This document shows, in pieces, positions 1 through 64,000 of a stretch of DNA of 64,000 bases. The translations under genes were made by a program, and so were the position numbers. Origin of the DNA: Marinoscillum furvescens DSM 4134 (GTDB taxonomy: Bacteria; Bacteroidota; Bacteroidia; Cytophagales; Cyclobacteriaceae); the NCBI RefSeq assembly GCF_003386095.1, contig NZ_QREG01000010.1, forward strand, positions 25,499 through 89,498, given 5' to 3'. Within the stretch, counting starts at the first letter, position 1, and each line of letters begins with the position of its first letter. The notes under the pieces are model-generated. The model did no database searches and was not told where the DNA came from. It worked only from the letters and a program-made list of their open reading frames with translations.

Positions 1-108
1 GTCATAGACTGTGTTTAGTGTCTGAGTAGGTCGGTCATCCCAGGTTTGAGCCCAAAGGCTACTGTGCCCAATACTAAAAATCAACAGTCCTAGTATGTAT
101 TTTTTCAT
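1..108 (-). CDS. N-terminal end of a secreted protein, cut by the window edge
   Basis: Only the first 36 codons are present. They begin MKKYILGLLIFSIGHSSLWAQ, a typical Sec signal peptide with a probable cleavage after the AQ, followed by TWDDRPTQTLNTVYD. The mature part is too short to assign a family. The start is supported by the signal peptide and by a copy of the shared 16-bp regulatory element 95 bp upstream (204-219). That suggests the gene heads its own transcription unit within the same regulon. Confidence 0.7.
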   Translation of the reverse strand, partial: MKKYILGLLIFSIGHSSLWAQTWDDRPTQTLNTVYD

Positions 109-203
109 TTGAACTTTTGTCCTAATCATTTGTCCAACTCCAGAAATTGAGTCAGGGAAAGAAGAATCCTAATTACTAATTTATATTTTGGGTTTGCGAA
201 GTT

Positions 204-219
204 TATCCTGCACGTACCT
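204..219 (-). promoter_or_regulatory. Putative shared operator, copy 1
   Basis: Read toward the gene starting at 108, the site is AGGTACGTGCAGGATA. It matches the element found before six other units in this window, with two AGG-type half sites spaced 10 bp. It is followed directly by AACTTCG, resembling the sequence after the copy at 45230-45245. The binding protein is not known. Confidence 0.6.
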
Positions 220-295
220 GAACGGCCATATCCAGTTGAAGTAATAATACATACTCGGATGGCAGGCTAGCTCCAGTTTGTACCACTGAGAAGAA

Positions 296-1018
296 CTAAT
301 TCACTTTAATTCTTACATTTCTGTATTCAATTTTCATTGGAGGGCCGACATGTACCTGAACCCCAAGAAAGCCCCCTGTAGATCTGTTTTCGTCATCATC
401 ATCTATGATCACACACATAAGCTGCCCATTTATTAGATGAGAAATTGTGTTGCCCCTGACCAGAATATGGTATTCATTCCAATCGTTAGATTTGATGAGT
501 TTTGACAGGTCTGTTTTATCGCCCGAGGAACCGATTTCTAGTGGTTTTGACTTTTCTGATATTTGAGTAACCTGCCCTCTTAAAGCGAGAAATGTACGCC
601 CTCTTTCTTCATAGTTTTGGCCCGTCCATTGGTTAGCTCCATCAATGTCCGCCTGATACCCTTTTAGCGCGTAGGGCTTGTTAGCAACCTTTTGACTATG
701 ATAATTGATTCCGCTATTGCCATTTGGTGATATTCTAAACTCAGCCTTTAATTCCAGGTTACCTACAAGTGAGTCTTTATATATCAAAAAGGAATTTTCT
801 TCAAGAAGGTTGTCTTCGGTGACGATACCAACAATACAGCTATCTTGAACGGACCAATATTCTGGATCCCCAAACCAGCCTTGCAACGAGTATCCATTAA
901 AGATCTGCTTGAAGCCTTCCTCGCTATCTGCTCGCACTGGAAATTGTGCGCTTGACAGGAATAATAAGTGGCAGAATAAAAGACTCAACAGTGTTTTAAT
1001 ACAGATGGATTTGGTCAT
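296..1018 (-). CDS. Secreted DUF1080 / 3-keto-disaccharide hydrolase domain protein
   Basis: This 240-residue protein has an N-terminal signal peptide (about residues 1-30) followed by a single concanavalin-like jelly-roll domain of the DUF1080 (3-keto-disaccharide hydrolase) type. Family marks are FNGYSLQGW near residue 41, the NSGINYHSQ segment, YQADIDGANQWTG, and the closing IEYRNVRIKVN. Members bind or hydrolyse sugars outside the cytoplasm, and several are auxiliary to glycan degradation; the exact reaction here cannot be told. It is the last complete gene of the long minus-strand operon, 184 bp after the sulfatase, so it may also have its own promoter. Confidence 0.8.
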   Translation of the reverse strand: MTKSICIKTLLSLLFCHLLFLSSAQFPVRADSEEGFKQIFNGYSLQGWFGDPEYWSVQDSCIVGIVTEDNLLEENSFLIYKDSLVGNLELKAEFRISPNGNSGINYHSQKVANKPYALKGYQADIDGANQWTGQNYEERGRTFLALRGQVTQISEKSKPLEIGSSGDKTDLSKLIKSNDWNEYHILVRGNTISHLINGQLMCVIIDDDDENRSTGGFLGVQVHVGPPMKIEYRNVRIKVN

Positions 1019-1202
1019 ACTCTTATGTTTATATGGTCGATCAGGTGGCTACAAGACGCTGAGGCGAACGGCCTATTTTACCTTTGTTGGGTAGTTGTAC
1101 ATTTATATTACTTCAGTTCGTTTCATACTGATTTACATGATTGGTTAGATGTTTAAGGGGAGCATTTTTTGTTTCCCTTTTTTATGAACTGATTATTGCA
1201 TT

Positions 1203-2669
1203 CTAGTTTGACAGAGCGTTCAACTTCTCAATTATATTAGAAGTGTATTCAGAACGTATTTGGGATGCAGATTCCTTGTTGTATAAATCTTTCCATTCGT
1301 TTGGATCATCCTGCAAATCGTACAACTCGCCTCCCTTTATATCAGATTCACTATAGTCTGCATTGTTTTCTTTTCTATTCATAATCAGAATCAGCTTATA
1401 CCTTTTGGTACGCCACATAAAGGAGGCTTCATCGGGGCGTTCATGAAGTGCCGTGAATGCTCCTTCTCTTTGATTGGGTGCTAATAAATTGTATCCGGGG
1501 TGTTGGTCTGAATACGAAACGCCAGCTGACTGCAATAGGGTAGGGAGCACATCCACCAAATCTACGGGGCGGGAATCTGTAACGTTCTTGGGGATGACTG
1601 TTCCTGACAATATCAGAGGAACTCTCACACTTCCGTCATATAGACAATATTTGTTAAATCGGTAATATCTTTCTCCAAGCATCTCTCCATGATCAGACGT
1701 ATAAATGATAATGGAATTTTCCAGAAGACCCCTGGTTTTGAGTGCGCGAATCGCGCGCCCCATCATATCATCCATCCAGGTGACATTCGCATAGTATCTC
1801 ATGGTCATGAGTTTCCATTCTTGCTCGGTGGCATCTTTCCAATAGTCCACGTACATGTCTCGTCTATTTACTCCTGCGGCATGAGGGGAATAGTCTTTAT
1901 CCCATGGAGGCTGTTGTGCGTAATCAATGGAATCAACTTCGTAGAGATCTTCATAGCCTTTGGGTACATTGTGTCCGGCATGTGGCTTCATGAAGGATAA
2001 GTACAGAAACAAGGGACGATCATCGTCTCTTTCCTCAATATACTCCAAGCATTTCTTAGATATCCAACCATCTCGATGATCTTCTTCTGGAACTTTACTT
2101 GTAAAACCTAAATAACCGATGTTATTTTCTTCTCCAGGACCCATAGATGCTATTTCCGCGTCGTACCTAGCTTTTGCAGCAGAATCAAGTTCGGCCATGG
2201 ATTTGGCACCTTCTTCTGGGATTTCTGAAACGTATCTGGTTTCAAAACCTCTGGTGGATGTTTTGTGCTTACCCCAGTGGGTCTTTCCAAATCCAGCGGT
2301 TTCATAACCTGCATCACGAAGGTACTCCGCTAAAGTTTTAGTGGGTAGCTCTTCATCTTTCAGTCCATCAGGATTTCTTAAAACCCCAGTTTGGTTAGGG
2401 TATAATCCAAGCATGATAGAATTTCTACTTGGTACACACATAGGTGCCTGACAAACTGCTTGATCGAAGTGAATACCAGACCTAGCGAGACTATCCAGAG
2501 TAGGGGTTTTGATTTGCTGATTTATTATCCCAAGAGCATCCCAGCGATGCTGATCATCCATCAAAAAAATAATATTTGGCTTTTTCGTTTCAACAATACT
2601 TTGTGAATCTTTTATCTGACAAGCTGTCAGAATAACCATTATTAGTAGGAAATAACTTTGTTTATTCAT
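1203..2669 (-). CDS. Family S1 (formylglycine-dependent) sulfatase lipoprotein
   Basis: This 488-residue sulfatase starts with a lipoprotein signal ending ILTAC (Cys17), so it is probably membrane-anchored in the periplasm or at the surface. The metal-binding start is PNIIFLMDDQ. The formylglycine site is Cys78 in the motif CVPSR, which fits C-x-P-x-R. SDHGEMLGERY gives the second metal-site acidic and His residues. It should remove sulfate esters from the glycan after conversion of Cys78 by a maturase encoded elsewhere. It follows rhaM by 19 bp and is clearly in the same operon. The sulfate position cannot be read from sequence alone. Confidence 0.93.
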   Translation of the reverse strand: MNKQSYFLLIMVILTACQIKDSQSIVETKKPNIIFLMDDQHRWDALGIINQQIKTPTLDSLARSGIHFDQAVCQAPMCVPSRNSIMLGLYPNQTGVLRNPDGLKDEELPTKTLAEYLRDAGYETAGFGKTHWGKHKTSTRGFETRYVSEIPEEGAKSMAELDSAAKARYDAEIASMGPGEENNIGYLGFTSKVPEEDHRDGWISKKCLEYIEERDDDRPLFLYLSFMKPHAGHNVPKGYEDLYEVDSIDYAQQPPWDKDYSPHAAGVNRRDMYVDYWKDATEQEWKLMTMRYYANVTWMDDMMGRAIRALKTRGLLENSIIIYTSDHGEMLGERYYRFNKYCLYDGSVRVPLILSGTVIPKNVTDSRPVDLVDVLPTLLQSAGVSYSDQHPGYNLLAPNQREGAFTALHERPDEASFMWRTKRYKLILIMNRKENNADYSESDIKGGELYDLQDDPNEWKDLYNKESASQIRSEYTSNIIEKLNALSN

Positions 2670-2688
2670 TGGTCTGAATTATTAAATA

Positions 2689-3003
2689 TTATTTTAAGTA
2701 AAAAACTTCTGTCAGCTCCTGAGCTATTGGGCTATTGTCTTCGTTTGTTTCCATAATATCCGCCATGTACTCCCACCAATCACGACAAACTGTTGTGTTT
2801 GCTATGTTTTTCCAACGCTCCTCACATTCGATATTGACATACCCGAACAATGTATTGGTGTCTTCATCATAAAATATGCTGTAATCGTGTGCACCCTGCT
2901 CTTTTAATGTGATTTCAAGCGTTTCCCAAATAGGGTTGTGACGATTGGTATACTCCTCCAGGGCCCCCGGATGTAATTTCATTTTAAAGGCTTTTCTTAT
3001 CAT
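2689..3003 (-). CDS. rhaM: L-rhamnose mutarotase
   Basis: This 104-residue cytoplasmic protein matches the length and full pattern of the RhaM/YiiL family. It starts MIRKAFKMKLHPGALEEY, has RHNPIW with the conserved Tyr and His of the active pocket, a central DYSIFYDEDTNTLFGYV, and the WWEYMADIM motif near the C-terminus. The family interconverts alpha- and beta-L-rhamnose so that it can enter isomerisation. Its position inside a sulfatase/glycosidase operon is direct evidence that L-rhamnose is a breakdown product of the target glycan. It lies 27 bp after the CBM9-like/PKD protein gene. Confidence 0.95.
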   Translation of the reverse strand: MIRKAFKMKLHPGALEEYTNRHNPIWETLEITLKEQGAHDYSIFYDEDTNTLFGYVNIECEERWKNIANTTVCRDWWEYMADIMETNEDNSPIAQELTEVFYLK

Positions 3004-3030
3004 GTGATGTGTCTATTTTCCATTAATATT

Positions 3031-4116
3031 TTATTGAGTCACAACATCCCAGACCTTAGACCTGATGGATTTTCCTGCTGGCCCTTCTACGGTTAGGGTC
3101 ACGGTCCATGTGCCTCCCTGCTTATATATGTGCTTGGGGTGTTGTTCTGTAGAGTTAGTGTTGTCACCAAAATCCCAATGCCATTTTTCTATCTTCCCCT
3201 GCGATTCATCTTTGAACTGAATCCACCTACTAGATCGGTCCACCTCTAAAAATGACCAGTTAGCTGCTATGGGTTTTTGCCATTCTGGCTCCAATGGCAT
3301 TAGTCGGAATGCACATAGATACGAGGCGTCATAAATCATTTTGGTGTCATGGGCGATATTCATGAAGGCCTCACACTTGCCTTTTCCATCAAAATCTAAA
3401 ATACACCATGCCAGGCCAATAAAATCGTCTTCTTTTAGTTGGGAAACTGATGATTTACTGAAACCATCAAAGGCTGCATGATCGAAAGGAGTGATGTAAA
3501 ACTCCATCTGTAACCTACCACTTTCACCATGTTCAAAATCAAAGGCAGAAGCTGAGTTATAATGCGGAAATTCTTTGATCCATGGTGTGTTTCCCCAGAC
3601 CATTGCCCAGTCCTTGTTTTGAACGGGCGTAAAAATGTGATAGTTCTGGGCGTGGGATCCATGTCCTTTGTAATGAAGCTCGTTTTTAGATAGCAGGTTT
3701 TTGTTCCCATTGTGCTGATTGATAAACGTTCCTCCTGACAGGTCACCATCCACCACCAATTCAAAAATATCCTGACCAAGTGCATGGTGATCAAAATCCC
3801 AATAATCGTCATAAGCGTCTATATAAAAATAGAGTCTGTTGAGTCCTTTGACCCAGGCTACCTTTACGTCTATGTCATAGTCCGACGGATCCAGATTCGT
3901 ACCGTTTCCAAACCGAGTATCGTTTAGTTCTTCCAGGCCGATAGTATAGGTGTCTGGTATTTTCTCCCAATCGCTAAATTGTCCATCTATACGAGGTATT
4001 TGATTGATAGGGAATTGATAAATTTTAAATACCCGATCTGGACGTGCAGTCGAATATGAAGTCACTGAGATACAAAACATCAGGAGTATACCCAATATGG
4101 TTTTACTTATAGTCAT
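3031..4116 (-). CDS. Secreted CBM9-like plus PKD domain protein
   Basis: The start is placed at the internal ATG that gives MTISKTILGILLMFCISV, a good signal peptide. A longer reading would run into the preceding gene, whose stop is only 10 bp upstream. The mature protein (about 340 residues) begins with a CBM9/DOMON-like beta-sandwich (PRIDGQFSDWEKIPD, then VKVAWVKGLNRLYFYIDAYDDYWD). It ends with a PKD-type Ig-like domain (about residues 285-361) carrying WHWDFGDNTNSTEQHPKHIY. No catalytic motif is seen, so a glycan-binding or accessory role is likely. The N-terminal domain type resembles the tail of the neighbouring GH71/99 enzymes. Confidence 0.8.
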   Translation of the reverse strand: MTISKTILGILLMFCISVTSYSTARPDRVFKIYQFPINQIPRIDGQFSDWEKIPDTYTIGLEELNDTRFGNGTNLDPSDYDIDVKVAWVKGLNRLYFYIDAYDDYWDFDHHALGQDIFELVVDGDLSGGTFINQHNGNKNLLSKNELHYKGHGSHAQNYHIFTPVQNKDWAMVWGNTPWIKEFPHYNSASAFDFEHGESGRLQMEFYITPFDHAAFDGFSKSSVSQLKEDDFIGLAWCILDFDGKGKCEAFMNIAHDTKMIYDASYLCAFRLMPLEPEWQKPIAANWSFLEVDRSSRWIQFKDESQGKIEKWHWDFGDNTNSTEQHPKHIYKQGGTWTVTLTVEGPAGKSIRSKVWDVVTQ

Positions 4117-4126
4117 AACCTTAGGT

Positions 4127-5881
4127 TTAATTGGGTTGAAAGTGATAGTTAAAACGTCTGTCAGGAGCAGAGTCACCATCCAGAAAGAAGCCGGAAATGT
4201 CCTTTAACTGCCCTGGGTTGTCCGCCCAATGGAAATCAAAAGATGTGCTACCCAGTGTTTTCCAAGGAATACTGAATTCCAATTGATTGTTTGCAACAGC
4301 TAATTTCAATTTTTTCACTTTTATCCATTCATTCCCACTCCATTTTTTGAGTGATGTGCTGTTTTTTGTGACTTCTCCATGGTTAATTACAAAATCATAA
4401 CCCTCCCAACCTGTTGATTTATTTTGATCGATATCAATGAAAAGCAGCATCCAGTTTTTATCTGAAGTAGGACTTAGGTCGTTGTTTGTTTTAGCATAAA
4501 AGCATACTTGATCATCTTCCATGTTTACTCGACATTCTATAATGTCATTCCTGCCTGTCTTATTGGTGTATTGAGTGGTTTTGTCGTAGCCCAGGAAGTC
4601 TCTATGCAAGGTATCCCCAACATGGTCATAATAAACAGGTAAGACATCATTCCAGTCATCGAATTCACGATCGATTCTGATACTTGATGTGGAGTATGTT
4701 GGGGGTTTGTCCATTCCTTTGAATTTGCGAATGTTGCTGATCAGTTGATAATAGTAGTTGTCTGAGTGTCCACCTTTCATAGGAGCAATATCCCTATTAA
4801 ACTCTTGAGTAAAAGCATCTACGAAGAAGGTGTCGCCTTCCTTGATTGGCCTGCCCCCATATTGTTTTCTTTTATCATCGTTGATGAATCGCTGGGCGAC
4901 CCATTCGTTCCATTGGGTTATCATAATAACCTGCGGGTCTACTTCTAATGCACGTTCCCATTGCTCTGCAAAATACAAGCCCTGGTCTGTATACCCGGTC
5001 ATGTAGTATTTGTCTACTTCGGGTTGCTCACCATTGTTGAAACTTTTACCCATCGGTTGTAGGGGATGGTTTGCTGTAGTTACTACGATTTGCTCGGGAA
5101 TTTGGCGCGATTTGCTCCAGCCATAATCTTGAGGATGTGTATCTAGCCACTGCCAGTGATTAGGCTCTTTCGGAGTGTCTGTCCAGGCCCAGCTGTATTT
5201 TATTGTAAAGAAGTCTTTTACCTCAGACCTCAATACCGGATCGTTTTCATGCCCAAGTATCAGCGGCTTTCCATCCCAGTAAAACCAAAGCTCTTTAAAG
5301 AGTGCTTTTGAGTAGAACTCATCATAAAGTTCGTTGAGTACTCGACCACTTTTTGTGTTTGAAAGAAAACAGATTTCGGGCGTATTGATTCCTTGTTTTC
5401 TCATCTCGAGGGAGATTTCACAAAGCACTTTTACTGTACTCAGGTAAGTGAAGTTATTGGTGACATCAAAGAAGATGAAGTCGATATCCGCATTGGCAAA
5501 CATTTGCAAATCATGCCTGATTACCCACGGATCGTCAGGAAGGTAATATCCGTATTCTGGTTCACCCCAAAAATGAAACTTCCCTTTTGGACCGTATTCT
5601 GGGTTTTCGGGATTCTCTTTTAAAATCTTCGTGATGTCATATACAGTATTGTCATGGTAACCATGCCAGATGTAATAGAACATCCCCACCAGTTTGCCGG
5701 GCCGCTTATCCCCAACCTCTTCATGAGTAGGAAGGGACCTGCCCAGCGCATCTGTGCCCACCCAATCATCTGTAGAAAATTTTGGCCCCTTAAAAACTTG
5801 AGACTCTAAACTTTGAGCATTTGACCTGTAAAATATGGTCAAGAGTAGTAATGAATATAACGGTATAAATAACTTATTCAT
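4127..5881 (-). CDS. GH71/99-like glycosidase with C-terminal CBM9-like domain
   Basis: This 584-residue protein has an N-terminal signal peptide (cleavage after SNAQ). A GH71/99-like TIM-barrel spans about residues 30-400: DDWVGTDALGR entry motif, GMFYYIWHGYH, FANADIDFIFFDVTNN, and MITQWNEW near residue 320. The Glu of the last motif is the obvious candidate catalytic acid. A CBM9-like sandwich closes the protein (about 405-584), ending DGDSAPDRRFNYHF. Two further modules of this type lie in the same operon, at 12538 and 9425. Known GH99 enzymes cut alpha-mannosidic bonds, but this group is distant and the linkage it cuts is unknown. The stop lies 10 bp before the next gene's start. Confidence 0.75.
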   Translation of the reverse strand: MNKLFIPLYSLLLLTIFYRSNAQSLESQVFKGPKFSTDDWVGTDALGRSLPTHEEVGDKRPGKLVGMFYYIWHGYHDNTVYDITKILKENPENPEYGPKGKFHFWGEPEYGYYLPDDPWVIRHDLQMFANADIDFIFFDVTNNFTYLSTVKVLCEISLEMRKQGINTPEICFLSNTKSGRVLNELYDEFYSKALFKELWFYWDGKPLILGHENDPVLRSEVKDFFTIKYSWAWTDTPKEPNHWQWLDTHPQDYGWSKSRQIPEQIVVTTANHPLQPMGKSFNNGEQPEVDKYYMTGYTDQGLYFAEQWERALEVDPQVIMITQWNEWVAQRFINDDKRKQYGGRPIKEGDTFFVDAFTQEFNRDIAPMKGGHSDNYYYQLISNIRKFKGMDKPPTYSTSSIRIDREFDDWNDVLPVYYDHVGDTLHRDFLGYDKTTQYTNKTGRNDIIECRVNMEDDQVCFYAKTNNDLSPTSDKNWMLLFIDIDQNKSTGWEGYDFVINHGEVTKNSTSLKKWSGNEWIKVKKLKLAVANNQLEFSIPWKTLGSTSFDFHWADNPGQLKDISGFFLDGDSAPDRRFNYHFQPN

Positions 5882-5884
5882 GAG

Positions 5885-7969
5885 TTATTTCTTTTGTCTG
5901 TCCAGTAGATAGTAAATGTTGTTGGCCACTCCAGCAGGCATAATCATCATTCCTCCATAATTTCCGGTGACGCTATTGTGCGTGTCAGGGTAGGCATATT
6001 CGTACTCACCGTTCAGATATCGCTCATAAGTTTCAGGCAAGTTGTGTGGCAACCATTTTCTTTCGGCGCTTACATTGAGCCAACGGATAATAGCATGTGT
6101 GATCCCTTTTTGATATTTGATCCAGTCTATTTCAGGGTCAATTTCATCCCATTTCAAATTGTTGCTGGCAACATCTGAAAATACAGCCAGTACTTCCCAT
6201 TGGACATGATCCCGCACCCAATTTGCGAAATACCAATCGCTGGAACTGAGTACAGGTTTGGTGTTGTATAACATCTCTATATTTTTTGGCTCCCACAGAT
6301 GGGTAAATACCAGAAGAGTTCTCATCCAGTAAATAGCCTTATTTTTATACTTTTCGTCATTGAATTGTTCGTACGCTAAGTAATTGCCAACTGCTGCATG
6401 GCCTGCTGCCAACAGGTTGGCAGCATGTAGTGGGGTTTCCCAAAAGTCTCCAGCTTCCGGGCGTCTCATTTCCAGACAGAAATCAAAGGCTTTTCTGGCT
6501 GCATCTAAAAAACGCTTATCACCTGTAGCTGTACCAATCTTCAACAAGGTAGTGGCTGGTCTGATGGTTATATCCAGAGCAGTTTCTCCTCTAAGCCCCA
6601 TGGGCTCTATAAATGAGGTTGCTACTTTAAAGTCGTCCTTTCCAATGTCATTGGGGTTAAAAGGGAAGGATCCATCTTCGTTTTGCTCGGAGAGAAGGGC
6701 TTCACCTCTTTTGATTTGGTCATCCTGGCTGTTTCTTTCATTGTTGATTTGATTTTTGGACCATTTTAATTTTGTTTTCAGCTCTTTGGCTAAAGGTGTC
6801 CTCTTGTTTTCGCTTACATACCGCTCCAGAAAACTCGGGACATTTGGTTTGATAGTTTTTTCGGGACGTTGGATCAGGCCAAAACCTTTACCCTCATGCC
6901 AAAAGTTGGTGTTGTAAGCATTGGCAATTCTGTCGAGGGTTTCTTTGTATGACCACCGGAGGGCCGATGGTTCAGGTAAGCCTTGTCTTTTGACATAATC
7001 GACCATCACATCTACACTGTTGCCTTCGGTGAGCCAAATCTCAGCATCGAAATTGATCATTTGACCAATTTTTAGTTCTAAGGGAATTTGAGCGTATATT
7101 TCGTTTTCATGTCCCTCAATGGATGCATCTGGCACCATAAGGCCCATTAGGTGATTGCTTTTGCGATCGACAAAGTTAGGAGAGGCGAAAACGGGCTGAG
7201 GGTTGTGCTCTCGGTAATTGAACCAGCGCGTAGCGGTCTGATTTGGGTTCCAGGATAAGCCAATGCCATAGCCCTGATGACTGATCGCCATGAGTGGAAC
7301 GGAGACTTTATTGGGATGAGGGGCTACTCTCATAGCCCATGGGTCTTTAAAAAAGTCCGTTCCGCTTGTCCACTCATCGCCTATCGCCCAATCTACACCA
7401 GGAAGGATAGCGTCTTCCTTAGTAGAACCAAATGAAGATTCCCCCACCTTTAGCCATGGCCCTCGGATGTAGCGAACGTTATAATTCCCTGAGGCAACTA
7501 GTTCATAACTGGCTTTGATCACTGGGGAATCATTTTTTAGGGTGAAACTCACACGCCCGGTAAGCACGGGCTCGGTGAATGGGTAAACCATCCAATTGTC
7601 AAATGAAGTCCCGTCCAGAACATCCCGTACTACCACCGATTGCACTTCGAAGGTCAACGTTTTACCATCGACAGATTGACTTTTTTCATAGGATTTAGCT
7701 ACCAGCCGCATGGGGATATCCTGATCATGTAACATGACCTCCCCGAGATGTTCTATGATCGCCATCAACTTCCCCGAAGGTGTCAAAAGTTCTCCCCAAC
7801 CCCAACCAAGGTATCTTTGGTAGAGATTCAGTGTCAGTGTGCTGTTTTCTAAGGAGACTGACTTTCCTGCATAGCTAGATTTTTTAAAAATGGGCTCCTG
7901 GGCTTGAGAAACAAGTGCCTGGGTAAATAAGGCCACTAATAAGAATATGTTTTTCTTTATTGAGTGCAT
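5885..7969 (-). CDS. Unclassified secreted protein with beta-sandwich and alpha/alpha-toroid-like region
   Basis: The start is taken at MHSIKKNIFLLVALF, which gives a signal peptide ending VSQAQ; an ATG four codons earlier is less convincing. The protein is about 694 residues. The first half looks beta-rich (GWGWGELLTPSGK, RYIRGPWLKVGE, GIGLSWNPNQTATRWF). The second half is helical with repeated hairpins (RRPEAGDFWETPLHAANLLA, DWYFANWVRDHVQWEVLAVF), as in six-hairpin glycosidases and several polysaccharide lyases. I do not recognise the family. Its place between a GH71/99 enzyme and the decayed remnant, plus export, suggests a glycoside hydrolase or lyase, but that is inference. Acidic and aromatic residues in the helical half are the best active-site candidates. 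Confidence 0.6.
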   Translation of the reverse strand: MHSIKKNIFLLVALFTQALVSQAQEPIFKKSSYAGKSVSLENSTLTLNLYQRYLGWGWGELLTPSGKLMAIIEHLGEVMLHDQDIPMRLVAKSYEKSQSVDGKTLTFEVQSVVVRDVLDGTSFDNWMVYPFTEPVLTGRVSFTLKNDSPVIKASYELVASGNYNVRYIRGPWLKVGESSFGSTKEDAILPGVDWAIGDEWTSGTDFFKDPWAMRVAPHPNKVSVPLMAISHQGYGIGLSWNPNQTATRWFNYREHNPQPVFASPNFVDRKSNHLMGLMVPDASIEGHENEIYAQIPLELKIGQMINFDAEIWLTEGNSVDVMVDYVKRQGLPEPSALRWSYKETLDRIANAYNTNFWHEGKGFGLIQRPEKTIKPNVPSFLERYVSENKRTPLAKELKTKLKWSKNQINNERNSQDDQIKRGEALLSEQNEDGSFPFNPNDIGKDDFKVATSFIEPMGLRGETALDITIRPATTLLKIGTATGDKRFLDAARKAFDFCLEMRRPEAGDFWETPLHAANLLAAGHAAVGNYLAYEQFNDEKYKNKAIYWMRTLLVFTHLWEPKNIEMLYNTKPVLSSSDWYFANWVRDHVQWEVLAVFSDVASNNLKWDEIDPEIDWIKYQKGITHAIIRWLNVSAERKWLPHNLPETYERYLNGEYEYAYPDTHNSVTGNYGGMMIMPAGVANNIYYLLDRQKK

Positions 7970-8019
7970 TGCTAGAGACAATTTGTTTTTGAAGGCGACT
8001 AATGTGGCCCAACTGCTAA

Positions 8020-8393
8020 TTAATGCAGGCTATTTCTAATAACCATCCCGTAGATTCCCGGTTGGGAAAAGCGTAAAAGCATTGAGACGATATTTTTCCA
8101 TTCTCTCATTGCACACACAAACTCTGCATTATTTCGTTGCGCATCCCAATGATTTGTATCGTGATACGCAAACTGTTCTGCCGATTCTGGGTTGAGGTCA
8201 TCGAAGACTCCTTGCACCAATTGGGAGTTGATAGGCAATCCTTCTATTTTATAGCTTTTCCAGTTCCTGCCTTCATAGGTTGGTTTGCCATTGATAAGAA
8301 ATTGTTTTCCCTTAATGCTCACTTTTGATTGGGCAGAGAGGTGCATCCAGGGATGTGATAGAAGGGTTAAAATGATGCAATTTTTTTCATCAT
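8020..8393 (-). pseudogene. Decayed N-terminal remnant of a putative glycan-degrading enzyme
   Basis: A signal-peptide-like start, MMKKIASF, at 8393 runs into a stop, and coding sense continues in another frame. There the segment KVSIKGKQFLINGKPTYEGRN...LVQGVFDDLNP...WDAQRNNAEFVCAMREWKN is well conserved with the N-terminus of a family of uncharacterised putative glycosidases. After EWKN the frame breaks again. The family-like continuation (YRLNAFTLFPTGNLRDGY) is readable in a different frame and then hits a stop at about 8036. Two frame breaks and loss of the rest of the gene make this a relic, probably left by deletion. Recognition of the family is from memory and needs a search. Confidence 0.6.
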
Positions 8394-8522
8394 TGTATGC
8401 TTTTGTACAAGATATTGACGATACTCTTTCTGCCAGTTGACTCAATGAAAAGGTGACTATCTGAGGTAACCCCTGCAAGCACCAGAACGAACGATGGGAT
8501 ACTTGCAGGGATATTTTTTTCG

Positions 8523-9458
8523 CTATTTTATCATCAGTTTTTGGACGTATTCACCTTCAGAATGTATTGCTTTCAGAATATACATTCCTGTTTTAACGCT
8601 GCTAACATTTATTTCACTGTTGGTGTCGGACTCCAGAACAAGGTTTCCGTAGATATCAAAAATTCTAACCTTTACAATGTTGTTGTTTTCAGAGAAGTTA
8701 ATGATGTCTACTGCCGGATTAGGGTAAAGCTTAAAATCATTTTCGATTTGTTTGAGTCCGGCTTCTTGATTCACAGAAGAGAGTCTACTGCCAGAAACGT
8801 TGCTGGCTGTGTAGCCTAAGGCGTGAATGCTAAAATTACTTCCAGGTTCATAGAGATACTCCTCCTGGGTTGGGAATGTGTAGCTAGTAGAGCCGTTTCT
8901 TAGAAATATTTTACCAGTGGTGGTGTCTCTTAAGGAAATGTCTACATAACCATCATTGTCATAATCATCTATCGCAGGCTGATAGTTGCTACCAGATACC
9001 CACGTGTATGAGTCTTGGTCTATGAAGTTATAACTTCCATTGTTGTGACGGAAATAGAAGGTTCCGGTAGTTGCGTTTCGCATTCCAATGTCATAGTAGT
9101 TATCACCATCAAAATCAGCAACATAAGGTTGATATTGGCTGCCACTTGACCAGGTATATGTGTGCTGGGTAGGATAGGTGTAGGTGGTACCGCTTTTTAG
9201 GCGGAAATACCAGATACCATTATTCGGATCTCTAAGTCCAATATCTGTTTTGTTATCACCATTAAAGTCACCAACAATCGGTTGATAATGACTTCCTGAA
9301 ACCCAGGTCAGGTTTGCTGTGTTATTGAAGGCGAAGGTGGATGTGTTGCGAAAAGCGAAGTGCCATGTACCTGTACTAGTATTTCTTAGTGCGATATCCG
9401 TATAACCATCGTCATTGAAGTCAGCTACAATCGACTGGTAATGGGAGCCTGATGCCCA
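8523..9458 (-). pseudogene. C-terminal half of a frameshifted GH71/99 protein: VCBS-like repeats and T9SS domain
   Basis: This open stretch has no good start of its own. It begins in phase at the TGG at 9458, directly after a TAG, and reads as four roughly 50-residue VCBS/FG-GAP-like repeats. Each carries a W-x-S-G-S-x-Y-Q-P core followed by DFxGDxxxDIxLR. It ends with a T9SS type A sorting domain (YPNPAVDIINF ... MYILKAIHSEGEYVQKLMIK). It overlaps the end of the 9425-10627 gene in a different frame. Joining the two with one extra base near 9460 gives one continuous 2.1-kb protein. It is either a recent natural frameshift or a sequencing error. Confidence 0.75.
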
Positions 9459-10627
9459 CTAAAGGTATTGGTAAAATTCTTTTTCAGGTGGTCATTACTT
9501 CCTGAAACCTCTTCATCGTAAAACTTAAAGTACCATTTTCCATTTAATTCATCTCTTAAAATCATGTTAGGAACGTTCCTTTTGTATTTTGCCACTTTGT
9601 CAATTAATGACAGGTACAAAGCGTTACCGGCTTGATCACTTGGCTCTATATCGGCACTATAGGCATCACCATAGATGTCCGTGAATCTTCCTTGAGCAGA
9701 TGATCCGGTGTTTTGAGAAATCCATTCATTCCATGCCCATATAAAGACAAAGGAGGGGTTGGTCTTATTGACGAAATGCCACTGCTGGTCCCAATAAGTT
9801 CCGCCGGTATATCCAGTTTGGTATCTTCCTATCCTTCCAGCCTGCTCACTTGGGTTAGCATCATTGAGCATCACTTGCTTTTGTGTGGCGGCACATACAG
9901 ACATTTCTTCAGGCCAATCATTGGCTTCAAAAAAATCTTGAGTGGTACCACTGCCTACATTTTGCTTGTAAGACCACATATTTTCTATGTCCGTGCTATT
10001 GAGAAGACCCCACATCTTCACCACATTAAGGTTGGTGTATATTCCCGTGGTTGGTATAGGGTTGAGTTGTTTAGTTACATGTACGAGTGGTTTGCCTTCA
10101 TATTCGAAAAAGATATTCTGGTTGTATGTGGCCGTGTTCGTATATACTTCGTTGTAGAATTTCTGAACCCCTGCATCCTTTTGCACAAAAAACACAATCT
10201 GGGGTGAGTAGTAACCCAATGCCAGCCTTTGAGTATAGCGGAGACACACGGCTTTGGCACCATCCCAAATTTTCGATTGCTCACCGTTGGTCAAATCTAA
10301 GGCGATATAGTCTACACCAGCATCGTAAAGCAGGTCAGCGTGATTATCAATAACTGTATTGTTGGGGGTACTCGGGTTGTCGCTGATCATCATGGTGTAG
10401 TCATTCAATGAGCCTACTACCGACGGGTCACCCCACCAATGATCCACTGGATAGGGGCCAAATTGGTTGCCGGGATTTCTGGACTTATCATGGTAATAGA
10501 ATCCTCCCCCTTTAAAATAGTCATGCCATACGCTATAGCCTATACCGACTATTTTGTTTTTCTGCTGTGCACTACAGTGCACAATAATTGCCATGACTAG
10601 CATGGTGAAAATGCTGTAATTTTTCAT
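9425..10627 (-). CDS. GH71/99-like glycosidase, reading frame broken before its C-terminal repeats
   Basis: This 400-residue frame starts with a signal peptide (cleavage near CSAQQ) and is a GH71/99-like barrel. Visible marks are IVGIGYSVWHDYFKGGG, DHWWGDPSVVG, LLYDAGVDYIALDLTN, and VFIWAWNEW near residue 295 with the candidate catalytic Glu. After KKNFTNTFSG the frame leaves the repeat sequence and stops within about 10 residues. The true C-terminus (VCBS-like repeats and T9SS tail, 8523-9458) continues in another frame. As it stands the product would have its catalytic domain but no T9SS anchor. It lacks the CBM9-like tail of its two relatives in this operon. Confidence 0.75.
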   Translation of the reverse strand: MKNYSIFTMLVMAIIVHCSAQQKNKIVGIGYSVWHDYFKGGGFYYHDKSRNPGNQFGPYPVDHWWGDPSVVGSLNDYTMMISDNPSTPNNTVIDNHADLLYDAGVDYIALDLTNGEQSKIWDGAKAVCLRYTQRLALGYYSPQIVFFVQKDAGVQKFYNEVYTNTATYNQNIFFEYEGKPLVHVTKQLNPIPTTGIYTNLNVVKMWGLLNSTDIENMWSYKQNVGSGTTQDFFEANDWPEEMSVCAATQKQVMLNDANPSEQAGRIGRYQTGYTGGTYWDQQWHFVNKTNPSFVFIWAWNEWISQNTGSSAQGRFTDIYGDAYSADIEPSDQAGNALYLSLIDKVAKYKRNVPNMILRDELNGKWYFKFYDEEVSGSNDHLKKNFTNTFSGHQAPITSRL

Positions 10628-10680
10628 GTTTGTAGTTAATTATTGGATTGAATTAAAATTCTGGTTCGGTCAATAAGGGT

Positions 10681-12513
10681 TTAGTTAATCGGCCAGTCTC
10701 GAATGTAGTAGCCATCCATTGTGGTTAGCTCTATGTTGCGAATGGCGATATTTCCTTTAGACGAAGAAGGAGTGATTCTTAGCCTGTCCAGATTGCTTTT
10801 CGGCGATAATTCAACTGAATATGCATGCCAAGATTCATCATGAATCGGAGCAAATGCTGATACGTTTTCAGAGATGTATTCTTTGTCTCCACGAGCTTTC
10901 CAAGCTACTTTCCCTTGTCCTGAGCTGGAAGATTTCATCTCAAACGTCAACTTGTATTGACCTGATACATTGGGGGTATATACCGTTTCGATGGATGGGT
11001 TTGAGCCTTTTGAGGCGATGAGAATGGATCCATCACCTACGGCTATTTCTGTATCTTCTGAACCTATCCAGGCATCAGCGACATTCCCGCCATAGTTTTC
11101 GTTTTTTTGTGGAAGTAAGATGCCTGCCTCAGCTGTATGTTCGTCGAGTAGTCTGGCCATTTCCTTCACCTTATCGTGCATTTCTTCGGCAAGATTATTC
11201 TTTTCACTTATGTCATTATCAAGATTGTATAGCTCATAGCGATGCTCCTGATTGGGTCCATCGAAGTAAAATTTGTAAAACCTCCAGGGACCCTGTCGCA
11301 TGGAGACGTTCGCTCTGTTGCCGGTAGCAACCACATTGTGGCAAAAGGTGGAGTAAATCGGTGCTCTTTCGTAGGTTTCTCCTTTTAGTGCGGGCACGAA
11401 ACTTTGACCATCAGTAACCAGACCTTGTGGAAATGGGAGGTTTACCAATTCCAATACGGTAGCATAATGGTCTACGGTAGAAGTGATTACATCTGAAGTG
11501 GTACCTGCTTTAGTCATACCAGGCACGTTTACGATCAGTGGTACCCGAACACCACCTTCATAGTTGTTTCCTTTTCCTGCCCGAAGTGGATAATTGTTAG
11601 TCGGTATGGTTCCCTCAGGGCCGTCATACATATTGCCACCATTATCTGAGGTAAATACGATGATCGTGTTTTCGTCTAAACCTAATTCTTCCAATTTGGA
11701 AGTAAGTCGGCCTATGTTGGTGTCCATGGTCTCGATCATAGCACCCATAATGGCCGACCGCTGAACATGGGTGTCACTGAGTTTGTTTTTGTACTTTTCG
11801 ATAAGCTCTTCCTTGGCTTGAAATGGAGCATGTACATCATAGTACCATAGACAAAGCAGGAATGGTTCTTCTCGCTTATTTTCTACAAATTTTAGAGCTT
11901 CATCAGTGAGTACGTCCGATACGTGTGTGCCTTCCGGAACTACTGGTAGTGTTTCGCAATTCCATGGAGAAAAGAATCCTCCAGGGCCGGGAGGACCTGG
12001 ATGTTCTCTGCCTCCTACTACCAGGTCAAATCCTTGATTTTCAGGTAGGTATGGATCTCTTCCCAGATGCCATTTGCCCATAAAAGCGGTAGCGTAGCCA
12101 TCCTCCTTCATTACTTCTGCAAATGTCAGGTAGTCATTGGGTAGCCTGGTTCTTGTCTGAGGCGTGGCTGTCTTATGAATAGGTGAAGACTTTGATGTTT
12201 CCTTCGGGTTCAGTTCTACTTTCTTCAAGTGTCCTGTGGGAGTTGTAAAACGCAATCTCCCGGGCTCTTGTCCGGTTAGGATACTCGCTCGGGTAGGTGA
12301 GCATAGTGGGCTGGCCGTGTAGGCATTTGTGAATTTTACTCCTTTGGCGGCTAGCGCATCGATGTTGGGGGTTTCGTAAAAGTCAGAACCCATACAGGAC
12401 AAATCCATCCAACCCAAGTCATCTGCCAGGATAAAAATGACATTTGGCTTTTTCTTTTCTTTACAGCTTACAAGCGTAGATATGATACAGATAAACAGCA
12501 GTACTTTTTTCAT
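10681..12513 (-). CDS. Family S1 sulfatase lipoprotein with C-terminal jelly-roll module
   Basis: This 610-residue protein has a lipobox ending TLVSC (Cys17). The catalytic part (about 20-470) begins PNVIFILADDLGWMDL, with the formylglycine Cys71 in CSPTR and FTSDNGGNMYDG for the second metal site. Residues about 485-600 form a beta-sandwich-like module (AWIGSEDTEIAVGD ... NIAIRNIEL). The same module occurs in the sulfatase at 40613, and the two proteins are clear paralogues along their length. The module may bind the sugar chain. The gene lies 24 bp downstream of the 1282-aa fusion gene and is co-transcribed with it. Confidence 0.94.
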   Translation of the reverse strand: MKKVLLFICIISTLVSCKEKKKPNVIFILADDLGWMDLSCMGSDFYETPNIDALAAKGVKFTNAYTASPLCSPTRASILTGQEPGRLRFTTPTGHLKKVELNPKETSKSSPIHKTATPQTRTRLPNDYLTFAEVMKEDGYATAFMGKWHLGRDPYLPENQGFDLVVGGREHPGPPGPGGFFSPWNCETLPVVPEGTHVSDVLTDEALKFVENKREEPFLLCLWYYDVHAPFQAKEELIEKYKNKLSDTHVQRSAIMGAMIETMDTNIGRLTSKLEELGLDENTIIVFTSDNGGNMYDGPEGTIPTNNYPLRAGKGNNYEGGVRVPLIVNVPGMTKAGTTSDVITSTVDHYATVLELVNLPFPQGLVTDGQSFVPALKGETYERAPIYSTFCHNVVATGNRANVSMRQGPWRFYKFYFDGPNQEHRYELYNLDNDISEKNNLAEEMHDKVKEMARLLDEHTAEAGILLPQKNENYGGNVADAWIGSEDTEIAVGDGSILIASKGSNPSIETVYTPNVSGQYKLTFEMKSSSSGQGKVAWKARGDKEYISENVSAFAPIHDESWHAYSVELSPKSNLDRLRITPSSSKGNIAIRNIELTTMDGYYIRDWPIN

Positions 12514-12537
12514 TGTTCTAATGCTTTTTTTTGATTT

Positions 12538-15500
12538 TTATTCTGTGAAACGGTAGTTGAATCTTCTGTCAGGAGCACTGTCTCCATCGTTGAAGAAAGA
12601 AGAAATGTTTTTGAGATTTTGAGGGTTGTCTACCCAATGAAAGTCAAAGGATGCGCTCTCATTTCCAATGAGATTTCTCGGCACCTTTATCATCAATTGA
12701 TTAGAATCTGACCGGTAGTCCAGCTCTCCGATAGTCTTCCACTTTCCTTTGTGGTATTTCTTGATGGTTGTTTTCGAATCGTTAACCAGGGAATGATTGA
12801 TCAGTAAATCATACCCTTCCCAGCCCGTTTTGCTATCCTGATCTGAGTCGATGAAGAGTAGCATCCAGTTGTTGTCAGTATAGTTGGTCAACGCGATGCT
12901 GGTTTCTGCATAGAAATAGATGGCGTCCATATCTCTTGCTACCTTCAATTTCGTAATGTCATTGCGACCTGAAGTCATAGTATAGGGGCCTGAGCTGCCC
13001 ACACCAGGACTGTTACGGTGCTCTGTATCGTGGATGTGGTCATAGTACGTGCAAGACACTTCATCCCACTGTGCAAAACCACCATCCAGGTCTATAGACT
13101 TCATTTTTCCGGCTTCAACAGATGGAGATACCCCTTTGTACTTGCGAATGTTATTGACGAGCTGATAGTAGTAATTGTCTGTATGTCCACCTTTCATGGG
13201 TTCGATATCACGACTAAACTCCTGATTATACTGATCTATGAAGTAATTGTCACCAACCTTTAGCGGTTTGCCTGCCTTTCCAAGATGAGCTCCGGGGTAG
13301 AAATTCCATTTGAGTAGGTTCTCGTTGACAGGTTCTTTCAATTGCTGTTTTCCGGCAGACCATTCGTTCCACCCTGTAACGAAGACAAACTCAGGGTCTA
13401 CCTCGATTGCATGGTCCCACTGCTCCTGAAAGAAGAGCCCCCGGTCCGTAACCGGGGTGAGGTCGTATTTATTGGTTTCAGGTTGATGAAATTGATAAAA
13501 ACTCCTTCCAATGTTGGAAAGAGGGTGTTGGGCGGCTGCCACCGGAACGTGCTCTGGACTGCCAATGCTGTCTGTCCACCCAATGGTTTGTGGGTAATGG
13601 TCAATCCACGGCCATTCGTCTTTTCCGTCATCATACCATGGCAGGGAAGTCCAGGCCCAACTTTGTTTTAATGTGAAGAATTTCTGAATATCCTCTGAAA
13701 AGACCACATCATTGATTTTATTTCGGCTGGGTTGCTCATGCCACCCGTAGAGTAGGAGGGGTTTGCCTTTCCACATAAACCACAAGTCCGGATACATACC
13801 CTTTTCGTAAAACTCTGTCCAAAGCGTATTCACCGAGATTTCACTTCCCAAAAATGCAATATCAGGTGTTTTTTCTCCTGCAGCTCTCATCTCTCGCCAC
13901 GCTTCACATAAGGGGATATAAGCCTCAGGGTATGTCTTGTTATTGGTAGCGTCTATGATGATCACATCTACTCCTGCATCTGAGAGCATTCTGGCATGTT
14001 TTTTATGAACCCATTTTTCCGAGTTTAGGTAGTAGCCAAGCTCAGGCTCCCCCCAAAAATGACTTCCATTTCCCCATTGCGGGTTATCTGGGTTTGCAGC
14101 TTTGATCTTGGTAACATCATATGGGCCCGAACCTCCTGTTTTTGTATGAGTGAGAAAATAGAACATGCCCACATAGCGGTCTTTAGCGGTTTTTTCTTGT
14201 GGGTCTGTTGTGAGCGTTCTTCCTAGTGCATCCGTAGCTACCCAAGTGTCGGGTTTCAAGGTCCTGTAAGTTTGGGACTCCTCGCTAGGGTCTATTTCCC
14301 CAATAAAATTCACCTGGTCCCAGTGATCAATGCCAAGCAGGGGCTTGTACTGATCAAAAACCGCATCTTCGTTTTTACGATCTGCGGCCTGAAATACGTA
14401 CCATACAGGTTTAACACCACCCGGATCTTCTTCATCGTCTGGAAATCTTCTTAATCCGATTCTGAGCCCTCCCTCGCGTCTGTTATCGAACCAGTTGTGC
14501 CACTGAAAACCATCGATTCCGTCAAGGTTTTTTAGCTTCTTCCAGGTATATGCAAAACCGGCAGCTTGTTCTTTTAGGTCTTGTTCCGAATAGGTTCTTG
14601 AATTGGTTCCATTTTCCGAAAGCCACAGAGTTCGCTTATGCTTGCCCTTGTACAGGGCACGCGGCTGCTTGATCCAGGCATCAATGACCTCAATGTTTTT
14701 AAACGTGATAAGAGGGGTGTTAAACGTAAAGTCCACTTTTTGATCTAGCCAGGTCTTCGGTTCAAATAAGGATTCTGGGTAGGGGTGATGCGCCAGCGCC
14801 CATTCAAAATCTCCTTCAGCCTCCGTGTAGTCCAAAAGAATTTCCATCAGGTTTTTGGATGGGTAGAACTTCTCATCAATGGTCCAGGCCCAATAATGTG
14901 TGAGGGTGATAAAGACTTCTGAATGTGGATTGTATGTACGGGCAATGTTGTAGCACATGCGCATAGATTTTATATAAGTGTCCATGAAGATCAACTCTGT
15001 TTTTTCTCCCATATTGGTCCAAACCCAACCTGCATCCACCTCATTGTGCATTATCCAGTGATTGATTCGTCCATACTTTTTGTCTTCACGACTATATCTG
15101 TTTGCTAAAAAATCGAGTGCGGCTGCATAGCATTCCACACTTTCCGGAGTAGTCATATTAGGCATGCTGTAAATCCCCGATGGGTGCATGTCAGGATGTT
15201 GGAGTAGTTTCCCAATTTTAGGATCAGGGCAATCTTCAGCACTGGAAACGAGGAGTATGGCTGCAGTGATAATATTTTTTTCGGCTGTTAACCGAAATGT
15301 GTGGTCCATTTTCTCTACTTGTTTGGTGTCAAAGTACCAGCTTTTACCTTGATAAGTATGTTTGATCCTGTCAGCTGCAGGTTCGGTAAACATGAAGCGG
15401 GTAAACCAGATATTCACTGTCGCACTAGTAATGTCCAGTTTTTCAAGGTCTTCGGTATGTCCACGGCCTATGCTAAATCCACCCAATCCTTTCTTGCTTG

Positions 15501-16386
15501 TGGCCTTTTCCTTTGGAAGGTTATATTTCGATACTATTTTATCCGCATATCGGGCATGAGATGCGATCACCAAAGAGTCGCCTGATTTTTCAAAAACTGC
15601 CCATTTGGAAAGCAGCCGATCATAATTTGTCAATTCGGATTTACTGAAACGATCTAGGGTAATTTCAAATTCTCCATTTTTAATAGGGGTCCATGAACGA
15701 AATTCGGAGGTTTCGGTAATATCCATGGATGGAGAAATCTCACATAAAAATGTTGGATTCACTGAAGTGACCTTACCACTTATAGCAATGGTCTTTGACC
15801 TAACACTGACAAAGCTAACCTCCGATTCATAGTCGGACGAGAGGTAGTTCTTAATATGCAGTTCCATTCGAGCCTCCTTTCTTCTTTTCTCTTCTCTGGT
15901 TCGAGCTATATCCTTTTCACGTTCAGACATCACTCGTAGCCTTAAATTTCTAATCTGAAGGTTGATGTCTTTTTTCCTTCCAAAATCCAACCTTAAAAAG
16001 TCACCAGCCTGCCCCCAGTCTTTTATGGCATCAGTCAAATCGATCGAATGACTTACCCACCCTTCGGTTGCACTGATTTTACCTGAAGACATAGTTCTAC
16101 CTTCACCAATATCAGGCCCGAAATATATTTGTATATGATCCAGACCTTTAGGGCAGAAGTACTCAAAAGCCAAGACCGTCTCCTGGTTCTGGCGGGTGCT
16201 TCGTAATGGTTGAGTTAGAACATAAGGGTCATACCCAGTAGTAAGGACTTGATAGACTCCCTGATTCAATTCTATCTGTAGTTGATTAGTATTTTGCAGA
16301 TCGAAGCTCATGTCCGTTTGAGCGAAGACTAGTCTAGATGTAAACAAAATTGCAAATAACGTGAACCAAAAAATTATAATTTTCAT
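12538..16386 (-). CDS. DUF5722 module fused to a GH71/99-like glycosidase and CBM9-like domain
   Basis: This 1282-residue secreted protein has a signal peptide ending VFAQ. Residues about 25-300 are beta-rich with a charged helical linker. About 300-690 is a DUF5722-type barrel (GGFSIGRGHTEDLE, HNEVDAGWVW, WLSENGTNSR, WHNWFDNRREGGLRIG). From about 712 (DTWVATDALGR) a complete GH71/99-like barrel follows, with WNEW near 1008. About 1098-1282 is a CBM9-like sandwich ending DGDSAPDRRFNYRF. The C-terminal 570 residues are homologous over their whole length to the neighbouring 584-aa enzyme, so this is a natural fusion of two enzymes. Glu residues in HNEVD and SENGT are candidate DUF5722 catalytic residues. 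It leads the operon behind an operator at 16456-16471. Confidence 0.8.
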   Translation of the reverse strand: MKIIIFWFTLFAILFTSRLVFAQTDMSFDLQNTNQLQIELNQGVYQVLTTGYDPYVLTQPLRSTRQNQETVLAFEYFCPKGLDHIQIYFGPDIGEGRTMSSGKISATEGWVSHSIDLTDAIKDWGQAGDFLRLDFGRKKDINLQIRNLRLRVMSEREKDIARTREEKRRKEARMELHIKNYLSSDYESEVSFVSVRSKTIAISGKVTSVNPTFLCEISPSMDITETSEFRSWTPIKNGEFEITLDRFSKSELTNYDRLLSKWAVFEKSGDSLVIASHARYADKIVSKYNLPKEKATSKKGLGGFSIGRGHTEDLEKLDITSATVNIWFTRFMFTEPAADRIKHTYQGKSWYFDTKQVEKMDHTFRLTAEKNIITAAILLVSSAEDCPDPKIGKLLQHPDMHPSGIYSMPNMTTPESVECYAAALDFLANRYSREDKKYGRINHWIMHNEVDAGWVWTNMGEKTELIFMDTYIKSMRMCYNIARTYNPHSEVFITLTHYWAWTIDEKFYPSKNLMEILLDYTEAEGDFEWALAHHPYPESLFEPKTWLDQKVDFTFNTPLITFKNIEVIDAWIKQPRALYKGKHKRTLWLSENGTNSRTYSEQDLKEQAAGFAYTWKKLKNLDGIDGFQWHNWFDNRREGGLRIGLRRFPDDEEDPGGVKPVWYVFQAADRKNEDAVFDQYKPLLGIDHWDQVNFIGEIDPSEESQTYRTLKPDTWVATDALGRTLTTDPQEKTAKDRYVGMFYFLTHTKTGGSGPYDVTKIKAANPDNPQWGNGSHFWGEPELGYYLNSEKWVHKKHARMLSDAGVDVIIIDATNNKTYPEAYIPLCEAWREMRAAGEKTPDIAFLGSEISVNTLWTEFYEKGMYPDLWFMWKGKPLLLYGWHEQPSRNKINDVVFSEDIQKFFTLKQSWAWTSLPWYDDGKDEWPWIDHYPQTIGWTDSIGSPEHVPVAAAQHPLSNIGRSFYQFHQPETNKYDLTPVTDRGLFFQEQWDHAIEVDPEFVFVTGWNEWSAGKQQLKEPVNENLLKWNFYPGAHLGKAGKPLKVGDNYFIDQYNQEFSRDIEPMKGGHTDNYYYQLVNNIRKYKGVSPSVEAGKMKSIDLDGGFAQWDEVSCTYYDHIHDTEHRNSPGVGSSGPYTMTSGRNDITKLKVARDMDAIYFYAETSIALTNYTDNNWMLLFIDSDQDSKTGWEGYDLLINHSLVNDSKTTIKKYHKGKWKTIGELDYRSDSNQLMIKVPRNLIGNESASFDFHWVDNPQNLKNISSFFNDGDSAPDRRFNYRFTE

Positions 16387-16455
16387 CTATGTAGGTATTA
16401 TTCTTAAACTGTTTTTTTGATATGAAGTAAAAATGGCGGATCTAAATAGTTTTCG

Positions 16456-16471
16456 CATCCCGTACCTACCT
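16456..16471 (-). promoter_or_regulatory. Putative shared operator, copy 2
   Basis: In the direction of the 1282-aa enzyme gene it reads AGGTAGGTACGGGATG, ending 69 bp before the start codon. It agrees with the SusC-facing copy at 13 of 16 positions. It has the same half-site spacing and is followed by a similar A-rich segment (CGAAAAC). Confidence 0.6.
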
Positions 16472-16752
16472 AACAGGAGTTTAAGCACGAATAGGAGAAG
16501 TTTTGGTCAAGGGGATAAGATCTGCCCACAAATAGAAGTAAGAACCCTTATCTGAAACGCAAGAATTTGATGCGTCTAAGTCGCACTGGTGATAACTTGA
16601 TTGGCGTGTTTATTAGTAATCTTTTGATAAATAATAGCCAATTGATTTTATTTCAATTTATGACGCTATCAATTCAACCTGCTGTTTGGTGATAATTATT
16701 TCAATAAACAGAAGTAAAACCGTGTATATTTATAATTATGTCATCATCCGGC

Positions 16753-16768
16753 AGGTAGGGGCAGGATG
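16753..16768 (+). promoter_or_regulatory. Putative shared operator, copy 3
   Basis: AGGTAGGGGCAGGATG lies 103 bp before the first SusC gene and is followed by AAAACGTTTG, a possible -7 region. The 10-bp direct repeat (AGGTAG/AGGATG) is most visible in this copy. Confidence 0.65.
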
Positions 16769-16871
16769 AAAACGTTTGGGCCCTTCACTAGAATTAAGCT
16801 TGATTTTAACCCGGGCAATTGGCTGGGTGTCTCAAAGATGTACTATTAACTACCAACTTAAATTTTAAATC

Positions 16872-19800
16872 ATGGGAAAAAATTACAGGATTTTATTCCT
16901 ACTTGGATTGATGCTGTGTCTGAAGGGATACAGTCAGGAGGTCCAGGTTAAAGGTAAAGTGACCTCTTCTTCTGGAGAGGAACTGCCCGGGGTTACTGTT
17001 ATCGTGGAAAACAAGACTGGGGATGGGGCCACATCAGGAACTATAACTGATATAAACGGTAGCTACAGCCTAAAGGCTGATGTAGGATCAATATTACAAT
17101 TTTCATTTGTTGGCTTTCTATCAAAAAGTATTGAGGTTAAATCTCAAACAAACATTGATGTAACACTAGAAGAAGATTTACAGCAATTGAATGAAGTAGT
17201 GGTTGTGGGCTATGGCGAACAGAAGAAGAAAACAGTTGTCGGTGCTATTGAGTCTATTTCTACGGATAAAATAGTTACATCTCCTACCAGCAACTTACAA
17301 TCGGGTTTGGCTGGGAAGATTCCGGGAATGACTATCCAAATTAAGGATGGCGAACTCGGGTCTGAAAATGTACAGATGCTCATCAGGGGGCAGGCGACAT
17401 TGAATAATTCAGCGCCCCTTGTTCTCGTAGATAACGTAGAGCGTAGCATGAACAATTTGGATCCTTATGAAATAGAGTCTATATCTGTTCTAAAAGATGC
17501 TTCTGCTACTGCCATTTTCGGGGTAAGAGGAGCCAACGGTGTAATTCTCATCACAACAAAGAAAGGGACGCCAGGTAAAGCGAAAGTGACGGCCAATGTA
17601 AACTATTCGTTGCAAGCGCCTACAAGATTGCCTCAACCATTGGATGCGGTAAGCTATATGACTTTAAGAAATGAAGTTATTGAACAGCACAATGACGCAA
17701 CCGGCCAATCCAATCCATTGGAATTTGGTGAGGACGTGTTTCAGGCTTATGAAAACAATATTCTTCCTGAGTACTATGTAGATCGTAACTTTTATGATGA
17801 GTTTTTACATGACTATGTACCAATGCTTCGTAGCAATGTGAACATAAGCGGGGGTAGTGATAAAGTAAAATACTTTACGAGTATTGGATACCTGAGTCAG
17901 GGAGGGCCATTTAAAACAGAAAAATGGGATGAGTACAATTATGACAATGAGCAACGTCTGAATCGCCTGACTTACCGTGCAAACATTGATTTTCAAGTTA
18001 CAAAAGGCCTAAAAGCGTGGTTGAACTTATCCGGTTTCTTACAGGATAAAAATGATCCAATTGTTTTTGGAGCTAACCAATCAGCGGCTACTACTGCTTC
18101 TTTCTATTTTCTTCAAATGGCCTCATTTGCAGATATACCAGCTATTTCTTATCCGGACCTAAACAGTTTGGGGCAAGTGGTGAGTGTAGCGGGGCAGGAT
18201 CGAACACCCTATGGTAACCTCAACAGAACCGGGTACAGAGTGACAACCACTAATTCATTAAATACTTCTATAGGTCTTGAACAAAACTTAAACGCCTTAA
18301 CTAAAGGACTAAGTGCCAGGGTGCTTGTTTCCTATGATGCGAATGCTTCGCATATCAGAGGTTTCAGAAGAACTTACCTGACCTATAATGCTTCTATTGA
18401 TGACACTGGTGGAGAGTCTGTTGTTAATTACACTCCGGCGGCCGGAGCGGATATTGAGTTGGTTCCTGTTTTAACCCAGGGACATGGCTCAAACTTTGAC
18501 ATGCAGTCTTCGCTAAACTATAAGCGTAGTTTCGGAATTCATGATGTGACGGGGCAATTCATGTATCTGCAGAGTCAGCGAACCACTAATATTCAGGTTC
18601 CTTTTAACTATGTAGGACTTGTGGGTAGGATGACCTATGGATACGATAGTAGGTATCTGGCTGAAATGAACTTTGGTATGAATGGATCTGAGCAATTTGC
18701 CAAGGGCAGACGCTTCGGGTTTTTCCCTTCAGTATCACTGGGATGGGTTCTCAGTGAGGAAGGTTTCATGAAGAACCAGTCGCTCGTCGAATTTCTTAAA
18801 GTACGGGGATCTTATGGTATAGTAGGTAACGATAAAATATCAAATAGTCGATTTCTTTATGTAGGAGACTGGACACAAGGTCAAGGTAATTATTTCGCGG
18901 GTCTGGGAGGTGTTCCTGGTTTGCCAAATCCCGTATATCAAAGAACAATACCCAATGAATTGGTGACATGGGAAGAGGCTGCTAAAACTAATATTGGATT
19001 AGATCTCAATCTTAGAGGTGGCATTCGGTTAGATGCAGATGTTTTCTATGAGAAAAGAAATTCCATTCTTATTAATAATAGCCCAATTCCCTCAGGAATG
19101 TTTGGTCAGCAGGGACTTCCTCCATTAAACGAAGGGGTAATGGAGAACAAAGGTTTTGAAGTTGCCTTAGGTTATGATTCCAAATTAGGTCAGAACGGAA
19201 GATTCTCAACCACATTCACAACCTCCTTTGCGCGTAACAAGGTAATCAACTACAATGAGGTGGCATTGGATGCAGACTTTGCATATCGATATCGTGTTGA
19301 AGGGTATTCAAGAGGTACGGCGTTTGGTTACCACAACCTTGGTTACTTTGAAAGTCAGGAAGAGATTGATGGCTGGGCCGATCAGTCAGGCCTAGGAGGA
19401 GTTGTTCGCCCCGGAGATTTGAAATATGAAGATTTAAATGGCGATGGCATCATAGATGTACGTGATCAGAAGCCTATGGATTATCCTAATGTTCCAGAGT
19501 TGAACCTGTCCTATAGTTTGTCGGCTAACTATAAGGGTTTTGATATGAGCCTTTTATTCCACGGAGTGACTAATTACTCCTTTGATATATCAGGTAGAGG
19601 GGTTTACGATTGGAATGGAAATGCGTATGGTAACTACAAAAACTATTTTGAACACCACCAACAAGCATGGTCAGAAGAGCGAAGAGCCAATGGAGAGAAA
19701 ATTGTATATCCAAGGTTGCACTTCGATGGTGTCTCGGTGAGTAAGCAGCCGAGCGACTACTGGATTCAGAATCTGTGGTTTGTTCGCTTACGAAACATTG

Positions 19801-19991
19801 AGTTTGGTTACACCATTTCTAAGCAATTCCTTTCACCAACAGGAATAGATCAAGTGAGAGTTTTCTTCAATGGACAGAACCTTTTCCTATGGGATAATAT
19901 GAAGTACGATGTAATGGATCCGGAAGTGTCTAACTCACTAAGTCACCCGATTTTCAAAACTTTCAATATCGGAGCTAACATCACCTTTTAA
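16872..19991 (+). CDS. SusC-like TonB-dependent outer-membrane glycan importer (first pair)
   Basis: This 1039-residue protein has a signal peptide (cleavage after GYSQ). A carboxypeptidase-D-like beta domain follows (about 24-105; GVTVIVENKTGDGATSGTI, then ITDINGSYSL), then the link LNEVVVVGYGEQKKK. The plug (about 110-225) carries SVLKDASATAIFGVRGANGV, and a 22-strand-type barrel ends in GANITF. It forms the channel that imports oligosaccharides with the SusD lid encoded 20 bp downstream. The pair heads the plus-strand operon behind an operator copy, so uptake and degradation genes appear to be switched on together. Substrate specificity cannot be read from the sequence. Confidence 0.96.
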   Translation: MGKNYRILFLLGLMLCLKGYSQEVQVKGKVTSSSGEELPGVTVIVENKTGDGATSGTITDINGSYSLKADVGSILQFSFVGFLSKSIEVKSQTNIDVTLEEDLQQLNEVVVVGYGEQKKKTVVGAIESISTDKIVTSPTSNLQSGLAGKIPGMTIQIKDGELGSENVQMLIRGQATLNNSAPLVLVDNVERSMNNLDPYEIESISVLKDASATAIFGVRGANGVILITTKKGTPGKAKVTANVNYSLQAPTRLPQPLDAVSYMTLRNEVIEQHNDATGQSNPLEFGEDVFQAYENNILPEYYVDRNFYDEFLHDYVPMLRSNVNISGGSDKVKYFTSIGYLSQGGPFKTEKWDEYNYDNEQRLNRLTYRANIDFQVTKGLKAWLNLSGFLQDKNDPIVFGANQSAATTASFYFLQMASFADIPAISYPDLNSLGQVVSVAGQDRTPYGNLNRTGYRVTTTNSLNTSIGLEQNLNALTKGLSARVLVSYDANASHIRGFRRTYLTYNASIDDTGGESVVNYTPAAGADIELVPVLTQGHGSNFDMQSSLNYKRSFGIHDVTGQFMYLQSQRTTNIQVPFNYVGLVGRMTYGYDSRYLAEMNFGMNGSEQFAKGRRFGFFPSVSLGWVLSEEGFMKNQSLVEFLKVRGSYGIVGNDKISNSRFLYVGDWTQGQGNYFAGLGGVPGLPNPVYQRTIPNELVTWEEAAKTNIGLDLNLRGGIRLDADVFYEKRNSILINNSPIPSGMFGQQGLPPLNEGVMENKGFEVALGYDSKLGQNGRFSTTFTTSFARNKVINYNEVALDADFAYRYRVEGYSRGTAFGYHNLGYFESQEEIDGWADQSGLGGVVRPGDLKYEDLNGDGIIDVRDQKPMDYPNVPELNLSYSLSANYKGFDMSLLFHGVTNYSFDISGRGVYDWNGNAYGNYKNYFEHHQQAWSEERRANGEKIVYPRLHFDGVSVSKQPSDYWIQNLWFVRLRNIEFGYTISKQFLSPTGIDQVRVFFNGQNLFLWDNMKYDVMDPEVSNSLSHPIFKTFNIGANITF

Positions 19992-20011
19992 TCAGTCTAA
20001 AGAGAAATAAA

Positions 20012-21868
20012 ATGAACAAATACATATATAAATCGATATTTCTTCTTGCTTCGGTTTTAATGCTTTCTACCGGATGTGAGGATACTTTTGATCAGGCTTT
20101 GGATAGAGCAGATGATTCAAGAGAAACTTTGGATGGAGTACTGGGAGACCCTGATAAGGTAAGAGGAATGTTGACGGCCGTGTACATGGGTATGCAGCAG
20201 GATAGAACCGACCTCTATTTTTGGTCAACACAGGAAGCTTTGACTGACAATGCTTTTGACTCACAAGGTCAGAGTATAGAAAATTGGAGAACAGGTCAAT
20301 TGTCTCCTCAAAATGCAGCAGCTTGGGTAAGTAAGAATGCTGGTAATTCTTACTCCAATCCTAACTGGTCATGGTGGGGCAGATACTGGGGAGCTATACG
20401 TCATTGTAATACATTCATTGAGAATTTTGATGCTATTACTGTTCCTGAGGATGATTTGCCGATGAGCGAAAGAGAGTTGATGTTGGATGAGGCTATTGCG
20501 ATGAGGGCATATTTCCATTTTATGCTCATTAGTTACTACGGGCCATTGCCATTTCTTGATGAGAATCCATCCGTGAATTTTGGTGGGTGGTCTGAAATGA
20601 CGCGACCGACTTTTCAGGAGATTACAGATAAAATTGTGGCTGAACTCGACGAGGTTATAAGCAGAGGTAACATACCCATGAGAAGGGACCCTAATTCAAA
20701 TGACGCTTACCGAATACCTATGGGCTTTATTCATGGGCTTAAAACCAGAGTACTCCTGTATAATGCGAGCCCACTAAACAATCCATCGAATGACCCGACA
20801 AAGTATCAGGCAGCAGCAGATGCAGCCAAAGCATTTTTAGATTTGGGACAATATTCGTTGGTGGATTTTGAAGACCTTCCTTCACTTTACAGGTCTCCGT
20901 TTGCTCAGGTCATGGGTTCAACTGAGGTTATTTGGGCAAGTAGAAGTCGTGCCAATCAGTTGACAAATGTTCACGGTATGGATGGAAGTACGGCAGTACC
21001 TAAGTTCAGCAACTTCCCGGCGTTTAAAGCTGGAGAAACACCCACACAGGAAGCTGTAGATGCTTATGAATTGAGCACAGGTGAACTTGTAATAGAGCAA
21101 TATGACCCCACTCATGCCAACCCGACTTTTACAGCTGAAGCACTGGCGGCCGGGTATGATGATGTAAATGCACCTTATGCCAACAGAGACGCCAGATTCT
21201 ATAAGGATATTATTTTCAACACAAGTGATCATTTTGGCGAGTCGTTCGGTCTCGGGACTATTCAGGTATATACCTACTTTGGTGCTCCGGGTACAGGAAC
21301 AAACGGCAACGCCGTGACCGGTGACAGGAAAAAGACCTACACCGGATACTATTTTGGCAAGGATAGAAACCCAATTTGGTATGGCGAAGGTAGTGGGTCA
21401 GGATCAGGAAATGGTAGAGCCTATTCGCACCAGCTCTATATGAGGATAGCTGAGGTATACCTCAACTATGCAGAAGCGCTTTGCGGAGCAGGAGAGTTGG
21501 AGCTGGCTGCAGATGCTCTTGACATGACAAGGGTCAGGGCTGGTCAGCCGCCTATCCGTACGGTGCCAGGGTATCAAGCTACTCAGGACTATTTGATGAT
21601 GCGAATACGAAATGAGCGACGCGTGGAGTTAATGGTGGAGGACAGCAGATTCTTTGATGTGAGAAGATGGGATGTCATTAGCGACGATCAGGTAAACACC
21701 ATCAGCGGAATGTTGGTTGAGCAGGTTTCACCAGGTGTATATACGCACACCCGTTATCAGATGCCATGGCTATGGTTATGTCACAACGAGAAGTACAAAG
21801 TCTTGCCAATACCTCAGCAAGATAAAATATTACTTCCTGCAATTGATCAGCCCGAAGCGTGGCAATAA
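20012..21868 (+). CDS. SusD-like glycan-binding lipoprotein (first pair)
   Basis: This 618-residue lipoprotein has a lipobox LMLSTGC (Cys22). The SusD/RagB fold is recognisable from the N-terminal helical region (NPNWSWWGRYWGAIRHCNTF), the segment EAIAMRAYFHFMLISYYGP, and the TPR-like C-terminal part RIAEVYLNYAEALCGAGELE. The protein ends in RNERRVELMVEDSRFFDVRRWD and an LLPAIDQPEAWQ tail. It sits on the cell surface as the binding lid of the preceding SusC. The serine/glycine-rich stretch near residue 465 is a loop. It overlaps the next upstream-read frame slightly, and translational coupling to the second SusC is possible. Confidence 0.95.
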   Translation: MNKYIYKSIFLLASVLMLSTGCEDTFDQALDRADDSRETLDGVLGDPDKVRGMLTAVYMGMQQDRTDLYFWSTQEALTDNAFDSQGQSIENWRTGQLSPQNAAAWVSKNAGNSYSNPNWSWWGRYWGAIRHCNTFIENFDAITVPEDDLPMSERELMLDEAIAMRAYFHFMLISYYGPLPFLDENPSVNFGGWSEMTRPTFQEITDKIVAELDEVISRGNIPMRRDPNSNDAYRIPMGFIHGLKTRVLLYNASPLNNPSNDPTKYQAAADAAKAFLDLGQYSLVDFEDLPSLYRSPFAQVMGSTEVIWASRSRANQLTNVHGMDGSTAVPKFSNFPAFKAGETPTQEAVDAYELSTGELVIEQYDPTHANPTFTAEALAAGYDDVNAPYANRDARFYKDIIFNTSDHFGESFGLGTIQVYTYFGAPGTGTNGNAVTGDRKKTYTGYYFGKDRNPIWYGEGSGSGSGNGRAYSHQLYMRIAEVYLNYAEALCGAGELELAADALDMTRVRAGQPPIRTVPGYQATQDYLMMRIRNERRVELMVEDSRFFDVRRWDVISDDQVNTISGMLVEQVSPGVYTHTRYQMPWLWLCHNEKYKVLPIPQQDKILLPAIDQPEAWQ

Positions 21869-21894
21869 TCACTTACCAACAAAATCTTAACGAC

Positions 21895-24774
21895 ATGAAT
21901 TCTAGTATTATACATAGAAATTTCGCTTTGGTGCTGGTTGCCATTATTACATTGCTGACCATTGAAAAGTCTGAAGCACAAACAATACAATTACCGGAGG
22001 CAGATACGGTATTTCTCATACCATCTCAAGAACAGAGCATTGGGTATGGTAAAATTCAAAAGGATTTGGTCTCATCATCAATCTACTCCATTTCAGGAGA
22101 GGAATTACTGAGAACCAGAGCAACCAGTTTTCTTATGGCATTACAAGGCAGGTTCCCGGGTGTCAACATACTTCAAATTGATGGAGAGCCAGGTAAAGAA
22201 AGCTTCAATTCGAATATCCGTGGAGTAGACTCTCAAAACAATTCCTCTATCTTATTCATGATTGATGGTATTGAGCGATCGCCCAATGCAATAGATCTAA
22301 ATGAGATAGAAAGGGTAACAGTTCTCAAGGATGGGGCAGCTACGGCTGTTTATGGAATGAGAGGAGCCGGAGGAGTTATTCTGATAGATACTAAACGGGG
22401 TTTTAGTGGGAAGTCCAAGATCAGTATTTCTTTGGATCAGTCTTTTCAAAGCCCAACCATGTTACCTGAGTTCGTATCTGCGTATGATTATGCTAATATG
22501 TACAATCAGCGCGTCGCGAATGATACATTGTATGAAGATGCTCAAAGTCCGGTAGATCATTCTGCCACAGATTTTTATTCCGCCAGAGAGATTGAGAGAT
22601 ATCGGTTGGCGGACTCTACAATGTACTACCCGGTGAGAGATATGGTAGATGAGTTTATGCGAGATTATTCAACATTGACTCGTTTTAATATCAATTTTCA
22701 AGGTGGGGGAGAAAACATGAAATACTTCACCTCGGTAGGTATTTTAAACCAAAGTGGATTGTTCGAAAACGATCCTTTTGACTTGTATAGCTATGATGCC
22801 GAATCGAAAACCACAAGGTTTAACTTCAGATCAAACATAGACCTGGCTCTAGGGGAGTACCTGAGTGGATGGGTACAAATAGGAGGGTCGCTGGAAAAAA
22901 CCAACGCTCCATTTATAGGTGCCGGTCAGAGTTGGGATTTTGTATTGGCTAAGTTGTACGAAACTCCAAACAACGCTCACAATGACCTGACTCCTGATGG
23001 AGAGGTCCTTGTAAAACGAGATAGACTTAATTTTCGAAACACAAACTCCGTCTACGGCTACTTGAACCGAACCGGATCATTGTTGGAAACCCGTACAAGA
23101 CTGGGTAATACATTCGGACTAAAACGCGATTTGAGCCCATTAGTGAAAGGACTTTCTGTTTCGGGTCAGTTGGCATTTGATGTAAACTCATACAATGCGC
23201 TAACAAGGAGTAGATCATATGAGGCATTTGAGGTTAGAACGTTGACAGCTAGTGATATGTCTGATTCTTTGGCCTTTGTTGGTGTTACGGGAACTTCTAA
23301 CTCCACGCTGACAGATGGAGTTTCGAGGAACTACAGCTACAGTTATACATTCCAGGGTAGAGTCGATTACACCAGAACATTTGAAAGTAAGCATCAGATT
23401 AATTCTATGCTTTTGGCCGAGCAACAGAGAACACAATCTCAAATATTGCTTCCTTCTAATTACGCTACTCTATCAGGAAGGTTAAACTATGCGCTTGACA
23501 ACAAATACCTTGCCGAGGTAAGCTTTGCCTATCAAGGGACAGAGCAATACGCGAAAAATAATAGGTTCGGCTTTTTCCCTGCTATCTCACTAGGATGGAT
23601 AGCATCGAATGAATCCTTTTTGAATGTTGATGCCATTGACTATTTAAAAGTTAAGGCTTCAGTTGGTGCAGTTGGGAACAATGCCTATGGGTATGGTTCA
23701 GCCAATTCTTATCTCTTTTTGACAACCTGGAATGCCAATGGCACAGAGAACCAAATTGGAAATCCGAGATATCAGTGGGAGACCTTTGTCAAGTATAACA
23801 TTGGGTTAGAAGCTCAACTAGTAGACGACTTCTTTGTGGCTTTCGATGCATTTTATCATGACAACAAGGATATCGTGATTGGTAGCATTGATGAGATTCC
23901 TACAGGCTTTTTGGGGGTAACGGCAGGGGCGTTGCCTCCGGGCAACATCGGATTGCAGACCAACCAGGGCTTTGAGATAGCTGCGGGATATACTAAGTCT
24001 TTTGCAAATGATCTGTCTTTGAATATCACCGGAAATATTTCTCACGCAAGAAATGAGCGTGTAGATGTTGGAGAACTACCATTGGATAATTCATATGCAT
24101 TTGCATATAGAAGAGAAGGATATGCGCTTGGTACCCACTTTGGCTACAAAACTGACGGATTGTTTAATACTCAGGCTGAAATAGACAATTGGGCTGATCA
24201 AAGCGCCCTGGGTGGCACGCCGATACCTGGAGATATTAAGTACGTGGATCTAAACGATGACAATTTAATCGATGAGCGGGATATCGCTCCTCTTGGCAAT
24301 GGCAATGTTGCAGAAACAACGTTTGGTTTAAATCTGAATACGTCTTTTAAAGGATTCGATCTGAGTGTATTCTTTACGGGAGCATTGAACAGAAATGTTT
24401 ACCTACAGGGATTCGGTAGATGGTCCAACCGTGACAATTTCACTACACACATGAAGGATGCCTGGACTGAGGACAATCAAAACGCTTCTTTTCCAAGACT
24501 TGGGAACAGAGGTACAAACTTTATTAAGAGTGACTATTGGATTGAGGATGGTAGCTTCATTCGTATGAAAAACATAGAAATGGGTTACACGCTCCCATCG
24601 AGGTTGACTGATAAGATCAATGCCAGCAGCATCAGAGTATATGTAAATGGCTTAAACCTGTTGACATTCCACAATCTTCCGAATGATGATTTTGATCCTG
24701 AAACAGCCAACTCGAGTAACATAGGATATCCCATTATAAAGGCGATCAATACTGGTATAAACATGAAGTTTTGA
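21895..24774 (+). CDS. SusC-like TonB-dependent outer-membrane protein lacking the carboxypeptidase-D-like domain (second pair)
   Basis: The start is chosen at the ATG giving MNSSIIHRNFALVLVAIITL, a good signal peptide ending SEAQ. An upstream ATG (21859) overlaps the SusD gene and spoils the signal. The protein is about 959 residues. After the signal there is only a linker of roughly 50 residues before the plug (GEELLRTRATSFLMALQGRFPG, then VTVLKDGAATAVYGMRGAGGV), so the N-terminal carboxypeptidase-D-like domain of the first SusC is absent. The barrel ends in INTGINMKF. Together with the SusD after it this forms a second importer or binding complex for a related or shorter oligosaccharide. 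Confidence 0.92.
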   Translation: MNSSIIHRNFALVLVAIITLLTIEKSEAQTIQLPEADTVFLIPSQEQSIGYGKIQKDLVSSSIYSISGEELLRTRATSFLMALQGRFPGVNILQIDGEPGKESFNSNIRGVDSQNNSSILFMIDGIERSPNAIDLNEIERVTVLKDGAATAVYGMRGAGGVILIDTKRGFSGKSKISISLDQSFQSPTMLPEFVSAYDYANMYNQRVANDTLYEDAQSPVDHSATDFYSAREIERYRLADSTMYYPVRDMVDEFMRDYSTLTRFNINFQGGGENMKYFTSVGILNQSGLFENDPFDLYSYDAESKTTRFNFRSNIDLALGEYLSGWVQIGGSLEKTNAPFIGAGQSWDFVLAKLYETPNNAHNDLTPDGEVLVKRDRLNFRNTNSVYGYLNRTGSLLETRTRLGNTFGLKRDLSPLVKGLSVSGQLAFDVNSYNALTRSRSYEAFEVRTLTASDMSDSLAFVGVTGTSNSTLTDGVSRNYSYSYTFQGRVDYTRTFESKHQINSMLLAEQQRTQSQILLPSNYATLSGRLNYALDNKYLAEVSFAYQGTEQYAKNNRFGFFPAISLGWIASNESFLNVDAIDYLKVKASVGAVGNNAYGYGSANSYLFLTTWNANGTENQIGNPRYQWETFVKYNIGLEAQLVDDFFVAFDAFYHDNKDIVIGSIDEIPTGFLGVTAGALPPGNIGLQTNQGFEIAAGYTKSFANDLSLNITGNISHARNERVDVGELPLDNSYAFAYRREGYALGTHFGYKTDGLFNTQAEIDNWADQSALGGTPIPGDIKYVDLNDDNLIDERDIAPLGNGNVAETTFGLNLNTSFKGFDLSVFFTGALNRNVYLQGFGRWSNRDNFTTHMKDAWTEDNQNASFPRLGNRGTNFIKSDYWIEDGSFIRMKNIEMGYTLPSRLTDKINASSIRVYVNGLNLLTFHNLPNDDFDPETANSSNIGYPIIKAINTGINMKF

Positions 24775-24809
24775 TGGAAATCCTTGGAAACATATTAAAG
24801 AAAATGATC

Positions 24810-26603
24810 ATGAATAATATACAAAAAAGAGTGTTGAATATACTGGGAGGGGCTGCACTAGCATTATCTATTACGGGATGCTTGAGCGAACTGGATATTA
24901 CTCCTCCAGATCAGGTAGGGATTGACAGAGTACTTAACAAGGTAACTGTAGAGAATCTGCGTGCACGTGTGTATGATCAGATGAACTCATCATTTATCAA
25001 TCTTTATTCTGGACAGGTGCTGGAAGCTTATACAGATGATGCTTTTAGAGGAGGTTCTACAGTAGCATTTGACTGGCATAACGGGATTCTCTCTCCGGAG
25101 ATTCCATTATTTGGAAACTCTATTTGGAACAATTACTGGCAGGGGATTCGCAAATGTAACATTGCAATAGAGTATCTGCCCCAAGCTACAGTATCTGACA
25201 TTCTGGTTTCAGAGGATCAGCTCAATCAATGGGTTGATGAAGCGCTGCTTATGAGGGCCTGGTATCATTTTGAGTTGCTTAGGTTTTTTGGACCTGTCCC
25301 TTTTGTGGAGGAGGCGCTAAGTGCTGATTTCTCAGATTGGGGAACTGTCACACGACCAACTGCTGATGATCTATTTTCCAAAATAATTGCGGATATCGAT
25401 CAGGTCATTGCCAACGATAATTTGCCACTTAGGCATCAACTGGCCACAGATTATGATAGACTAAATATGGGCGTGGCACACGCCTTGAAGTCCAGAGTCT
25501 TACTTTATGCAGCCAGCCCATTGTTCAATTCAGGTAACGATGCTGCGAAGTGGACCGCTGCTGCAACAGCTTCTCAGGATGCAATTAGTGCTATGGGTGG
25601 TGAATACTCACTAGTAGGAATTGCCAACTATGGAGACATGTTTTTGGAGGATCAAACTGTGCTTAACCAGGAGGTTATTTTAAGAGGGAACGCCAACAAT
25701 GCGGGAGTTTTGAACACGAGCAATGGGGTGGATCTGTCTGTTTACGGTTCAAATATCCAAAGCAACAATGCCGGAGCTGTCCCTACTCAGGAACTGGTAG
25801 ATTGCTTTGAGTTGACTGATGGTACTTTACCTGTGTCAGCCTACAATGCCAATCATACCTCCGCTACCTTTAATGCGGGATACTCAGAAGGTACTGGTGA
25901 TGACCCTTACGCAAATAGAGATGCGCGTTTTTATGCCAGCATTGTGTTCAATGGAGCCGATTATGGTCGATACAAAGGGATGCCTGGAGGAGATCCCAAT
26001 GTAGTTGTATATACTTTTGTAGGACAGCCCGGTTCCGGATTCAACGGTAATCCTTTGTCGGAAATAGAATCAGAAGTCAGAAGGAGTAGCACAGGCTACT
26101 ATACAAGTAAATTCAGGACGGCCGGTTATTGGGGGTCTACAGCTGGAGGTACCAATTCGTTCAAAATCCACTTCAGGTTTGCGGAACTCTATTTGAACCT
26201 TGCCGAAGCTTCATGTGAAGCTAATGATTTGGCAGGGGCTTTGTCAGCCTTAAATATGGTTAGAAACAGAGCCGGACAACCAAACCTTGAAAACGTGCCT
26301 GATTTTGCCAATACTCAGGAATTTATTCGTGAAAGAATCAGAAATGAGAAAAGGGTTGAATTTTGTTTCGAAAATCATCGATTTTTTGATCAACGCCGGT
26401 GGGATGTTTTGAGCACCAATGATGTGATTAGTGGCATGAGAATCACGAGTTCTGATGGAACCTCTTCAGGAGATTTTTCTTATCAACGGGTGAACCTATC
26501 CGTTCCTAGAGAAGCAACTTCAGATAAATACTTGCAGTTACCTGTGCCTATCGAGGAGGCCAGAAGGTTGCCTGGATTAGGACAGCCGGAAGCATGGAAT
26601 TAA
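24810..26603 (+). CDS. SusD-like glycan-binding lipoprotein (second pair)
   Basis: The preferred start gives MNNIQKRVLNILGGAALALS with lipobox SITGC (Cys24). An ATG at 24771 overlapping the SusC stop is also open but would add 13 residues before the signal. SusD family features are present: the NSIWNNYWQGIRKCNIAIEY segment, EALLMRAWYHFELLRFFGP, FRFAELYLNLAEASCEANDL, and RNEKRVEFCFENHRFFDQRRW with a GLGQPEAWN terminus. It is the surface lid of the preceding SusC-like protein. The substrate-contacting residues are not the same as in the first SusD, so the pairs may have different ligands. Confidence 0.93.
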   Translation: MNNIQKRVLNILGGAALALSITGCLSELDITPPDQVGIDRVLNKVTVENLRARVYDQMNSSFINLYSGQVLEAYTDDAFRGGSTVAFDWHNGILSPEIPLFGNSIWNNYWQGIRKCNIAIEYLPQATVSDILVSEDQLNQWVDEALLMRAWYHFELLRFFGPVPFVEEALSADFSDWGTVTRPTADDLFSKIIADIDQVIANDNLPLRHQLATDYDRLNMGVAHALKSRVLLYAASPLFNSGNDAAKWTAAATASQDAISAMGGEYSLVGIANYGDMFLEDQTVLNQEVILRGNANNAGVLNTSNGVDLSVYGSNIQSNNAGAVPTQELVDCFELTDGTLPVSAYNANHTSATFNAGYSEGTGDDPYANRDARFYASIVFNGADYGRYKGMPGGDPNVVVYTFVGQPGSGFNGNPLSEIESEVRRSSTGYYTSKFRTAGYWGSTAGGTNSFKIHFRFAELYLNLAEASCEANDLAGALSALNMVRNRAGQPNLENVPDFANTQEFIRERIRNEKRVEFCFENHRFFDQRRWDVLSTNDVISGMRITSSDGTSSGDFSYQRVNLSVPREATSDKYLQLPVPIEEARRLPGLGQPEAWN

Positions 26604-26644
26604 AGACAAGCTGTGGTTTTTTAGAACGATTTAGATCCAATAAA

Positions 26645-28387
26645 ATGAAAGAAATAACTAAAATAAATTTGCTTTTTGCACTCCTTATTTTGTTTGTCTG
26701 GAGCTGCAAAGATGAAGAGGTTAGTGCCATTGATCCCATGATTGACGGGATACTTACACAGGTAGAAGGCTCAGTAGATATCACTGTTGCAGGCTCAAGC
26801 TGGAATTCAGCCCTTGTTGGATTGAGGTCAGAAAGATTGAGACTGGTTACGGTAAAGGACCTAATTGAAAGTGGTGGATATGAGACTTCAACCTATAAGC
26901 TGGCCAAGTCAGATGAAGCACTGGCAAGTACCAACACTACTATTGCCTACGTGGAGTCAAAGATGGATTCTATTTGGGATACCAACATCACTCAACCATT
27001 CGAATCTGTAGATGATGAATCACTTGGAGTGATCAATTTTGGTAGCAAACAATATACCGCGACATCTCTCAAGGCAGATTCGATCGAGACCTGGCTTTAT
27101 CTGGACTCAGATGTTGAATTTACTTCAATTGACATGGCATCCCTTCAATCTGACATTGCTGTACTGCAAGGACTGTCTGATTTGGATGGAACCGAGGTGC
27201 AAGCTTTTGTTGATAAAATCAATGCTGACTATGCACAATTGGAGCAAGATTATCCGACTATAGCCAATGAGGTGCAGACCGCCCCTGAATTCTCGAAAGC
27301 GCAAAAGGATCTGTACGCAGGACTGGACGCAAGAATCACAGCTGTGGGCAATACCATAGAAAATGAACTGTCTCTTGATACAAGAATAGAACTTGACGCA
27401 GTTTTGAGAGATATGTACGCCTTGACTTACTTCGTAGACAACAACTATACGTCACCGGCTCAGGAACCTGCTGTATTTGGTGAGATTTCAAGTATTACCG
27501 AACTGCGTTGGTTCAGTGAAGAGGCTACTCAGGAGCAGCTGAACAACGATTGGGTACTTACCACAGACATAGATGCTGCAGAAACCGCACGATGGAACCT
27601 GGATGATCCGGATGGTAGGTATGGCTTTCATGCAATTCTTGAAACGGTTTCCATTAATTTCGATGGCCAATTTCATATGATCTCCGGATTGCGTATGTCC
27701 AGGATGGCCGGTCCTCCGAACGAGCGAACTGGAGTGTTTAATAATATCGATGGTGGGTCAATACGTAACCTTGGTCTGATAAACTTTAGGATGGTAACGA
27801 CCAAACAGCTGAATGGGGGACAAGGCGGTACATTGGTTGGTCAACTTAATAATTCAACTGTGTCAAAGTGTTTCGTGCAGGGCTCATTCGTGGACATGGG
27901 AAGTCAACAAGGTGGTTTTATCGGACGTCCGCAAAATGGAGCTGTTATTTCCGACTGCTTTGCGAAAGTGGAAATATCCGGGAAAAAAGCTAATCCGTTT
28001 GAATCAAGCTTTATTGGACTGCCTGTTAGTGCGCTGACTGTACAGAACTGTTATAACCTTGGAGGAGGTACTCAAAAAGCAATATTCGGTCATGGAGCCA
28101 ATATTATTTTGACGGCATCCGGCATATACTACGACTCAGATGCTGTTGGCACAACTGTGTTAGATCGTGGGGCCGGCGCCTACAACGGGGGAACCCCAGT
28201 GATGCTTTCTGATGCAGGGGTGGTGACAGACTTACCAACCTCTGATTGGGGTAACCTTTCTAACTTCTCAGGTTGGAGTGCTGATACCTGGGAAATTAGA
28301 ACTGAGCCCCAGTTTGACCCGAACCCAAGACCTTATCTCAAAGGGTTTAACTATGAGGCTATAGCGGACTTTATCGACGTGCCATAA
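26645..28387 (+). CDS. GLUG-motif surface lipoprotein in the SusE/F position
   Basis: The start giving MKEITKINLLFALLILFVWSC yields a clean lipobox (Cys21); earlier in-frame ATG codons are upstream of the signal. The protein is about 580 residues. The first 280 are acidic and partly helical, with a probable coiled segment (VQAFVDKINADYAQLEQDY). The second half contains GLUG-type repeats, as in GGTLVGQLNNSTVSKCFVQG and GGFIGRPQNGAVISDCFAKV, which form a beta-helix or adhesin-like surface. No catalytic motif is seen. As the last gene of the SusCD operon it takes the place of SusE/F surface glycan-binding proteins, and I infer a polymer-binding role. A terminator follows. Confidence 0.8.
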   Translation: MKEITKINLLFALLILFVWSCKDEEVSAIDPMIDGILTQVEGSVDITVAGSSWNSALVGLRSERLRLVTVKDLIESGGYETSTYKLAKSDEALASTNTTIAYVESKMDSIWDTNITQPFESVDDESLGVINFGSKQYTATSLKADSIETWLYLDSDVEFTSIDMASLQSDIAVLQGLSDLDGTEVQAFVDKINADYAQLEQDYPTIANEVQTAPEFSKAQKDLYAGLDARITAVGNTIENELSLDTRIELDAVLRDMYALTYFVDNNYTSPAQEPAVFGEISSITELRWFSEEATQEQLNNDWVLTTDIDAAETARWNLDDPDGRYGFHAILETVSINFDGQFHMISGLRMSRMAGPPNERTGVFNNIDGGSIRNLGLINFRMVTTKQLNGGQGGTLVGQLNNSTVSKCFVQGSFVDMGSQQGGFIGRPQNGAVISDCFAKVEISGKKANPFESSFIGLPVSALTVQNCYNLGGGTQKAIFGHGANIILTASGIYYDSDAVGTTVLDRGAGAYNGGTPVMLSDAGVVTDLPTSDWGNLSNFSGWSADTWEIRTEPQFDPNPRPYLKGFNYEAIADFIDVP

Positions 28388-28420
28388 GAATTTTAATCAC
28401 AAATGGTTAGATGTGAAATG

Positions 28421-28447
28421 GGCGGTCAATCTTGATCGCCTTTTTTT
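28421..28447 (+). terminator. Rho-independent terminator of the SusCD operon
   Basis: A near-perfect hairpin GGCGGTCAATCTTGATCGCC is followed by seven T residues, starting 34 bp after the stop codon of the GLUG lipoprotein. Confidence 0.9.
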
Positions 28448-29262
28448 GTTACTGCGATCCACAAAAGGTCTGAGGTTTGATTTACTTCAAACCAAAATAG
28501 ATATAAAAGCTTTGAACAAGCAAAATGAGGTGTAGTACATTAAACAATACGACTATTCTTATCAATCATAGTGCCACACCTTTTATCATGTGACAAAGGT
28601 ACGTTTTGGATGCACTTGATGGGGTTTCTGGTATGTTGGAGATATAGTATTATTTATGGACTGATGCCTAGGTAACTGGCCTCTCCAAGCTATTATCAAA
28701 AAGTTCCTAACAAAAAAACGCTCAAAACCAGACAACCAACGCCGTAGGGATTCAGTTTAAGTGAAAACGCCCTTTCTAATTTCCCATGACCTTGTAAGGT
28801 CTACAATGCATACAATCTCTGGACGCCATAGTCAATGTCCTGAGTTCTAAACTTACCTGTTTGATACACCCACTTTTTTCAACTAAAGAGGGCTTACCTG
28901 ATCGTTCAAAATTTGTTTGATCGCAGCGGCAAACCGTCCAAAAAGGAAGCAAAAAAAAATCAAGGCTGTGAAGAAAACAGCTGAATTTCGATCTTTGGGC
29001 CGGAAAAATATAATCTCGTCCTCCTTTGTGGAACATCAAACAATATGTTTTTCTAATCGATCCCGACATCAAAACTTTACGCTTTCTTCAATGTCAAATT
29101 CAGAACTTCGAATTCATTGGATCTATCCAATTTCGAGGTTTTCAATATCATTGTCACGAGCTATATGGTGCCTTGATAGCTTAGAAACTTATAGTTTCAA
29201 TGCAAAACAAATATCAAGGGCACTCATAAACCGATATGAAGACTATTTTATAATGTCTGTGA
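28448..29262. other. Intergenic region without recognisable gene
   Basis: This AT-rich stretch lies between the terminator and the convergent sulfatase stop. Short overlapping open frames on both strands (about 100-135 codons) show no signal peptide, motif or family resemblance and overlap each other, so I do not call them. It may hold a badly degraded gene or insertion remnant, but nothing in it can be named. Confidence 0.5.
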
Positions 29263-30780
29263 TTATTGTCTTCTTGGGATGCTTCTTGGATCTCCGATAT
29301 CATTGGTTACTTGCATCCAATTAGTTAAAGCCGCTTTCATTTGATCCACCTTGAAGCTGAATTCAGGGTTTAATGACAGGTTTCTTGTTTCGTGAGGATC
29401 ATTTTCCAGATCATATAGCTCAAATTCTGTACGAAACATGCTGTTTTTTAATAGCTTATAGGCTAAGGGATACTCGTCCTTATGAAATATGATCTCTTCA
29501 AAGGCGTTGTTTTGCCATGCATCGCTAGGGGTGGCATCCCAGGGCATCCAGGCTAAAGCTCGTGGTTGTTTTCGAGCATTTTCAGCTGTGGCATATGAGT
29601 CAATATCTACCTTGGGTACGTTTTGATAATTGATGTTCCACATCAAACGATACTTTCCATCTGTAATACTTCGGGTAGGGTAATATTCTTTGGGTGCCGG
29701 ACCATGTGCATTGTGCTCCGAAACCATATATTTTCTCCCAAGAGTTTTGCTTTTTCCTTCAAGTATTGGACGAAGGGACAAACCTTGTACCGTTTGAGGG
29801 ATGTCTAAACCAGCGAAATCCAGCACCGTGGGCATAATATCAACATGACCAATAAGGTCTTCCGAGATTTGGTTAGATAGTATGCCAGGCCCGGTGATGG
29901 ATAGAGGCACATGCACGCCCCAATCGTATGCCGTGGCTTTGGCCCGGTGATAACAAAAACCCTGGTCACTGGAATATATGAAAATGGTATTGTCCAGAAG
30001 TCCGGCATCTTTCACGGTTTGAATGATAGCTCCAATGACTGAATCGGCATGCTGAACCGTGGTGAGATACTCTGCATAATCCTGCCTTGTTTTAGGGGTG
30101 TTGGGCCAGTGGGGCGGGAGTTCCACAGAATCCGCATGAACACGAGGCAATTCCTTGTTTATTTTGATGTGTGACTGAAAAGGCCTGTGGGTGTTGTCCA
30201 CATTGGCTTGGATAAAAAATGGCTTTCCATTGGCAGCTGTGATAAAGTCTTTCATGGCCTGAGCACTTCCGGAAGGTTTTAAGTTGGCCTTGTCACGGAA
30301 GTCAAAAGGGAATTTCCAGACAGGACTCAAATGCCATTTTTCTGTTATACCTGTGAAATACCCATTTTGCTTGAGCACCTCAATCAAGGTCGGTATATCC
30401 TCGTGTACTCCCACTTTGTCGATCTTGGAGCCATTACGGGTAAAGTCTACATCCGGGGCATTTAGGCCAGGGGTTACGGTGTTCCGCCAATGTCCATTGG
30501 AATGTGGGTACATCCCAGTCAGGATAGATCCCCTTGACGGGGCACATGATGCAGCTGAAGCATATGCCTTTGTGAAGAAGGTGCCTTTTTGAGCAAGCGC
30601 ATCTATATTCGGCGTTTTAAGGCCGGGTACTCCCAACATGCCAAGGTGGTAGGATTGGTCATCCGTAAGTAGCAGGACAAAATTTGGTTTACGGTTTTCA
30701 GGTTGCTGAGAGCAGCTGACCAGTTTCAGTATAAAGAATATGAATACGGTGAATATGATAGGTCTCTGAATTCTTTTCAT
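29263..30780 (-). CDS. Family S1 sulfatase lipoprotein
   Basis: This 505-residue protein has a lipobox ending LKLVSC (Cys23). The catalytic start is PNFVLLLTDDQSYHLGMLG; the formylglycine residue is Cys79 in CAPSR. KWHLSPVWKFPF follows in the active-site region, and IYSSDQGFCYHRAKATAYDWG takes the place of the usual DHG/DNG segment, so the second metal-site Asp is retained in SSDQG. The start codon overlaps the stop of the preceding sulfatase by 4 bp (ATGA arrangement), so the two are translationally coupled. It acts on sulfated sugars in the periplasm or at the surface; target position unknown. Confidence 0.94.
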   Translation of the reverse strand: MKRIQRPIIFTVFIFFILKLVSCSQQPENRKPNFVLLLTDDQSYHLGMLGVPGLKTPNIDALAQKGTFFTKAYASAASCAPSRGSILTGMYPHSNGHWRNTVTPGLNAPDVDFTRNGSKIDKVGVHEDIPTLIEVLKQNGYFTGITEKWHLSPVWKFPFDFRDKANLKPSGSAQAMKDFITAANGKPFFIQANVDNTHRPFQSHIKINKELPRVHADSVELPPHWPNTPKTRQDYAEYLTTVQHADSVIGAIIQTVKDAGLLDNTIFIYSSDQGFCYHRAKATAYDWGVHVPLSITGPGILSNQISEDLIGHVDIMPTVLDFAGLDIPQTVQGLSLRPILEGKSKTLGRKYMVSEHNAHGPAPKEYYPTRSITDGKYRLMWNINYQNVPKVDIDSYATAENARKQPRALAWMPWDATPSDAWQNNAFEEIIFHKDEYPLAYKLLKNSMFRTEFELYDLENDPHETRNLSLNPEFSFKVDQMKAALTNWMQVTNDIGDPRSIPRRQ

Positions 30781-32252
30781 TTTTGACTGTTTGGAGTTTG
30801 AACCACGTGTTGCTCTCCGGGTTTGAAATTGTATTTAATGTTGTTGCCGCCAGCATTCAGTATCAGGTTGAATTTATCCAGATAAAAGGAGCGATCCCTG
30901 AAGGGGAAGTCCCCGATATCTATTAATTGCGTTTGCAGCGCACTATGCAACTCCGCCTGCTTTTGTGCATAGGTTGCGGAGTTAACCAAATTATTAAGCT
31001 GAAATGGATCTGACTGGTTATCAAAGAGCATCAATGGCCCGTCCAGGCCCACTACGTATGTGAATCGTTTATTGCGCACCGCCCGATACTCTGGATCTTT
31101 CATATTTATATCGAATGGGTGAATGTTCATAAACATAGCTGCACGATCTGCGTTAGGGTCACAAGTTTTAATGAGATCAGATATATCCTCTCCCTGAATA
31201 CCCTCAGGACGGGCAACCCCCGCAAAACTCAGGAGTGTGGGCATGATATCTGGTGTGGTGATGCCTGCATAAAGCTTCTTGCCCTTGTTATTGTCGATAG
31301 CAGGGTAGTGAATGAGGAATGGAATGTTGCTTGACTCGTTCCAAGGGAGTTGTTTTCTGAATGGATACCGGCCATGCGCGCCCATCATTTCACCATGATC
31401 AGAGGTGAAGATGATGATTGAGTTGTCATACATATCAGCTTCCTTGAGTTGAGAAATGATATCTCCTACAGCTTTATCTGTAGCTGTGCAGTGTGCGTAA
31501 TATCCTGCAAGTTCCCTTCTCACTGTGTCGTACAGGTTTTTGGGAACATTTGGGTCAATTGAAAAATCTTTGCCTTGATAAAGCCGTCGGTATTCCTCTG
31601 GGGCAGAATGGTGTGGGAAATGAGGGGTCGCCAGTGAAATAAACATAAACTGCGGTTTATTGGCTTGCCTCTTGTTTTTTACATAGTCATTTACATCATT
31701 CGCTATCGCAAAAGGGGAATATCCAGTCCATATTTTTTGAGTAGGGTCGTCATTTTCATAATAGATCATTCTATTGTAGTTATGAGAACACTCAGCTCCT
31801 TTCCAATACTCAAAACCTTGCCTGCGTTTTGGGGCTACATTTACTTTCCTGCCATGTCCATCCAGGTGCCACTTTCCCCAAAATGCCGTCTGATAACCTT
31901 CATCCTTTAGCACCTCCGCCATTGTGGTTTCATCATCCGGGAAGTGGAGGTCATTTAAAAACATGCCGGTCTCGGTTGGGAATTTTCCGGTGAGAAGAGA
32001 TGCTCGAAAAGGCGTGCAAACCGGAGAGACGGAGACCGCATTAGGTAGGTTCACTGATTGCGCTGCAAATTCATCCAAATTTGGAGTTTTCACATCCTCA
32101 TTGCCATTGTAACCTAAAGCCGAAGCTCTCCATTGATCAGTGAGAATAATGATCACGTTTGGCTGCTTAAGCTCCACTTTTTGACATGAAAGCAACAGCA
32201 GGATACAGAACAAGATGATTGGTATATGAAGTGTGTTGATTTTGAGGCTCAT
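30777..32252 (-). CDS. Family S1 sulfatase lipoprotein
   Basis: This 491-residue protein has a lipobox LLLSC (Cys23). It begins PNVIIILTDQWRASALGYNG, with Asp-Gln instead of Asp-Asp at the first metal site, as in several S1 subfamilies. The formylglycine residue is Cys79 in CTPFR, and FTSDHGEMMGAHGRYPFRK is the second metal-site region. The CTPFR motif and DQ pair are shared with the sulfatase at 39119, suggesting related subfamilies. A 218-bp gap separates it from the GH78-like gene upstream, and a weak operator copy lies 47 bp before its start, so it may start a separate transcript with its overlapping partner. Confidence 0.94.
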   Translation of the reverse strand: MSLKINTLHIPIILFCILLLLSCQKVELKQPNVIIILTDQWRASALGYNGNEDVKTPNLDEFAAQSVNLPNAVSVSPVCTPFRASLLTGKFPTETGMFLNDLHFPDDETTMAEVLKDEGYQTAFWGKWHLDGHGRKVNVAPKRRQGFEYWKGAECSHNYNRMIYYENDDPTQKIWTGYSPFAIANDVNDYVKNKRQANKPQFMFISLATPHFPHHSAPEEYRRLYQGKDFSIDPNVPKNLYDTVRRELAGYYAHCTATDKAVGDIISQLKEADMYDNSIIIFTSDHGEMMGAHGRYPFRKQLPWNESSNIPFLIHYPAIDNNKGKKLYAGITTPDIMPTLLSFAGVARPEGIQGEDISDLIKTCDPNADRAAMFMNIHPFDINMKDPEYRAVRNKRFTYVVGLDGPLMLFDNQSDPFQLNNLVNSATYAQKQAELHSALQTQLIDIGDFPFRDRSFYLDKFNLILNAGGNNIKYNFKPGEQHVVQTPNSQK

Positions 32253-32298
32253 ATGCTAAAAAAGTAAGTCACAACTTATTTGTTCATACATTTATTTC

Positions 32299-32314
32299 CA
32301 CCCTGTAGGTTCAT
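32299..32314 (-). promoter_or_regulatory. Weak candidate copy of the shared operator
   Basis: Toward the sulfatase pair the site reads ATGAACCTACAGGGTG, agreeing with the consensus AGGTAGGTGCAGGATG at 10 of 16 positions. The right position (47 bp upstream) makes it worth listing, but chance is not excluded. Confidence 0.25.
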
Positions 32315-32470
32315 GGCCAAAACGTGCTTTTACCCATAAGGCGCACAAAAAAGAACATGTAGTTATAACACATTAAACCTGATGTTTTTAAACTGGAGTT
32401 TATTGATGTGATCATGAAGCATGATTCTAACTCCTATATTGATGTAATGCATTAATTGGTTTAGTTACTT

Positions 32471-34210
32471 TTAGTCCAGTACGTTCAAACCATTTGGAAT
32501 ATCAATGTCGGATTTTACACTTCCATGGGGCTGCTTTTCATGTCTTACTTTCACCACACCATGTTTTGTAGGGTAGCTTCCTTCTACCCACTGAAGGTCA
32601 CCAAGATTAGGAGCGATCTTCACTGCATTTCCATTGTTATGAATGGTAATACCCAGAACATGCTCAGATAACCAAGCCGTGGGACCGGAAGCCCAGCCAT
32701 GGCAAAGGGAGTGTCTCAAACCCACATAGCAGTAATCACCATAGTCGGCGTGTATGTCTACTTTACCCGGAGCTGGTACTTCGTCGATACGGCCTGCATT
32801 TTCTGCCCACTCCATATTGAAGTCTTCCCAGAAGGTAGTAGCTCCCAAGTCAATCATGGCACCCCAATAATCCCTGATCACGTCCATCGCTCCTACATAA
32901 TCTCCGGCAAGGGCTCTTGCTTGAAGTACGTAGTAACCGTAGAAGGTTGATACGCCCGACAATGGATCTTGCGAGAGCCATTTGTTATTTACTTTGTCTT
33001 TATCTCTTAGTTCCGATATAGCCAATAATGCCGCAGCAGATTTATTTCCATTTGGATCAGGAACATGTTTTTGTAGTTTCTTGAGCGTTTTTTCATAGGT
33101 AGCCTTTTTTGATGGTTCATCGAGAATCGTGGTAAATTCCAGACCAGTCTTGAAAACCATCACCATAAGACTCTGCAAGCCCGCATGAACGGCTTCTTTA
33201 TTCGGACTGGTAGGCCAGTCCAGGAAACGACCACCATCAAGGGTTTCTTTGCCTTTTTTATCAATGTTGGTACTTAGTTCGTCTAGCAAGCCGAAAATAT
33301 ATGCTTTGTGTTTCTCCAGGTAAGCCAGGTCTCCGTATTGATTGTACCATTCATGCTGGATCAACAACCACCACATAGAATAGGAGCTGATGCCGTTCAT
33401 CCAACCGGGTAAGTCAGTAATGCTCTGTATTAAATCGAGGCTTTTAGGCACTACTTCGTTGGGGCCAAAGACTGCCTGAATCGTTTTTACCTCCGGGTGC
33501 ATATCTCCCACCCAGACCAATCGGTCCCTCTTTATACCGTCCCACAGGTAATCCTGCATATTTAGGTGCACCGTATACGCCCCGGTTTGCCAGATTTCAT
33601 TCAGTCTTTCGTCGTTACTTTTAAAAGAGCCCAGGTATGGGATATCCCTGTAAATGGAAATGGCGCTGATTTCCTTCAGCTTTAGTATTCTGTCCGTGTC
33701 CACCATCTCAATTTTGGCAAACCGGAAACCAGAATTCCCAATTTCAATTTTCCCCAGCCAGGGTAGCATCAATTCAAATTCCCGAATAGCATGGTCGTTG
33801 GTAGCCGTACATCCTGAATCACTGATTGAGTTCATCGCTTCGCTCACAGATTCACCGAGGGTTATTTTGATCTTAATCGGATTCTTTCCTTCGAACATTC
33901 CCGTGACTAGCTGGATCCCTCCATGAAGCTCTTTGCCAAAGTCAAGAACGAATGCCGGGTTTTTGGAACCATCCAAAGTGATCAGGTTTTTTCCTACCAA
34001 ATCAGCTTGACCATTTCCTGCTTTTAAAAGGTTTTCGAGGTTGGTAATACCTTCTTCACCGCTAGCCCACACGATTTTTTTTGCTGTAACAAACTCCCTC
34101 ACTCGGGTATCTTTATATCCTTCTGGCATTTGAGCCAAAGCTGAGATCGTGAGGGTGAGCATGAACAATGACAAGCATTGAACAAAGAGTTTTTGTGAGT
34201 TAAAATTCAT
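32471..34210 (-). CDS. GH78-like alpha-L-rhamnosidase
   Basis: This 579-residue secreted protein has a signal peptide ending ISALAQ. An N-terminal beta-sandwich is followed by an alpha/alpha-toroid typical of bacterial GH78. The core motif DGIKRDRLVWVGDMHPE (about residues 222-238) places an Asp where the GH78 general acid sits, four residues before the conserved Trp. GATTFWEDFNMEW and HGWASGPTAWLSEHVLG are further family marks. It is shorter than many GH78 enzymes because extra N-terminal domains are missing. It should release terminal alpha-L-rhamnose from oligosaccharides in the periplasm. It lies 35 bp after the GH106-like gene. Confidence 0.88.
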   Translation of the reverse strand: MNFNSQKLFVQCLSLFMLTLTISALAQMPEGYKDTRVREFVTAKKIVWASGEEGITNLENLLKAGNGQADLVGKNLITLDGSKNPAFVLDFGKELHGGIQLVTGMFEGKNPIKIKITLGESVSEAMNSISDSGCTATNDHAIREFELMLPWLGKIEIGNSGFRFAKIEMVDTDRILKLKEISAISIYRDIPYLGSFKSNDERLNEIWQTGAYTVHLNMQDYLWDGIKRDRLVWVGDMHPEVKTIQAVFGPNEVVPKSLDLIQSITDLPGWMNGISSYSMWWLLIQHEWYNQYGDLAYLEKHKAYIFGLLDELSTNIDKKGKETLDGGRFLDWPTSPNKEAVHAGLQSLMVMVFKTGLEFTTILDEPSKKATYEKTLKKLQKHVPDPNGNKSAAALLAISELRDKDKVNNKWLSQDPLSGVSTFYGYYVLQARALAGDYVGAMDVIRDYWGAMIDLGATTFWEDFNMEWAENAGRIDEVPAPGKVDIHADYGDYCYVGLRHSLCHGWASGPTAWLSEHVLGITIHNNGNAVKIAPNLGDLQWVEGSYPTKHGVVKVRHEKQPHGSVKSDIDIPNGLNVLD

Positions 34211-34245
34211 TGGATTTTTCTTTTTAGAAGCAATGGAGTCTATTA

Positions 34246-37200
34246 TTATTGACGGGTTTTCGAGATGCTTTTTATCGAAACTGGCCCTAAAAGCCCCGCA
34301 CTTGGCGGTTCTTCATTGGGTTTGATATCATCGACTATGTGCCAGGAGTACCTTTCATTTTCAGGAAGCATTTTGTCCTTGATGAGTCTGTTTCTCCAAA
34401 GGTTAGCCACTTTCACCACTAGTTCGTTTTTTCCTTGTTTCAGCTGATTTGTGACATCTAGTTGAAAAGGGTAAATCCAGGTCGTACCAACCTCTTGTCC
34501 ATTGAGTGTCACGGTCCCCATGACAGATACCTGTCCCAAATCAATCATGTAGATCTGGTTTGGACTGATCTCACCCATTTCGAAAGTGGTGGAGTAGTTG
34601 GCGGTCCCTGAGTAAAACTTTATCGCATCTGAATCAGATTGGTTCCAATCGCTCAGTGTATTGAAAGTGACAGGGCCTTTTGGTCCTATGTCTTTGTTTA
34701 AAAAGTCTACTTCCCAGCTGCCTTCTATACTTGTAGTAATTTGAGCTTCGGGGAAGTTTGAGTCATATTTAGAGTCGAGATCAGTTTCAGAAAATACGAT
34801 GTAAAAGCTCTGGTCTTTTTCAAAAGATAATGGAACTGTGGTGTACCCATCGGTTTCTTTAAAAACTGGCAATGCTCGTATCTCACCTGTTACTGCATCC
34901 CATAGCTGCGGCTTCATTCCTTGTACATTAAACGATGGAGATATGTTTAGAACATCATCGCTTTGATTGGTAATGAAATAGATGTCGCCATTGTCCGCTT
35001 CTCTATGTGTCCAGAGTATTTTGTAGTCGCCATCCAGCTTCAAGTCGCGTTTCAGGTCAATTTTTTCGAGTGCTTCTTTTAAGCTCATATTGTCGATGAC
35101 ATGACCTTCGCCAAATGATCTGAAAAGTGGCTGATCAGTTTGTTCTCCCCACAATTCAGCAGCCATGGTCTGCACTTGAGCGTCAGATTCCGGGTAGTTT
35201 TCCAGGCTAGGGGAGGTAGTAGGTGGTGCTCCGTAGATGTTTGCGCCAGCTTGTACAAGCGATTTTATTTTCTCCAATACTGATGGACGCATATTGTCTA
35301 CAGGTGGCAAGACGAGCAGTCCATAAGACATGCCATCAGGGAAAGTGAGTCTTCCATTTTTTACAGTAACCCGGTTTAGGAGTACTTCAGCATTTAGATA
35401 ATCGTAAGAATATCCCTGGGGCAATTCCGGATTGCGAGTACCAGTCATGATAGGTGTGTTTTCACCAATAAAGTAAGCAACATCTGCACTGTATTGTCCT
35501 TGTGTAAGCATGTGCTGGTTTCTTCTAAGGTAGGTCATCCATGCTTTCGATTGCTCAAACCACGTATTGTGACGGTTAAACTCGGTGCTAAACCAGGCGT
35601 TTACACCAGGCTTTCTATTGTCATCAGGTTGGTGAATGTAGAGGTGTAGCACAAAGTGATTAATACCTTCTGTGAAGCTCCAGTCTCCACGTTTTTTCAG
35701 AAGCGCAGGGTGCCTTAGGTAGGATTGGTAAGCTGCGGTGAAAGCCTCTGCCGACACCCTGGGTTTGCCATAAATATGAGCCGCAGAAGATGCAGCCTTA
35801 CATTCAATATCACCAAGCGTTCCTTCATTCCAGAACTCACCGCTGACCAGGTCAGACTGCCCACCATACATCAAAAACTCGGATGGGAAACCCCAGTGAC
35901 CATAGTTTTCCAGCCACATTTGAAGGTTGTGTTCGTTGCTCACCTTACGTAAACCTCCCACATACTCGTAGGCCACCTCGTCAGCTACTAACCTTCTCAC
36001 ATCCCACAGAAATCTATCTGAAGCATCTACACTCTGAACGATACGCCCGGAATATGTAGGTAAAAATGGTTTAGGATCGTAACTGTATTTGTCTTGAAAT
36101 TTTTGCTGGAAATCATCACTCCAGTTTTGAGATCCCATTTCGTAGCTATCTGCAATCACATATTTAAAGGCAGACTTGCTTTCTTCAGGAAGACGCTTTA
36201 GAAATTCTCCTACAAACTGATCGAAATGAAAGCGAACGAGTTCTTCGCTCATCTTATCTATTTCGTATCCTTTTCCTTGTGGTGCTGCCGGTGCATTTTT
36301 TGTTCCTGTTGGGGTCATTCCATATCGTTGGATTGTCCATTCTCCTTCCGGTGCATCCCAGATTAGATTACCATCAGCATCCATTTTGTCACTCAGATCG
36401 ATAACCTCTTTAGAGGAGATACTTAAATCATTTTGAACTACATCTGGTTGGGTGTCCCACAGGTAGCTTACAAAGGATGGGAATGGAGTGGGGTGGAGTT
36501 TTGCCAAACTTTTTTCGGCGTAACTGTCAAGTCCGGCAGCCTCAGAAATGATGATCTCGGACAATTGCCACTTATCTACTTTGGCATTTGGATAGGTATT
36601 TGACTTGAAAGTTCCTCCCAGAGCTTGAAATGCTAACCTGAAATTTTTCGCATCTGTTTCTGGTATTGCGATATGTACTGGAGCGTATTGATCGGCACCA
36701 ACATTAGGGCTTAGTTTGCTCCGGTCAATGATCAGTGATTTTACTAGGTTGAAAGAATTGTCAACCTCCGCGTAGATATCGCATTTAACCTTGAATGCAT
36801 CTTTAGAAGGTATAATTTTTACGCTTCTAGCTTTTATAGATACTTGGGATTTTATGTCTATTTGAAATTTTTCTACCGACTTTGGAAAGCCAGTGGCCGT
36901 CGAGTTATTTCCGTCAATCAATTTTTCACTGTTACCAACAGATGGCTGGATTCTAATGGTCGAATTGTCAGCAATGAGTCTTTTGCTTTCTGCTGCTATT
37001 GATGGAAATGCCAATACATACGTGTCTTGAAATTCGGCGGTTGGTTTACTCAGTTGGAGTGTGATGTTCCGCCCGCCATTTATTTTAGTTTCTGAGTAGG
37101 TCAGGTAGCGCATAGCCATTTCTGGCTTCACCCACGGCCCACCGGACTGGCTCCACCCGGGACAGTTGAATATCCCGATATCTACTCCGAGCCGCTTGCC

Positions 37201-37527
37201 TTCGACCACCGCATGTACCATGATTTCCCACCATTTTTCACTAAAGAGTGGTACCTTACCATCCTTTTCATCAGGGTTGATATTGCCTATCAGGGCGGCA
37301 CCAATACCTGCCTCCTTCATAGCTTCCAGGTCTTTTGTTAACCCTTCCTTAGATATGTCATCTCCAATCCAGTAGTAATAGCACCAGGGTTTTACACTGT
37401 CAGCAGGTGTTTGAAAGCCGTCCCTTAAGGTATTGTAATTAAGTCCAATTCCCTGACTTCCTGGTTTTTCGCAGGAGGTAGCGAAAATTGTTATTAGGCA
37501 TGCAACGAAGAGTTTTAATTTTTTCAT
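34246..37527 (-). CDS. GH106-like alpha-L-rhamnosidase lipoprotein
   Basis: This 1093-residue lipoprotein has a lipobox FATSC (Cys19). The N-terminal barrel shows GH106 marks: DSVKPWCYYYWIGDDISKEG, AMKEAGIGAALIGNINPDE, and IGIFNCPGWSQSGGPWVKPE. The middle part has ADSYEMGSQNWSD and MWLENYGHWGFPSEFLMYGGQSD. A jelly-roll with glycosidase-family-2-like sugar-binding sequence closes it (MGTVTLNGQEVGTTWIYPFQ). GH106 enzymes hydrolyse alpha-L-rhamnosides with inversion and need calcium; the Glu residues in SYEMG and LENYG are plausible active-site residues but not proven. The gene sits 7 bp after the sulfatase at 37535 and 35 bp before the GH78-like gene. Confidence 0.9.
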   Translation of the reverse strand: MKKLKLFVACLITIFATSCEKPGSQGIGLNYNTLRDGFQTPADSVKPWCYYYWIGDDISKEGLTKDLEAMKEAGIGAALIGNINPDEKDGKVPLFSEKWWEIMVHAVVEGKRLGVDIGIFNCPGWSQSGGPWVKPEMAMRYLTYSETKINGGRNITLQLSKPTAEFQDTYVLAFPSIAAESKRLIADNSTIRIQPSVGNSEKLIDGNNSTATGFPKSVEKFQIDIKSQVSIKARSVKIIPSKDAFKVKCDIYAEVDNSFNLVKSLIIDRSKLSPNVGADQYAPVHIAIPETDAKNFRLAFQALGGTFKSNTYPNAKVDKWQLSEIIISEAAGLDSYAEKSLAKLHPTPFPSFVSYLWDTQPDVVQNDLSISSKEVIDLSDKMDADGNLIWDAPEGEWTIQRYGMTPTGTKNAPAAPQGKGYEIDKMSEELVRFHFDQFVGEFLKRLPEESKSAFKYVIADSYEMGSQNWSDDFQQKFQDKYSYDPKPFLPTYSGRIVQSVDASDRFLWDVRRLVADEVAYEYVGGLRKVSNEHNLQMWLENYGHWGFPSEFLMYGGQSDLVSGEFWNEGTLGDIECKAASSAAHIYGKPRVSAEAFTAAYQSYLRHPALLKKRGDWSFTEGINHFVLHLYIHQPDDNRKPGVNAWFSTEFNRHNTWFEQSKAWMTYLRRNQHMLTQGQYSADVAYFIGENTPIMTGTRNPELPQGYSYDYLNAEVLLNRVTVKNGRLTFPDGMSYGLLVLPPVDNMRPSVLEKIKSLVQAGANIYGAPPTTSPSLENYPESDAQVQTMAAELWGEQTDQPLFRSFGEGHVIDNMSLKEALEKIDLKRDLKLDGDYKILWTHREADNGDIYFITNQSDDVLNISPSFNVQGMKPQLWDAVTGEIRALPVFKETDGYTTVPLSFEKDQSFYIVFSETDLDSKYDSNFPEAQITTSIEGSWEVDFLNKDIGPKGPVTFNTLSDWNQSDSDAIKFYSGTANYSTTFEMGEISPNQIYMIDLGQVSVMGTVTLNGQEVGTTWIYPFQLDVTNQLKQGKNELVVKVANLWRNRLIKDKMLPENERYSWHIVDDIKPNEEPPSAGLLGPVSIKSISKTRQ

Positions 37528-37534
37528 ATTATGG

Positions 37535-38944
37535 TCATTTCACTAAAGATTGTTGTTTCGCAAACTCAGCTCTGATTAATGATAATTGATTGGCATAGGC
37601 AGGGGCATCTGCCAGGTTTGTTGTTTCCAGTGGGTCATTTTTCAGGTCAAAAAGTTCTTCATAATTGTGCTCAGGGTATTGTAGGTATTTGAGACTATCT
37701 GTCACCAGCCCGTAGGTTTTTGGAATAGTGGGACTACCATTGAGTACGTGCTCGTAGTAAAAGGATGTTCTTGGGGGGTGGTGATCTTGCCTGAGCGCTT
37801 TGAGTAAGTCCCTACCTTGCATATTCGGGGGTGTCGGGATTTCAGCCAGACCTAAAATGGTTGGTGCGATATCCAGGTTTAATGCTGTGAGGTCAGGCTG
37901 GAGACCACTTACATTTTCGTCGCGTGGGTCAAAAATGATCAATGGAACACGAATGGACTCATTGTGACCAAACCACTTACCTGCCAATCCATGTTCACCT
38001 AAATAAAACCCATTGTCGCTGGTAAATATGATTATGGTGTTATCTGCCAGGCCTTTATCCTCAAGAGTTGCCCTGATGTTGCCAAGAACCTGATCGATAC
38101 CGTTAATGAGTCTGAAGTAGTTTTTAACACTTTGTTGGAAAAGAGAATCCGTTTCGAACCTCAATTTCCACCTTTTTCGAGCAATGCTTTGATCTGTTCT
38201 GAAAAATCCGGGTAGCCTGCGCCATGCTTCTTCAGTGGCTGTTGGTGCCTTAGGCACTTCCACGCCATAATATAGAGATAGGAATTCATCCTTAGGAATG
38301 AATTGCCTGGGATCACCATCTTCAGAATGGGGTGATTTAAAACTCACTGAGAGACAAAAGGGACGTTCATCCGAGGAATCTAAAAAGCTTTGAATTGATT
38401 GGTTGACGATATCTGTATAATGGGTCATATTGCCTAAAGAGTCGTAGTTCTCATATTTCGGTTGATGCATGTTCGTACATTCCCAAAAGTCGAACCTATC
38501 TGCGGGTTGGTCTTTAGGCTTTCCAACCCCATATTTACCAATAAACCCTGTCCGGTAGCCATTTGCTTGTAGCAAGAGAGGATAGGTTTTTGAAAGAGCC
38601 TCTTCTGAGAGACTTGTGGTAAAGTCCTCAATCCTATGCCTTGCCATATATTGTCCTGTTAGAATACTTGCTCTGCTGCTACAGCATATCGATGTAGTTA
38701 CGTAGGTGTTTCTGAAGTAAGCACCCTGACTAGCCAGAAGGTCAATTTCGGGCGTCTGAATTACCTTGTTTCCGGCGGCTCCCATTCCATCGTAACGCAG
38801 ATCATCAGCCAGGAGAAATATAATATTTGGTTCCTTGGGAGAACATGAAAATAGAGCCAGTCCTAAGAGTAGAGGTATGAAGATTCTAAATAGCTGCAAT
38901 TTCGGTTTGTTTTGATGTTTACTTGGGTTTTTAAATGAATGCAC
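37535..38944 (-). CDS. Family S1 sulfatase lipoprotein with unusual CCSSR active-site motif
   Basis: This 469-residue protein has a lipobox LALFSC (Cys34) preceded by a 20-residue basic N-terminus. It begins PNIIFLLADDLRYDGMG. The active-site motif is C87-C-S-S-R, where Ser replaces the Pro/Ala usually found at the third position of C-x-P/A-x-R. FTSDNGFYLGEHGLAGKWFGHNES completes the metal site and resembles sulfatases of the glucosamine/iduronate type, including the C-C pair. Cys87 should be the formylglycine precursor. It heads the minus-strand rhamnosidase operon, with an operator copy ending just 27 bp before the start codon, implying a very short leader. Confidence 0.93.
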   Translation of the reverse strand: MHSFKNPSKHQNKPKLQLFRIFIPLLLGLALFSCSPKEPNIIFLLADDLRYDGMGAAGNKVIQTPEIDLLASQGAYFRNTYVTTSICCSSRASILTGQYMARHRIEDFTTSLSEEALSKTYPLLLQANGYRTGFIGKYGVGKPKDQPADRFDFWECTNMHQPKYENYDSLGNMTHYTDIVNQSIQSFLDSSDERPFCLSVSFKSPHSEDGDPRQFIPKDEFLSLYYGVEVPKAPTATEEAWRRLPGFFRTDQSIARKRWKLRFETDSLFQQSVKNYFRLINGIDQVLGNIRATLEDKGLADNTIIIFTSDNGFYLGEHGLAGKWFGHNESIRVPLIIFDPRDENVSGLQPDLTALNLDIAPTILGLAEIPTPPNMQGRDLLKALRQDHHPPRTSFYYEHVLNGSPTIPKTYGLVTDSLKYLQYPEHNYEELFDLKNDPLETTNLADAPAYANQLSLIRAEFAKQQSLVK

Positions 38945-38971
38945 TAAAATATCCTATCAAAAAATGATACT

Positions 38972-38987
38972 CATCCTGCACCTTACT
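38972..38987 (-). promoter_or_regulatory. Putative shared operator, copy 4
   Basis: Toward the sulfatase/rhamnosidase operon it reads AGTAAGGTGCAGGATG, 27 bp before the start codon. The 3-prime half GGTGCAGGATG is identical to the copy before the aldolase gene. Confidence 0.6.
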
Positions 38988-39051
38988 GAGGTGGGAGTTA
39001 ATAAGTGCAATCAGACCTATCAGAATTCTGGTTTGGACGAAATAGTGGTTC

Positions 39052-39067
39052 ATGTAGGAACGGGATG
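39052..39067 (+). promoter_or_regulatory. Putative shared operator, copy 5
   Basis: ATGTAGGAACGGGATG lies 51 bp before the sulfatase at 39119. It agrees with copy 2 at 14 of 16 positions, including the CGGGATG variant half site. Copies 4 and 5 serve the two divergent units of this 174-bp intergenic region. Confidence 0.55.
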
Positions 39068-39118
39068 CCGGAGCAATTGAGATTATTTAAACTTGAACCT
39101 GACTAGTATACCTAGATT

Positions 39119-40594
39119 ATGAAACAAACTTTATTGCCACTTCTTTTCAGCGCACTGCTACTATCCAGTTGTATTCCGGAACAAAGTGTCAGTCGCCCGC
39201 CTAACTTGTTGATTGTTCTCTCGGATCAACACTCGTACGACATGCTTGGATGCTACGGGAATGATCAGGTTAAAACACCTAACCTCGACAAGTTTGCGGG
39301 AGAAGGGTTAAGGTTCGACAATTGTTTCAGCAATCAACCTGTTTGTACCCCATTTCGTGGGATGCTTTTAAGTGGTATGCACCCACTAAAGAACGGTGCT
39401 TTTGTGAATGATGTACCTTTGATTCCTCAGCCAAGCCTTCTGGGGAACGTGTTAAAGTCACAAGGTTATCAAACAGCATACATTGGGAAGTGGCATCTTT
39501 TAGGGGGCGATCGCAAACGCCCTATTCCCGATGGCGAATTACGGTACGGGTTTGATAAGGTCTTGACCAACAATTGTCACGTGGATTTCCGACCAGGGAA
39601 ATGCTTTTTTTGGAATGAAAAAGGTGAACGGGAGTATTTTGATGAATGGGAGGTTTATGGGCAAACCAGGCAGGCATTGCAATATCTGGATGAAGTTGAT
39701 AAAGAAAAGCCGTTTGCCCTGATTGTGTCTTGGCACCCTCCGCATGACTGGGGTAAGTTCAAAGGTGTGGACGGTAAAATGCATTATCGGTACGAGACTA
39801 TGAGTGAGTTTATGGCTCTCTATAATAAGGATTCTATTGAATTGAGACCGGGAATTGAGGTCACACCCGATCGAAAGACGATGTATCATGGTTATATGGC
39901 AATGGTCAGTGGTGTGGATGAGGCATTTGGCATGTTGATGGATAAATTAGAAGAGTTGGGGTTGGAAGAAAATACATTGACCGTTTTTTCAGCTGACCAT
40001 GGGGATATGTTGGAGTCACACGAGGCTGTTTTACCAAAACAATATATCCATGATTACTCAACTCGTATTCCTTTTTTGATGAGGTATCCTGAAAAAATAA
40101 AAAGTGGCGACTCCACATCACTCCTTATGAGTACCATCAATATGCTGCCAACATTTCTCGGGATGATGGGCATTGAAACATCATTTGAATACGATGGGAC
40201 AGACCTTTCACAGTCCATTTTGGAAGGGGATGAGGATGCCGTTGAGTCGATTCCGGTGTGGGTCTATCAGCGGGCTAAACATTCCAAGGTACCTAACTGG
40301 AGAGGGATTATCACCAAAGACTACTCATTTGCAATGACTGAAAACATGTCTGAAGAATCAATAGGGAATGTATTGTTTGATAGGAAAAATGATCCGAATC
40401 AACTAGAGAACCTAATTAATACGCCAGGGAATGCGGCAATTCAGAAGCAATTTGAAGTGCTTACAAGAAAATGGATGAGTGAATTTTCTGATGATTTTTA
40501 TAATGCTGAAGATTTCAGGGCAGCTACTCCGGAGGGTGACTGGGCCGGGAATTATACCACGCCACCATTGGAACTTTTAAAAATCAATGAATAA
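39119..40594 (+). CDS. Family S1 sulfatase lipoprotein
   Basis: This 491-residue protein has a lipobox LLLSSC (Cys18). It begins PNLLIVLSDQHSYDMLGCYGN; the formylglycine residue is Cys76 in CTPFR; SADHGDMLESHEAVLPKQYIH forms the second metal-site region. The Asp-Gln pair and CTPFR motif are the same as in the sulfatase at 30777, but the two differ elsewhere, so they are relatives rather than copies. It is divergent from the rhamnosidase operon and followed 18 bp later by the 873-aa sulfatase, with which it forms a two-gene operon under operator copy 5. Target sulfate position unknown. Confidence 0.94.
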   Translation: MKQTLLPLLFSALLLSSCIPEQSVSRPPNLLIVLSDQHSYDMLGCYGNDQVKTPNLDKFAGEGLRFDNCFSNQPVCTPFRGMLLSGMHPLKNGAFVNDVPLIPQPSLLGNVLKSQGYQTAYIGKWHLLGGDRKRPIPDGELRYGFDKVLTNNCHVDFRPGKCFFWNEKGEREYFDEWEVYGQTRQALQYLDEVDKEKPFALIVSWHPPHDWGKFKGVDGKMHYRYETMSEFMALYNKDSIELRPGIEVTPDRKTMYHGYMAMVSGVDEAFGMLMDKLEELGLEENTLTVFSADHGDMLESHEAVLPKQYIHDYSTRIPFLMRYPEKIKSGDSTSLLMSTINMLPTFLGMMGIETSFEYDGTDLSQSILEGDEDAVESIPVWVYQRAKHSKVPNWRGIITKDYSFAMTENMSEESIGNVLFDRKNDPNQLENLINTPGNAAIQKQFEVLTRKWMSEFSDDFYNAEDFRAATPEGDWAGNYTTPPLELLKINE

Positions 40595-40612
40595 AGGTAA
40601 TATCGTTGTTTT

Positions 40613-43234
40613 ATGATGAGGGTAAGAAGGGGGTTAGTCCTTGTTCTGTTTTTTATGAACCTGGTGGCATCTTCCCAGGAAGAACGCAAGAATGTTATTT
40701 TCATTTTGGCCGATGACCTGGGGTGGAGAGACCTGAGTTCGTATGGATCGGATTTTTACCAGACACCCAATATAGACGCACTTGCTGCCTCGGGTGTTAA
40801 GTTTACGGATGCGTACTCTGCAAACCCACTTTGTTCTCCGACTCGCGCCAGTATTTTGACAGGACAAACCTCTGGTAGATTGAGATTCACAAGTGCTTCC
40901 GGGCATATTGAGCAGGAAATACTCGATCCTGTGGCCACCAGCACAGCATCTCCCGAAAAAAAGAACGGAACAGTTCAATCCAGATCCAGACTTCCTCTTG
41001 AGTATATAACATTTGCCGAAGTACTGAAAGGTAGTGGTTACAGGACTGCCTTCATGGGTAAATGGCATCTTGGTAAAGCTCCTTACATTCCCGAAAATCA
41101 AGGATTTGATGTTGTGGTTGGTGGAAGGGAGCACTCTGGCCCTCCAGGCCCCAATAATTACTTTGGGCCATGGAATTTAAGTACGCTACCTATGGTGCCT
41201 CAAGGAACACACATTGCCGAAGCACTTACCGATGAGGCTATTGATTTTATAGACGAAACCACAGACCCTTTCCTTCTTTGTCTATGGTACTATGACGTTC
41301 ATGCACCCTTTCAAGCAAAGGATGATGTTAAGCAGAAGTATGAGGCTAAGCTTAACAAGAATCATATTCAACGATCTCCTACCATGGCTGCCATGATTGA
41401 GGTTATGGACGAGAACATAGGGAGACTGCTAGATCATTTGGAAGATCGAAATCTCGATGAAAATACCATTGTGATTTTCACAAGTGACAATGGAGGGCAT
41501 ATGTATAATCTGGTAGACAATACCAATCCCACGAATAATGCTCCCTTGAGATCTGGAAAAGGGAATAATTATGAGGGCGGAGTGAGAGTACCTATGATTG
41601 TTCGTGCGCCCGGGATTTCAAAACCAGGAACGGTTTCCGAAGTGGTTACCCAAAGCGTGGATCACTACCCCACCATGTTAGACCTGTTGGACATAGATTT
41701 CCCAAATCAGGTTACAGATGGAGAAAGTTATGTCAATGCTTTAAAGGGACAGTATTATGAGCGTTCACCTATTTTTTCTGTGTACACTCATGACGTGCCT
41801 GCAGTGGCTAACAGGTATAATACCTCTGTGAGAAAGGGGGATTGGAAACTTTTGAAATTTTATCATGACGGACCGAATCGGGAACATAGATATGAGTTAT
41901 ACAACCTTGCAGACGATATAGGAGAGACTACCAATCTTTCTGAGCAAATGGTTGAGAAGACACAAGAACTGGCAGCACTTATTGAGACGTATGAAGAGGA
42001 TATAGACATGCTGAAGCCACAGCCGAACGATAATTTTGTCGGAAACTCTGAAGCAGCCTGGTTTTCAACATGGGATACTGAACTATCGCTGACTGACGAC
42101 AACACTCTAAAACTAGTGTCAGAAGGGAACACACCTTATGTAGAAACGAACCATGTGCCCAACTATAAAGGAGGTAGCCTGAAAATGGCTTTTGATATGA
42201 GATCCAGTAGCAATGGAAATGGTAGGTTTTTATGGAAAACCTCTGCTTCAAATACGTTCGACTCTTTTGTGAGTTTTACAGGAAAGCATGATGGAAACTG
42301 GCAATCAGTGACTGTAGATTTTACTCTGGGTAATACAGAAACACTTCGGGGATTGAGAATTCAGTCATCATCCGGAGAAGGAGAGATAGAATTGAGAAAT
42401 ATTCGATTGCTCTCTCAAAGTGAAGAGGAATTGAGAACCTGGGAGCTTGACTCAAAGGGCGTTATTGCGGGGCTGAGTGAAAATAACGCTCCTGCTATTT
42501 GTACGCCGCAGCTCGAATGGGACTTTGAGCGTGATGCCAGCTGCTGGAATCTTGAAAAACACCTTTCAGGCGAGGTTGAGGATGGTGCTTTGGTAGCCAG
42601 TGTTTTAGGAATTGACCCGATATTGACCCTTAGAGGAGGGCTAAATGTTCCATCGCTTTACTACTCCGAAATGCGAATTAGGATGAAAAATGCATCAAGT
42701 GCTTCTAACGGAGCTATTTACTTTAGAACAAGCGAAAATCCTTCTTTCGTGGGAAACTTTGTACTGTTTACTTTAACAGCAAATGACGATCAATTTCAGG
42801 ACTTCATCGTAGATATGTCTGAGCACGCGAACTGGGGTGGAACAGTAGAAGGTATTCGCATAGATCCTCAACAACCCGGAGCAAGTCATGGAAGCGTTGA
42901 AATTAGCTACATCGGTTTTGTTAGGAATGACGTGGCGGAACCAGAAGATCCTGTTTTGACCAATGCAGAGGTTTCAGGAAGCAATTCGTTTAGCATCTTT
43001 CCCAATCCAACATCCTCAGGAAAAGTGGATATACAGCTAGGGTCGGCAAAGTATAAAAATAGCATGCTTGTTTTTATGTCATTGGATGGGAAGACCCTGT
43101 TGATAGAGAAGAACAACAGTCAAAGTGTGAATAACATACGTACGGATGTATCTTCATTTGATCCTGGAGTTTATCTTGTTCAGCTTGTATGTGATGGTAA
43201 AATTGTTTCCTCATTAAGGTTGATCAAGAGGTAA
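40613..43234 (+). CDS. Large T9SS-exported family S1 sulfatase with two C-terminal beta modules
   Basis: This 873-residue protein has a signal peptide (cleavage near ASSQ) and no lipobox. The catalytic part (about 25-465) starts NVIFILADDLGWRDL, has formylglycine Cys74 in CSPTR and FTSDNGGHMYN. Residues about 480-600 are a jelly-roll module homologous to that of the sulfatase at 10681. A second beta module (about 625-780, LEWDFERDASCWNLEKHL) follows. The last 80 residues are a T9SS type A sorting domain (IFPNPTSSGKVDIQL ... GVYLVQLVCDGK). Unlike the lipoprotein sulfatases it should be exported across the outer membrane to the surface or medium, and so could act on the intact polymer. Confidence 0.93.
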   Translation: MMRVRRGLVLVLFFMNLVASSQEERKNVIFILADDLGWRDLSSYGSDFYQTPNIDALAASGVKFTDAYSANPLCSPTRASILTGQTSGRLRFTSASGHIEQEILDPVATSTASPEKKNGTVQSRSRLPLEYITFAEVLKGSGYRTAFMGKWHLGKAPYIPENQGFDVVVGGREHSGPPGPNNYFGPWNLSTLPMVPQGTHIAEALTDEAIDFIDETTDPFLLCLWYYDVHAPFQAKDDVKQKYEAKLNKNHIQRSPTMAAMIEVMDENIGRLLDHLEDRNLDENTIVIFTSDNGGHMYNLVDNTNPTNNAPLRSGKGNNYEGGVRVPMIVRAPGISKPGTVSEVVTQSVDHYPTMLDLLDIDFPNQVTDGESYVNALKGQYYERSPIFSVYTHDVPAVANRYNTSVRKGDWKLLKFYHDGPNREHRYELYNLADDIGETTNLSEQMVEKTQELAALIETYEEDIDMLKPQPNDNFVGNSEAAWFSTWDTELSLTDDNTLKLVSEGNTPYVETNHVPNYKGGSLKMAFDMRSSSNGNGRFLWKTSASNTFDSFVSFTGKHDGNWQSVTVDFTLGNTETLRGLRIQSSSGEGEIELRNIRLLSQSEEELRTWELDSKGVIAGLSENNAPAICTPQLEWDFERDASCWNLEKHLSGEVEDGALVASVLGIDPILTLRGGLNVPSLYYSEMRIRMKNASSASNGAIYFRTSENPSFVGNFVLFTLTANDDQFQDFIVDMSEHANWGGTVEGIRIDPQQPGASHGSVEISYIGFVRNDVAEPEDPVLTNAEVSGSNSFSIFPNPTSSGKVDIQLGSAKYKNSMLVFMSLDGKTLLIEKNNSQSVNNIRTDVSSFDPGVYLVQLVCDGKIVSSLRLIKR

Positions 43235-43467
43235 TACTGTACTTACTGACTTTCCATTAATTAGTGTTGAATCTGACTGAGAAATGCAATGAATAGAAGT
43301 AAGTTCATTGAGAGAAGCACTAGTCCAGCGGCTGGCATGGTGGTTTCACCTTGACCACATGATTGAGGCTGGTTTTGACCTATTTCTAATCACTAAGAGC
43401 GCCTTTGTATATTGCCAATGCAGACACCCGACTGTCTTTACGAAAATATGAATAGGGGATTCTCTTT

Positions 43468-45147
43468 TTATAAACCGGTTGAGGTTTTACTCTCTTTATA
43501 TAGGTTGACAAAAGGTGTGTCCCGAGCTTCTTCGGCTGCAATGTAATCTGGGTTTTCACTTGGCCAATAGCGTCTGTCCACGTTTTCTTCCAGCCAATTG
43601 ATAAGCTTATCGAATAACTTGTCGGTCATTTCTGGATTGGCTTTAGCTAAATCATTTTTCTCAAATGGATCTAATGCAATGTTGTACAGGTGTAGCCTTC
43701 CGTACCAATCAAAGATGAGTTTGAAATCACCATCTCTGATAGCCGAATGAGGGGTGAGCGGGAGTCCATCGTAAGGGCTATTATATATCACGTTGAAAGG
43801 ATAGTGCCAGTACCGGGTGGTCTTAGCGTATGCTCCTGCGTATTTATCGGAAATCAAAGGTAGCAGGCTTTGTCCATCAAGTTTTTGTTGTTTTATGAGT
43901 TGCTTTTCATCTAAGCCTCCTGCAGAGGCTAAAGTTGGGAAGATATCGGTGCAGTCCACTACTTCATCTACCCATCTACCTTCCTGAAATTGGCCTTTCC
44001 ATCTAAAAATAAGAGGAACTCTTATGCCTCCTTCAGTAACGCATGCTTTACCTCCGAAGAATGGTGCGTTATCTGTTCCATCACCTTTTGGGGTAATTTT
44101 TCTGTCGATACCGCCATTGTCAGACATAAAGACCACCAGGGTATTCTCAGCTATCCCTTTCTCCTCCAACATATCGAGGATCGCTCCAACGGACATATCA
44201 AGGTGCTTGATCATAGCTGCATAAGTGGCATCTTCATGACCGTTCCACCCCTTACTATCTTTTGATTCAAAATAGTTGATGTCTTCTTTCGGAGCTTGAA
44301 TAGGAGAGTGCACTGCAAAATGTGAAAAGTAGAGAAAAAATGGTTTCTCTTGATTTTCAGTCTGACGGTCTATGTAACTCAAGGCCTGTGCCGTCAAATC
44401 GTCGGTGAGGTAATCTTCTCCCGTTTTTTCTCCAGCATCGCCGAATGCCCACTTGTCCTGTGGCATATTGGGAAAGCGGTTTTTGGATTTGTTATTCCAC
44501 CCATCTCTCCAATCAAAGTAACGACTGCCTCCTGCATCTGCCCAGGCAAGTGCTTCAAACCCATTGTCTCCTGGTTGATACCCCATAGCCCCAAAGCCTC
44601 CGACGTGCCATTTTCCGATAAAAGCCGAATTATAGTCTTTTAAGGCTTCCGCAATGGTTAGCTCATCGAGACCATTGTCCCATTCCGTTCCTGTCGGGAT
44701 TGCTGAATTAGAAATTCCATTCGTTAGGGCTTGTTGAATTTTGATATCGTCTTTGTGTTCTAATACATCATGGGCATAGTACCCCTCTGGAACTTCCATG
44801 TTTTGGTTGTAATAGGTGTCTCTAAATGGCATTGCCGTAGTAAAGCCCAAACGGGCAGCATACTTTCCGGTAAGTATGCTGGCACGCGTTGGTGAGCATA
44901 GTTGGTTTGCATAGGCTTGAGAAAACGATACACCTTCATTCATAAGTCTGTCAATATTTGGTGTTTCGTAAAACATTTTATGATTTTCAATTCCAGTGAA
45001 TTTTTTGGCATAAGCCTGAGTATCCATGATTCCGTAATCGTCTGCCAGAATGAAAATGATGTTGGGTTGGGATATTTGTGGCTTTTTACACGCTGAAAAA
45101 GCAGTTAGTAGAAGAATGGGTAAGGCTGTTCGAAATAATGCTTTCAT
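43468..45147 (-). CDS. Family S1 sulfatase lipoprotein
   Basis: This 559-residue protein has a lipobox AFSAC (Cys20). It begins PNIIFILADDYGIMDTQAYA, carries the formylglycine Cys84 in CSPTR, and has FMSDNGGIDRKITPKGDGTDN as the second metal-site region. The insert before the active site (KKFTGIENHKMFYETPNIDRL) is longer than in the other sulfatases of the window and marks a different subfamily. It is a single-gene unit, convergent with the 873-aa sulfatase, with operator copy 6 upstream. The exact substrate is unknown. Confidence 0.94.
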   Translation of the reverse strand: MKALFRTALPILLLTAFSACKKPQISQPNIIFILADDYGIMDTQAYAKKFTGIENHKMFYETPNIDRLMNEGVSFSQAYANQLCSPTRASILTGKYAARLGFTTAMPFRDTYYNQNMEVPEGYYAHDVLEHKDDIKIQQALTNGISNSAIPTGTEWDNGLDELTIAEALKDYNSAFIGKWHVGGFGAMGYQPGDNGFEALAWADAGGSRYFDWRDGWNNKSKNRFPNMPQDKWAFGDAGEKTGEDYLTDDLTAQALSYIDRQTENQEKPFFLYFSHFAVHSPIQAPKEDINYFESKDSKGWNGHEDATYAAMIKHLDMSVGAILDMLEEKGIAENTLVVFMSDNGGIDRKITPKGDGTDNAPFFGGKACVTEGGIRVPLIFRWKGQFQEGRWVDEVVDCTDIFPTLASAGGLDEKQLIKQQKLDGQSLLPLISDKYAGAYAKTTRYWHYPFNVIYNSPYDGLPLTPHSAIRDGDFKLIFDWYGRLHLYNIALDPFEKNDLAKANPEMTDKLFDKLINWLEENVDRRYWPSENPDYIAAEEARDTPFVNLYKESKTSTGL

Positions 45148-45229
45148 TTTTAAGATAATTGCGTCGTTACTTCATCATGATGAAAAGAATCTATGATCTG
45201 CCGAATGTATCACTTATAAACGAAGTTTG

Positions 45230-45245
45230 CATCCTGCACTATACC
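45230..45245 (-). promoter_or_regulatory. Putative shared operator, copy 6
   Basis: Toward the sulfatase at 45147 the site reads GGTATAGTGCAGGATG, 82 bp before the start codon. The GTGCAGGATG half is perfect; the first half site is degenerate. It is followed by CAAACTTCG, shared with copy 1. Confidence 0.55.
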
Positions 45246-45304
45246 GACTTAAAAAGTATGCTGGGCTCACTTATTGAACGAACTCATCCGCTCCCTTAGG
45301 ACAT

Positions 45305-45336
45305 AAAAAAGGGGACACTGTTTGCACCGTGTCCCC
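45305..45336 (-). terminator. Rho-independent terminator of the aldolase/dehydrogenase gene
   Basis: On the minus strand an 8-bp perfect stem, GGGGACAC pairing with GTGTCCCC around a 10-base loop, is followed by six T residues. It lies 25 bp after the stop codon of the aldolase gene. Confidence 0.9.
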
Positions 45337-45361
45337 GATTGGCAATTAAGAATTTGTAAAG

Positions 45362-47470
45362 TTATCGAACGAACGCTGCAGCTACTCCACCATCTACATT
45401 AAGAATATTTCCAGTGGATTTACTCAAAGATCCATCAACAAAAACTAGAACAGCTTTTGCAATGTCTTCTCTTTCAAGAATGGCGTTCAAAATAGTTCTT
45501 TTTGCGTAGTGCGCAGGCAGTTCATCTACGGTGATGCCATAAGCTTTGGCACGACCTTCGCCCCATCCGCCTTCCCAGATGTTTGATCCTTTGATCACTG
45601 CATCAGGGTTTACAGTATTTACACGTATACCATCTACACCAAGCTCTGTGGCTAGCAGTCTGGTCATATGAACCTGAGCCGCTTTTGCAGAACCATAACC
45701 AAGGTTGTTTGGGCCGGATACCAGGGCATTTTTGCTCGCAATGTTTACAATATCTCCACCTAGACCTTGTTTTCTCAGGATTTCAGCCCCTTCTTTTGCC
45801 GTCAGGAATGACCCTTTCACCAGAATATTATGGAGTAGATCCCAGTCCTTTTCCTCAGTGTCTTTGAGAGACTTAGAGGTTGCGATTCCAGCATTATTCA
45901 CAATGATGTCTACACCACCAAACGCCAAAGATGCTTTTCTAAAGGCTTCTTTGATAGAGTTTCCTGATGTTACATCCATTACGGCATACTCAGCAGTATC
46001 CCTTTTGAATCCTTTGTGAGCTTCTACAAGCCTTGATTCGTCTATATCCGTCAGCACCACACAAGCACCATTTTCCACCATCAATTTGGCTATTTCCAGA
46101 CCTATGCCGCCACCTGATCCGGATATCAAAGCGACCTTTCTTGAGAGCGATTTCTCTTTGGGCATTCTCTGAAGCTTCGCTTCTTCCAAAAGCCAGTATT
46201 CAATGTCAAATGCTTCTTGAAGTGGAAGTGCGACGTATTCTGATACCGCTTCAGCACCTTTCATTACGTTGATAGCATTCAGGTAAAATTCATTCGCTAC
46301 TCTGGCTGTTTGCTTATTCTTAGCGAAGGAGAACATACCTACCCCAGGCCAAATAATGATTACCGGGTTATTGTCTCTGATTGCCGGAGAGTTGTTGCGT
46401 TTACATGATTCGTAATAGTTGTTGTAATACTCACGGTATTCTATCCACTGGTGCTCAATTTTGGATTTTATTGCTTCTGAGTCTGAGAGGTCAGCATCTT
46501 TAGGCAAGTCAAGAACCAAAGGCCTTATTTTAGTTCTCAGGAAGTGATCAGGACAGCTTGTTCCTAGTGGGGCCAGTTTGTCTATATCAAAGCTATTGGC
46601 AAACTCAAGAATACGCTCATCATCACTGAAATGTCCTACCATCAACTGGTTTGAAGAACACAAACCTCTTAGAATTGGTGCAATGTCTGACGCTTGACTG
46701 GTTCTATCTTCTTTATTGAGGGATTCTGTCCTTTGTCCGCCAAAAACAGGACGATTTTTGCCATAGTTTGCTCCTAGATAAGCAGACGCTTTTTCGACCG
46801 ACTCAAGAGAGTTGATATAGCAATCGTAGGCATTGTCGGCCCATGTGAACAGCCCATGGCCTCCTAAGTAGAGCCCTTTGAGGTTAGGGTTTTTATTGAT
46901 TGCCTCTTCTAGCTGCAAGGAGAGATCGAACCCAGGCTTTTGCCATGGGATCCAAGCAAAATCATCCCCATAAATTTCTTTCATGATTTTCTCACCGTCT
47001 TTAGACGCAGCGATGGCGATAGCGGCATCTGGATGGAGGTGGTCAATGTGCTTGTAGGGAAGCAGGGCATGTAAAGGGGTGTCGATCGACGGGGCTTTGG
47101 AGTTTTGATCGTAGATGCAGTGGTTGAAAAGCTCCACCATCTCATCTTCAAATTCTATGCCTCGGTAGACGTTCTTTAAAGCACGGAGTTTGTCGACGTA
47201 TAGTCCGGCAAGTCCGGCTCTGTCTAGGGTGCCGATATCACCTCCAGACCCTTTGACATACATTATTTCGACTATTTCTCCTGTGAGTGGATCTTTTTCG
47301 TCTACCTTACAGCTTGTGTTTCCTCCACCATAATTGGTTATTCTAAGATCTGTTCCAAGTAGGTTGGATCTATATAGTAAAAGTGCTATCTGATCGTCTC
47401 CTAGTTCTGCCGCTTTTGCTTCATCCCAGAGGTAATCAACGTGATTAAATTTCAAGGTTCTAGATTCCAT
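45362..47470 (-). CDS. rhaEW: Bifunctional L-rhamnulose-1-phosphate aldolase / short-chain dehydrogenase
   Basis: The start is set at MESRTLKFNHVDYLWDE, which matches the family N-terminus, is preceded by AAAGAAAGAG, and leaves operator copy 7 in the leader. A longer frame from 47584 would translate through that site. The protein is 702 residues. The N-terminal class II aldolase/adducin domain (about 1-420) has NTSCKVDE, GSGGDIGT and metal-ligand His residues in PLHALLPYKHIDHLHPDA. The C-terminal SDR domain (about 435-702) has the cofactor motif SGSGGGIG, NNAG and catalytic YGSAK. The family splits rhamnulose-1-phosphate to dihydroxyacetone phosphate and L-lactaldehyde and oxidises the latter. 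No isomerase or kinase gene is in the window. Confidence 0.92.
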   Translation of the reverse strand: MESRTLKFNHVDYLWDEAKAAELGDDQIALLLYRSNLLGTDLRITNYGGGNTSCKVDEKDPLTGEIVEIMYVKGSGGDIGTLDRAGLAGLYVDKLRALKNVYRGIEFEDEMVELFNHCIYDQNSKAPSIDTPLHALLPYKHIDHLHPDAAIAIAASKDGEKIMKEIYGDDFAWIPWQKPGFDLSLQLEEAINKNPNLKGLYLGGHGLFTWADNAYDCYINSLESVEKASAYLGANYGKNRPVFGGQRTESLNKEDRTSQASDIAPILRGLCSSNQLMVGHFSDDERILEFANSFDIDKLAPLGTSCPDHFLRTKIRPLVLDLPKDADLSDSEAIKSKIEHQWIEYREYYNNYYESCKRNNSPAIRDNNPVIIIWPGVGMFSFAKNKQTARVANEFYLNAINVMKGAEAVSEYVALPLQEAFDIEYWLLEEAKLQRMPKEKSLSRKVALISGSGGGIGLEIAKLMVENGACVVLTDIDESRLVEAHKGFKRDTAEYAVMDVTSGNSIKEAFRKASLAFGGVDIIVNNAGIATSKSLKDTEEKDWDLLHNILVKGSFLTAKEGAEILRKQGLGGDIVNIASKNALVSGPNNLGYGSAKAAQVHMTRLLATELGVDGIRVNTVNPDAVIKGSNIWEGGWGEGRAKAYGITVDELPAHYAKRTILNAILEREDIAKAVLVFVDGSLSKSTGNILNVDGGVAAAFVR

Positions 47471-47537
47471 CTCTTTCTTTGCTATGGTAATTGATATTAA
47501 TTCAAGCGATAAAATTGAACAATGCATGACGCATACG

Positions 47538-47553
47538 CATCCTGCACCTTTCT
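47538..47553 (-). promoter_or_regulatory. Putative shared operator, copy 7
   Basis: Toward the aldolase gene it reads AGAAAGGTGCAGGATG, 67 bp before the chosen start. It lies between that gene and the divergent GntR regulator, the usual place for a regulator's own binding site. Confidence 0.6.
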
Positions 47554-47771
47554 GTATCGTGTATTTTTTAAGCACTGAATTCACTCAAATGGAATAATTT
47601 TTAGGATTAATTTTATTTTTAACAGAGGCAAAAAGGCACCTAAAATACCTGTGAAAGAACCATAACGAACGACTAATATCAATTTTTAAACTAATCATTC
47701 GAGCTATGAAACTATTCCTGACTTTTGCTACATTGGCGTTTTGAATGGATTTAAAATAATCAAAAACACAT

Positions 47772-48824
47772 ATGGAGCTGCGTAAATTTGTTCTTGACTT
47801 TGATGAAAATTCGAGTGAACCCAAGTATAAGCAAATAGCAAAAAGCATTGTTGAAAATATTGAAGCTGGAAGAATTCATGTTGGGGATCAGTTGCCTTCC
47901 ATAAGCCAGTTGAGTATAGACTATTTGGTGTCTCGTGATACTGTAGAAAAAGCATACCGATTATTAAGAGATCAGGGTGTGGTGGAGTCAGTCAAAGGAA
48001 AAGGTTTTTATGTGCTAATATCCTCTCCAGGCTCAAAAATTCGAGTTTTTGTCCTGTTTAATAAACTAAGCTCCTACAAGAAGGTTGTTTATAATTCTTT
48101 GGCTTACGAATTGAGAAATCACGCGAAGCTAGAGCTGTTTGTTTATCACTGTAATCTTGAGCTTTTTGAAAGCTATATAACAGATAAATTGGGTCGGTAT
48201 AATTACTATGTTATTATGCCACATTTCATTGACTCTGAAATAGGTCCCGCTGAAAAGAACCGAATTACAACCGTTTTAAATAAAATAAATCCTGAAAAGC
48301 TCATCTTCCTTGACAACATTGTTGATAATGTGGTAAAGTACAAAGGTGCTGTCTATCAGGACTTCAAATCAGATGTTTTTAATGCGTTATCCGAAGCGTC
48401 AGAACAATTAAGAAAGTACAAAAAATTAGTTATAGTTTTTCCTCAGAATGTCCCATATCCCTATCCAAAAAAGATTTTAGAGGGATTTAGGAAATTTTGT
48501 GGGTTCAATAATTTTGAATTTGAAGAAGTTACTGAAATCAAGGCCAATACACCGGTATCTAAAGGTACAGCGTACTTGATTATAGAGGAGAGTGATCTTT
48601 CCAAATTGATTAAGAATGTAAGAAATCAGAATTTAAAAATTGGCTTGGATGTTGGTATCCTCACTTACAATGATACTCCCCTGAAAGAAGTGTTACTGGA
48701 AGGCATATCCGTTATTTCTACTGAATTTTCGCAATTGGGGGTTTTAGCATCTAAAATAATTTTAAACGAATTGAGTGGTGCGGTAAAAAATGAGTTCAAA
48801 TTGGTTTTAAGGAATTCGCTGTAA
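47772..48824 (+). CDS. GntR-family transcriptional regulator with sugar-binding-protein-like effector domain
   Basis: This 350-residue cytoplasmic protein has an N-terminal winged helix-turn-helix of GntR type (about 10-80): PKYKQIAKSIVENIEAGRI, GDQLPSISQLSIDYLVSRDTV and the wing GVVESVKGKGFYV. Residues about 95-345 resemble a periplasmic-binding-protein/LacI-type effector domain (IRVFVLFNKLSSYKKVVYNS ... GISVISTEFSQLGVLASKII) that would sense a sugar or phosphorylated intermediate. It is divergent from the rhamnulose-phosphate aldolase gene with operator copy 7 between them, so control of rhamnose catabolism, and possibly of the whole region, is a reasonable inference. It is the only regulator in the window; no hybrid two-component or sigma/anti-sigma system is present. 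Confidence 0.9.
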   Translation: MELRKFVLDFDENSSEPKYKQIAKSIVENIEAGRIHVGDQLPSISQLSIDYLVSRDTVEKAYRLLRDQGVVESVKGKGFYVLISSPGSKIRVFVLFNKLSSYKKVVYNSLAYELRNHAKLELFVYHCNLELFESYITDKLGRYNYYVIMPHFIDSEIGPAEKNRITTVLNKINPEKLIFLDNIVDNVVKYKGAVYQDFKSDVFNALSEASEQLRKYKKLVIVFPQNVPYPYPKKILEGFRKFCGFNNFEFEEVTEIKANTPVSKGTAYLIIEESDLSKLIKNVRNQNLKIGLDVGILTYNDTPLKEVLLEGISVISTEFSQLGVLASKIILNELSGAVKNEFKLVLRNSL

Positions 48825-48858
48825 TAGAAAACCTTTAATGCTTTCGAGATTAAGAATT

Positions 48859-49258
48859 CTATGATTTTTTGAAAATCCATCTGGATTTAAATCGGCTTTT
48901 ACAGAATTTTTTAAGATCGACATCTTCATGAACATGCTCCCATATATAGATTTTTACATCATTTATAATGGCTGGAAGTTGTGGGTGATCGATGTTTCTT
49001 GATTTTGGGGGATATAGAGGATTTGATAAATCAGTATCTATTAGGTTGATATTTGTAAATAAGAAAATTATAGCTCCAGATACATTGAGTCATTAGTTTC
49101 GGGCTTTCAACGTAATCTCCTTTAAGACTGGATTTATATATATCCAAAATCGTAAGATAATCCTCAAGGTAAGCTGTGATTGATGTATGAAATAAACCTT
49201 TTGACCTTTTTAGCAGAACAAAGTGGAGGACTAGCTCTAGATGGCACAAGGAAAATTA
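48859..49258 (-). pseudogene. Frameshifted remnant of an unidentified protein
   Basis: Two adjoining open stretches in different frames read as one protein-like sequence. The upstream one (to 49031) contains [20 protein letters not shown] and YVESPKLMTQCIWSYNFLIY. The downstream one (ending at a stop at 48859) contains PLYPPKSRNIDHPQLPAIIN and VKIYIWEHVHEDVDLKKFC. Amino acid composition is protein-like and there is no good start codon or signal. I do not recognise the family; the last part faintly recalls an AraC-type helix-turn-helix but is too short to say. It probably is the broken C-terminal end of an older gene. Confidence 0.35.
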
Positions 49259-49563
49259 TGAAACTAGAACCATTAGAACTTCATCAGCGCTCTCCGATTT
49301 TCATTGGTTCCACACAATATGGTGGAAAAAGCTGCGTCCTTTCAGAAAGATAAGTTTTGCTTACGGGCTTACGTTGACTATTAAAATACGTTGCGTTCAG
49401 ATTTGCCCGAGCAATGTAAACTAACGACCTAGCCTATAAATCAATAGCGATTCTGGTCAATGGCTTATACCCAAAAGATCATAATTGATACACCAAACTT
49501 TGTAACAAAGTCATTTTTGTGATAGCCGATGGTCATACTTCGGCTCACAAACCTGACTAAAAC
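49259..49563. other. Upstream region of the beta-helix gene cluster, no gene seen
   Basis: This stretch of about 300 bp has no credible frame. It holds a small inverted repeat, ACTTTGTAACAAAGT, about 55 bp before the start at 49564, which could be part of a promoter or a regulator site. No copy of the shared 16-bp operator was found here, so the four giant genes downstream may be controlled differently. Confidence 0.4.
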
Positions 49564-52500
49564 ATGATCAAATACCTGTTGCTTGCCCTACTGGGCTTCT
49601 TAGGAATGGTGCAGTCTGCCCAGTCCCAAACTACCGTACATTCTTTGCTAGAGCTGAAGCCATTTCTGAAAAAAGATAGCGTACATGTAAAGCTTGCGCC
49701 TGGAGACTACTACCTCAGTGCAGCTGATGTAGCCAGTGGCGATTGGGGAGAAGACATCCCATATATGGACTGGGCCAAAGGCTTATTTATTTTTACCGGT
49801 AGTCACTGCACCTTCGATTTTACAGGAGCAACCATTTACTTTAATACCGACCTGTTTACTGCTTTTGGCAACAAAGACATCTGGGAAATCGAATTTCGTG
49901 GAAACTACAGCACCTACAAAAACCTTACCATGGTAGACGATGGCTCAGTGTATGATGCACCTACAAAAGGAGTCACCAATGTACATGTAGATGGTAAACA
50001 CAACATTGTGGATGGTTTTCATATTACGGGAAAAGGCTCTTCCCCTTATGCCTGGGGAGATTCTTTTGGAAAAGGGGCGGGCTCCCTTGTAAAACTCCAA
50101 AAACACAGTGCCCTCACGCTACGAGGAGATTACAATACTGTAAAGAATACGACCATCATCCACAGGGCATATGGGCACTGCCTGGTGATGCAGGCGGCTA
50201 ATAACCCTACCATTGACTCGTGCTATATAGAAGGTGAGATGCGGTCTACGGACGATATGCTGGCAGATCCCACTATTATGTCACCACCTACCACCACCTG
50301 GGGGTACCGATTACCAAGCGGCTATATGAAAGCACTCACAGAAGAAGGTATTCGCACGTACAACCGGGGAGAAACACTGATAGACGGAGAATACATCGAA
50401 CGTGGCACCAATGACATAACCATCAAAAACACCACAGTCAAAAATGCCCGTGGAGGATGTTCCATTGTGCTATCGTCCGGCTTTCGACATGTAGAGAATG
50501 TTACCCTCATAGGTAATGAATTTGGCTTTTCGGTGGGTGATGCCAAGCTGATCAATTGCCGTGCAGATGCCGTATATGGCCCCGCCTATATGAACGCTTA
50601 TGATGACAAACGAAATAAAGTCACGGGTGATCTAACCATATTAGCACCGAGTGATGGGTATTACAACGGGACTGGCGCGGTAGCCTTTTTGGGAGGAGAA
50701 AATTCTGACCTCAACATCTATGCGGAAGAAGGCGCATATGCCGAAGGCCTGGTCATCAAAGTGGGAGGGAAGACTCACAACGTAGGGCAGCTGAGGGCCG
50801 AGCCACATACGGCGGCCAACAACACCATCACCAATCACACCAACTTTCCGCTGCACATAGCAGCGGGGAGTACGGGCAATACCATTAAATCTTGCGGTGA
50901 CGTAACCGACAAAGGAACAAACAACAGCATCACGCAGCTAACAGACTGTGCAGAAACTACCTGTCATTATTTTGCTGGCAAGGAAGCGCCGCTCGGCGCT
51001 ACTCCAGGTTTGCGCTATTACCAATATGAAGGAAACTGGGAACAATTACCGAGACTGGATACGCTGGAGCCGTCACAAACTGGCAAGGTAGATGCACCCT
51101 CATTTACCTCGGCAGCAGGCTCAAACGGCTTTTTATTTAGGTTTCTGGGGTTTGTATACCTGGACCAGAAAGACAGCTATACATTCACCACGAATACCTC
51201 GCTCACCCATCAGCTTTATATAGACGGGGTGAAAGTCGCTGATCAGCATGGCAGTAGTACAACCTCTTCAGGGACGGTTTGTCTAGAGGCTGGTTATCAT
51301 CGCTTTAGGCTAGACATCATGGGGAGTTCTGCAGATGAAACAATAGAAATCCTGTATGAAAGTGCTACCTCGGAAAAACAACCACTGACTACCTACTACA
51401 TCCAAGAAACAGCTGACAACCTGGCAAAATCAGGCACGGCGACACAGTCTTCTACTGCCTATGATGGAGTGGCCAGTCGTGCGATTGATGGCAACACCAA
51501 TGGCTCATTTGGAGCTGGATCGGTCACCCATACGAGCGATGAGCACCAACCCTGGTGGCAGGTAGATCTTGGCGGCAACAAGCGCATCCAGGAGATCAAA
51601 ATATACAATAGAACAGATCGCTGCTGCTCAAACCGCCTGCAGGACTTTACGGTAACCATTTTTGACAGTGATCAACGGGAAGTTTTCTCCAGGTCGTTTA
51701 CCACAGCACCTAATCCTTCGTTGCTCATCCCTGTGGAACTGGTGAAAGGCAGGGTGGTCAGGGTTCAGCTGAACAATACCGGGACTTTGAACCTGGCAGA
51801 AGTACAGGTGATAGGCTATGACGTGGAAAAATCACAACAGACCATCGATTTCCCGGAGCTAACAGAAAAAACAGTAGGAGACCCGGATTTTGATCCAGGA
51901 GCCACGGCCAGCTCAGGTTTAGCAGTGATTTACACCAGTTCGAATGAATCGGTAGCCACTGTGGTGGAAAACAAAATCAGCATCGTAGGAGGTGGTACGG
52001 CACAGATCATCGCGTCACAGCCAGGAGATGATACTTACCATGCGGCTGCAGAGGTGTCGCAAACGCTCGTGGTGAAGGACCCGCAAAAACAAGAGCAAAC
52101 CATCACGATAGAAGCGTTTGGGACCGTGCGCTATGGCGATAGCCCGTTACAGCCTGAAGCTTCTGTGAGCTCGGGACTAGCTGTGGAATGGTCCAGTTCT
52201 AATGAGTCAGTTGCCACAGTGGTGGAAAACAAAATTCATATCAAAGGAGTAGGGTCGACACAAATTATTGCCTTTCAGGCAGGAAATCAGACCTACAATC
52301 CGGCTACAGCGGAGCGCCTGCTGACAGTAGATAAAGCCACACAGTCCATATCATTCGATCCCATTCCGGAAATGCTGCTGGGTGATTCAAGCTATATGCT
52401 TTCGGCGAATACCAGCTCTGGTTTAGAGGTGGCATTCCAATCTGATGATGAACAGATTGCCAAAGTAGAAGGCAATTTATTGGTTCTGCTGCAGGCAGGG

Positions 52501-53088
52501 ACTACTACCATTACAGCCACACAGCCAGGTAACGAACTCATTGCCGCGGCACCGGCGGTCACGCACCAGCTAGTGGTCAAGCTAAGTCAGGAAATCACAT
52601 TCGAACCATTGCCAGTACTGACCGTGGGTGAGTCTGACTACCTGCCACAAGCTACCGCCTCTTCAGGCTTAGCGGTCACATATAGCAGCTCAGATACGTC
52701 TGTAGCGGTCATTGTTGGTGGGCACATACGCGCAAAAGCACCGGGCGTTACGCTCATCAAAGCCATGCAGGCAGGAGACGAAACCTATGCGGAAGCCCCT
52801 GTAGAAAAGCAAAACCTGATCGTGATGGATGCAGAGGTGCTCAATATTTCCCCCGATCAAATAGCTGTCTATCCCAACCCCGCCACTACGACACTTCTAA
52901 TAAATACCAACGGGGGTGACTTTAATTACTACCAGCTGAGCAATACTGCCGGGCAGGTAGTGGCGTCAGGTACTATAACTCTCGACGGAGCTACTGTAGT
53001 GTCACTTGAGCACTTGCCTCCAGGAGTCTATTTGGTTCAGCTATCAGGGCAGACATCCCAAGAGCTCTTTAAGGTGGTAAAAAAATAG
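49564..53088 (+). CDS. T9SS-exported right-handed beta-helix protein with PA14, F5/8C-like and Ig-like repeats
   Basis: This 1174-residue protein has a signal peptide ending AQSQ. A parallel beta-helix spans about 20-460, with a conserved core QKHSALTLRGDYN ... YGHCLVMQAANNPTIDSCYI ... EGEMRSTDDML. A PA14-like domain (about 465-615) and an F5/8C or F-type-lectin-like domain (about 618-760; AIDGNTNGSFG, WWQVDLGG, NRTDRCCSNRL) follow. Then come four Ig-like repeats of about 80 residues, each starting xQTI-F and containing SSGLxVxYxSS, and a T9SS tail (YPNPATTTLLI). The beta-helix is likely the catalytic or polymer-binding part, but it lacks the motifs I know for PL6, so no family is assigned. 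Surface or secreted location. Confidence 0.85.
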   Translation: MIKYLLLALLGFLGMVQSAQSQTTVHSLLELKPFLKKDSVHVKLAPGDYYLSAADVASGDWGEDIPYMDWAKGLFIFTGSHCTFDFTGATIYFNTDLFTAFGNKDIWEIEFRGNYSTYKNLTMVDDGSVYDAPTKGVTNVHVDGKHNIVDGFHITGKGSSPYAWGDSFGKGAGSLVKLQKHSALTLRGDYNTVKNTTIIHRAYGHCLVMQAANNPTIDSCYIEGEMRSTDDMLADPTIMSPPTTTWGYRLPSGYMKALTEEGIRTYNRGETLIDGEYIERGTNDITIKNTTVKNARGGCSIVLSSGFRHVENVTLIGNEFGFSVGDAKLINCRADAVYGPAYMNAYDDKRNKVTGDLTILAPSDGYYNGTGAVAFLGGENSDLNIYAEEGAYAEGLVIKVGGKTHNVGQLRAEPHTAANNTITNHTNFPLHIAAGSTGNTIKSCGDVTDKGTNNSITQLTDCAETTCHYFAGKEAPLGATPGLRYYQYEGNWEQLPRLDTLEPSQTGKVDAPSFTSAAGSNGFLFRFLGFVYLDQKDSYTFTTNTSLTHQLYIDGVKVADQHGSSTTSSGTVCLEAGYHRFRLDIMGSSADETIEILYESATSEKQPLTTYYIQETADNLAKSGTATQSSTAYDGVASRAIDGNTNGSFGAGSVTHTSDEHQPWWQVDLGGNKRIQEIKIYNRTDRCCSNRLQDFTVTIFDSDQREVFSRSFTTAPNPSLLIPVELVKGRVVRVQLNNTGTLNLAEVQVIGYDVEKSQQTIDFPELTEKTVGDPDFDPGATASSGLAVIYTSSNESVATVVENKISIVGGGTAQIIASQPGDDTYHAAAEVSQTLVVKDPQKQEQTITIEAFGTVRYGDSPLQPEASVSSGLAVEWSSSNESVATVVENKIHIKGVGSTQIIAFQAGNQTYNPATAERLLTVDKATQSISFDPIPEMLLGDSSYMLSANTSSGLEVAFQSDDEQIAKVEGNLLVLLQAGTTTITATQPGNELIAAAPAVTHQLVVKLSQEITFEPLPVLTVGESDYLPQATASSGLAVTYSSSDTSVAVIVGGHIRAKAPGVTLIKAMQAGDETYAEAPVEKQNLIVMDAEVLNISPDQIAVYPNPATTTLLINTNGGDFNYYQLSNTAGQVVASGTITLDGATVVSLEHLPPGVYLVQLSGQTSQELFKVVKK

Positions 53089-53263
53089 TTATAGGTCCTA
53101 GAAAGCGTTATTCAAGGTTTCAGGGCCATAAGTCATTGGTTTTGAACCATAATTTCTAAACACGTGGGACTCCAAATGATAGATTTGGAATAGGTATAAA
53201 AGTATTAATGGCCAGTTACTCTTTCGGGGGCTGGCTACACTAAGGTCACAGAAACTAAAAGAT

Positions 53264-56200
53264 ATGAAAGCAAAGTACGGTCGCCTTTTGTTGGTACCTC
53301 TTTTTGTAATGCTAGTCATAGCAGCAACTGCGCAGGTTACGGTTAACACGCTGCAGGAATTGAAACCATACCTGAAACAAGATGGGGTTAACGTGAAATT
53401 GGCCCCGGGAGTATATAACATTACTAAAGCTGATGTCGATAAAGGCTTGTTTACCTCCGAAACAACCATCGTTGGGCGTACGGCAAGTGTATTGTTGCTT
53501 TTTGAGGGCAACAACAGCACCTATGATTTCACAGGAGTGACCATCAATGTAGAAACAGCAGTTTTTAGGGCTTACGGTGGAAATCAGGTATATGAGGTGC
53601 AGATTATCGGTAATGACAATGTCCTGAAAAACCTTACCCTGGTGGATGTGGGGTCAGTCCACGATGGCCCGGTACGTGGCGCGCTCAACATCTGTATGGA
53701 TGGTGCACGAAATCGTGTAGAAGGCTTCCATGTGACAGCCAAAGGTTCCTTTCCGTATGGCTATGGAGATGCTTTTGGTAAAGGAGGAGGGCCGGTTATT
53801 CCACACCAAAAACACAGTGCCTGTCTGATTCGTGGAGAATCCAACCACCTACTCAACAGTTCATTTATCCACCAGACTTATGGCCACTGCATTTTTATGC
53901 AGGCCGCCAACAATCCTAAAATAGAAGGCTGCTATGTGGAAGGGGAGGTACGAACTACAGACGATATGTTGCTGGAGCAAGGTACCGGCTCGCCAGCAGA
54001 CAAAGTGGGCTTTACGACCACATGGGGCTACAAGCTACCAGCAGGATACATGATGAGTACTGGCGAAGGGGGTATCAGAGCCTACAATGCAGGTGAGACC
54101 GTCATCGATGGTGTGGAGTACGAGCGAGGTACTTCTAACCCTACCATCCTAAATTGTACGGTATTTCGCATGCGAGCTGGCGTGACACTAACCCATGCTA
54201 CAGGTACCAAGCGCGTAGAAGGATGCTCCATGATAGAGTGTGAGCGTGGTTATGCCATAGGATCTGGAGACATTATTGATTGCATCACCGATACCAAATA
54301 TGGGCCGGCACTTGGAGTAGATTATGTGCGGGATAGAGGGGTGAATGCAGACATCACACTGATCAACAGCGGTAGCTCTTACAATGGAAGCAAGCATGCG
54401 GCCATTATTATAGGTTCCAATCACAATATTACGCTGCGCGGGCAATACGATCACGCAGATCAGGAGCTAAAGGTCAATGTAGGAGGAGATAACAATACGA
54501 TAGGCTTGCGAGCTGAGGAAGATCATTTTACTGCAGAAAACATCACCATCAATAACCTCACTGGGTACCCCTTGGTGCTTTCTGATGAGTCTACCAATAT
54601 CTCTGGAGAATCATGCGGACCGTTAACGGATCTTGGTTCTGGCAATAACATTACCACCAGTGACTGTCAGTTGAGTGTAGACAGCATTTTGGTAGAAGCC
54701 GAAAACTTCACCTCCAGTAGCGGAGTGGAGTCAGTAACTACTACCGACGAAAGTGGAGGGCAGCAGGTAGCCATGACTACCAATGGCGATTGGGTAGAGT
54801 ATCAGGTACATGTGCCTGCCGCAGGCGAGTACGTCGTTCATAGTAGAGTAGCCAGCGCAGCAGGTGGGGCCATGCAATACAAGGTAGATGGCGTCATGGC
54901 GTCACACGTGAGTATAGCTGCTACGGGAGGAGATGACAACTGGATTACCAACACGGCTTCTCTATTTTTAACAGCTGGCATGCGCACCATCCGTGTACAG
55001 GCAGCAAGTGGAGGATGGCATTTCAACTGGTTTATGCTGGAAAAAGCCACTTCTGATCATGTTTTTGTCTCCTGGGTTTCACTTATACCCCAATACAACG
55101 AAATCGATGAGGAAGGAAGTTTACAGTTGACCTATACGGTATATCCAACGAATGCTACCAATCAGGAGGTGATTTATGAAAGTGAAAACCCAGCCATAGC
55201 TACTGTAGATGAAAATGGATTGGTGACAGGAGTAAGTCATGGAGTGACCTACATCCTGGTGAAAACGTTGGACGGAGCACATGTAGACCGTGCCAAAATC
55301 ACCGTCAATAGACTGGTAGGAAGAAATTTGGCGTTGGAGGGCACAGCTACACAGTCATCTACCGCTTACAATGGACCAGCCCACCTGGCCATAGACGGCA
55401 ATACGGATGGTAACTATGGCAACGGCTCCGTTTCACACACCGGGCATAACGATCCGGTGAAGTGGTGGCAGGTAGACCTTGGTGGTGAGTATGTCATAGA
55501 TGAAATCATCATCCACAACCGCACAGGTAGCACGAGCTATTCCTCGCGATTGAGTGATATCACTGTAGAGATCATCAATGCGGCTATGGATACCCTCTTT
55601 ACACAGTTTTATCCGGGATACCCCAATCCCTCGTTAACCATTCCAATTGATGATCTTTTGGGGCAATACGTACGCATTTGGAAAACATCCGATAATGGCA
55701 TGACGCTCGCTGAGGTTGAAGTTTTTGGATTTGATAAACCCAAAACAGCACAGCAAATAACCTTTCCAGAACTGCCTGAAAAGCAAGTAGGAGATGCAGA
55801 TTTTGACCCGGGGGCAAGTGCCAGTTCTGGTCTGGGGATCACCTATACCAGCTCGGACGAGCAGGTCGCAAGTATTGTATCAGGAAAAGTCCACATTGTA
55901 GGAGCAGGTGTTGCTACCATCACAGCCTCACAGGCTGGTGATGAAACCTACGCTGCGGCTGCAGATGTGTCGCAGGTACTCACCGTGAAGGACCAGGCCA
56001 GGCAAGATCAAACCATCACTTTTGAGCAGCTAGCTACCATACGCTATGGTGACTCTGATGTGGAGCTGGTGGCTTCTGCCAGTTCCGGACTAGCGGTGAC
56101 ATTTACCAGTTCGGATGAGACAGTAGCTAAAATTACTGATGGAAAACTCCAGGTGCAACGCGTAGGTTCTGCCACCATTACAGCATTACAAGATGGTAAT

Positions 56201-57253
56201 GATATGTACAATCCTGCCACTGCTACGCAAACTATACAAGTAGAAAAAGCTGTTCAATCGATCCAATTCGAGGCTTTTGAAAGTAAAAAATATGGGGACC
56301 CGGAATTTGCCCCTCAGGCTACTTCTTCGGCAGGTCTGGAGCTTACCTATTCCAGTTCCAATTCGGCTGTAGCTCAAATACAAAATGGCATGGTCACGAT
56401 CGTAGGGGTGGGCACCACGGCTATTACTGCCAGTCAGGAGGGCAACGAAAATTATACTTCCGCGAAAGCATCTCAAAACCTTACCGTATCCAAAGCTGAC
56501 CAGACCATCACTTTTGGACCGATTCCAGAAAAGGGAGTAGGTGACGAAGACTTTTGGCCGGGAGCCGTTGCTAGCTCAGGTTTGCCAGTTGCCTATTCCA
56601 GCTCTGATGAAACTGTAGCCACTATAGTGGAAGGGAATGTTCGTATCCAGGGAAAAGGTTCAGCGCAGATTACCGCCATTCAAGCTGGAAACGAGTATTA
56701 CAACTCGGCAGAGGCAAGCCAGACCCTTGTGGTGGGAGCCGCCACTCAGGAAATCACGTTTGATGCACTGCCCATTCTGGCAGTAGGAGATGCAGACTTT
56801 TCGCCACAAGCTACTGCTACTTCCGGCTTGGAAGTGTTGTTTAAGAGCTCAGATGAAACTGTTGCTCAGATTGTAGCCAATAAAATTAGAGCGGTCGGGG
56901 TAGGGATATGTTCCATTACGGCCTATCAACCCGGAGATGCATCGTATGCAGCTGCAGCTGAGGTGAGTCAAAACCTGGCTGTAATTCCTTCTACTGTTCT
57001 GAATGCGGTTACAGAACAAACACTTTCAGTGTACCCCAATCCTGTGACTGATCAGCTGTTTGCGGCTATCCCTGAAGCCAATTTTAAGCAGTATGTGCTT
57101 TATGGTGTAAATGGCCAGGTGATTAAAGCAGGGGCATTGCAAGATCATCAGTCGACCCTACAGCTAGACATGAGTGAAGTAGAGAAGGGGCTTTATATGC
57201 TTCGGCTTTCGAATGCCAACCAGTCCATCACCACGCGATTTATCAAGCAATAG
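53264..57253 (+). CDS. T9SS-exported beta-helix protein with CBM6-like, Ig-like and F5/8C-like domains
   Basis: This 1329-residue protein has a signal peptide ending TAQ. Its beta-helix (about 22-470) is a paralogue of that at 49564, with QKHSACLIRGESN, YGHCIFMQAANNPKIEGCYV and EGEVRTTDDML in the same order. It is followed by a CBM6-like domain (about 475-600, VEAENF ... GDWVEYQVHV), a BIG_2-type Ig domain (about 605-685), and an F5/8C-like domain (about 690-826, AIDGNTDGNYGNGSVSHT, NRTGSTSYSSRL). Five Ig-like repeats and a T9SS sorting domain (VYPNPVTDQLFA) close it. PA14 in the neighbour is replaced here by CBM6, showing module swapping around a shared beta-helix. Function unproven; probably a lyase, hydrolase or binding protein acting on the intact polymer. 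Confidence 0.85.
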   Translation: MKAKYGRLLLVPLFVMLVIAATAQVTVNTLQELKPYLKQDGVNVKLAPGVYNITKADVDKGLFTSETTIVGRTASVLLLFEGNNSTYDFTGVTINVETAVFRAYGGNQVYEVQIIGNDNVLKNLTLVDVGSVHDGPVRGALNICMDGARNRVEGFHVTAKGSFPYGYGDAFGKGGGPVIPHQKHSACLIRGESNHLLNSSFIHQTYGHCIFMQAANNPKIEGCYVEGEVRTTDDMLLEQGTGSPADKVGFTTTWGYKLPAGYMMSTGEGGIRAYNAGETVIDGVEYERGTSNPTILNCTVFRMRAGVTLTHATGTKRVEGCSMIECERGYAIGSGDIIDCITDTKYGPALGVDYVRDRGVNADITLINSGSSYNGSKHAAIIIGSNHNITLRGQYDHADQELKVNVGGDNNTIGLRAEEDHFTAENITINNLTGYPLVLSDESTNISGESCGPLTDLGSGNNITTSDCQLSVDSILVEAENFTSSSGVESVTTTDESGGQQVAMTTNGDWVEYQVHVPAAGEYVVHSRVASAAGGAMQYKVDGVMASHVSIAATGGDDNWITNTASLFLTAGMRTIRVQAASGGWHFNWFMLEKATSDHVFVSWVSLIPQYNEIDEEGSLQLTYTVYPTNATNQEVIYESENPAIATVDENGLVTGVSHGVTYILVKTLDGAHVDRAKITVNRLVGRNLALEGTATQSSTAYNGPAHLAIDGNTDGNYGNGSVSHTGHNDPVKWWQVDLGGEYVIDEIIIHNRTGSTSYSSRLSDITVEIINAAMDTLFTQFYPGYPNPSLTIPIDDLLGQYVRIWKTSDNGMTLAEVEVFGFDKPKTAQQITFPELPEKQVGDADFDPGASASSGLGITYTSSDEQVASIVSGKVHIVGAGVATITASQAGDETYAAAADVSQVLTVKDQARQDQTITFEQLATIRYGDSDVELVASASSGLAVTFTSSDETVAKITDGKLQVQRVGSATITALQDGNDMYNPATATQTIQVEKAVQSIQFEAFESKKYGDPEFAPQATSSAGLELTYSSSNSAVAQIQNGMVTIVGVGTTAITASQEGNENYTSAKASQNLTVSKADQTITFGPIPEKGVGDEDFWPGAVASSGLPVAYSSSDETVATIVEGNVRIQGKGSAQITAIQAGNEYYNSAEASQTLVVGAATQEITFDALPILAVGDADFSPQATATSGLEVLFKSSDETVAQIVANKIRAVGVGICSITAYQPGDASYAAAAEVSQNLAVIPSTVLNAVTEQTLSVYPNPVTDQLFAAIPEANFKQYVLYGVNGQVIKAGALQDHQSTLQLDMSEVEKGLYMLRLSNANQSITTRFIKQ

Positions 57254-57275
57254 TTGTAACCTGGATGATTGTAAA

Positions 57276-60200
57276 ATGAAGAATATAACATTTGTATTAT
57301 GGTTTCTGGTGATGATCCCATGGATTGCACCCGCCCAGCGTCAATTCGTCCATCCAGGGCTTTCACATAAGCAATCTGATCTGGACCGAATGAAAGCCAT
57401 GGTCAATGCTAAAGTAGATCCCTGGTATTCCTCATACATCGACATGTGTTCTAAACACACGGCAAGTTTTGATTATCAGGTGCAGGGCAATACAAGTCTC
57501 ACTCAAATCTATCGGGATGCACCGAGGACGAACCTGAGAATCTTCGAAGATGATAGCAGGGCGGCCTATTACAATGCCTTGAGGTGGTATATAGAAGGGG
57601 ATGAGCGCCACGCTCAAAAAGCAGTGGAGTGTCTCAATGCCTGGACTGGGCTCACTTATGTTCAGCATAATGGCACAGCTGCCCTTACTTCCAATGTGAT
57701 CATCATCATGCTGGAAGCTGCTGAGCTTGTCAAAAGCACTTACGATGGCTGGTCTGCAGTGGACATCAAGAAGTTTGAAGATATGCTGGTCTATCCTGGC
57801 TATTCGGATACTACCATACCACCCAATGAGAGTGCGGAAGGCACCTGGTACTGGAGAGCATACAAATTTGATCCGGTTAGAGCCGGAAACCAGGAATTAT
57901 GTGGTATCAGAACCACGATGGCCATAGGAATCTTTCTAGACAATGAAAAAATCTACGATCGGGCTTTGAGGTATATCACCAAGCAACCGGGACGGACAGA
58001 TGACATCCCTTTCCCAAAAGGGCCACATGTACGAAAAGGTGAAAAAGATCGCAATAAATACCGTATCGCTTATGACATAGAGGTGTTGGATACGGAAGCA
58101 AATTTCTATGGCAATGGAGCACTTACAAATTATGTGTATGAAAATGGCCAGGCTCAGGAAAGCTCTCGGGATCAGGCCCATACTTCATTTGGGTTAGGGT
58201 TGCTGTGTTCTATTGGCGAAATAGCCTGGAATCAGGGAGACGACATCTGGGGCCATGCCGAAGACAGAATCCTGCTGGGATTGGAATACTCCTTAAAATA
58301 TGGAGTTTCTTATTTTCAATCTCACCCAGATCAGCCCAACCCCTGGGAGCCAACAGTCGAATCAGGAGAGTTTATTCAGCGAGATGATGCCACACTTAGA
58401 AATCATGCATTGGCCATTTGTCCGGTGATTGATCTGGATACTACCCGGTTTACGCGTGATGCCTTTATTCATCAGGATACCTGGGAGCTCCCAATTGCTC
58501 ATTATGTCGGAAGGGGACTCAGATCCGAAGAAGATGCTAAATGGACCATTCGAGCCAGGGATTACAGTATAGTTGCTAATGGTAGGTATGAGACGGGGCC
58601 TTCTGGAGGGGCTTATGTGGGGTTTGGAGGTCTTTCTTTTCACCGACCCAAAGGTTGCTATGGCGACCCAATTAAAGGATTTGATGTGGCAGGACTGCCT
58701 GTTTATGCGATGCATACCATTCCCACCACCATTGAAGCGGAGCATTACGATTATTTTGTGACTGATGGCGAAGGCCGTACCTACCATGATTTGACCACAG
58801 AAAACTCTGGCGGCATCTACCGTACAGATGAAGGTGTAGACCTGGAGGTAAGCTCTGATGGAGGCTACAATATCACCGATTTTGAAATGGGTGAATATCT
58901 AACTTATACCGTCAGCGCTCCCGGTCCGGGTACCTATGCGATCAAAGTGCGCTATGCTGCGGAAAATGCTGATGGCAAAATCAATTTTGCTTTTGATGGA
59001 GAAGATGCGACAGGCAATGTGACCCTGCCCGCTACGGGAAGTTTAGATACCTGGCTAGATCATGAAGTGTCGTCGGGGGTGTATCTTTCTGCCGGCGCCC
59101 ATAGCATGAAAGTCAGTGCTACTGGCGCTTCATCGGCATTTAAGCTGACGAGTATCAGTCTGGAGGTAGTGTCAGTAGCAGAGTTTCGAAACCTGGCTAC
59201 CTCGGGCACCGCTAGCCAATCTACCACCGCATATGGAGGAGAAGCCGCTCGCGCTATAGACGGCAATACCAATGGCAACTACAACAACAACTCGGTGAGT
59301 CACACCAGCCATGAAGATGGCCTGAAATGGTGGCAGGTAGACCTTGGCAAGGATTACGTGATCACCAGCGTGGTGGTACACAACCGTACCGGTAGTACGT
59401 CATACAGCGAGATTTTAAACAACTTCACCGTGGAGGTAATCAATGCGAAAGAGGACACCGTGTTTTCCTACTTTCAGGAAGAATATCCGAATCCAGCCCT
59501 CACGGTGAATACAGGAGAACAAAAAGGGCGTTATGTGCGCATTTGGAAAACCTCTCAGAAGGCCATTACGCTGGCAGAGGTAGAGGTGTTTGGCTATGAA
59601 ATTCAGAAAAAGAGCCAATCGATAACGTTTGATGCGCTACCAGAGAAGACGGTAGGTGATGCGGACTTTGATGCGGGAGCCGTGGCCAGCTCAGGACTGC
59701 CGGTCACCTATACCAGCTCCAATACCTCTGTAGCCACTATCGAGTCTGGAAAAATACGACTGGTTGGTTCAGGAGTTACCACCATAACTGCCAGTCAGGC
59801 AGGAGACGACACATATAGTGCAGCGAACGAAGTAGCACAGGTACTCATGGTATCAGACCCTGCAAAAGAAGAGCAAACCATAACTCTGGCAGACTTTGGT
59901 GCAGTTTATTATGGAGACGCTCCTTTTGTGCCAGAAGCCAGTGCAAGTTCAGGCCTTTCGCTGACATTCAGTAGCTCCAATGAGCAGGTAGCGATCATCA
60001 CAGAAGGCAAAATCGAACTTAAAAGTGCGGGTGTGACGGAGATTACGGCTAGACAAGCAGGGGATGCTACCTACAACCCGGCTACAGCTACCAAAACCCT
60101 CACAGTTCAGAAAATCGCGCAGACAATAACCTTTGAGCCACTGGAGCCGCGCAAGACGAGCGCAGAACCATTTGACCCTGGAGCTACGGCCAGTTCTGGT

Positions 60201-60869
60201 TTGCTGGTCACTTACAGCAGCTCCAACGATACGGTGGCCACCATCGTCAACAATGAAGTACATATCGTAGGAGTCGGTAGTACCACCATTACTGCGTATC
60301 AGGTAGGTAGCAATGCTTATCAGCCAGCTGATCCGGTCACTCAGGTACTGCAGGTGAAGAAAGAACAAGTGATCACTTTCGAGGCACTGCCTGTGAAATC
60401 AGTGGGAGATGAGCCTTTTGATCCGGGTGCTACGGTATCATCTGGTTTGCCTATCACTTATACCAGTTCTGATGCCGACGTAGCGGAAATAATTGATGGT
60501 AAGATACACCTCAAGGGATCCGGCGTGGTAACCATCACCGCCAGCCAGCCTGGAGATGACCTGTATTTTGCAGCGGATGAAGTGGCCCAAAACATGGCAG
60601 TATTGGGAGGAACTGTCTTGAGTGTTGCTGATGGACTAAGGGTTTACCCTAATCCGGTGGATACATGGGTGAAGATTGTTAATTCCAGTCAAGAGCGTTT
60701 TACAGATTACCGCTTATATGCTGTTAATGGTCAACTACTAAAGAGTGGAAGCATTGGTCCAACAGCCACCACCGTTCATATAGCGCTACCCAACTTCCAT
60801 ACTGGCCTCTACATTTTGAAAGTAAGTAATCAAAATACTTCTCAGGTTTTCAGATTGATAAAACACTAA
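57276..60869 (+). CDS. T9SS-exported alginate-lyase-superfamily protein with CBM6-like, F5/8C-like and Ig-like domains
   Basis: The start at MKNITFVLWFLVMIPWIAPAQ gives a signal peptide; an in-frame ATG 63 bp earlier lies inside the preceding gene. The protein is 1197 residues. The alpha/alpha-barrel of the alginate lyase superfamily (about 22-480) is recognised by HPGLSHKQSDLDRMKAMV, SNVIIIMLEAAELV, and ESSRDQAHTSFGLGLLCSI; the Arg/His in SRDQAH are likely active-site residues. Then follow CBM6-like (484-630), F5/8C-like (639-785), four Ig-like repeats and a T9SS domain (VYPNPVDTWVKI). It probably eliminates uronate-containing chains, but the substrate is not proven and need not be alginate. 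The gene starts 22 bp after its neighbour. Confidence 0.87.
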   Translation: MKNITFVLWFLVMIPWIAPAQRQFVHPGLSHKQSDLDRMKAMVNAKVDPWYSSYIDMCSKHTASFDYQVQGNTSLTQIYRDAPRTNLRIFEDDSRAAYYNALRWYIEGDERHAQKAVECLNAWTGLTYVQHNGTAALTSNVIIIMLEAAELVKSTYDGWSAVDIKKFEDMLVYPGYSDTTIPPNESAEGTWYWRAYKFDPVRAGNQELCGIRTTMAIGIFLDNEKIYDRALRYITKQPGRTDDIPFPKGPHVRKGEKDRNKYRIAYDIEVLDTEANFYGNGALTNYVYENGQAQESSRDQAHTSFGLGLLCSIGEIAWNQGDDIWGHAEDRILLGLEYSLKYGVSYFQSHPDQPNPWEPTVESGEFIQRDDATLRNHALAICPVIDLDTTRFTRDAFIHQDTWELPIAHYVGRGLRSEEDAKWTIRARDYSIVANGRYETGPSGGAYVGFGGLSFHRPKGCYGDPIKGFDVAGLPVYAMHTIPTTIEAEHYDYFVTDGEGRTYHDLTTENSGGIYRTDEGVDLEVSSDGGYNITDFEMGEYLTYTVSAPGPGTYAIKVRYAAENADGKINFAFDGEDATGNVTLPATGSLDTWLDHEVSSGVYLSAGAHSMKVSATGASSAFKLTSISLEVVSVAEFRNLATSGTASQSTTAYGGEAARAIDGNTNGNYNNNSVSHTSHEDGLKWWQVDLGKDYVITSVVVHNRTGSTSYSEILNNFTVEVINAKEDTVFSYFQEEYPNPALTVNTGEQKGRYVRIWKTSQKAITLAEVEVFGYEIQKKSQSITFDALPEKTVGDADFDAGAVASSGLPVTYTSSNTSVATIESGKIRLVGSGVTTITASQAGDDTYSAANEVAQVLMVSDPAKEEQTITLADFGAVYYGDAPFVPEASASSGLSLTFSSSNEQVAIITEGKIELKSAGVTEITARQAGDATYNPATATKTLTVQKIAQTITFEPLEPRKTSAEPFDPGATASSGLLVTYSSSNDTVATIVNNEVHIVGVGSTTITAYQVGSNAYQPADPVTQVLQVKKEQVITFEALPVKSVGDEPFDPGATVSSGLPITYTSSDADVAEIIDGKIHLKGSGVVTITASQPGDDLYFAADEVAQNMAVLGGTVLSVADGLRVYPNPVDTWVKIVNSSQERFTDYRLYAVNGQLLKSGSIGPTATTVHIALPNFHTGLYILKVSNQNTSQVFRLIKH
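58665..60397 (+). repeat. First copy of a 1.7-kb near-identical repeat encoding accessory modules
   Basis: This segment of the 57276 gene aligns without any insertion or deletion, at a constant offset of 3603 bp, with 62268-64000. It covers CBM6-like, F5/8C-like and Ig-like modules. Similarity is visibly higher than between the two catalytic parts upstream. Confidence 0.85.
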
Positions 60870-60881
60870 ATCGATTAATTC

Positions 60882-63800
60882 ATGTCATTGCATAAGCCAT
60901 TATTAGCCATTATCGTCGTACTGATGTTCTGCACCTCGCTGTGGGCTCAGCGACAATTCGTACATCCGGGCATCTCACATAAGCTGTCTGATCTTGATCG
61001 GATGAAAGCGATGGTAGAAGCAGGTGAAAAGCCCTGGATTACTACTTACAATCAACTTAAAAACCATAAAAAGGCTCAACATACCTATGCCGTAAATGTA
61101 GATCCAGCACTTACTACGGTGTACAATAACGAGAGTGACGGGTGGTTTATCAATGACGGTACAGCGGCTTACTACAATGCACTGATGTGGTACATCACCG
61201 AAGACAGTAGACATGCAGAAAAAGCTGTAGAAATATTGAATACCTGGTCTGGAATAAAACGAAACGAAATGTCCGTACCGCTGAGTTCAGGCCGAATTTG
61301 GCGGGTGATTGAAGCGGCAGAGATCATAGCACATACTTATGATGGCTGGGCAGAAGCAGACATCCAAAAGTTTAAAGATATGCTCGTGTATCCGGGGTAC
61401 TCCAGTACCACGGTGCCCGAGGAGGCTATTGCGAGCAATGATATTTCCTTTTATTGGAGAGTTTATCAGGGTGATCCGGCGCGTCATGGCAACCAGGGCC
61501 TGTTTTGCATGCGTACTATGATGGCCATGGCGATCTTCCTCGACAATGAAATCATGTATGACCGTGTGGTGCGCTATCTGAAAGGTCAACCTCACCGATC
61601 AGACGATTTGGCCTATCCTTCAGGACCGCCAATCACTACGGGACCCACCGGAGGATGTGAATATTTTGATGAGTACAAACTTCAGGGCTTTGAAACGACT
61701 GTTGAAGATTATGGCTACAATGAAGTGATCAGCAATTACATCTATGAAAATGGACAAAGTCAGGAGTCCTCGCGTGATCAGGCTCACGGTCTGGCAGGAG
61801 TAGCCACTATATCCGTGATTGCCGAGATGGCATGGAATCAGGGGGACGACTTGTATGGTCATCTGGACAACCGACTTTTGAAAGGGTTGGAGTTTTATTT
61901 CAAATACAATCTGACGTATAACAATAGTTATCCCGATCAGCCGGAGCCCTGGGAGCCGTCTGTTGCGTCGGGTGAATACATTGAGCGATTTGACCGATCT
62001 GGAAGATGGAAAGCCTTAAAAATCAACCCTTATCTTGTTTGCAGTACAGGAGAAGAGTTTCGGGAAAGAGCCAAACACAACCTAAGCCCCGTTTTTGAAA
62101 TGAACCTGGGACACTATCGAGACCGACTGAAAATGTCTGAGGAAGACACCAAGTGGCTCATCCGAGGCTTCGAAAACCTGACGAAAGAAATTGGAGTAGA
62201 AGGCGAAGGAGTTCACACCGATCACCCGGGTCATGGAGGCCTGAAATTTCGCCGGGTAAGCCCCGGTGACCCAATTAAAGGAATTGATGCAGCGGGCATT
62301 CCGATTTATGGTCTCCACACCATTCCGACCACCATTGAGGCTGAGCACTACGATTATTTTGTCACAGAGGGCCAAGGGCGCACTTATCATGACCTATCTG
62401 CCGAAAACTCTGGCGGCATCTACCGTACAGATGAAGGTGTAGACCTGGAGGTAAGCTCTGATGGAGGCTACAATATCACTGATTTTGAAACGGGTGAATA
62501 TCTAACTTATACTGTCAGTGCTCCTGGCCCTGGCACCTATGCGATCAAAGTTCGCTATGCTGCGGAAAATGCTGACGGCAAGATCAATTTCGCTTTTGAT
62601 GGAGAAGATGCTACGGGCAACGTTAACCTACCAGCTACCGGAAGTTTCGATACGTGGATGGACCATGAAGTATCCGCCGGAGTATACCTGAGCGCCGGAG
62701 TACATGCCATGAAAGTAAGTGCCACTGGGGCTTCTTCCGCATTTAAGCTGACCAGCATCAGCCTGGAAGTAGTGTCCGTGGCAGAGGTGAAAAACCTGGC
62801 CTTATCAGGTACAGCCACCCAATCCACTACCGCTTATGGAGGAGAGGCCGCTCGCGCTATAGATGGCAATACCAATGGCAACTACAACAACAACTCCGTT
62901 AGCCATACCAGCCACGAGGATGGATTGAAATGGTGGCAGGTGGACCTGGGGAAAGACCATGTCATTTCCAGTGTGGTCATCCACAATCGCACCGGTAGCA
63001 CATCATACAGTGAGCTATTAAACAACTTCACAGTAGAAGTCATCGATGCTGCAGAAGATACTGTTTTTACCTCCTTTCATGCCGACTATCCCAACCCATC
63101 GATATCCATTAACATCGGTGATCTCAAAGGGCGCTATGTACGGATTTGGAAAACTTCCGCTAAGGCCATCACGCTAGCCGAGGTAGAAGTATTTGGCTAT
63201 GAAGTACAGAAAAAAGGACAATCCATCTCTTTTGATCCACTACCGGAAAAGACACTGGGTGATGCGGCTTTTGATCCCGGTGCTGTGGCCAGCTCAGGAC
63301 TGACGGTCACCTATTCGAGCTCCAATACTGCAGTAGCTACTATCGAGTCTGGCAAAATACATTTGGTTGGCTCGGGCGTTACCACCATCACGGCAAGTCA
63401 GCCTGGCGATGATGCCTACAACGCTGCTGCAGACGTAGCTCAGGTATTGATGGTTTCTGACCCGGCCAAAACAAATCAAACCATCACAATTGAAGACTTT
63501 GGAGAAGTACACTTTGGAGATGACCCAATTGCTCCGGTAGCCAGTGCCAGTTCTGGCTTGTCTCTGACATTCAGTAGCTCCAATGAGCAGGTAGCGATCA
63601 TCACAGATGGCAAAATCGAACTTAAAAGTGCGGGTGTTACCGACATTACGGCTAGACAAGCCGGAAATGCTACCTACAACCCAGCTACAGCTACCAAAAC
63701 CCTCACGGTTCAGAAAATCGCGCAGACGATAACCTTTGAGGCACTGGCGCCTCGTAAGACGAGTGCAGAACCATTTGATCCGGGAGCTACGGCTAGTTCT

Positions 63801-64000
63801 GGTTTGCTGGTCACTTACAGCAGCTCCAACGATACAGTGGCCACTATCGTCAACAATGAAGTACATATTGTAGGAGTCGGTAGTACCATCATTACTGCGT
63901 ATCAGGTAGGTAGCAATGCTTATCAGCCAGCTGATCCGGTCACTCAGGTACTGCAGGTGAAGAAAGAACAAGTGATCACTTTCGAGGCACTGCCAGTGAA
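60882..64000 (+). CDS. Second alginate-lyase-superfamily protein of the tandem pair, cut by the window end
   Basis: The gene starts at MSLHKPLLAIIVVLMFCTSL with a signal peptide ending LWAQ, 12 bp after the stop of its tandem partner, and stays open to the window end (about 1039 residues seen). The catalytic domain (about 24-480) shows HPGISHKLSDLDRMKAMV, RIWRVIEAAEIIAHTYDGW, and QSQESSRDQAHGLAGVATIS with the same SRDQAH motif. CBM6-like, F5/8C-like and at least three complete Ig-like repeats follow; a fourth is cut. By analogy a T9SS domain lies just beyond the window. Differences in the catalytic domain (an inserted GGCEYFDEYKLQGF region) suggest a different cleavage preference from its partner. 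Confidence 0.88.
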   Translation, partial: MSLHKPLLAIIVVLMFCTSLWAQRQFVHPGISHKLSDLDRMKAMVEAGEKPWITTYNQLKNHKKAQHTYAVNVDPALTTVYNNESDGWFINDGTAAYYNALMWYITEDSRHAEKAVEILNTWSGIKRNEMSVPLSSGRIWRVIEAAEIIAHTYDGWAEADIQKFKDMLVYPGYSSTTVPEEAIASNDISFYWRVYQGDPARHGNQGLFCMRTMMAMAIFLDNEIMYDRVVRYLKGQPHRSDDLAYPSGPPITTGPTGGCEYFDEYKLQGFETTVEDYGYNEVISNYIYENGQSQESSRDQAHGLAGVATISVIAEMAWNQGDDLYGHLDNRLLKGLEFYFKYNLTYNNSYPDQPEPWEPSVASGEYIERFDRSGRWKALKINPYLVCSTGEEFRERAKHNLSPVFEMNLGHYRDRLKMSEEDTKWLIRGFENLTKEIGVEGEGVHTDHPGHGGLKFRRVSPGDPIKGIDAAGIPIYGLHTIPTTIEAEHYDYFVTEGQGRTYHDLSAENSGGIYRTDEGVDLEVSSDGGYNITDFETGEYLTYTVSAPGPGTYAIKVRYAAENADGKINFAFDGEDATGNVNLPATGSFDTWMDHEVSAGVYLSAGVHAMKVSATGASSAFKLTSISLEVVSVAEVKNLALSGTATQSTTAYGGEAARAIDGNTNGNYNNNSVSHTSHEDGLKWWQVDLGKDHVISSVVIHNRTGSTSYSELLNNFTVEVIDAAEDTVFTSFHADYPNPSISINIGDLKGRYVRIWKTSAKAITLAEVEVFGYEVQKKGQSISFDPLPEKTLGDAAFDPGAVASSGLTVTYSSSNTAVATIESGKIHLVGSGVTTITASQPGDDAYNAAADVAQVLMVSDPAKTNQTITIEDFGEVHFGDDPIAPVASASSGLSLTFSSSNEQVAIITDGKIELKSAGVTDITARQAGNATYNPATATKTLTVQKIAQTITFEALAPRKTSAEPFDPGATASSGLLVTYSSSNDTVATIVNNEVHIVGVGSTIITAYQVGSNAYQPADPVTQVLQVKKEQVITFEALPV
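62268..64000 (+). repeat. Second copy of the 1.7-kb accessory-module repeat (continues past the window)
   Basis: Collinear with 58665-60397 at a constant 3603-bp offset. Stretches such as 63564-63640 and 59961-60037 are nearly identical base for base. Confidence 0.85.

Follow-up and report, generated by a model that had tools for sequence, protein, structure and literature searches.

The window, a 64,000-nucleotide stretch of the Marinoscillum furvescens DSM 4134 genome (contig C10, positions 25499–89498), contains two SusC/SusD pairs, eight sulfatase genes, a GH106 gene, a GH78-type rhamnosidase gene, a DUF5722 gene, and the rhamnose genes rhaM and rhaEW, with two GH78 genes and a GH88 gene to the left of the window. 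From this gene content, a sulfated rhamnose- and uronate-containing polymer such as ulvan fits as the probable target of the cluster. No Rfam family reaches its gathering threshold in the window. The main features, including the copies of a short repeated element and the -7 boxes that accompany them, are as follows, in window coordinates unless a contig is given.

204..220, minus strand: site 1; -7 box at 176–183, TAAATTAG; upstream of a 190-residue open reading frame with its start near 129 and of the genes that follow it to the left of the window
2689..3003, minus strand: rhaM, L-rhamnose mutarotase (TIGR02625, over cut-off)
8044..8060, minus strand: extra site absent from the preliminary description of this DNA, CGGGAATCTACGGGATG; -7 box at 8016–8023, TTAATTAG; upstream of ORF 5885–7981 and, if co-transcribed, rhaM
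16456..16472, minus strand: site 2; -7 box at 16428–16435, CATTTTTA; upstream of the DUF5722 gene 12538–16386
16752..16768, plus strand: site 3; -7 box at 16789–16796, TAGAATTA; upstream of the SusC/SusD gene run 16872–28387
34246..37527, minus strand: GH106 alpha-L-rhamnosidase, downstream of site 4 (PF17132, 729 bits)
38972..38988, minus strand: site 4; -7 box at 38944–38951, TATTTTAG; upstream of the sulfatase, GH106, rhamnosidase and sulfatase run 29263–38944
39051..39067, plus strand: site 5; -7 box at 39088–39095, TAAACTTG; upstream of sulfatases 39119–43234
45230..45246, minus strand: site 6; -7 box at 45202–45209, TACATTCG; upstream of sulfatase 43468–45147
45362..47470, minus strand: rhaEW, bifunctional rhamnulose-1-phosphate aldolase/short-chain dehydrogenase (ORF 45362–47584, likely start ATG 47470; NF006191, 1258 bits, cut-off 1240; TIGR02632, 935 bits, cut-off 568)
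47538..47554, minus strand: site 7; -7 box at 47510–47517, CAATTTTA; upstream of rhaEW
47772..48824, plus strand: predicted regulator with a GntR winged helix and a LacI/AraR-type sensor, divergent from rhaEW
Contig C10, 4137 (minus), 7203 (minus), 7292 (plus), 17471 (minus) and 17660 (plus), and window 8016 (minus; the site at 8044..8060 above): six extra sites found with the seven-site matrix

The preliminary description had listed seven 16-bp copies of the element, and their coordinates and orientations all agree with the sequence; in gene orientation they read AGGTACGTGCAGGATA, AGGTAGGTACGGGATG, AGGTAGGGGCAGGATG, AGTAAGGTGCAGGATG, ATGTAGGAACGGGATG, GGTATAGTGCAGGATG and AGAAAGGTGCAGGATG. 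It left the regulator gene unnamed and did not report a fixed -7 box. Because a C directly precedes the 16-mer at six of the seven sites, the unit is better taken as 17 bp long, in which CAG-type letters recur after a 10-bp step (CAGG-type half-sites). The consensus of 46 intergenic sites in the named relatives, CAGGATAGTACAGGATG, is a direct repeat in a step of 10, which bears out the earlier claim of two half-sites 10 bp apart. Self-similarity among these 46 sites is 0.72 at a shift of 10 (seven position pairs) as against 0.55 for the best inverted fit (six pairs), and we thus reject a palindromic reading of the motif. The half-site recurs only at +10, with a mean match at -21 and -20 of 1.22 and 1.35 of 5 (background about 1.2), and the element therefore lacks the approximately 21-bp direct repeat of the AraC-type RhaR and hybrid two-component motif class. 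The distances of 27–103 bp to the gene starts that were given previously depend on the start calls, and the start at 38944 is doubtful: this GTG falls inside the -7 box of site 4, so that the gene more likely starts at TTG 38899.

Exactly 20 bp downstream of each of the seven sites is a block resembling TAnnTTTG, with a score of 32 of 42 at this offset; the next best of 50 offsets scores 19, and a score of 32 was reached at any offset by none of 5000 shuffles. The primary sigma factor of the Bacteroidota is described as having TAnnTTTG for its -7 box (PMC7366714), and mapping in Flavobacterium psychrophilum puts this box at -12 to -5 (PMC9723704). With the box taken at these positions, the 20-bp gap places the repeat at about -49 to -33 with its center near -41, overlapping the -33/-35 element in a constant register, which is the geometry of a class II activator site. 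The sites in relatives provide the independent proof of this gap, since the six extra sites were chosen using the -7 columns: among unique matches to the motif columns alone, at least four of the six -7 letters are present at a gap of 20 in 41 of 46 intergenic matches versus 5 of 42 coding ones. A general -33 TTTG gives no clear peak before 137 intergenic TAnnTTTG boxes (gaps of 19, 20 and 21 occur at two, one and two boxes, respectively); it is weak in this group anyway, and the absence of TTTG at these promoters is therefore weak evidence for activation.

A weight matrix built from the seven sites and their -7 columns was used for scans of contig C10 and other stretches of the genome, and it identified six further sites with motif, gap and box in the same cluster, one in the window and five to its left. 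The seven copies thus stand, but as a total they are too few, there being at least 13 in the cluster. The genes under the six extra sites encode two CEMIP/G8-domain secreted proteins, a GH78 rhamnosidase, a TIM-barrel/NHL protein, a GH88 glucuronyl hydrolase, and the product of ORF 5885–7981, which has no Pfam match; the site at 8044..8060 is the weakest of the 13, with a score of 16.3. When scored by the motif columns alone, all six are within the top 17 matches of C10:1–120000, and their -7 scores at a gap of 20 are 5, 4, 6, 4, 5 and 4 of 6, compared to 3, 2, 1 and 3 for the four top-17 matches that were not accepted. Three other matrix matches scoring at least 13 were dropped: window 1042, plus strand (15.9), which faces no likely gene; C10:6346, plus strand (13.9), inside a gene; and C10:12970, minus strand (13.3), with no gene to serve.

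The density of sites in the cluster is such that chance does not explain the seven copies. At a score of at least 14 there are 14 matches in C10:1–75000 (with the seven training sites counted in), none in C10:75000–120000, and two in 191,263 bp taken from elsewhere in the genome, and these control stretches are if anything biased against the finding, because most were chosen for holding partial matches. The element is absent at a score of 14 before the giant genes at 49564–64000, as had been noted previously. A whole-genome pattern scan for motif plus -7 box gave 11 matches with up to two mismatches, eight of them within C10:4–73 kb, and 83 matches with up to three mismatches, of which 12 fall within the initial 75 kb of C10, a segment that makes up 1.3% of the genome; the backwards control of the latter scan gave 49 genome-wide. 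The three two-mismatch matches outside the cluster are on C20 (twice) and C25, with C20:130498 located outside open reading frames of at least 100 residues. Within the genus, one to two pattern matches with no more than one mismatch are present in three of five other genomes (G002, G003 and G005).

The gene at 47772–48824 encodes a putative regulator of the GntR family, with an N-terminal winged-helix domain at about residues 1–82 (PF00392, 53.7 bits against a cut-off of 27, residues 18–81) and a C-terminal LacI/AraR-type sensor at about residues 88–350, as seen in fold comparisons of a good-confidence AlphaFold2 model (pLDDT 90.8; the structure alignment did not include L162, whose translation contains an X). 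Among solved structures Bacillus subtilis AraR comes nearest in architecture, and it likewise joins a GntR-type DNA-binding domain to a LacI-type sensor of the periplasmic-binding type; AraR is a repressor with a palindromic operator and is released by L-arabinose. The predicted operator here is a 10-bp direct repeat rather than a palindrome, its fixed position at -41 suggests activation, and its targets are rhamnose and sulfated-polymer genes; because an AraR-like build is combined with a different predicted site, we have not filed the protein as AraR. Nor is it a MocR protein: the region 83–350 matches a LacI-type sensor rather than the aminotransferase-like domain of that subfamily. The second GntR protein of the genome (C34, 33% identity) has no site at a score of 13.5 in its 19.5 kb. 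It is likely that the 47772–48824 protein reads the repeat at the 13 promoters.

A second rhamnose operon on contig C1 encodes another RhaEW (66% identity), an isomerase, a rhamnulokinase-like kinase, a lactate dehydrogenase and an NCS1-like permease, with an AraC-type gene adjoining. No match to the L-rhamnose isomerase RhaA (PF06134) is present anywhere in the genome, and the C1 isomerase is of another type (TIGR02629, 499 bits, under the cut-off of 647). The C1 operon contains no site at a score of 13.5. The motif had been expected before isomerase, kinase and transporter genes, and this fails in M. furvescens but holds in relatives, where permease, RhaT, rhamnulokinase-like, isomerase and mutarotase genes are preceded by it. 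Since the isomerase, rhamnulokinase-like and permease genes are in the C1 operon without the motif, only rhaEW, together with rhaM if it is co-transcribed from 8044, would represent intracellular rhamnose catabolism in the regulon.

Conservation was examined around GntR loci in named genomes, using an alignment of 25 GntR sequences that recovered at least 586 loci, of which the best 80 were used; these include Cytophagales, Flavobacteriaceae, Saprospiraceae/Lewinella and Mucilaginibacter, among others. With the matrix from the 13 M. furvescens sites at a score of 14, intergenic sites are present in 57 of these 80 best loci and absent from 23. The possibility that the element is equally frequent inside genes is contradicted by 89 sites in 153 kb of intergenic DNA versus 17 in 1,371 kb of genes in the 80 best loci; a mirrored motif gave no intergenic and five coding matches, with none of the 80 loci having an intergenic match. 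A 24-site matrix at a score of 15 finds intergenic sites in 67 of the 80 best loci and none in 13. The 116 intergenic sites found with it serve rhaEW (44), SusC (18), NCS1-like permease (7), sulfatase (6) and rhaM (2) genes, and one each of GH78, GH88, DUF5722 and RhaI, with 31 not assigned and four without an open reading frame. For ten of these 31, a Pfam scan identified RhaT, fructose-1,6-bisphosphatase, glucuronate isomerase, GH2, GH3, GH31, GH43, DUF4861, a GMC oxidoreductase and an esterase; a rhamnulokinase-like gene is under a site in L186. Four repeat units in register precede a SusC-like gene in Maribacter sp. (L239) and Zobellia barbeyronii (L249). At some GntR loci rhaEW is missing from the stretch examined and the site lies before GH2, GH43 or UxaC genes, and the effector may therefore not be rhamnose everywhere.

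The earlier expectation of conservation before orthologous genes in relatives is borne out at rhaEW. The genome sample comprises 37 other genomes with rhaEW (E-values for rhaEW up to 1e-50 or 1e-200, and GntR cut-offs of 1e-15 or 1e-30) and overlaps slightly with the named loci, L194 and L195 being apparently G030 and G006. The matrix was derived from M. furvescens and the named relatives, with a relative's training site left out when it lay in the tested stretch. The 40 rhaEW loci, including the C1 copy, split cleanly, with 19 scoring at least 14.3 and 21 scoring no more than 6.2. Of the 37 other genomes, 19 have the repeat, gap and box before rhaEW, and all 19 carry a GntR protein like that at 47772–48824; rhaEW has no such site in ten genomes with the GntR protein and in all eight without it. 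The co-occurrence is significant by Fisher's test with kinship ignored (p = 0.0011, or p = 0.0049 without G012 and G038, whose rhaEW matches are about 31% identical).

We consider it probable that the 17-base direct repeat, placed 20 bases before a -7 box at 13 positions, is the binding site of the 47772–48824 GntR protein, a predicted sensor of a rhamnose-derived sugar that would act as a class II activator. Two GntR subunits would likely bind head to tail along the same side of the helix, and because the -33 position is taken up by the repeat, primary-sigma RNA polymerase would depend on the bound regulator. Sugar released from the polymer would lead to a joint rise in outer-membrane import, sulfatases, rhamnosidases and the cluster's own RhaEW, with isomerase, kinase and permease supplied by the second operon on C1. 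The proposal of one regulon joining polymer breakdown to rhamnose catabolism, with sites before importers, sulfatases, the rhamnosidase run and rhaEW, is supported by the higher density of the element between genes and by its conservation before rhaEW. The main rival has the GntR protein binding the same repeat as a repressor, blocking polymerase over the -33 region without sugar and releasing it with sugar. Sugar-responsive GntR-type regulators are repressors in most cases, the architecture matches that of AraR, and an operator from -49 to -33 could block polymerase. However, a repressor does not need an exact register, yet the gap of 20 recurs among the motif-only sites across several kinds of genes and many taxa, and -41 is the classical class II activator center, as for CRP. 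Position and constant register thus favor activation, and we view repression as unlikely.

We give a smaller chance to another regulator, either AraC-type or a hybrid two-component sensor, binding the element while the GntR protein controls something else. In Bacteroides, control of polymer clusters often lies with AraC-type hybrid sensors, and the B. thetaiotaomicron RhaR is described as AraC-type (PMC3878776, PMC3870299); an AraC-type gene is located about 12 kb to the right of the window (L033:12185–13042), and in ten of the 29 genomes that have rhaEW as well as the GntR protein there is no site in the 300 bp covered next to rhaEW. But the motifs predicted for AraC-type and hybrid-sensor regulators in these accounts repeat at about 21 bp and not 10 (PMC3878776, PMC3870299), the site tracks the GntR protein across genomes, and the rhaEW copies adjoining AraC-type genes in L108 and L120 have no site. 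The constant distance to the start signal could also suggest that the element belongs to the promoter, as the -35-like box of an alternative sigma factor. This is very improbable, as the -7 boxes look like primary-sigma boxes (TAnnTTTG), and a 17-bp tandem repeat, four-unit arrays in register and the link to GntR fit a protein dimer site.

GntR proteins are generally described as binding palindromes, although MocR types and a few others are known to bind direct repeats (PMC4494728, PMC5320631). The MocR-type regulators GabR, PdxR and TauR combine a GntR domain with direct-repeat sites, and several of those characterized are activators (PMC5320631), although their sensor is an aminotransferase domain and not LacI-like. 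Rhamnose genes are controlled by RhaR and RhaS proteins of the AraC, DeoR and LacI types, and the predicted sites of DeoR-type RhaR are also imperfect direct repeats, of 10–11 bp (PMC3870299), but these belong to protein families other than GntR. FucR and ManR of B. thetaiotaomicron are GntR-family sugar regulators in the Bacteroidota, and the ManR regulon similarly joins extracellular polymer genes with cytoplasmic sugar genes (PMC3878776); the sugars described for them are fucose and mannose. Hybrid two-component regulators share local control of SusC/SusD and enzyme genes and direct-repeat sites, and differ in their spacing of about 21 bp and their membrane sensor (PMC3878776), compared to 10 bp and a predicted soluble sensor here.

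The comparative study of rhamnose utilization reports at least seven non-orthologous regulator types, its section on regulons naming only the AraC, LacI and DeoR families, and the word 'GntR' is absent from its main text (PMC3870299); we found no GntR-type rhamnose regulator in one open-licence library. A GntR-LacI rhamnose regulator, if true, would thus be a further type beside AraC, LacI and DeoR. This is a real, conserved regulon, in which such a regulator likely couples the whole polymer cluster to some steps of rhamnose use. We put at roughly even chances the broader proposal that across the Bacteroidota a soluble GntR-LacI regulator, bound head to tail on the -41 repeat, is a class II activator of primary-sigma promoters, such that a cytoplasmic rhamnose sensor, and not a membrane hybrid sensor, drives polymer clusters (13 promoters over about 70 kb here) and the RhaEW step, with longer arrays stacking more subunits before SusC promoters in some lineages. 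The known rules for such clusters come mostly from gut Bacteroides, and the regulator, predicted site and promoter geometry described here would apply to sulfated rhamnose-polymer clusters in environmental Bacteroidota. A promoter that combines a recognizable -7 box with a direct repeat precisely at -41 could also serve as a rhamnose-inducible switch in Bacteroidota.

Within the predicted polymer-breakdown cluster, two genes to the left of the window, each with the site upstream, encode large secreted proteins of families known from animal hyaluronan-binding proteins:

L031:374-4090, G8 and CEMIP beta-helix domains
L032:322-4446, G8 and CEMIP beta-helix domains

The GTG start of the sulfatase at 37535-38944 of the window falls within the predicted -7 box, which makes TTG 38899 the more likely start; initiation there would give the protein a lipoprotein-like signal peptide. 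At the right end of the window and directly beyond it lie:

window 57213-60869, giant secreted protein with an alginate-lyase-type domain, CBM6/35, a galactose-binding domain and a T9SS tail
L033:2347-7750, compact gene run encoding DUF4956, DUF2490 and a CotH-kinase protein with a lamin-tail domain

The matrix scan (score 14) found no site at the giant-protein gene; regulation at this end of the window is therefore probably different.

Site-bearing genes beyond rhamnose use are seen around the GntR loci of relatives:

L245:7698-8705, fructose-1,6-bisphosphatase
L209:14124-15524, glucuronate isomerase

Their sites hint that some relatives also place gluconeogenesis and uronate use under this control. 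Longer arrays also occur, with four CAGGATA-type units at 10-bp steps upstream of SusC-like genes (L239:13944 in Maribacter sp. and L249:12107 in Zobellia barbeyronii), of which the promoter-proximal pair keeps the usual 20-bp gap, and three units in L230.

A second rhamnose operon is present on another contig of the M. furvescens genome:

L174 (C1:53000-72500), rhaEW, isomerase, kinase, lactate dehydrogenase and permease

The motif was not found there in a matrix scan of C1:53000-72500 (score 13.5). An AraC-type gene is divergent from this operon, and rhamnogalacturonidase and LacI-type regulator genes adjoin it. The genome keeps two rhamnose systems, which are likely under different regulators.
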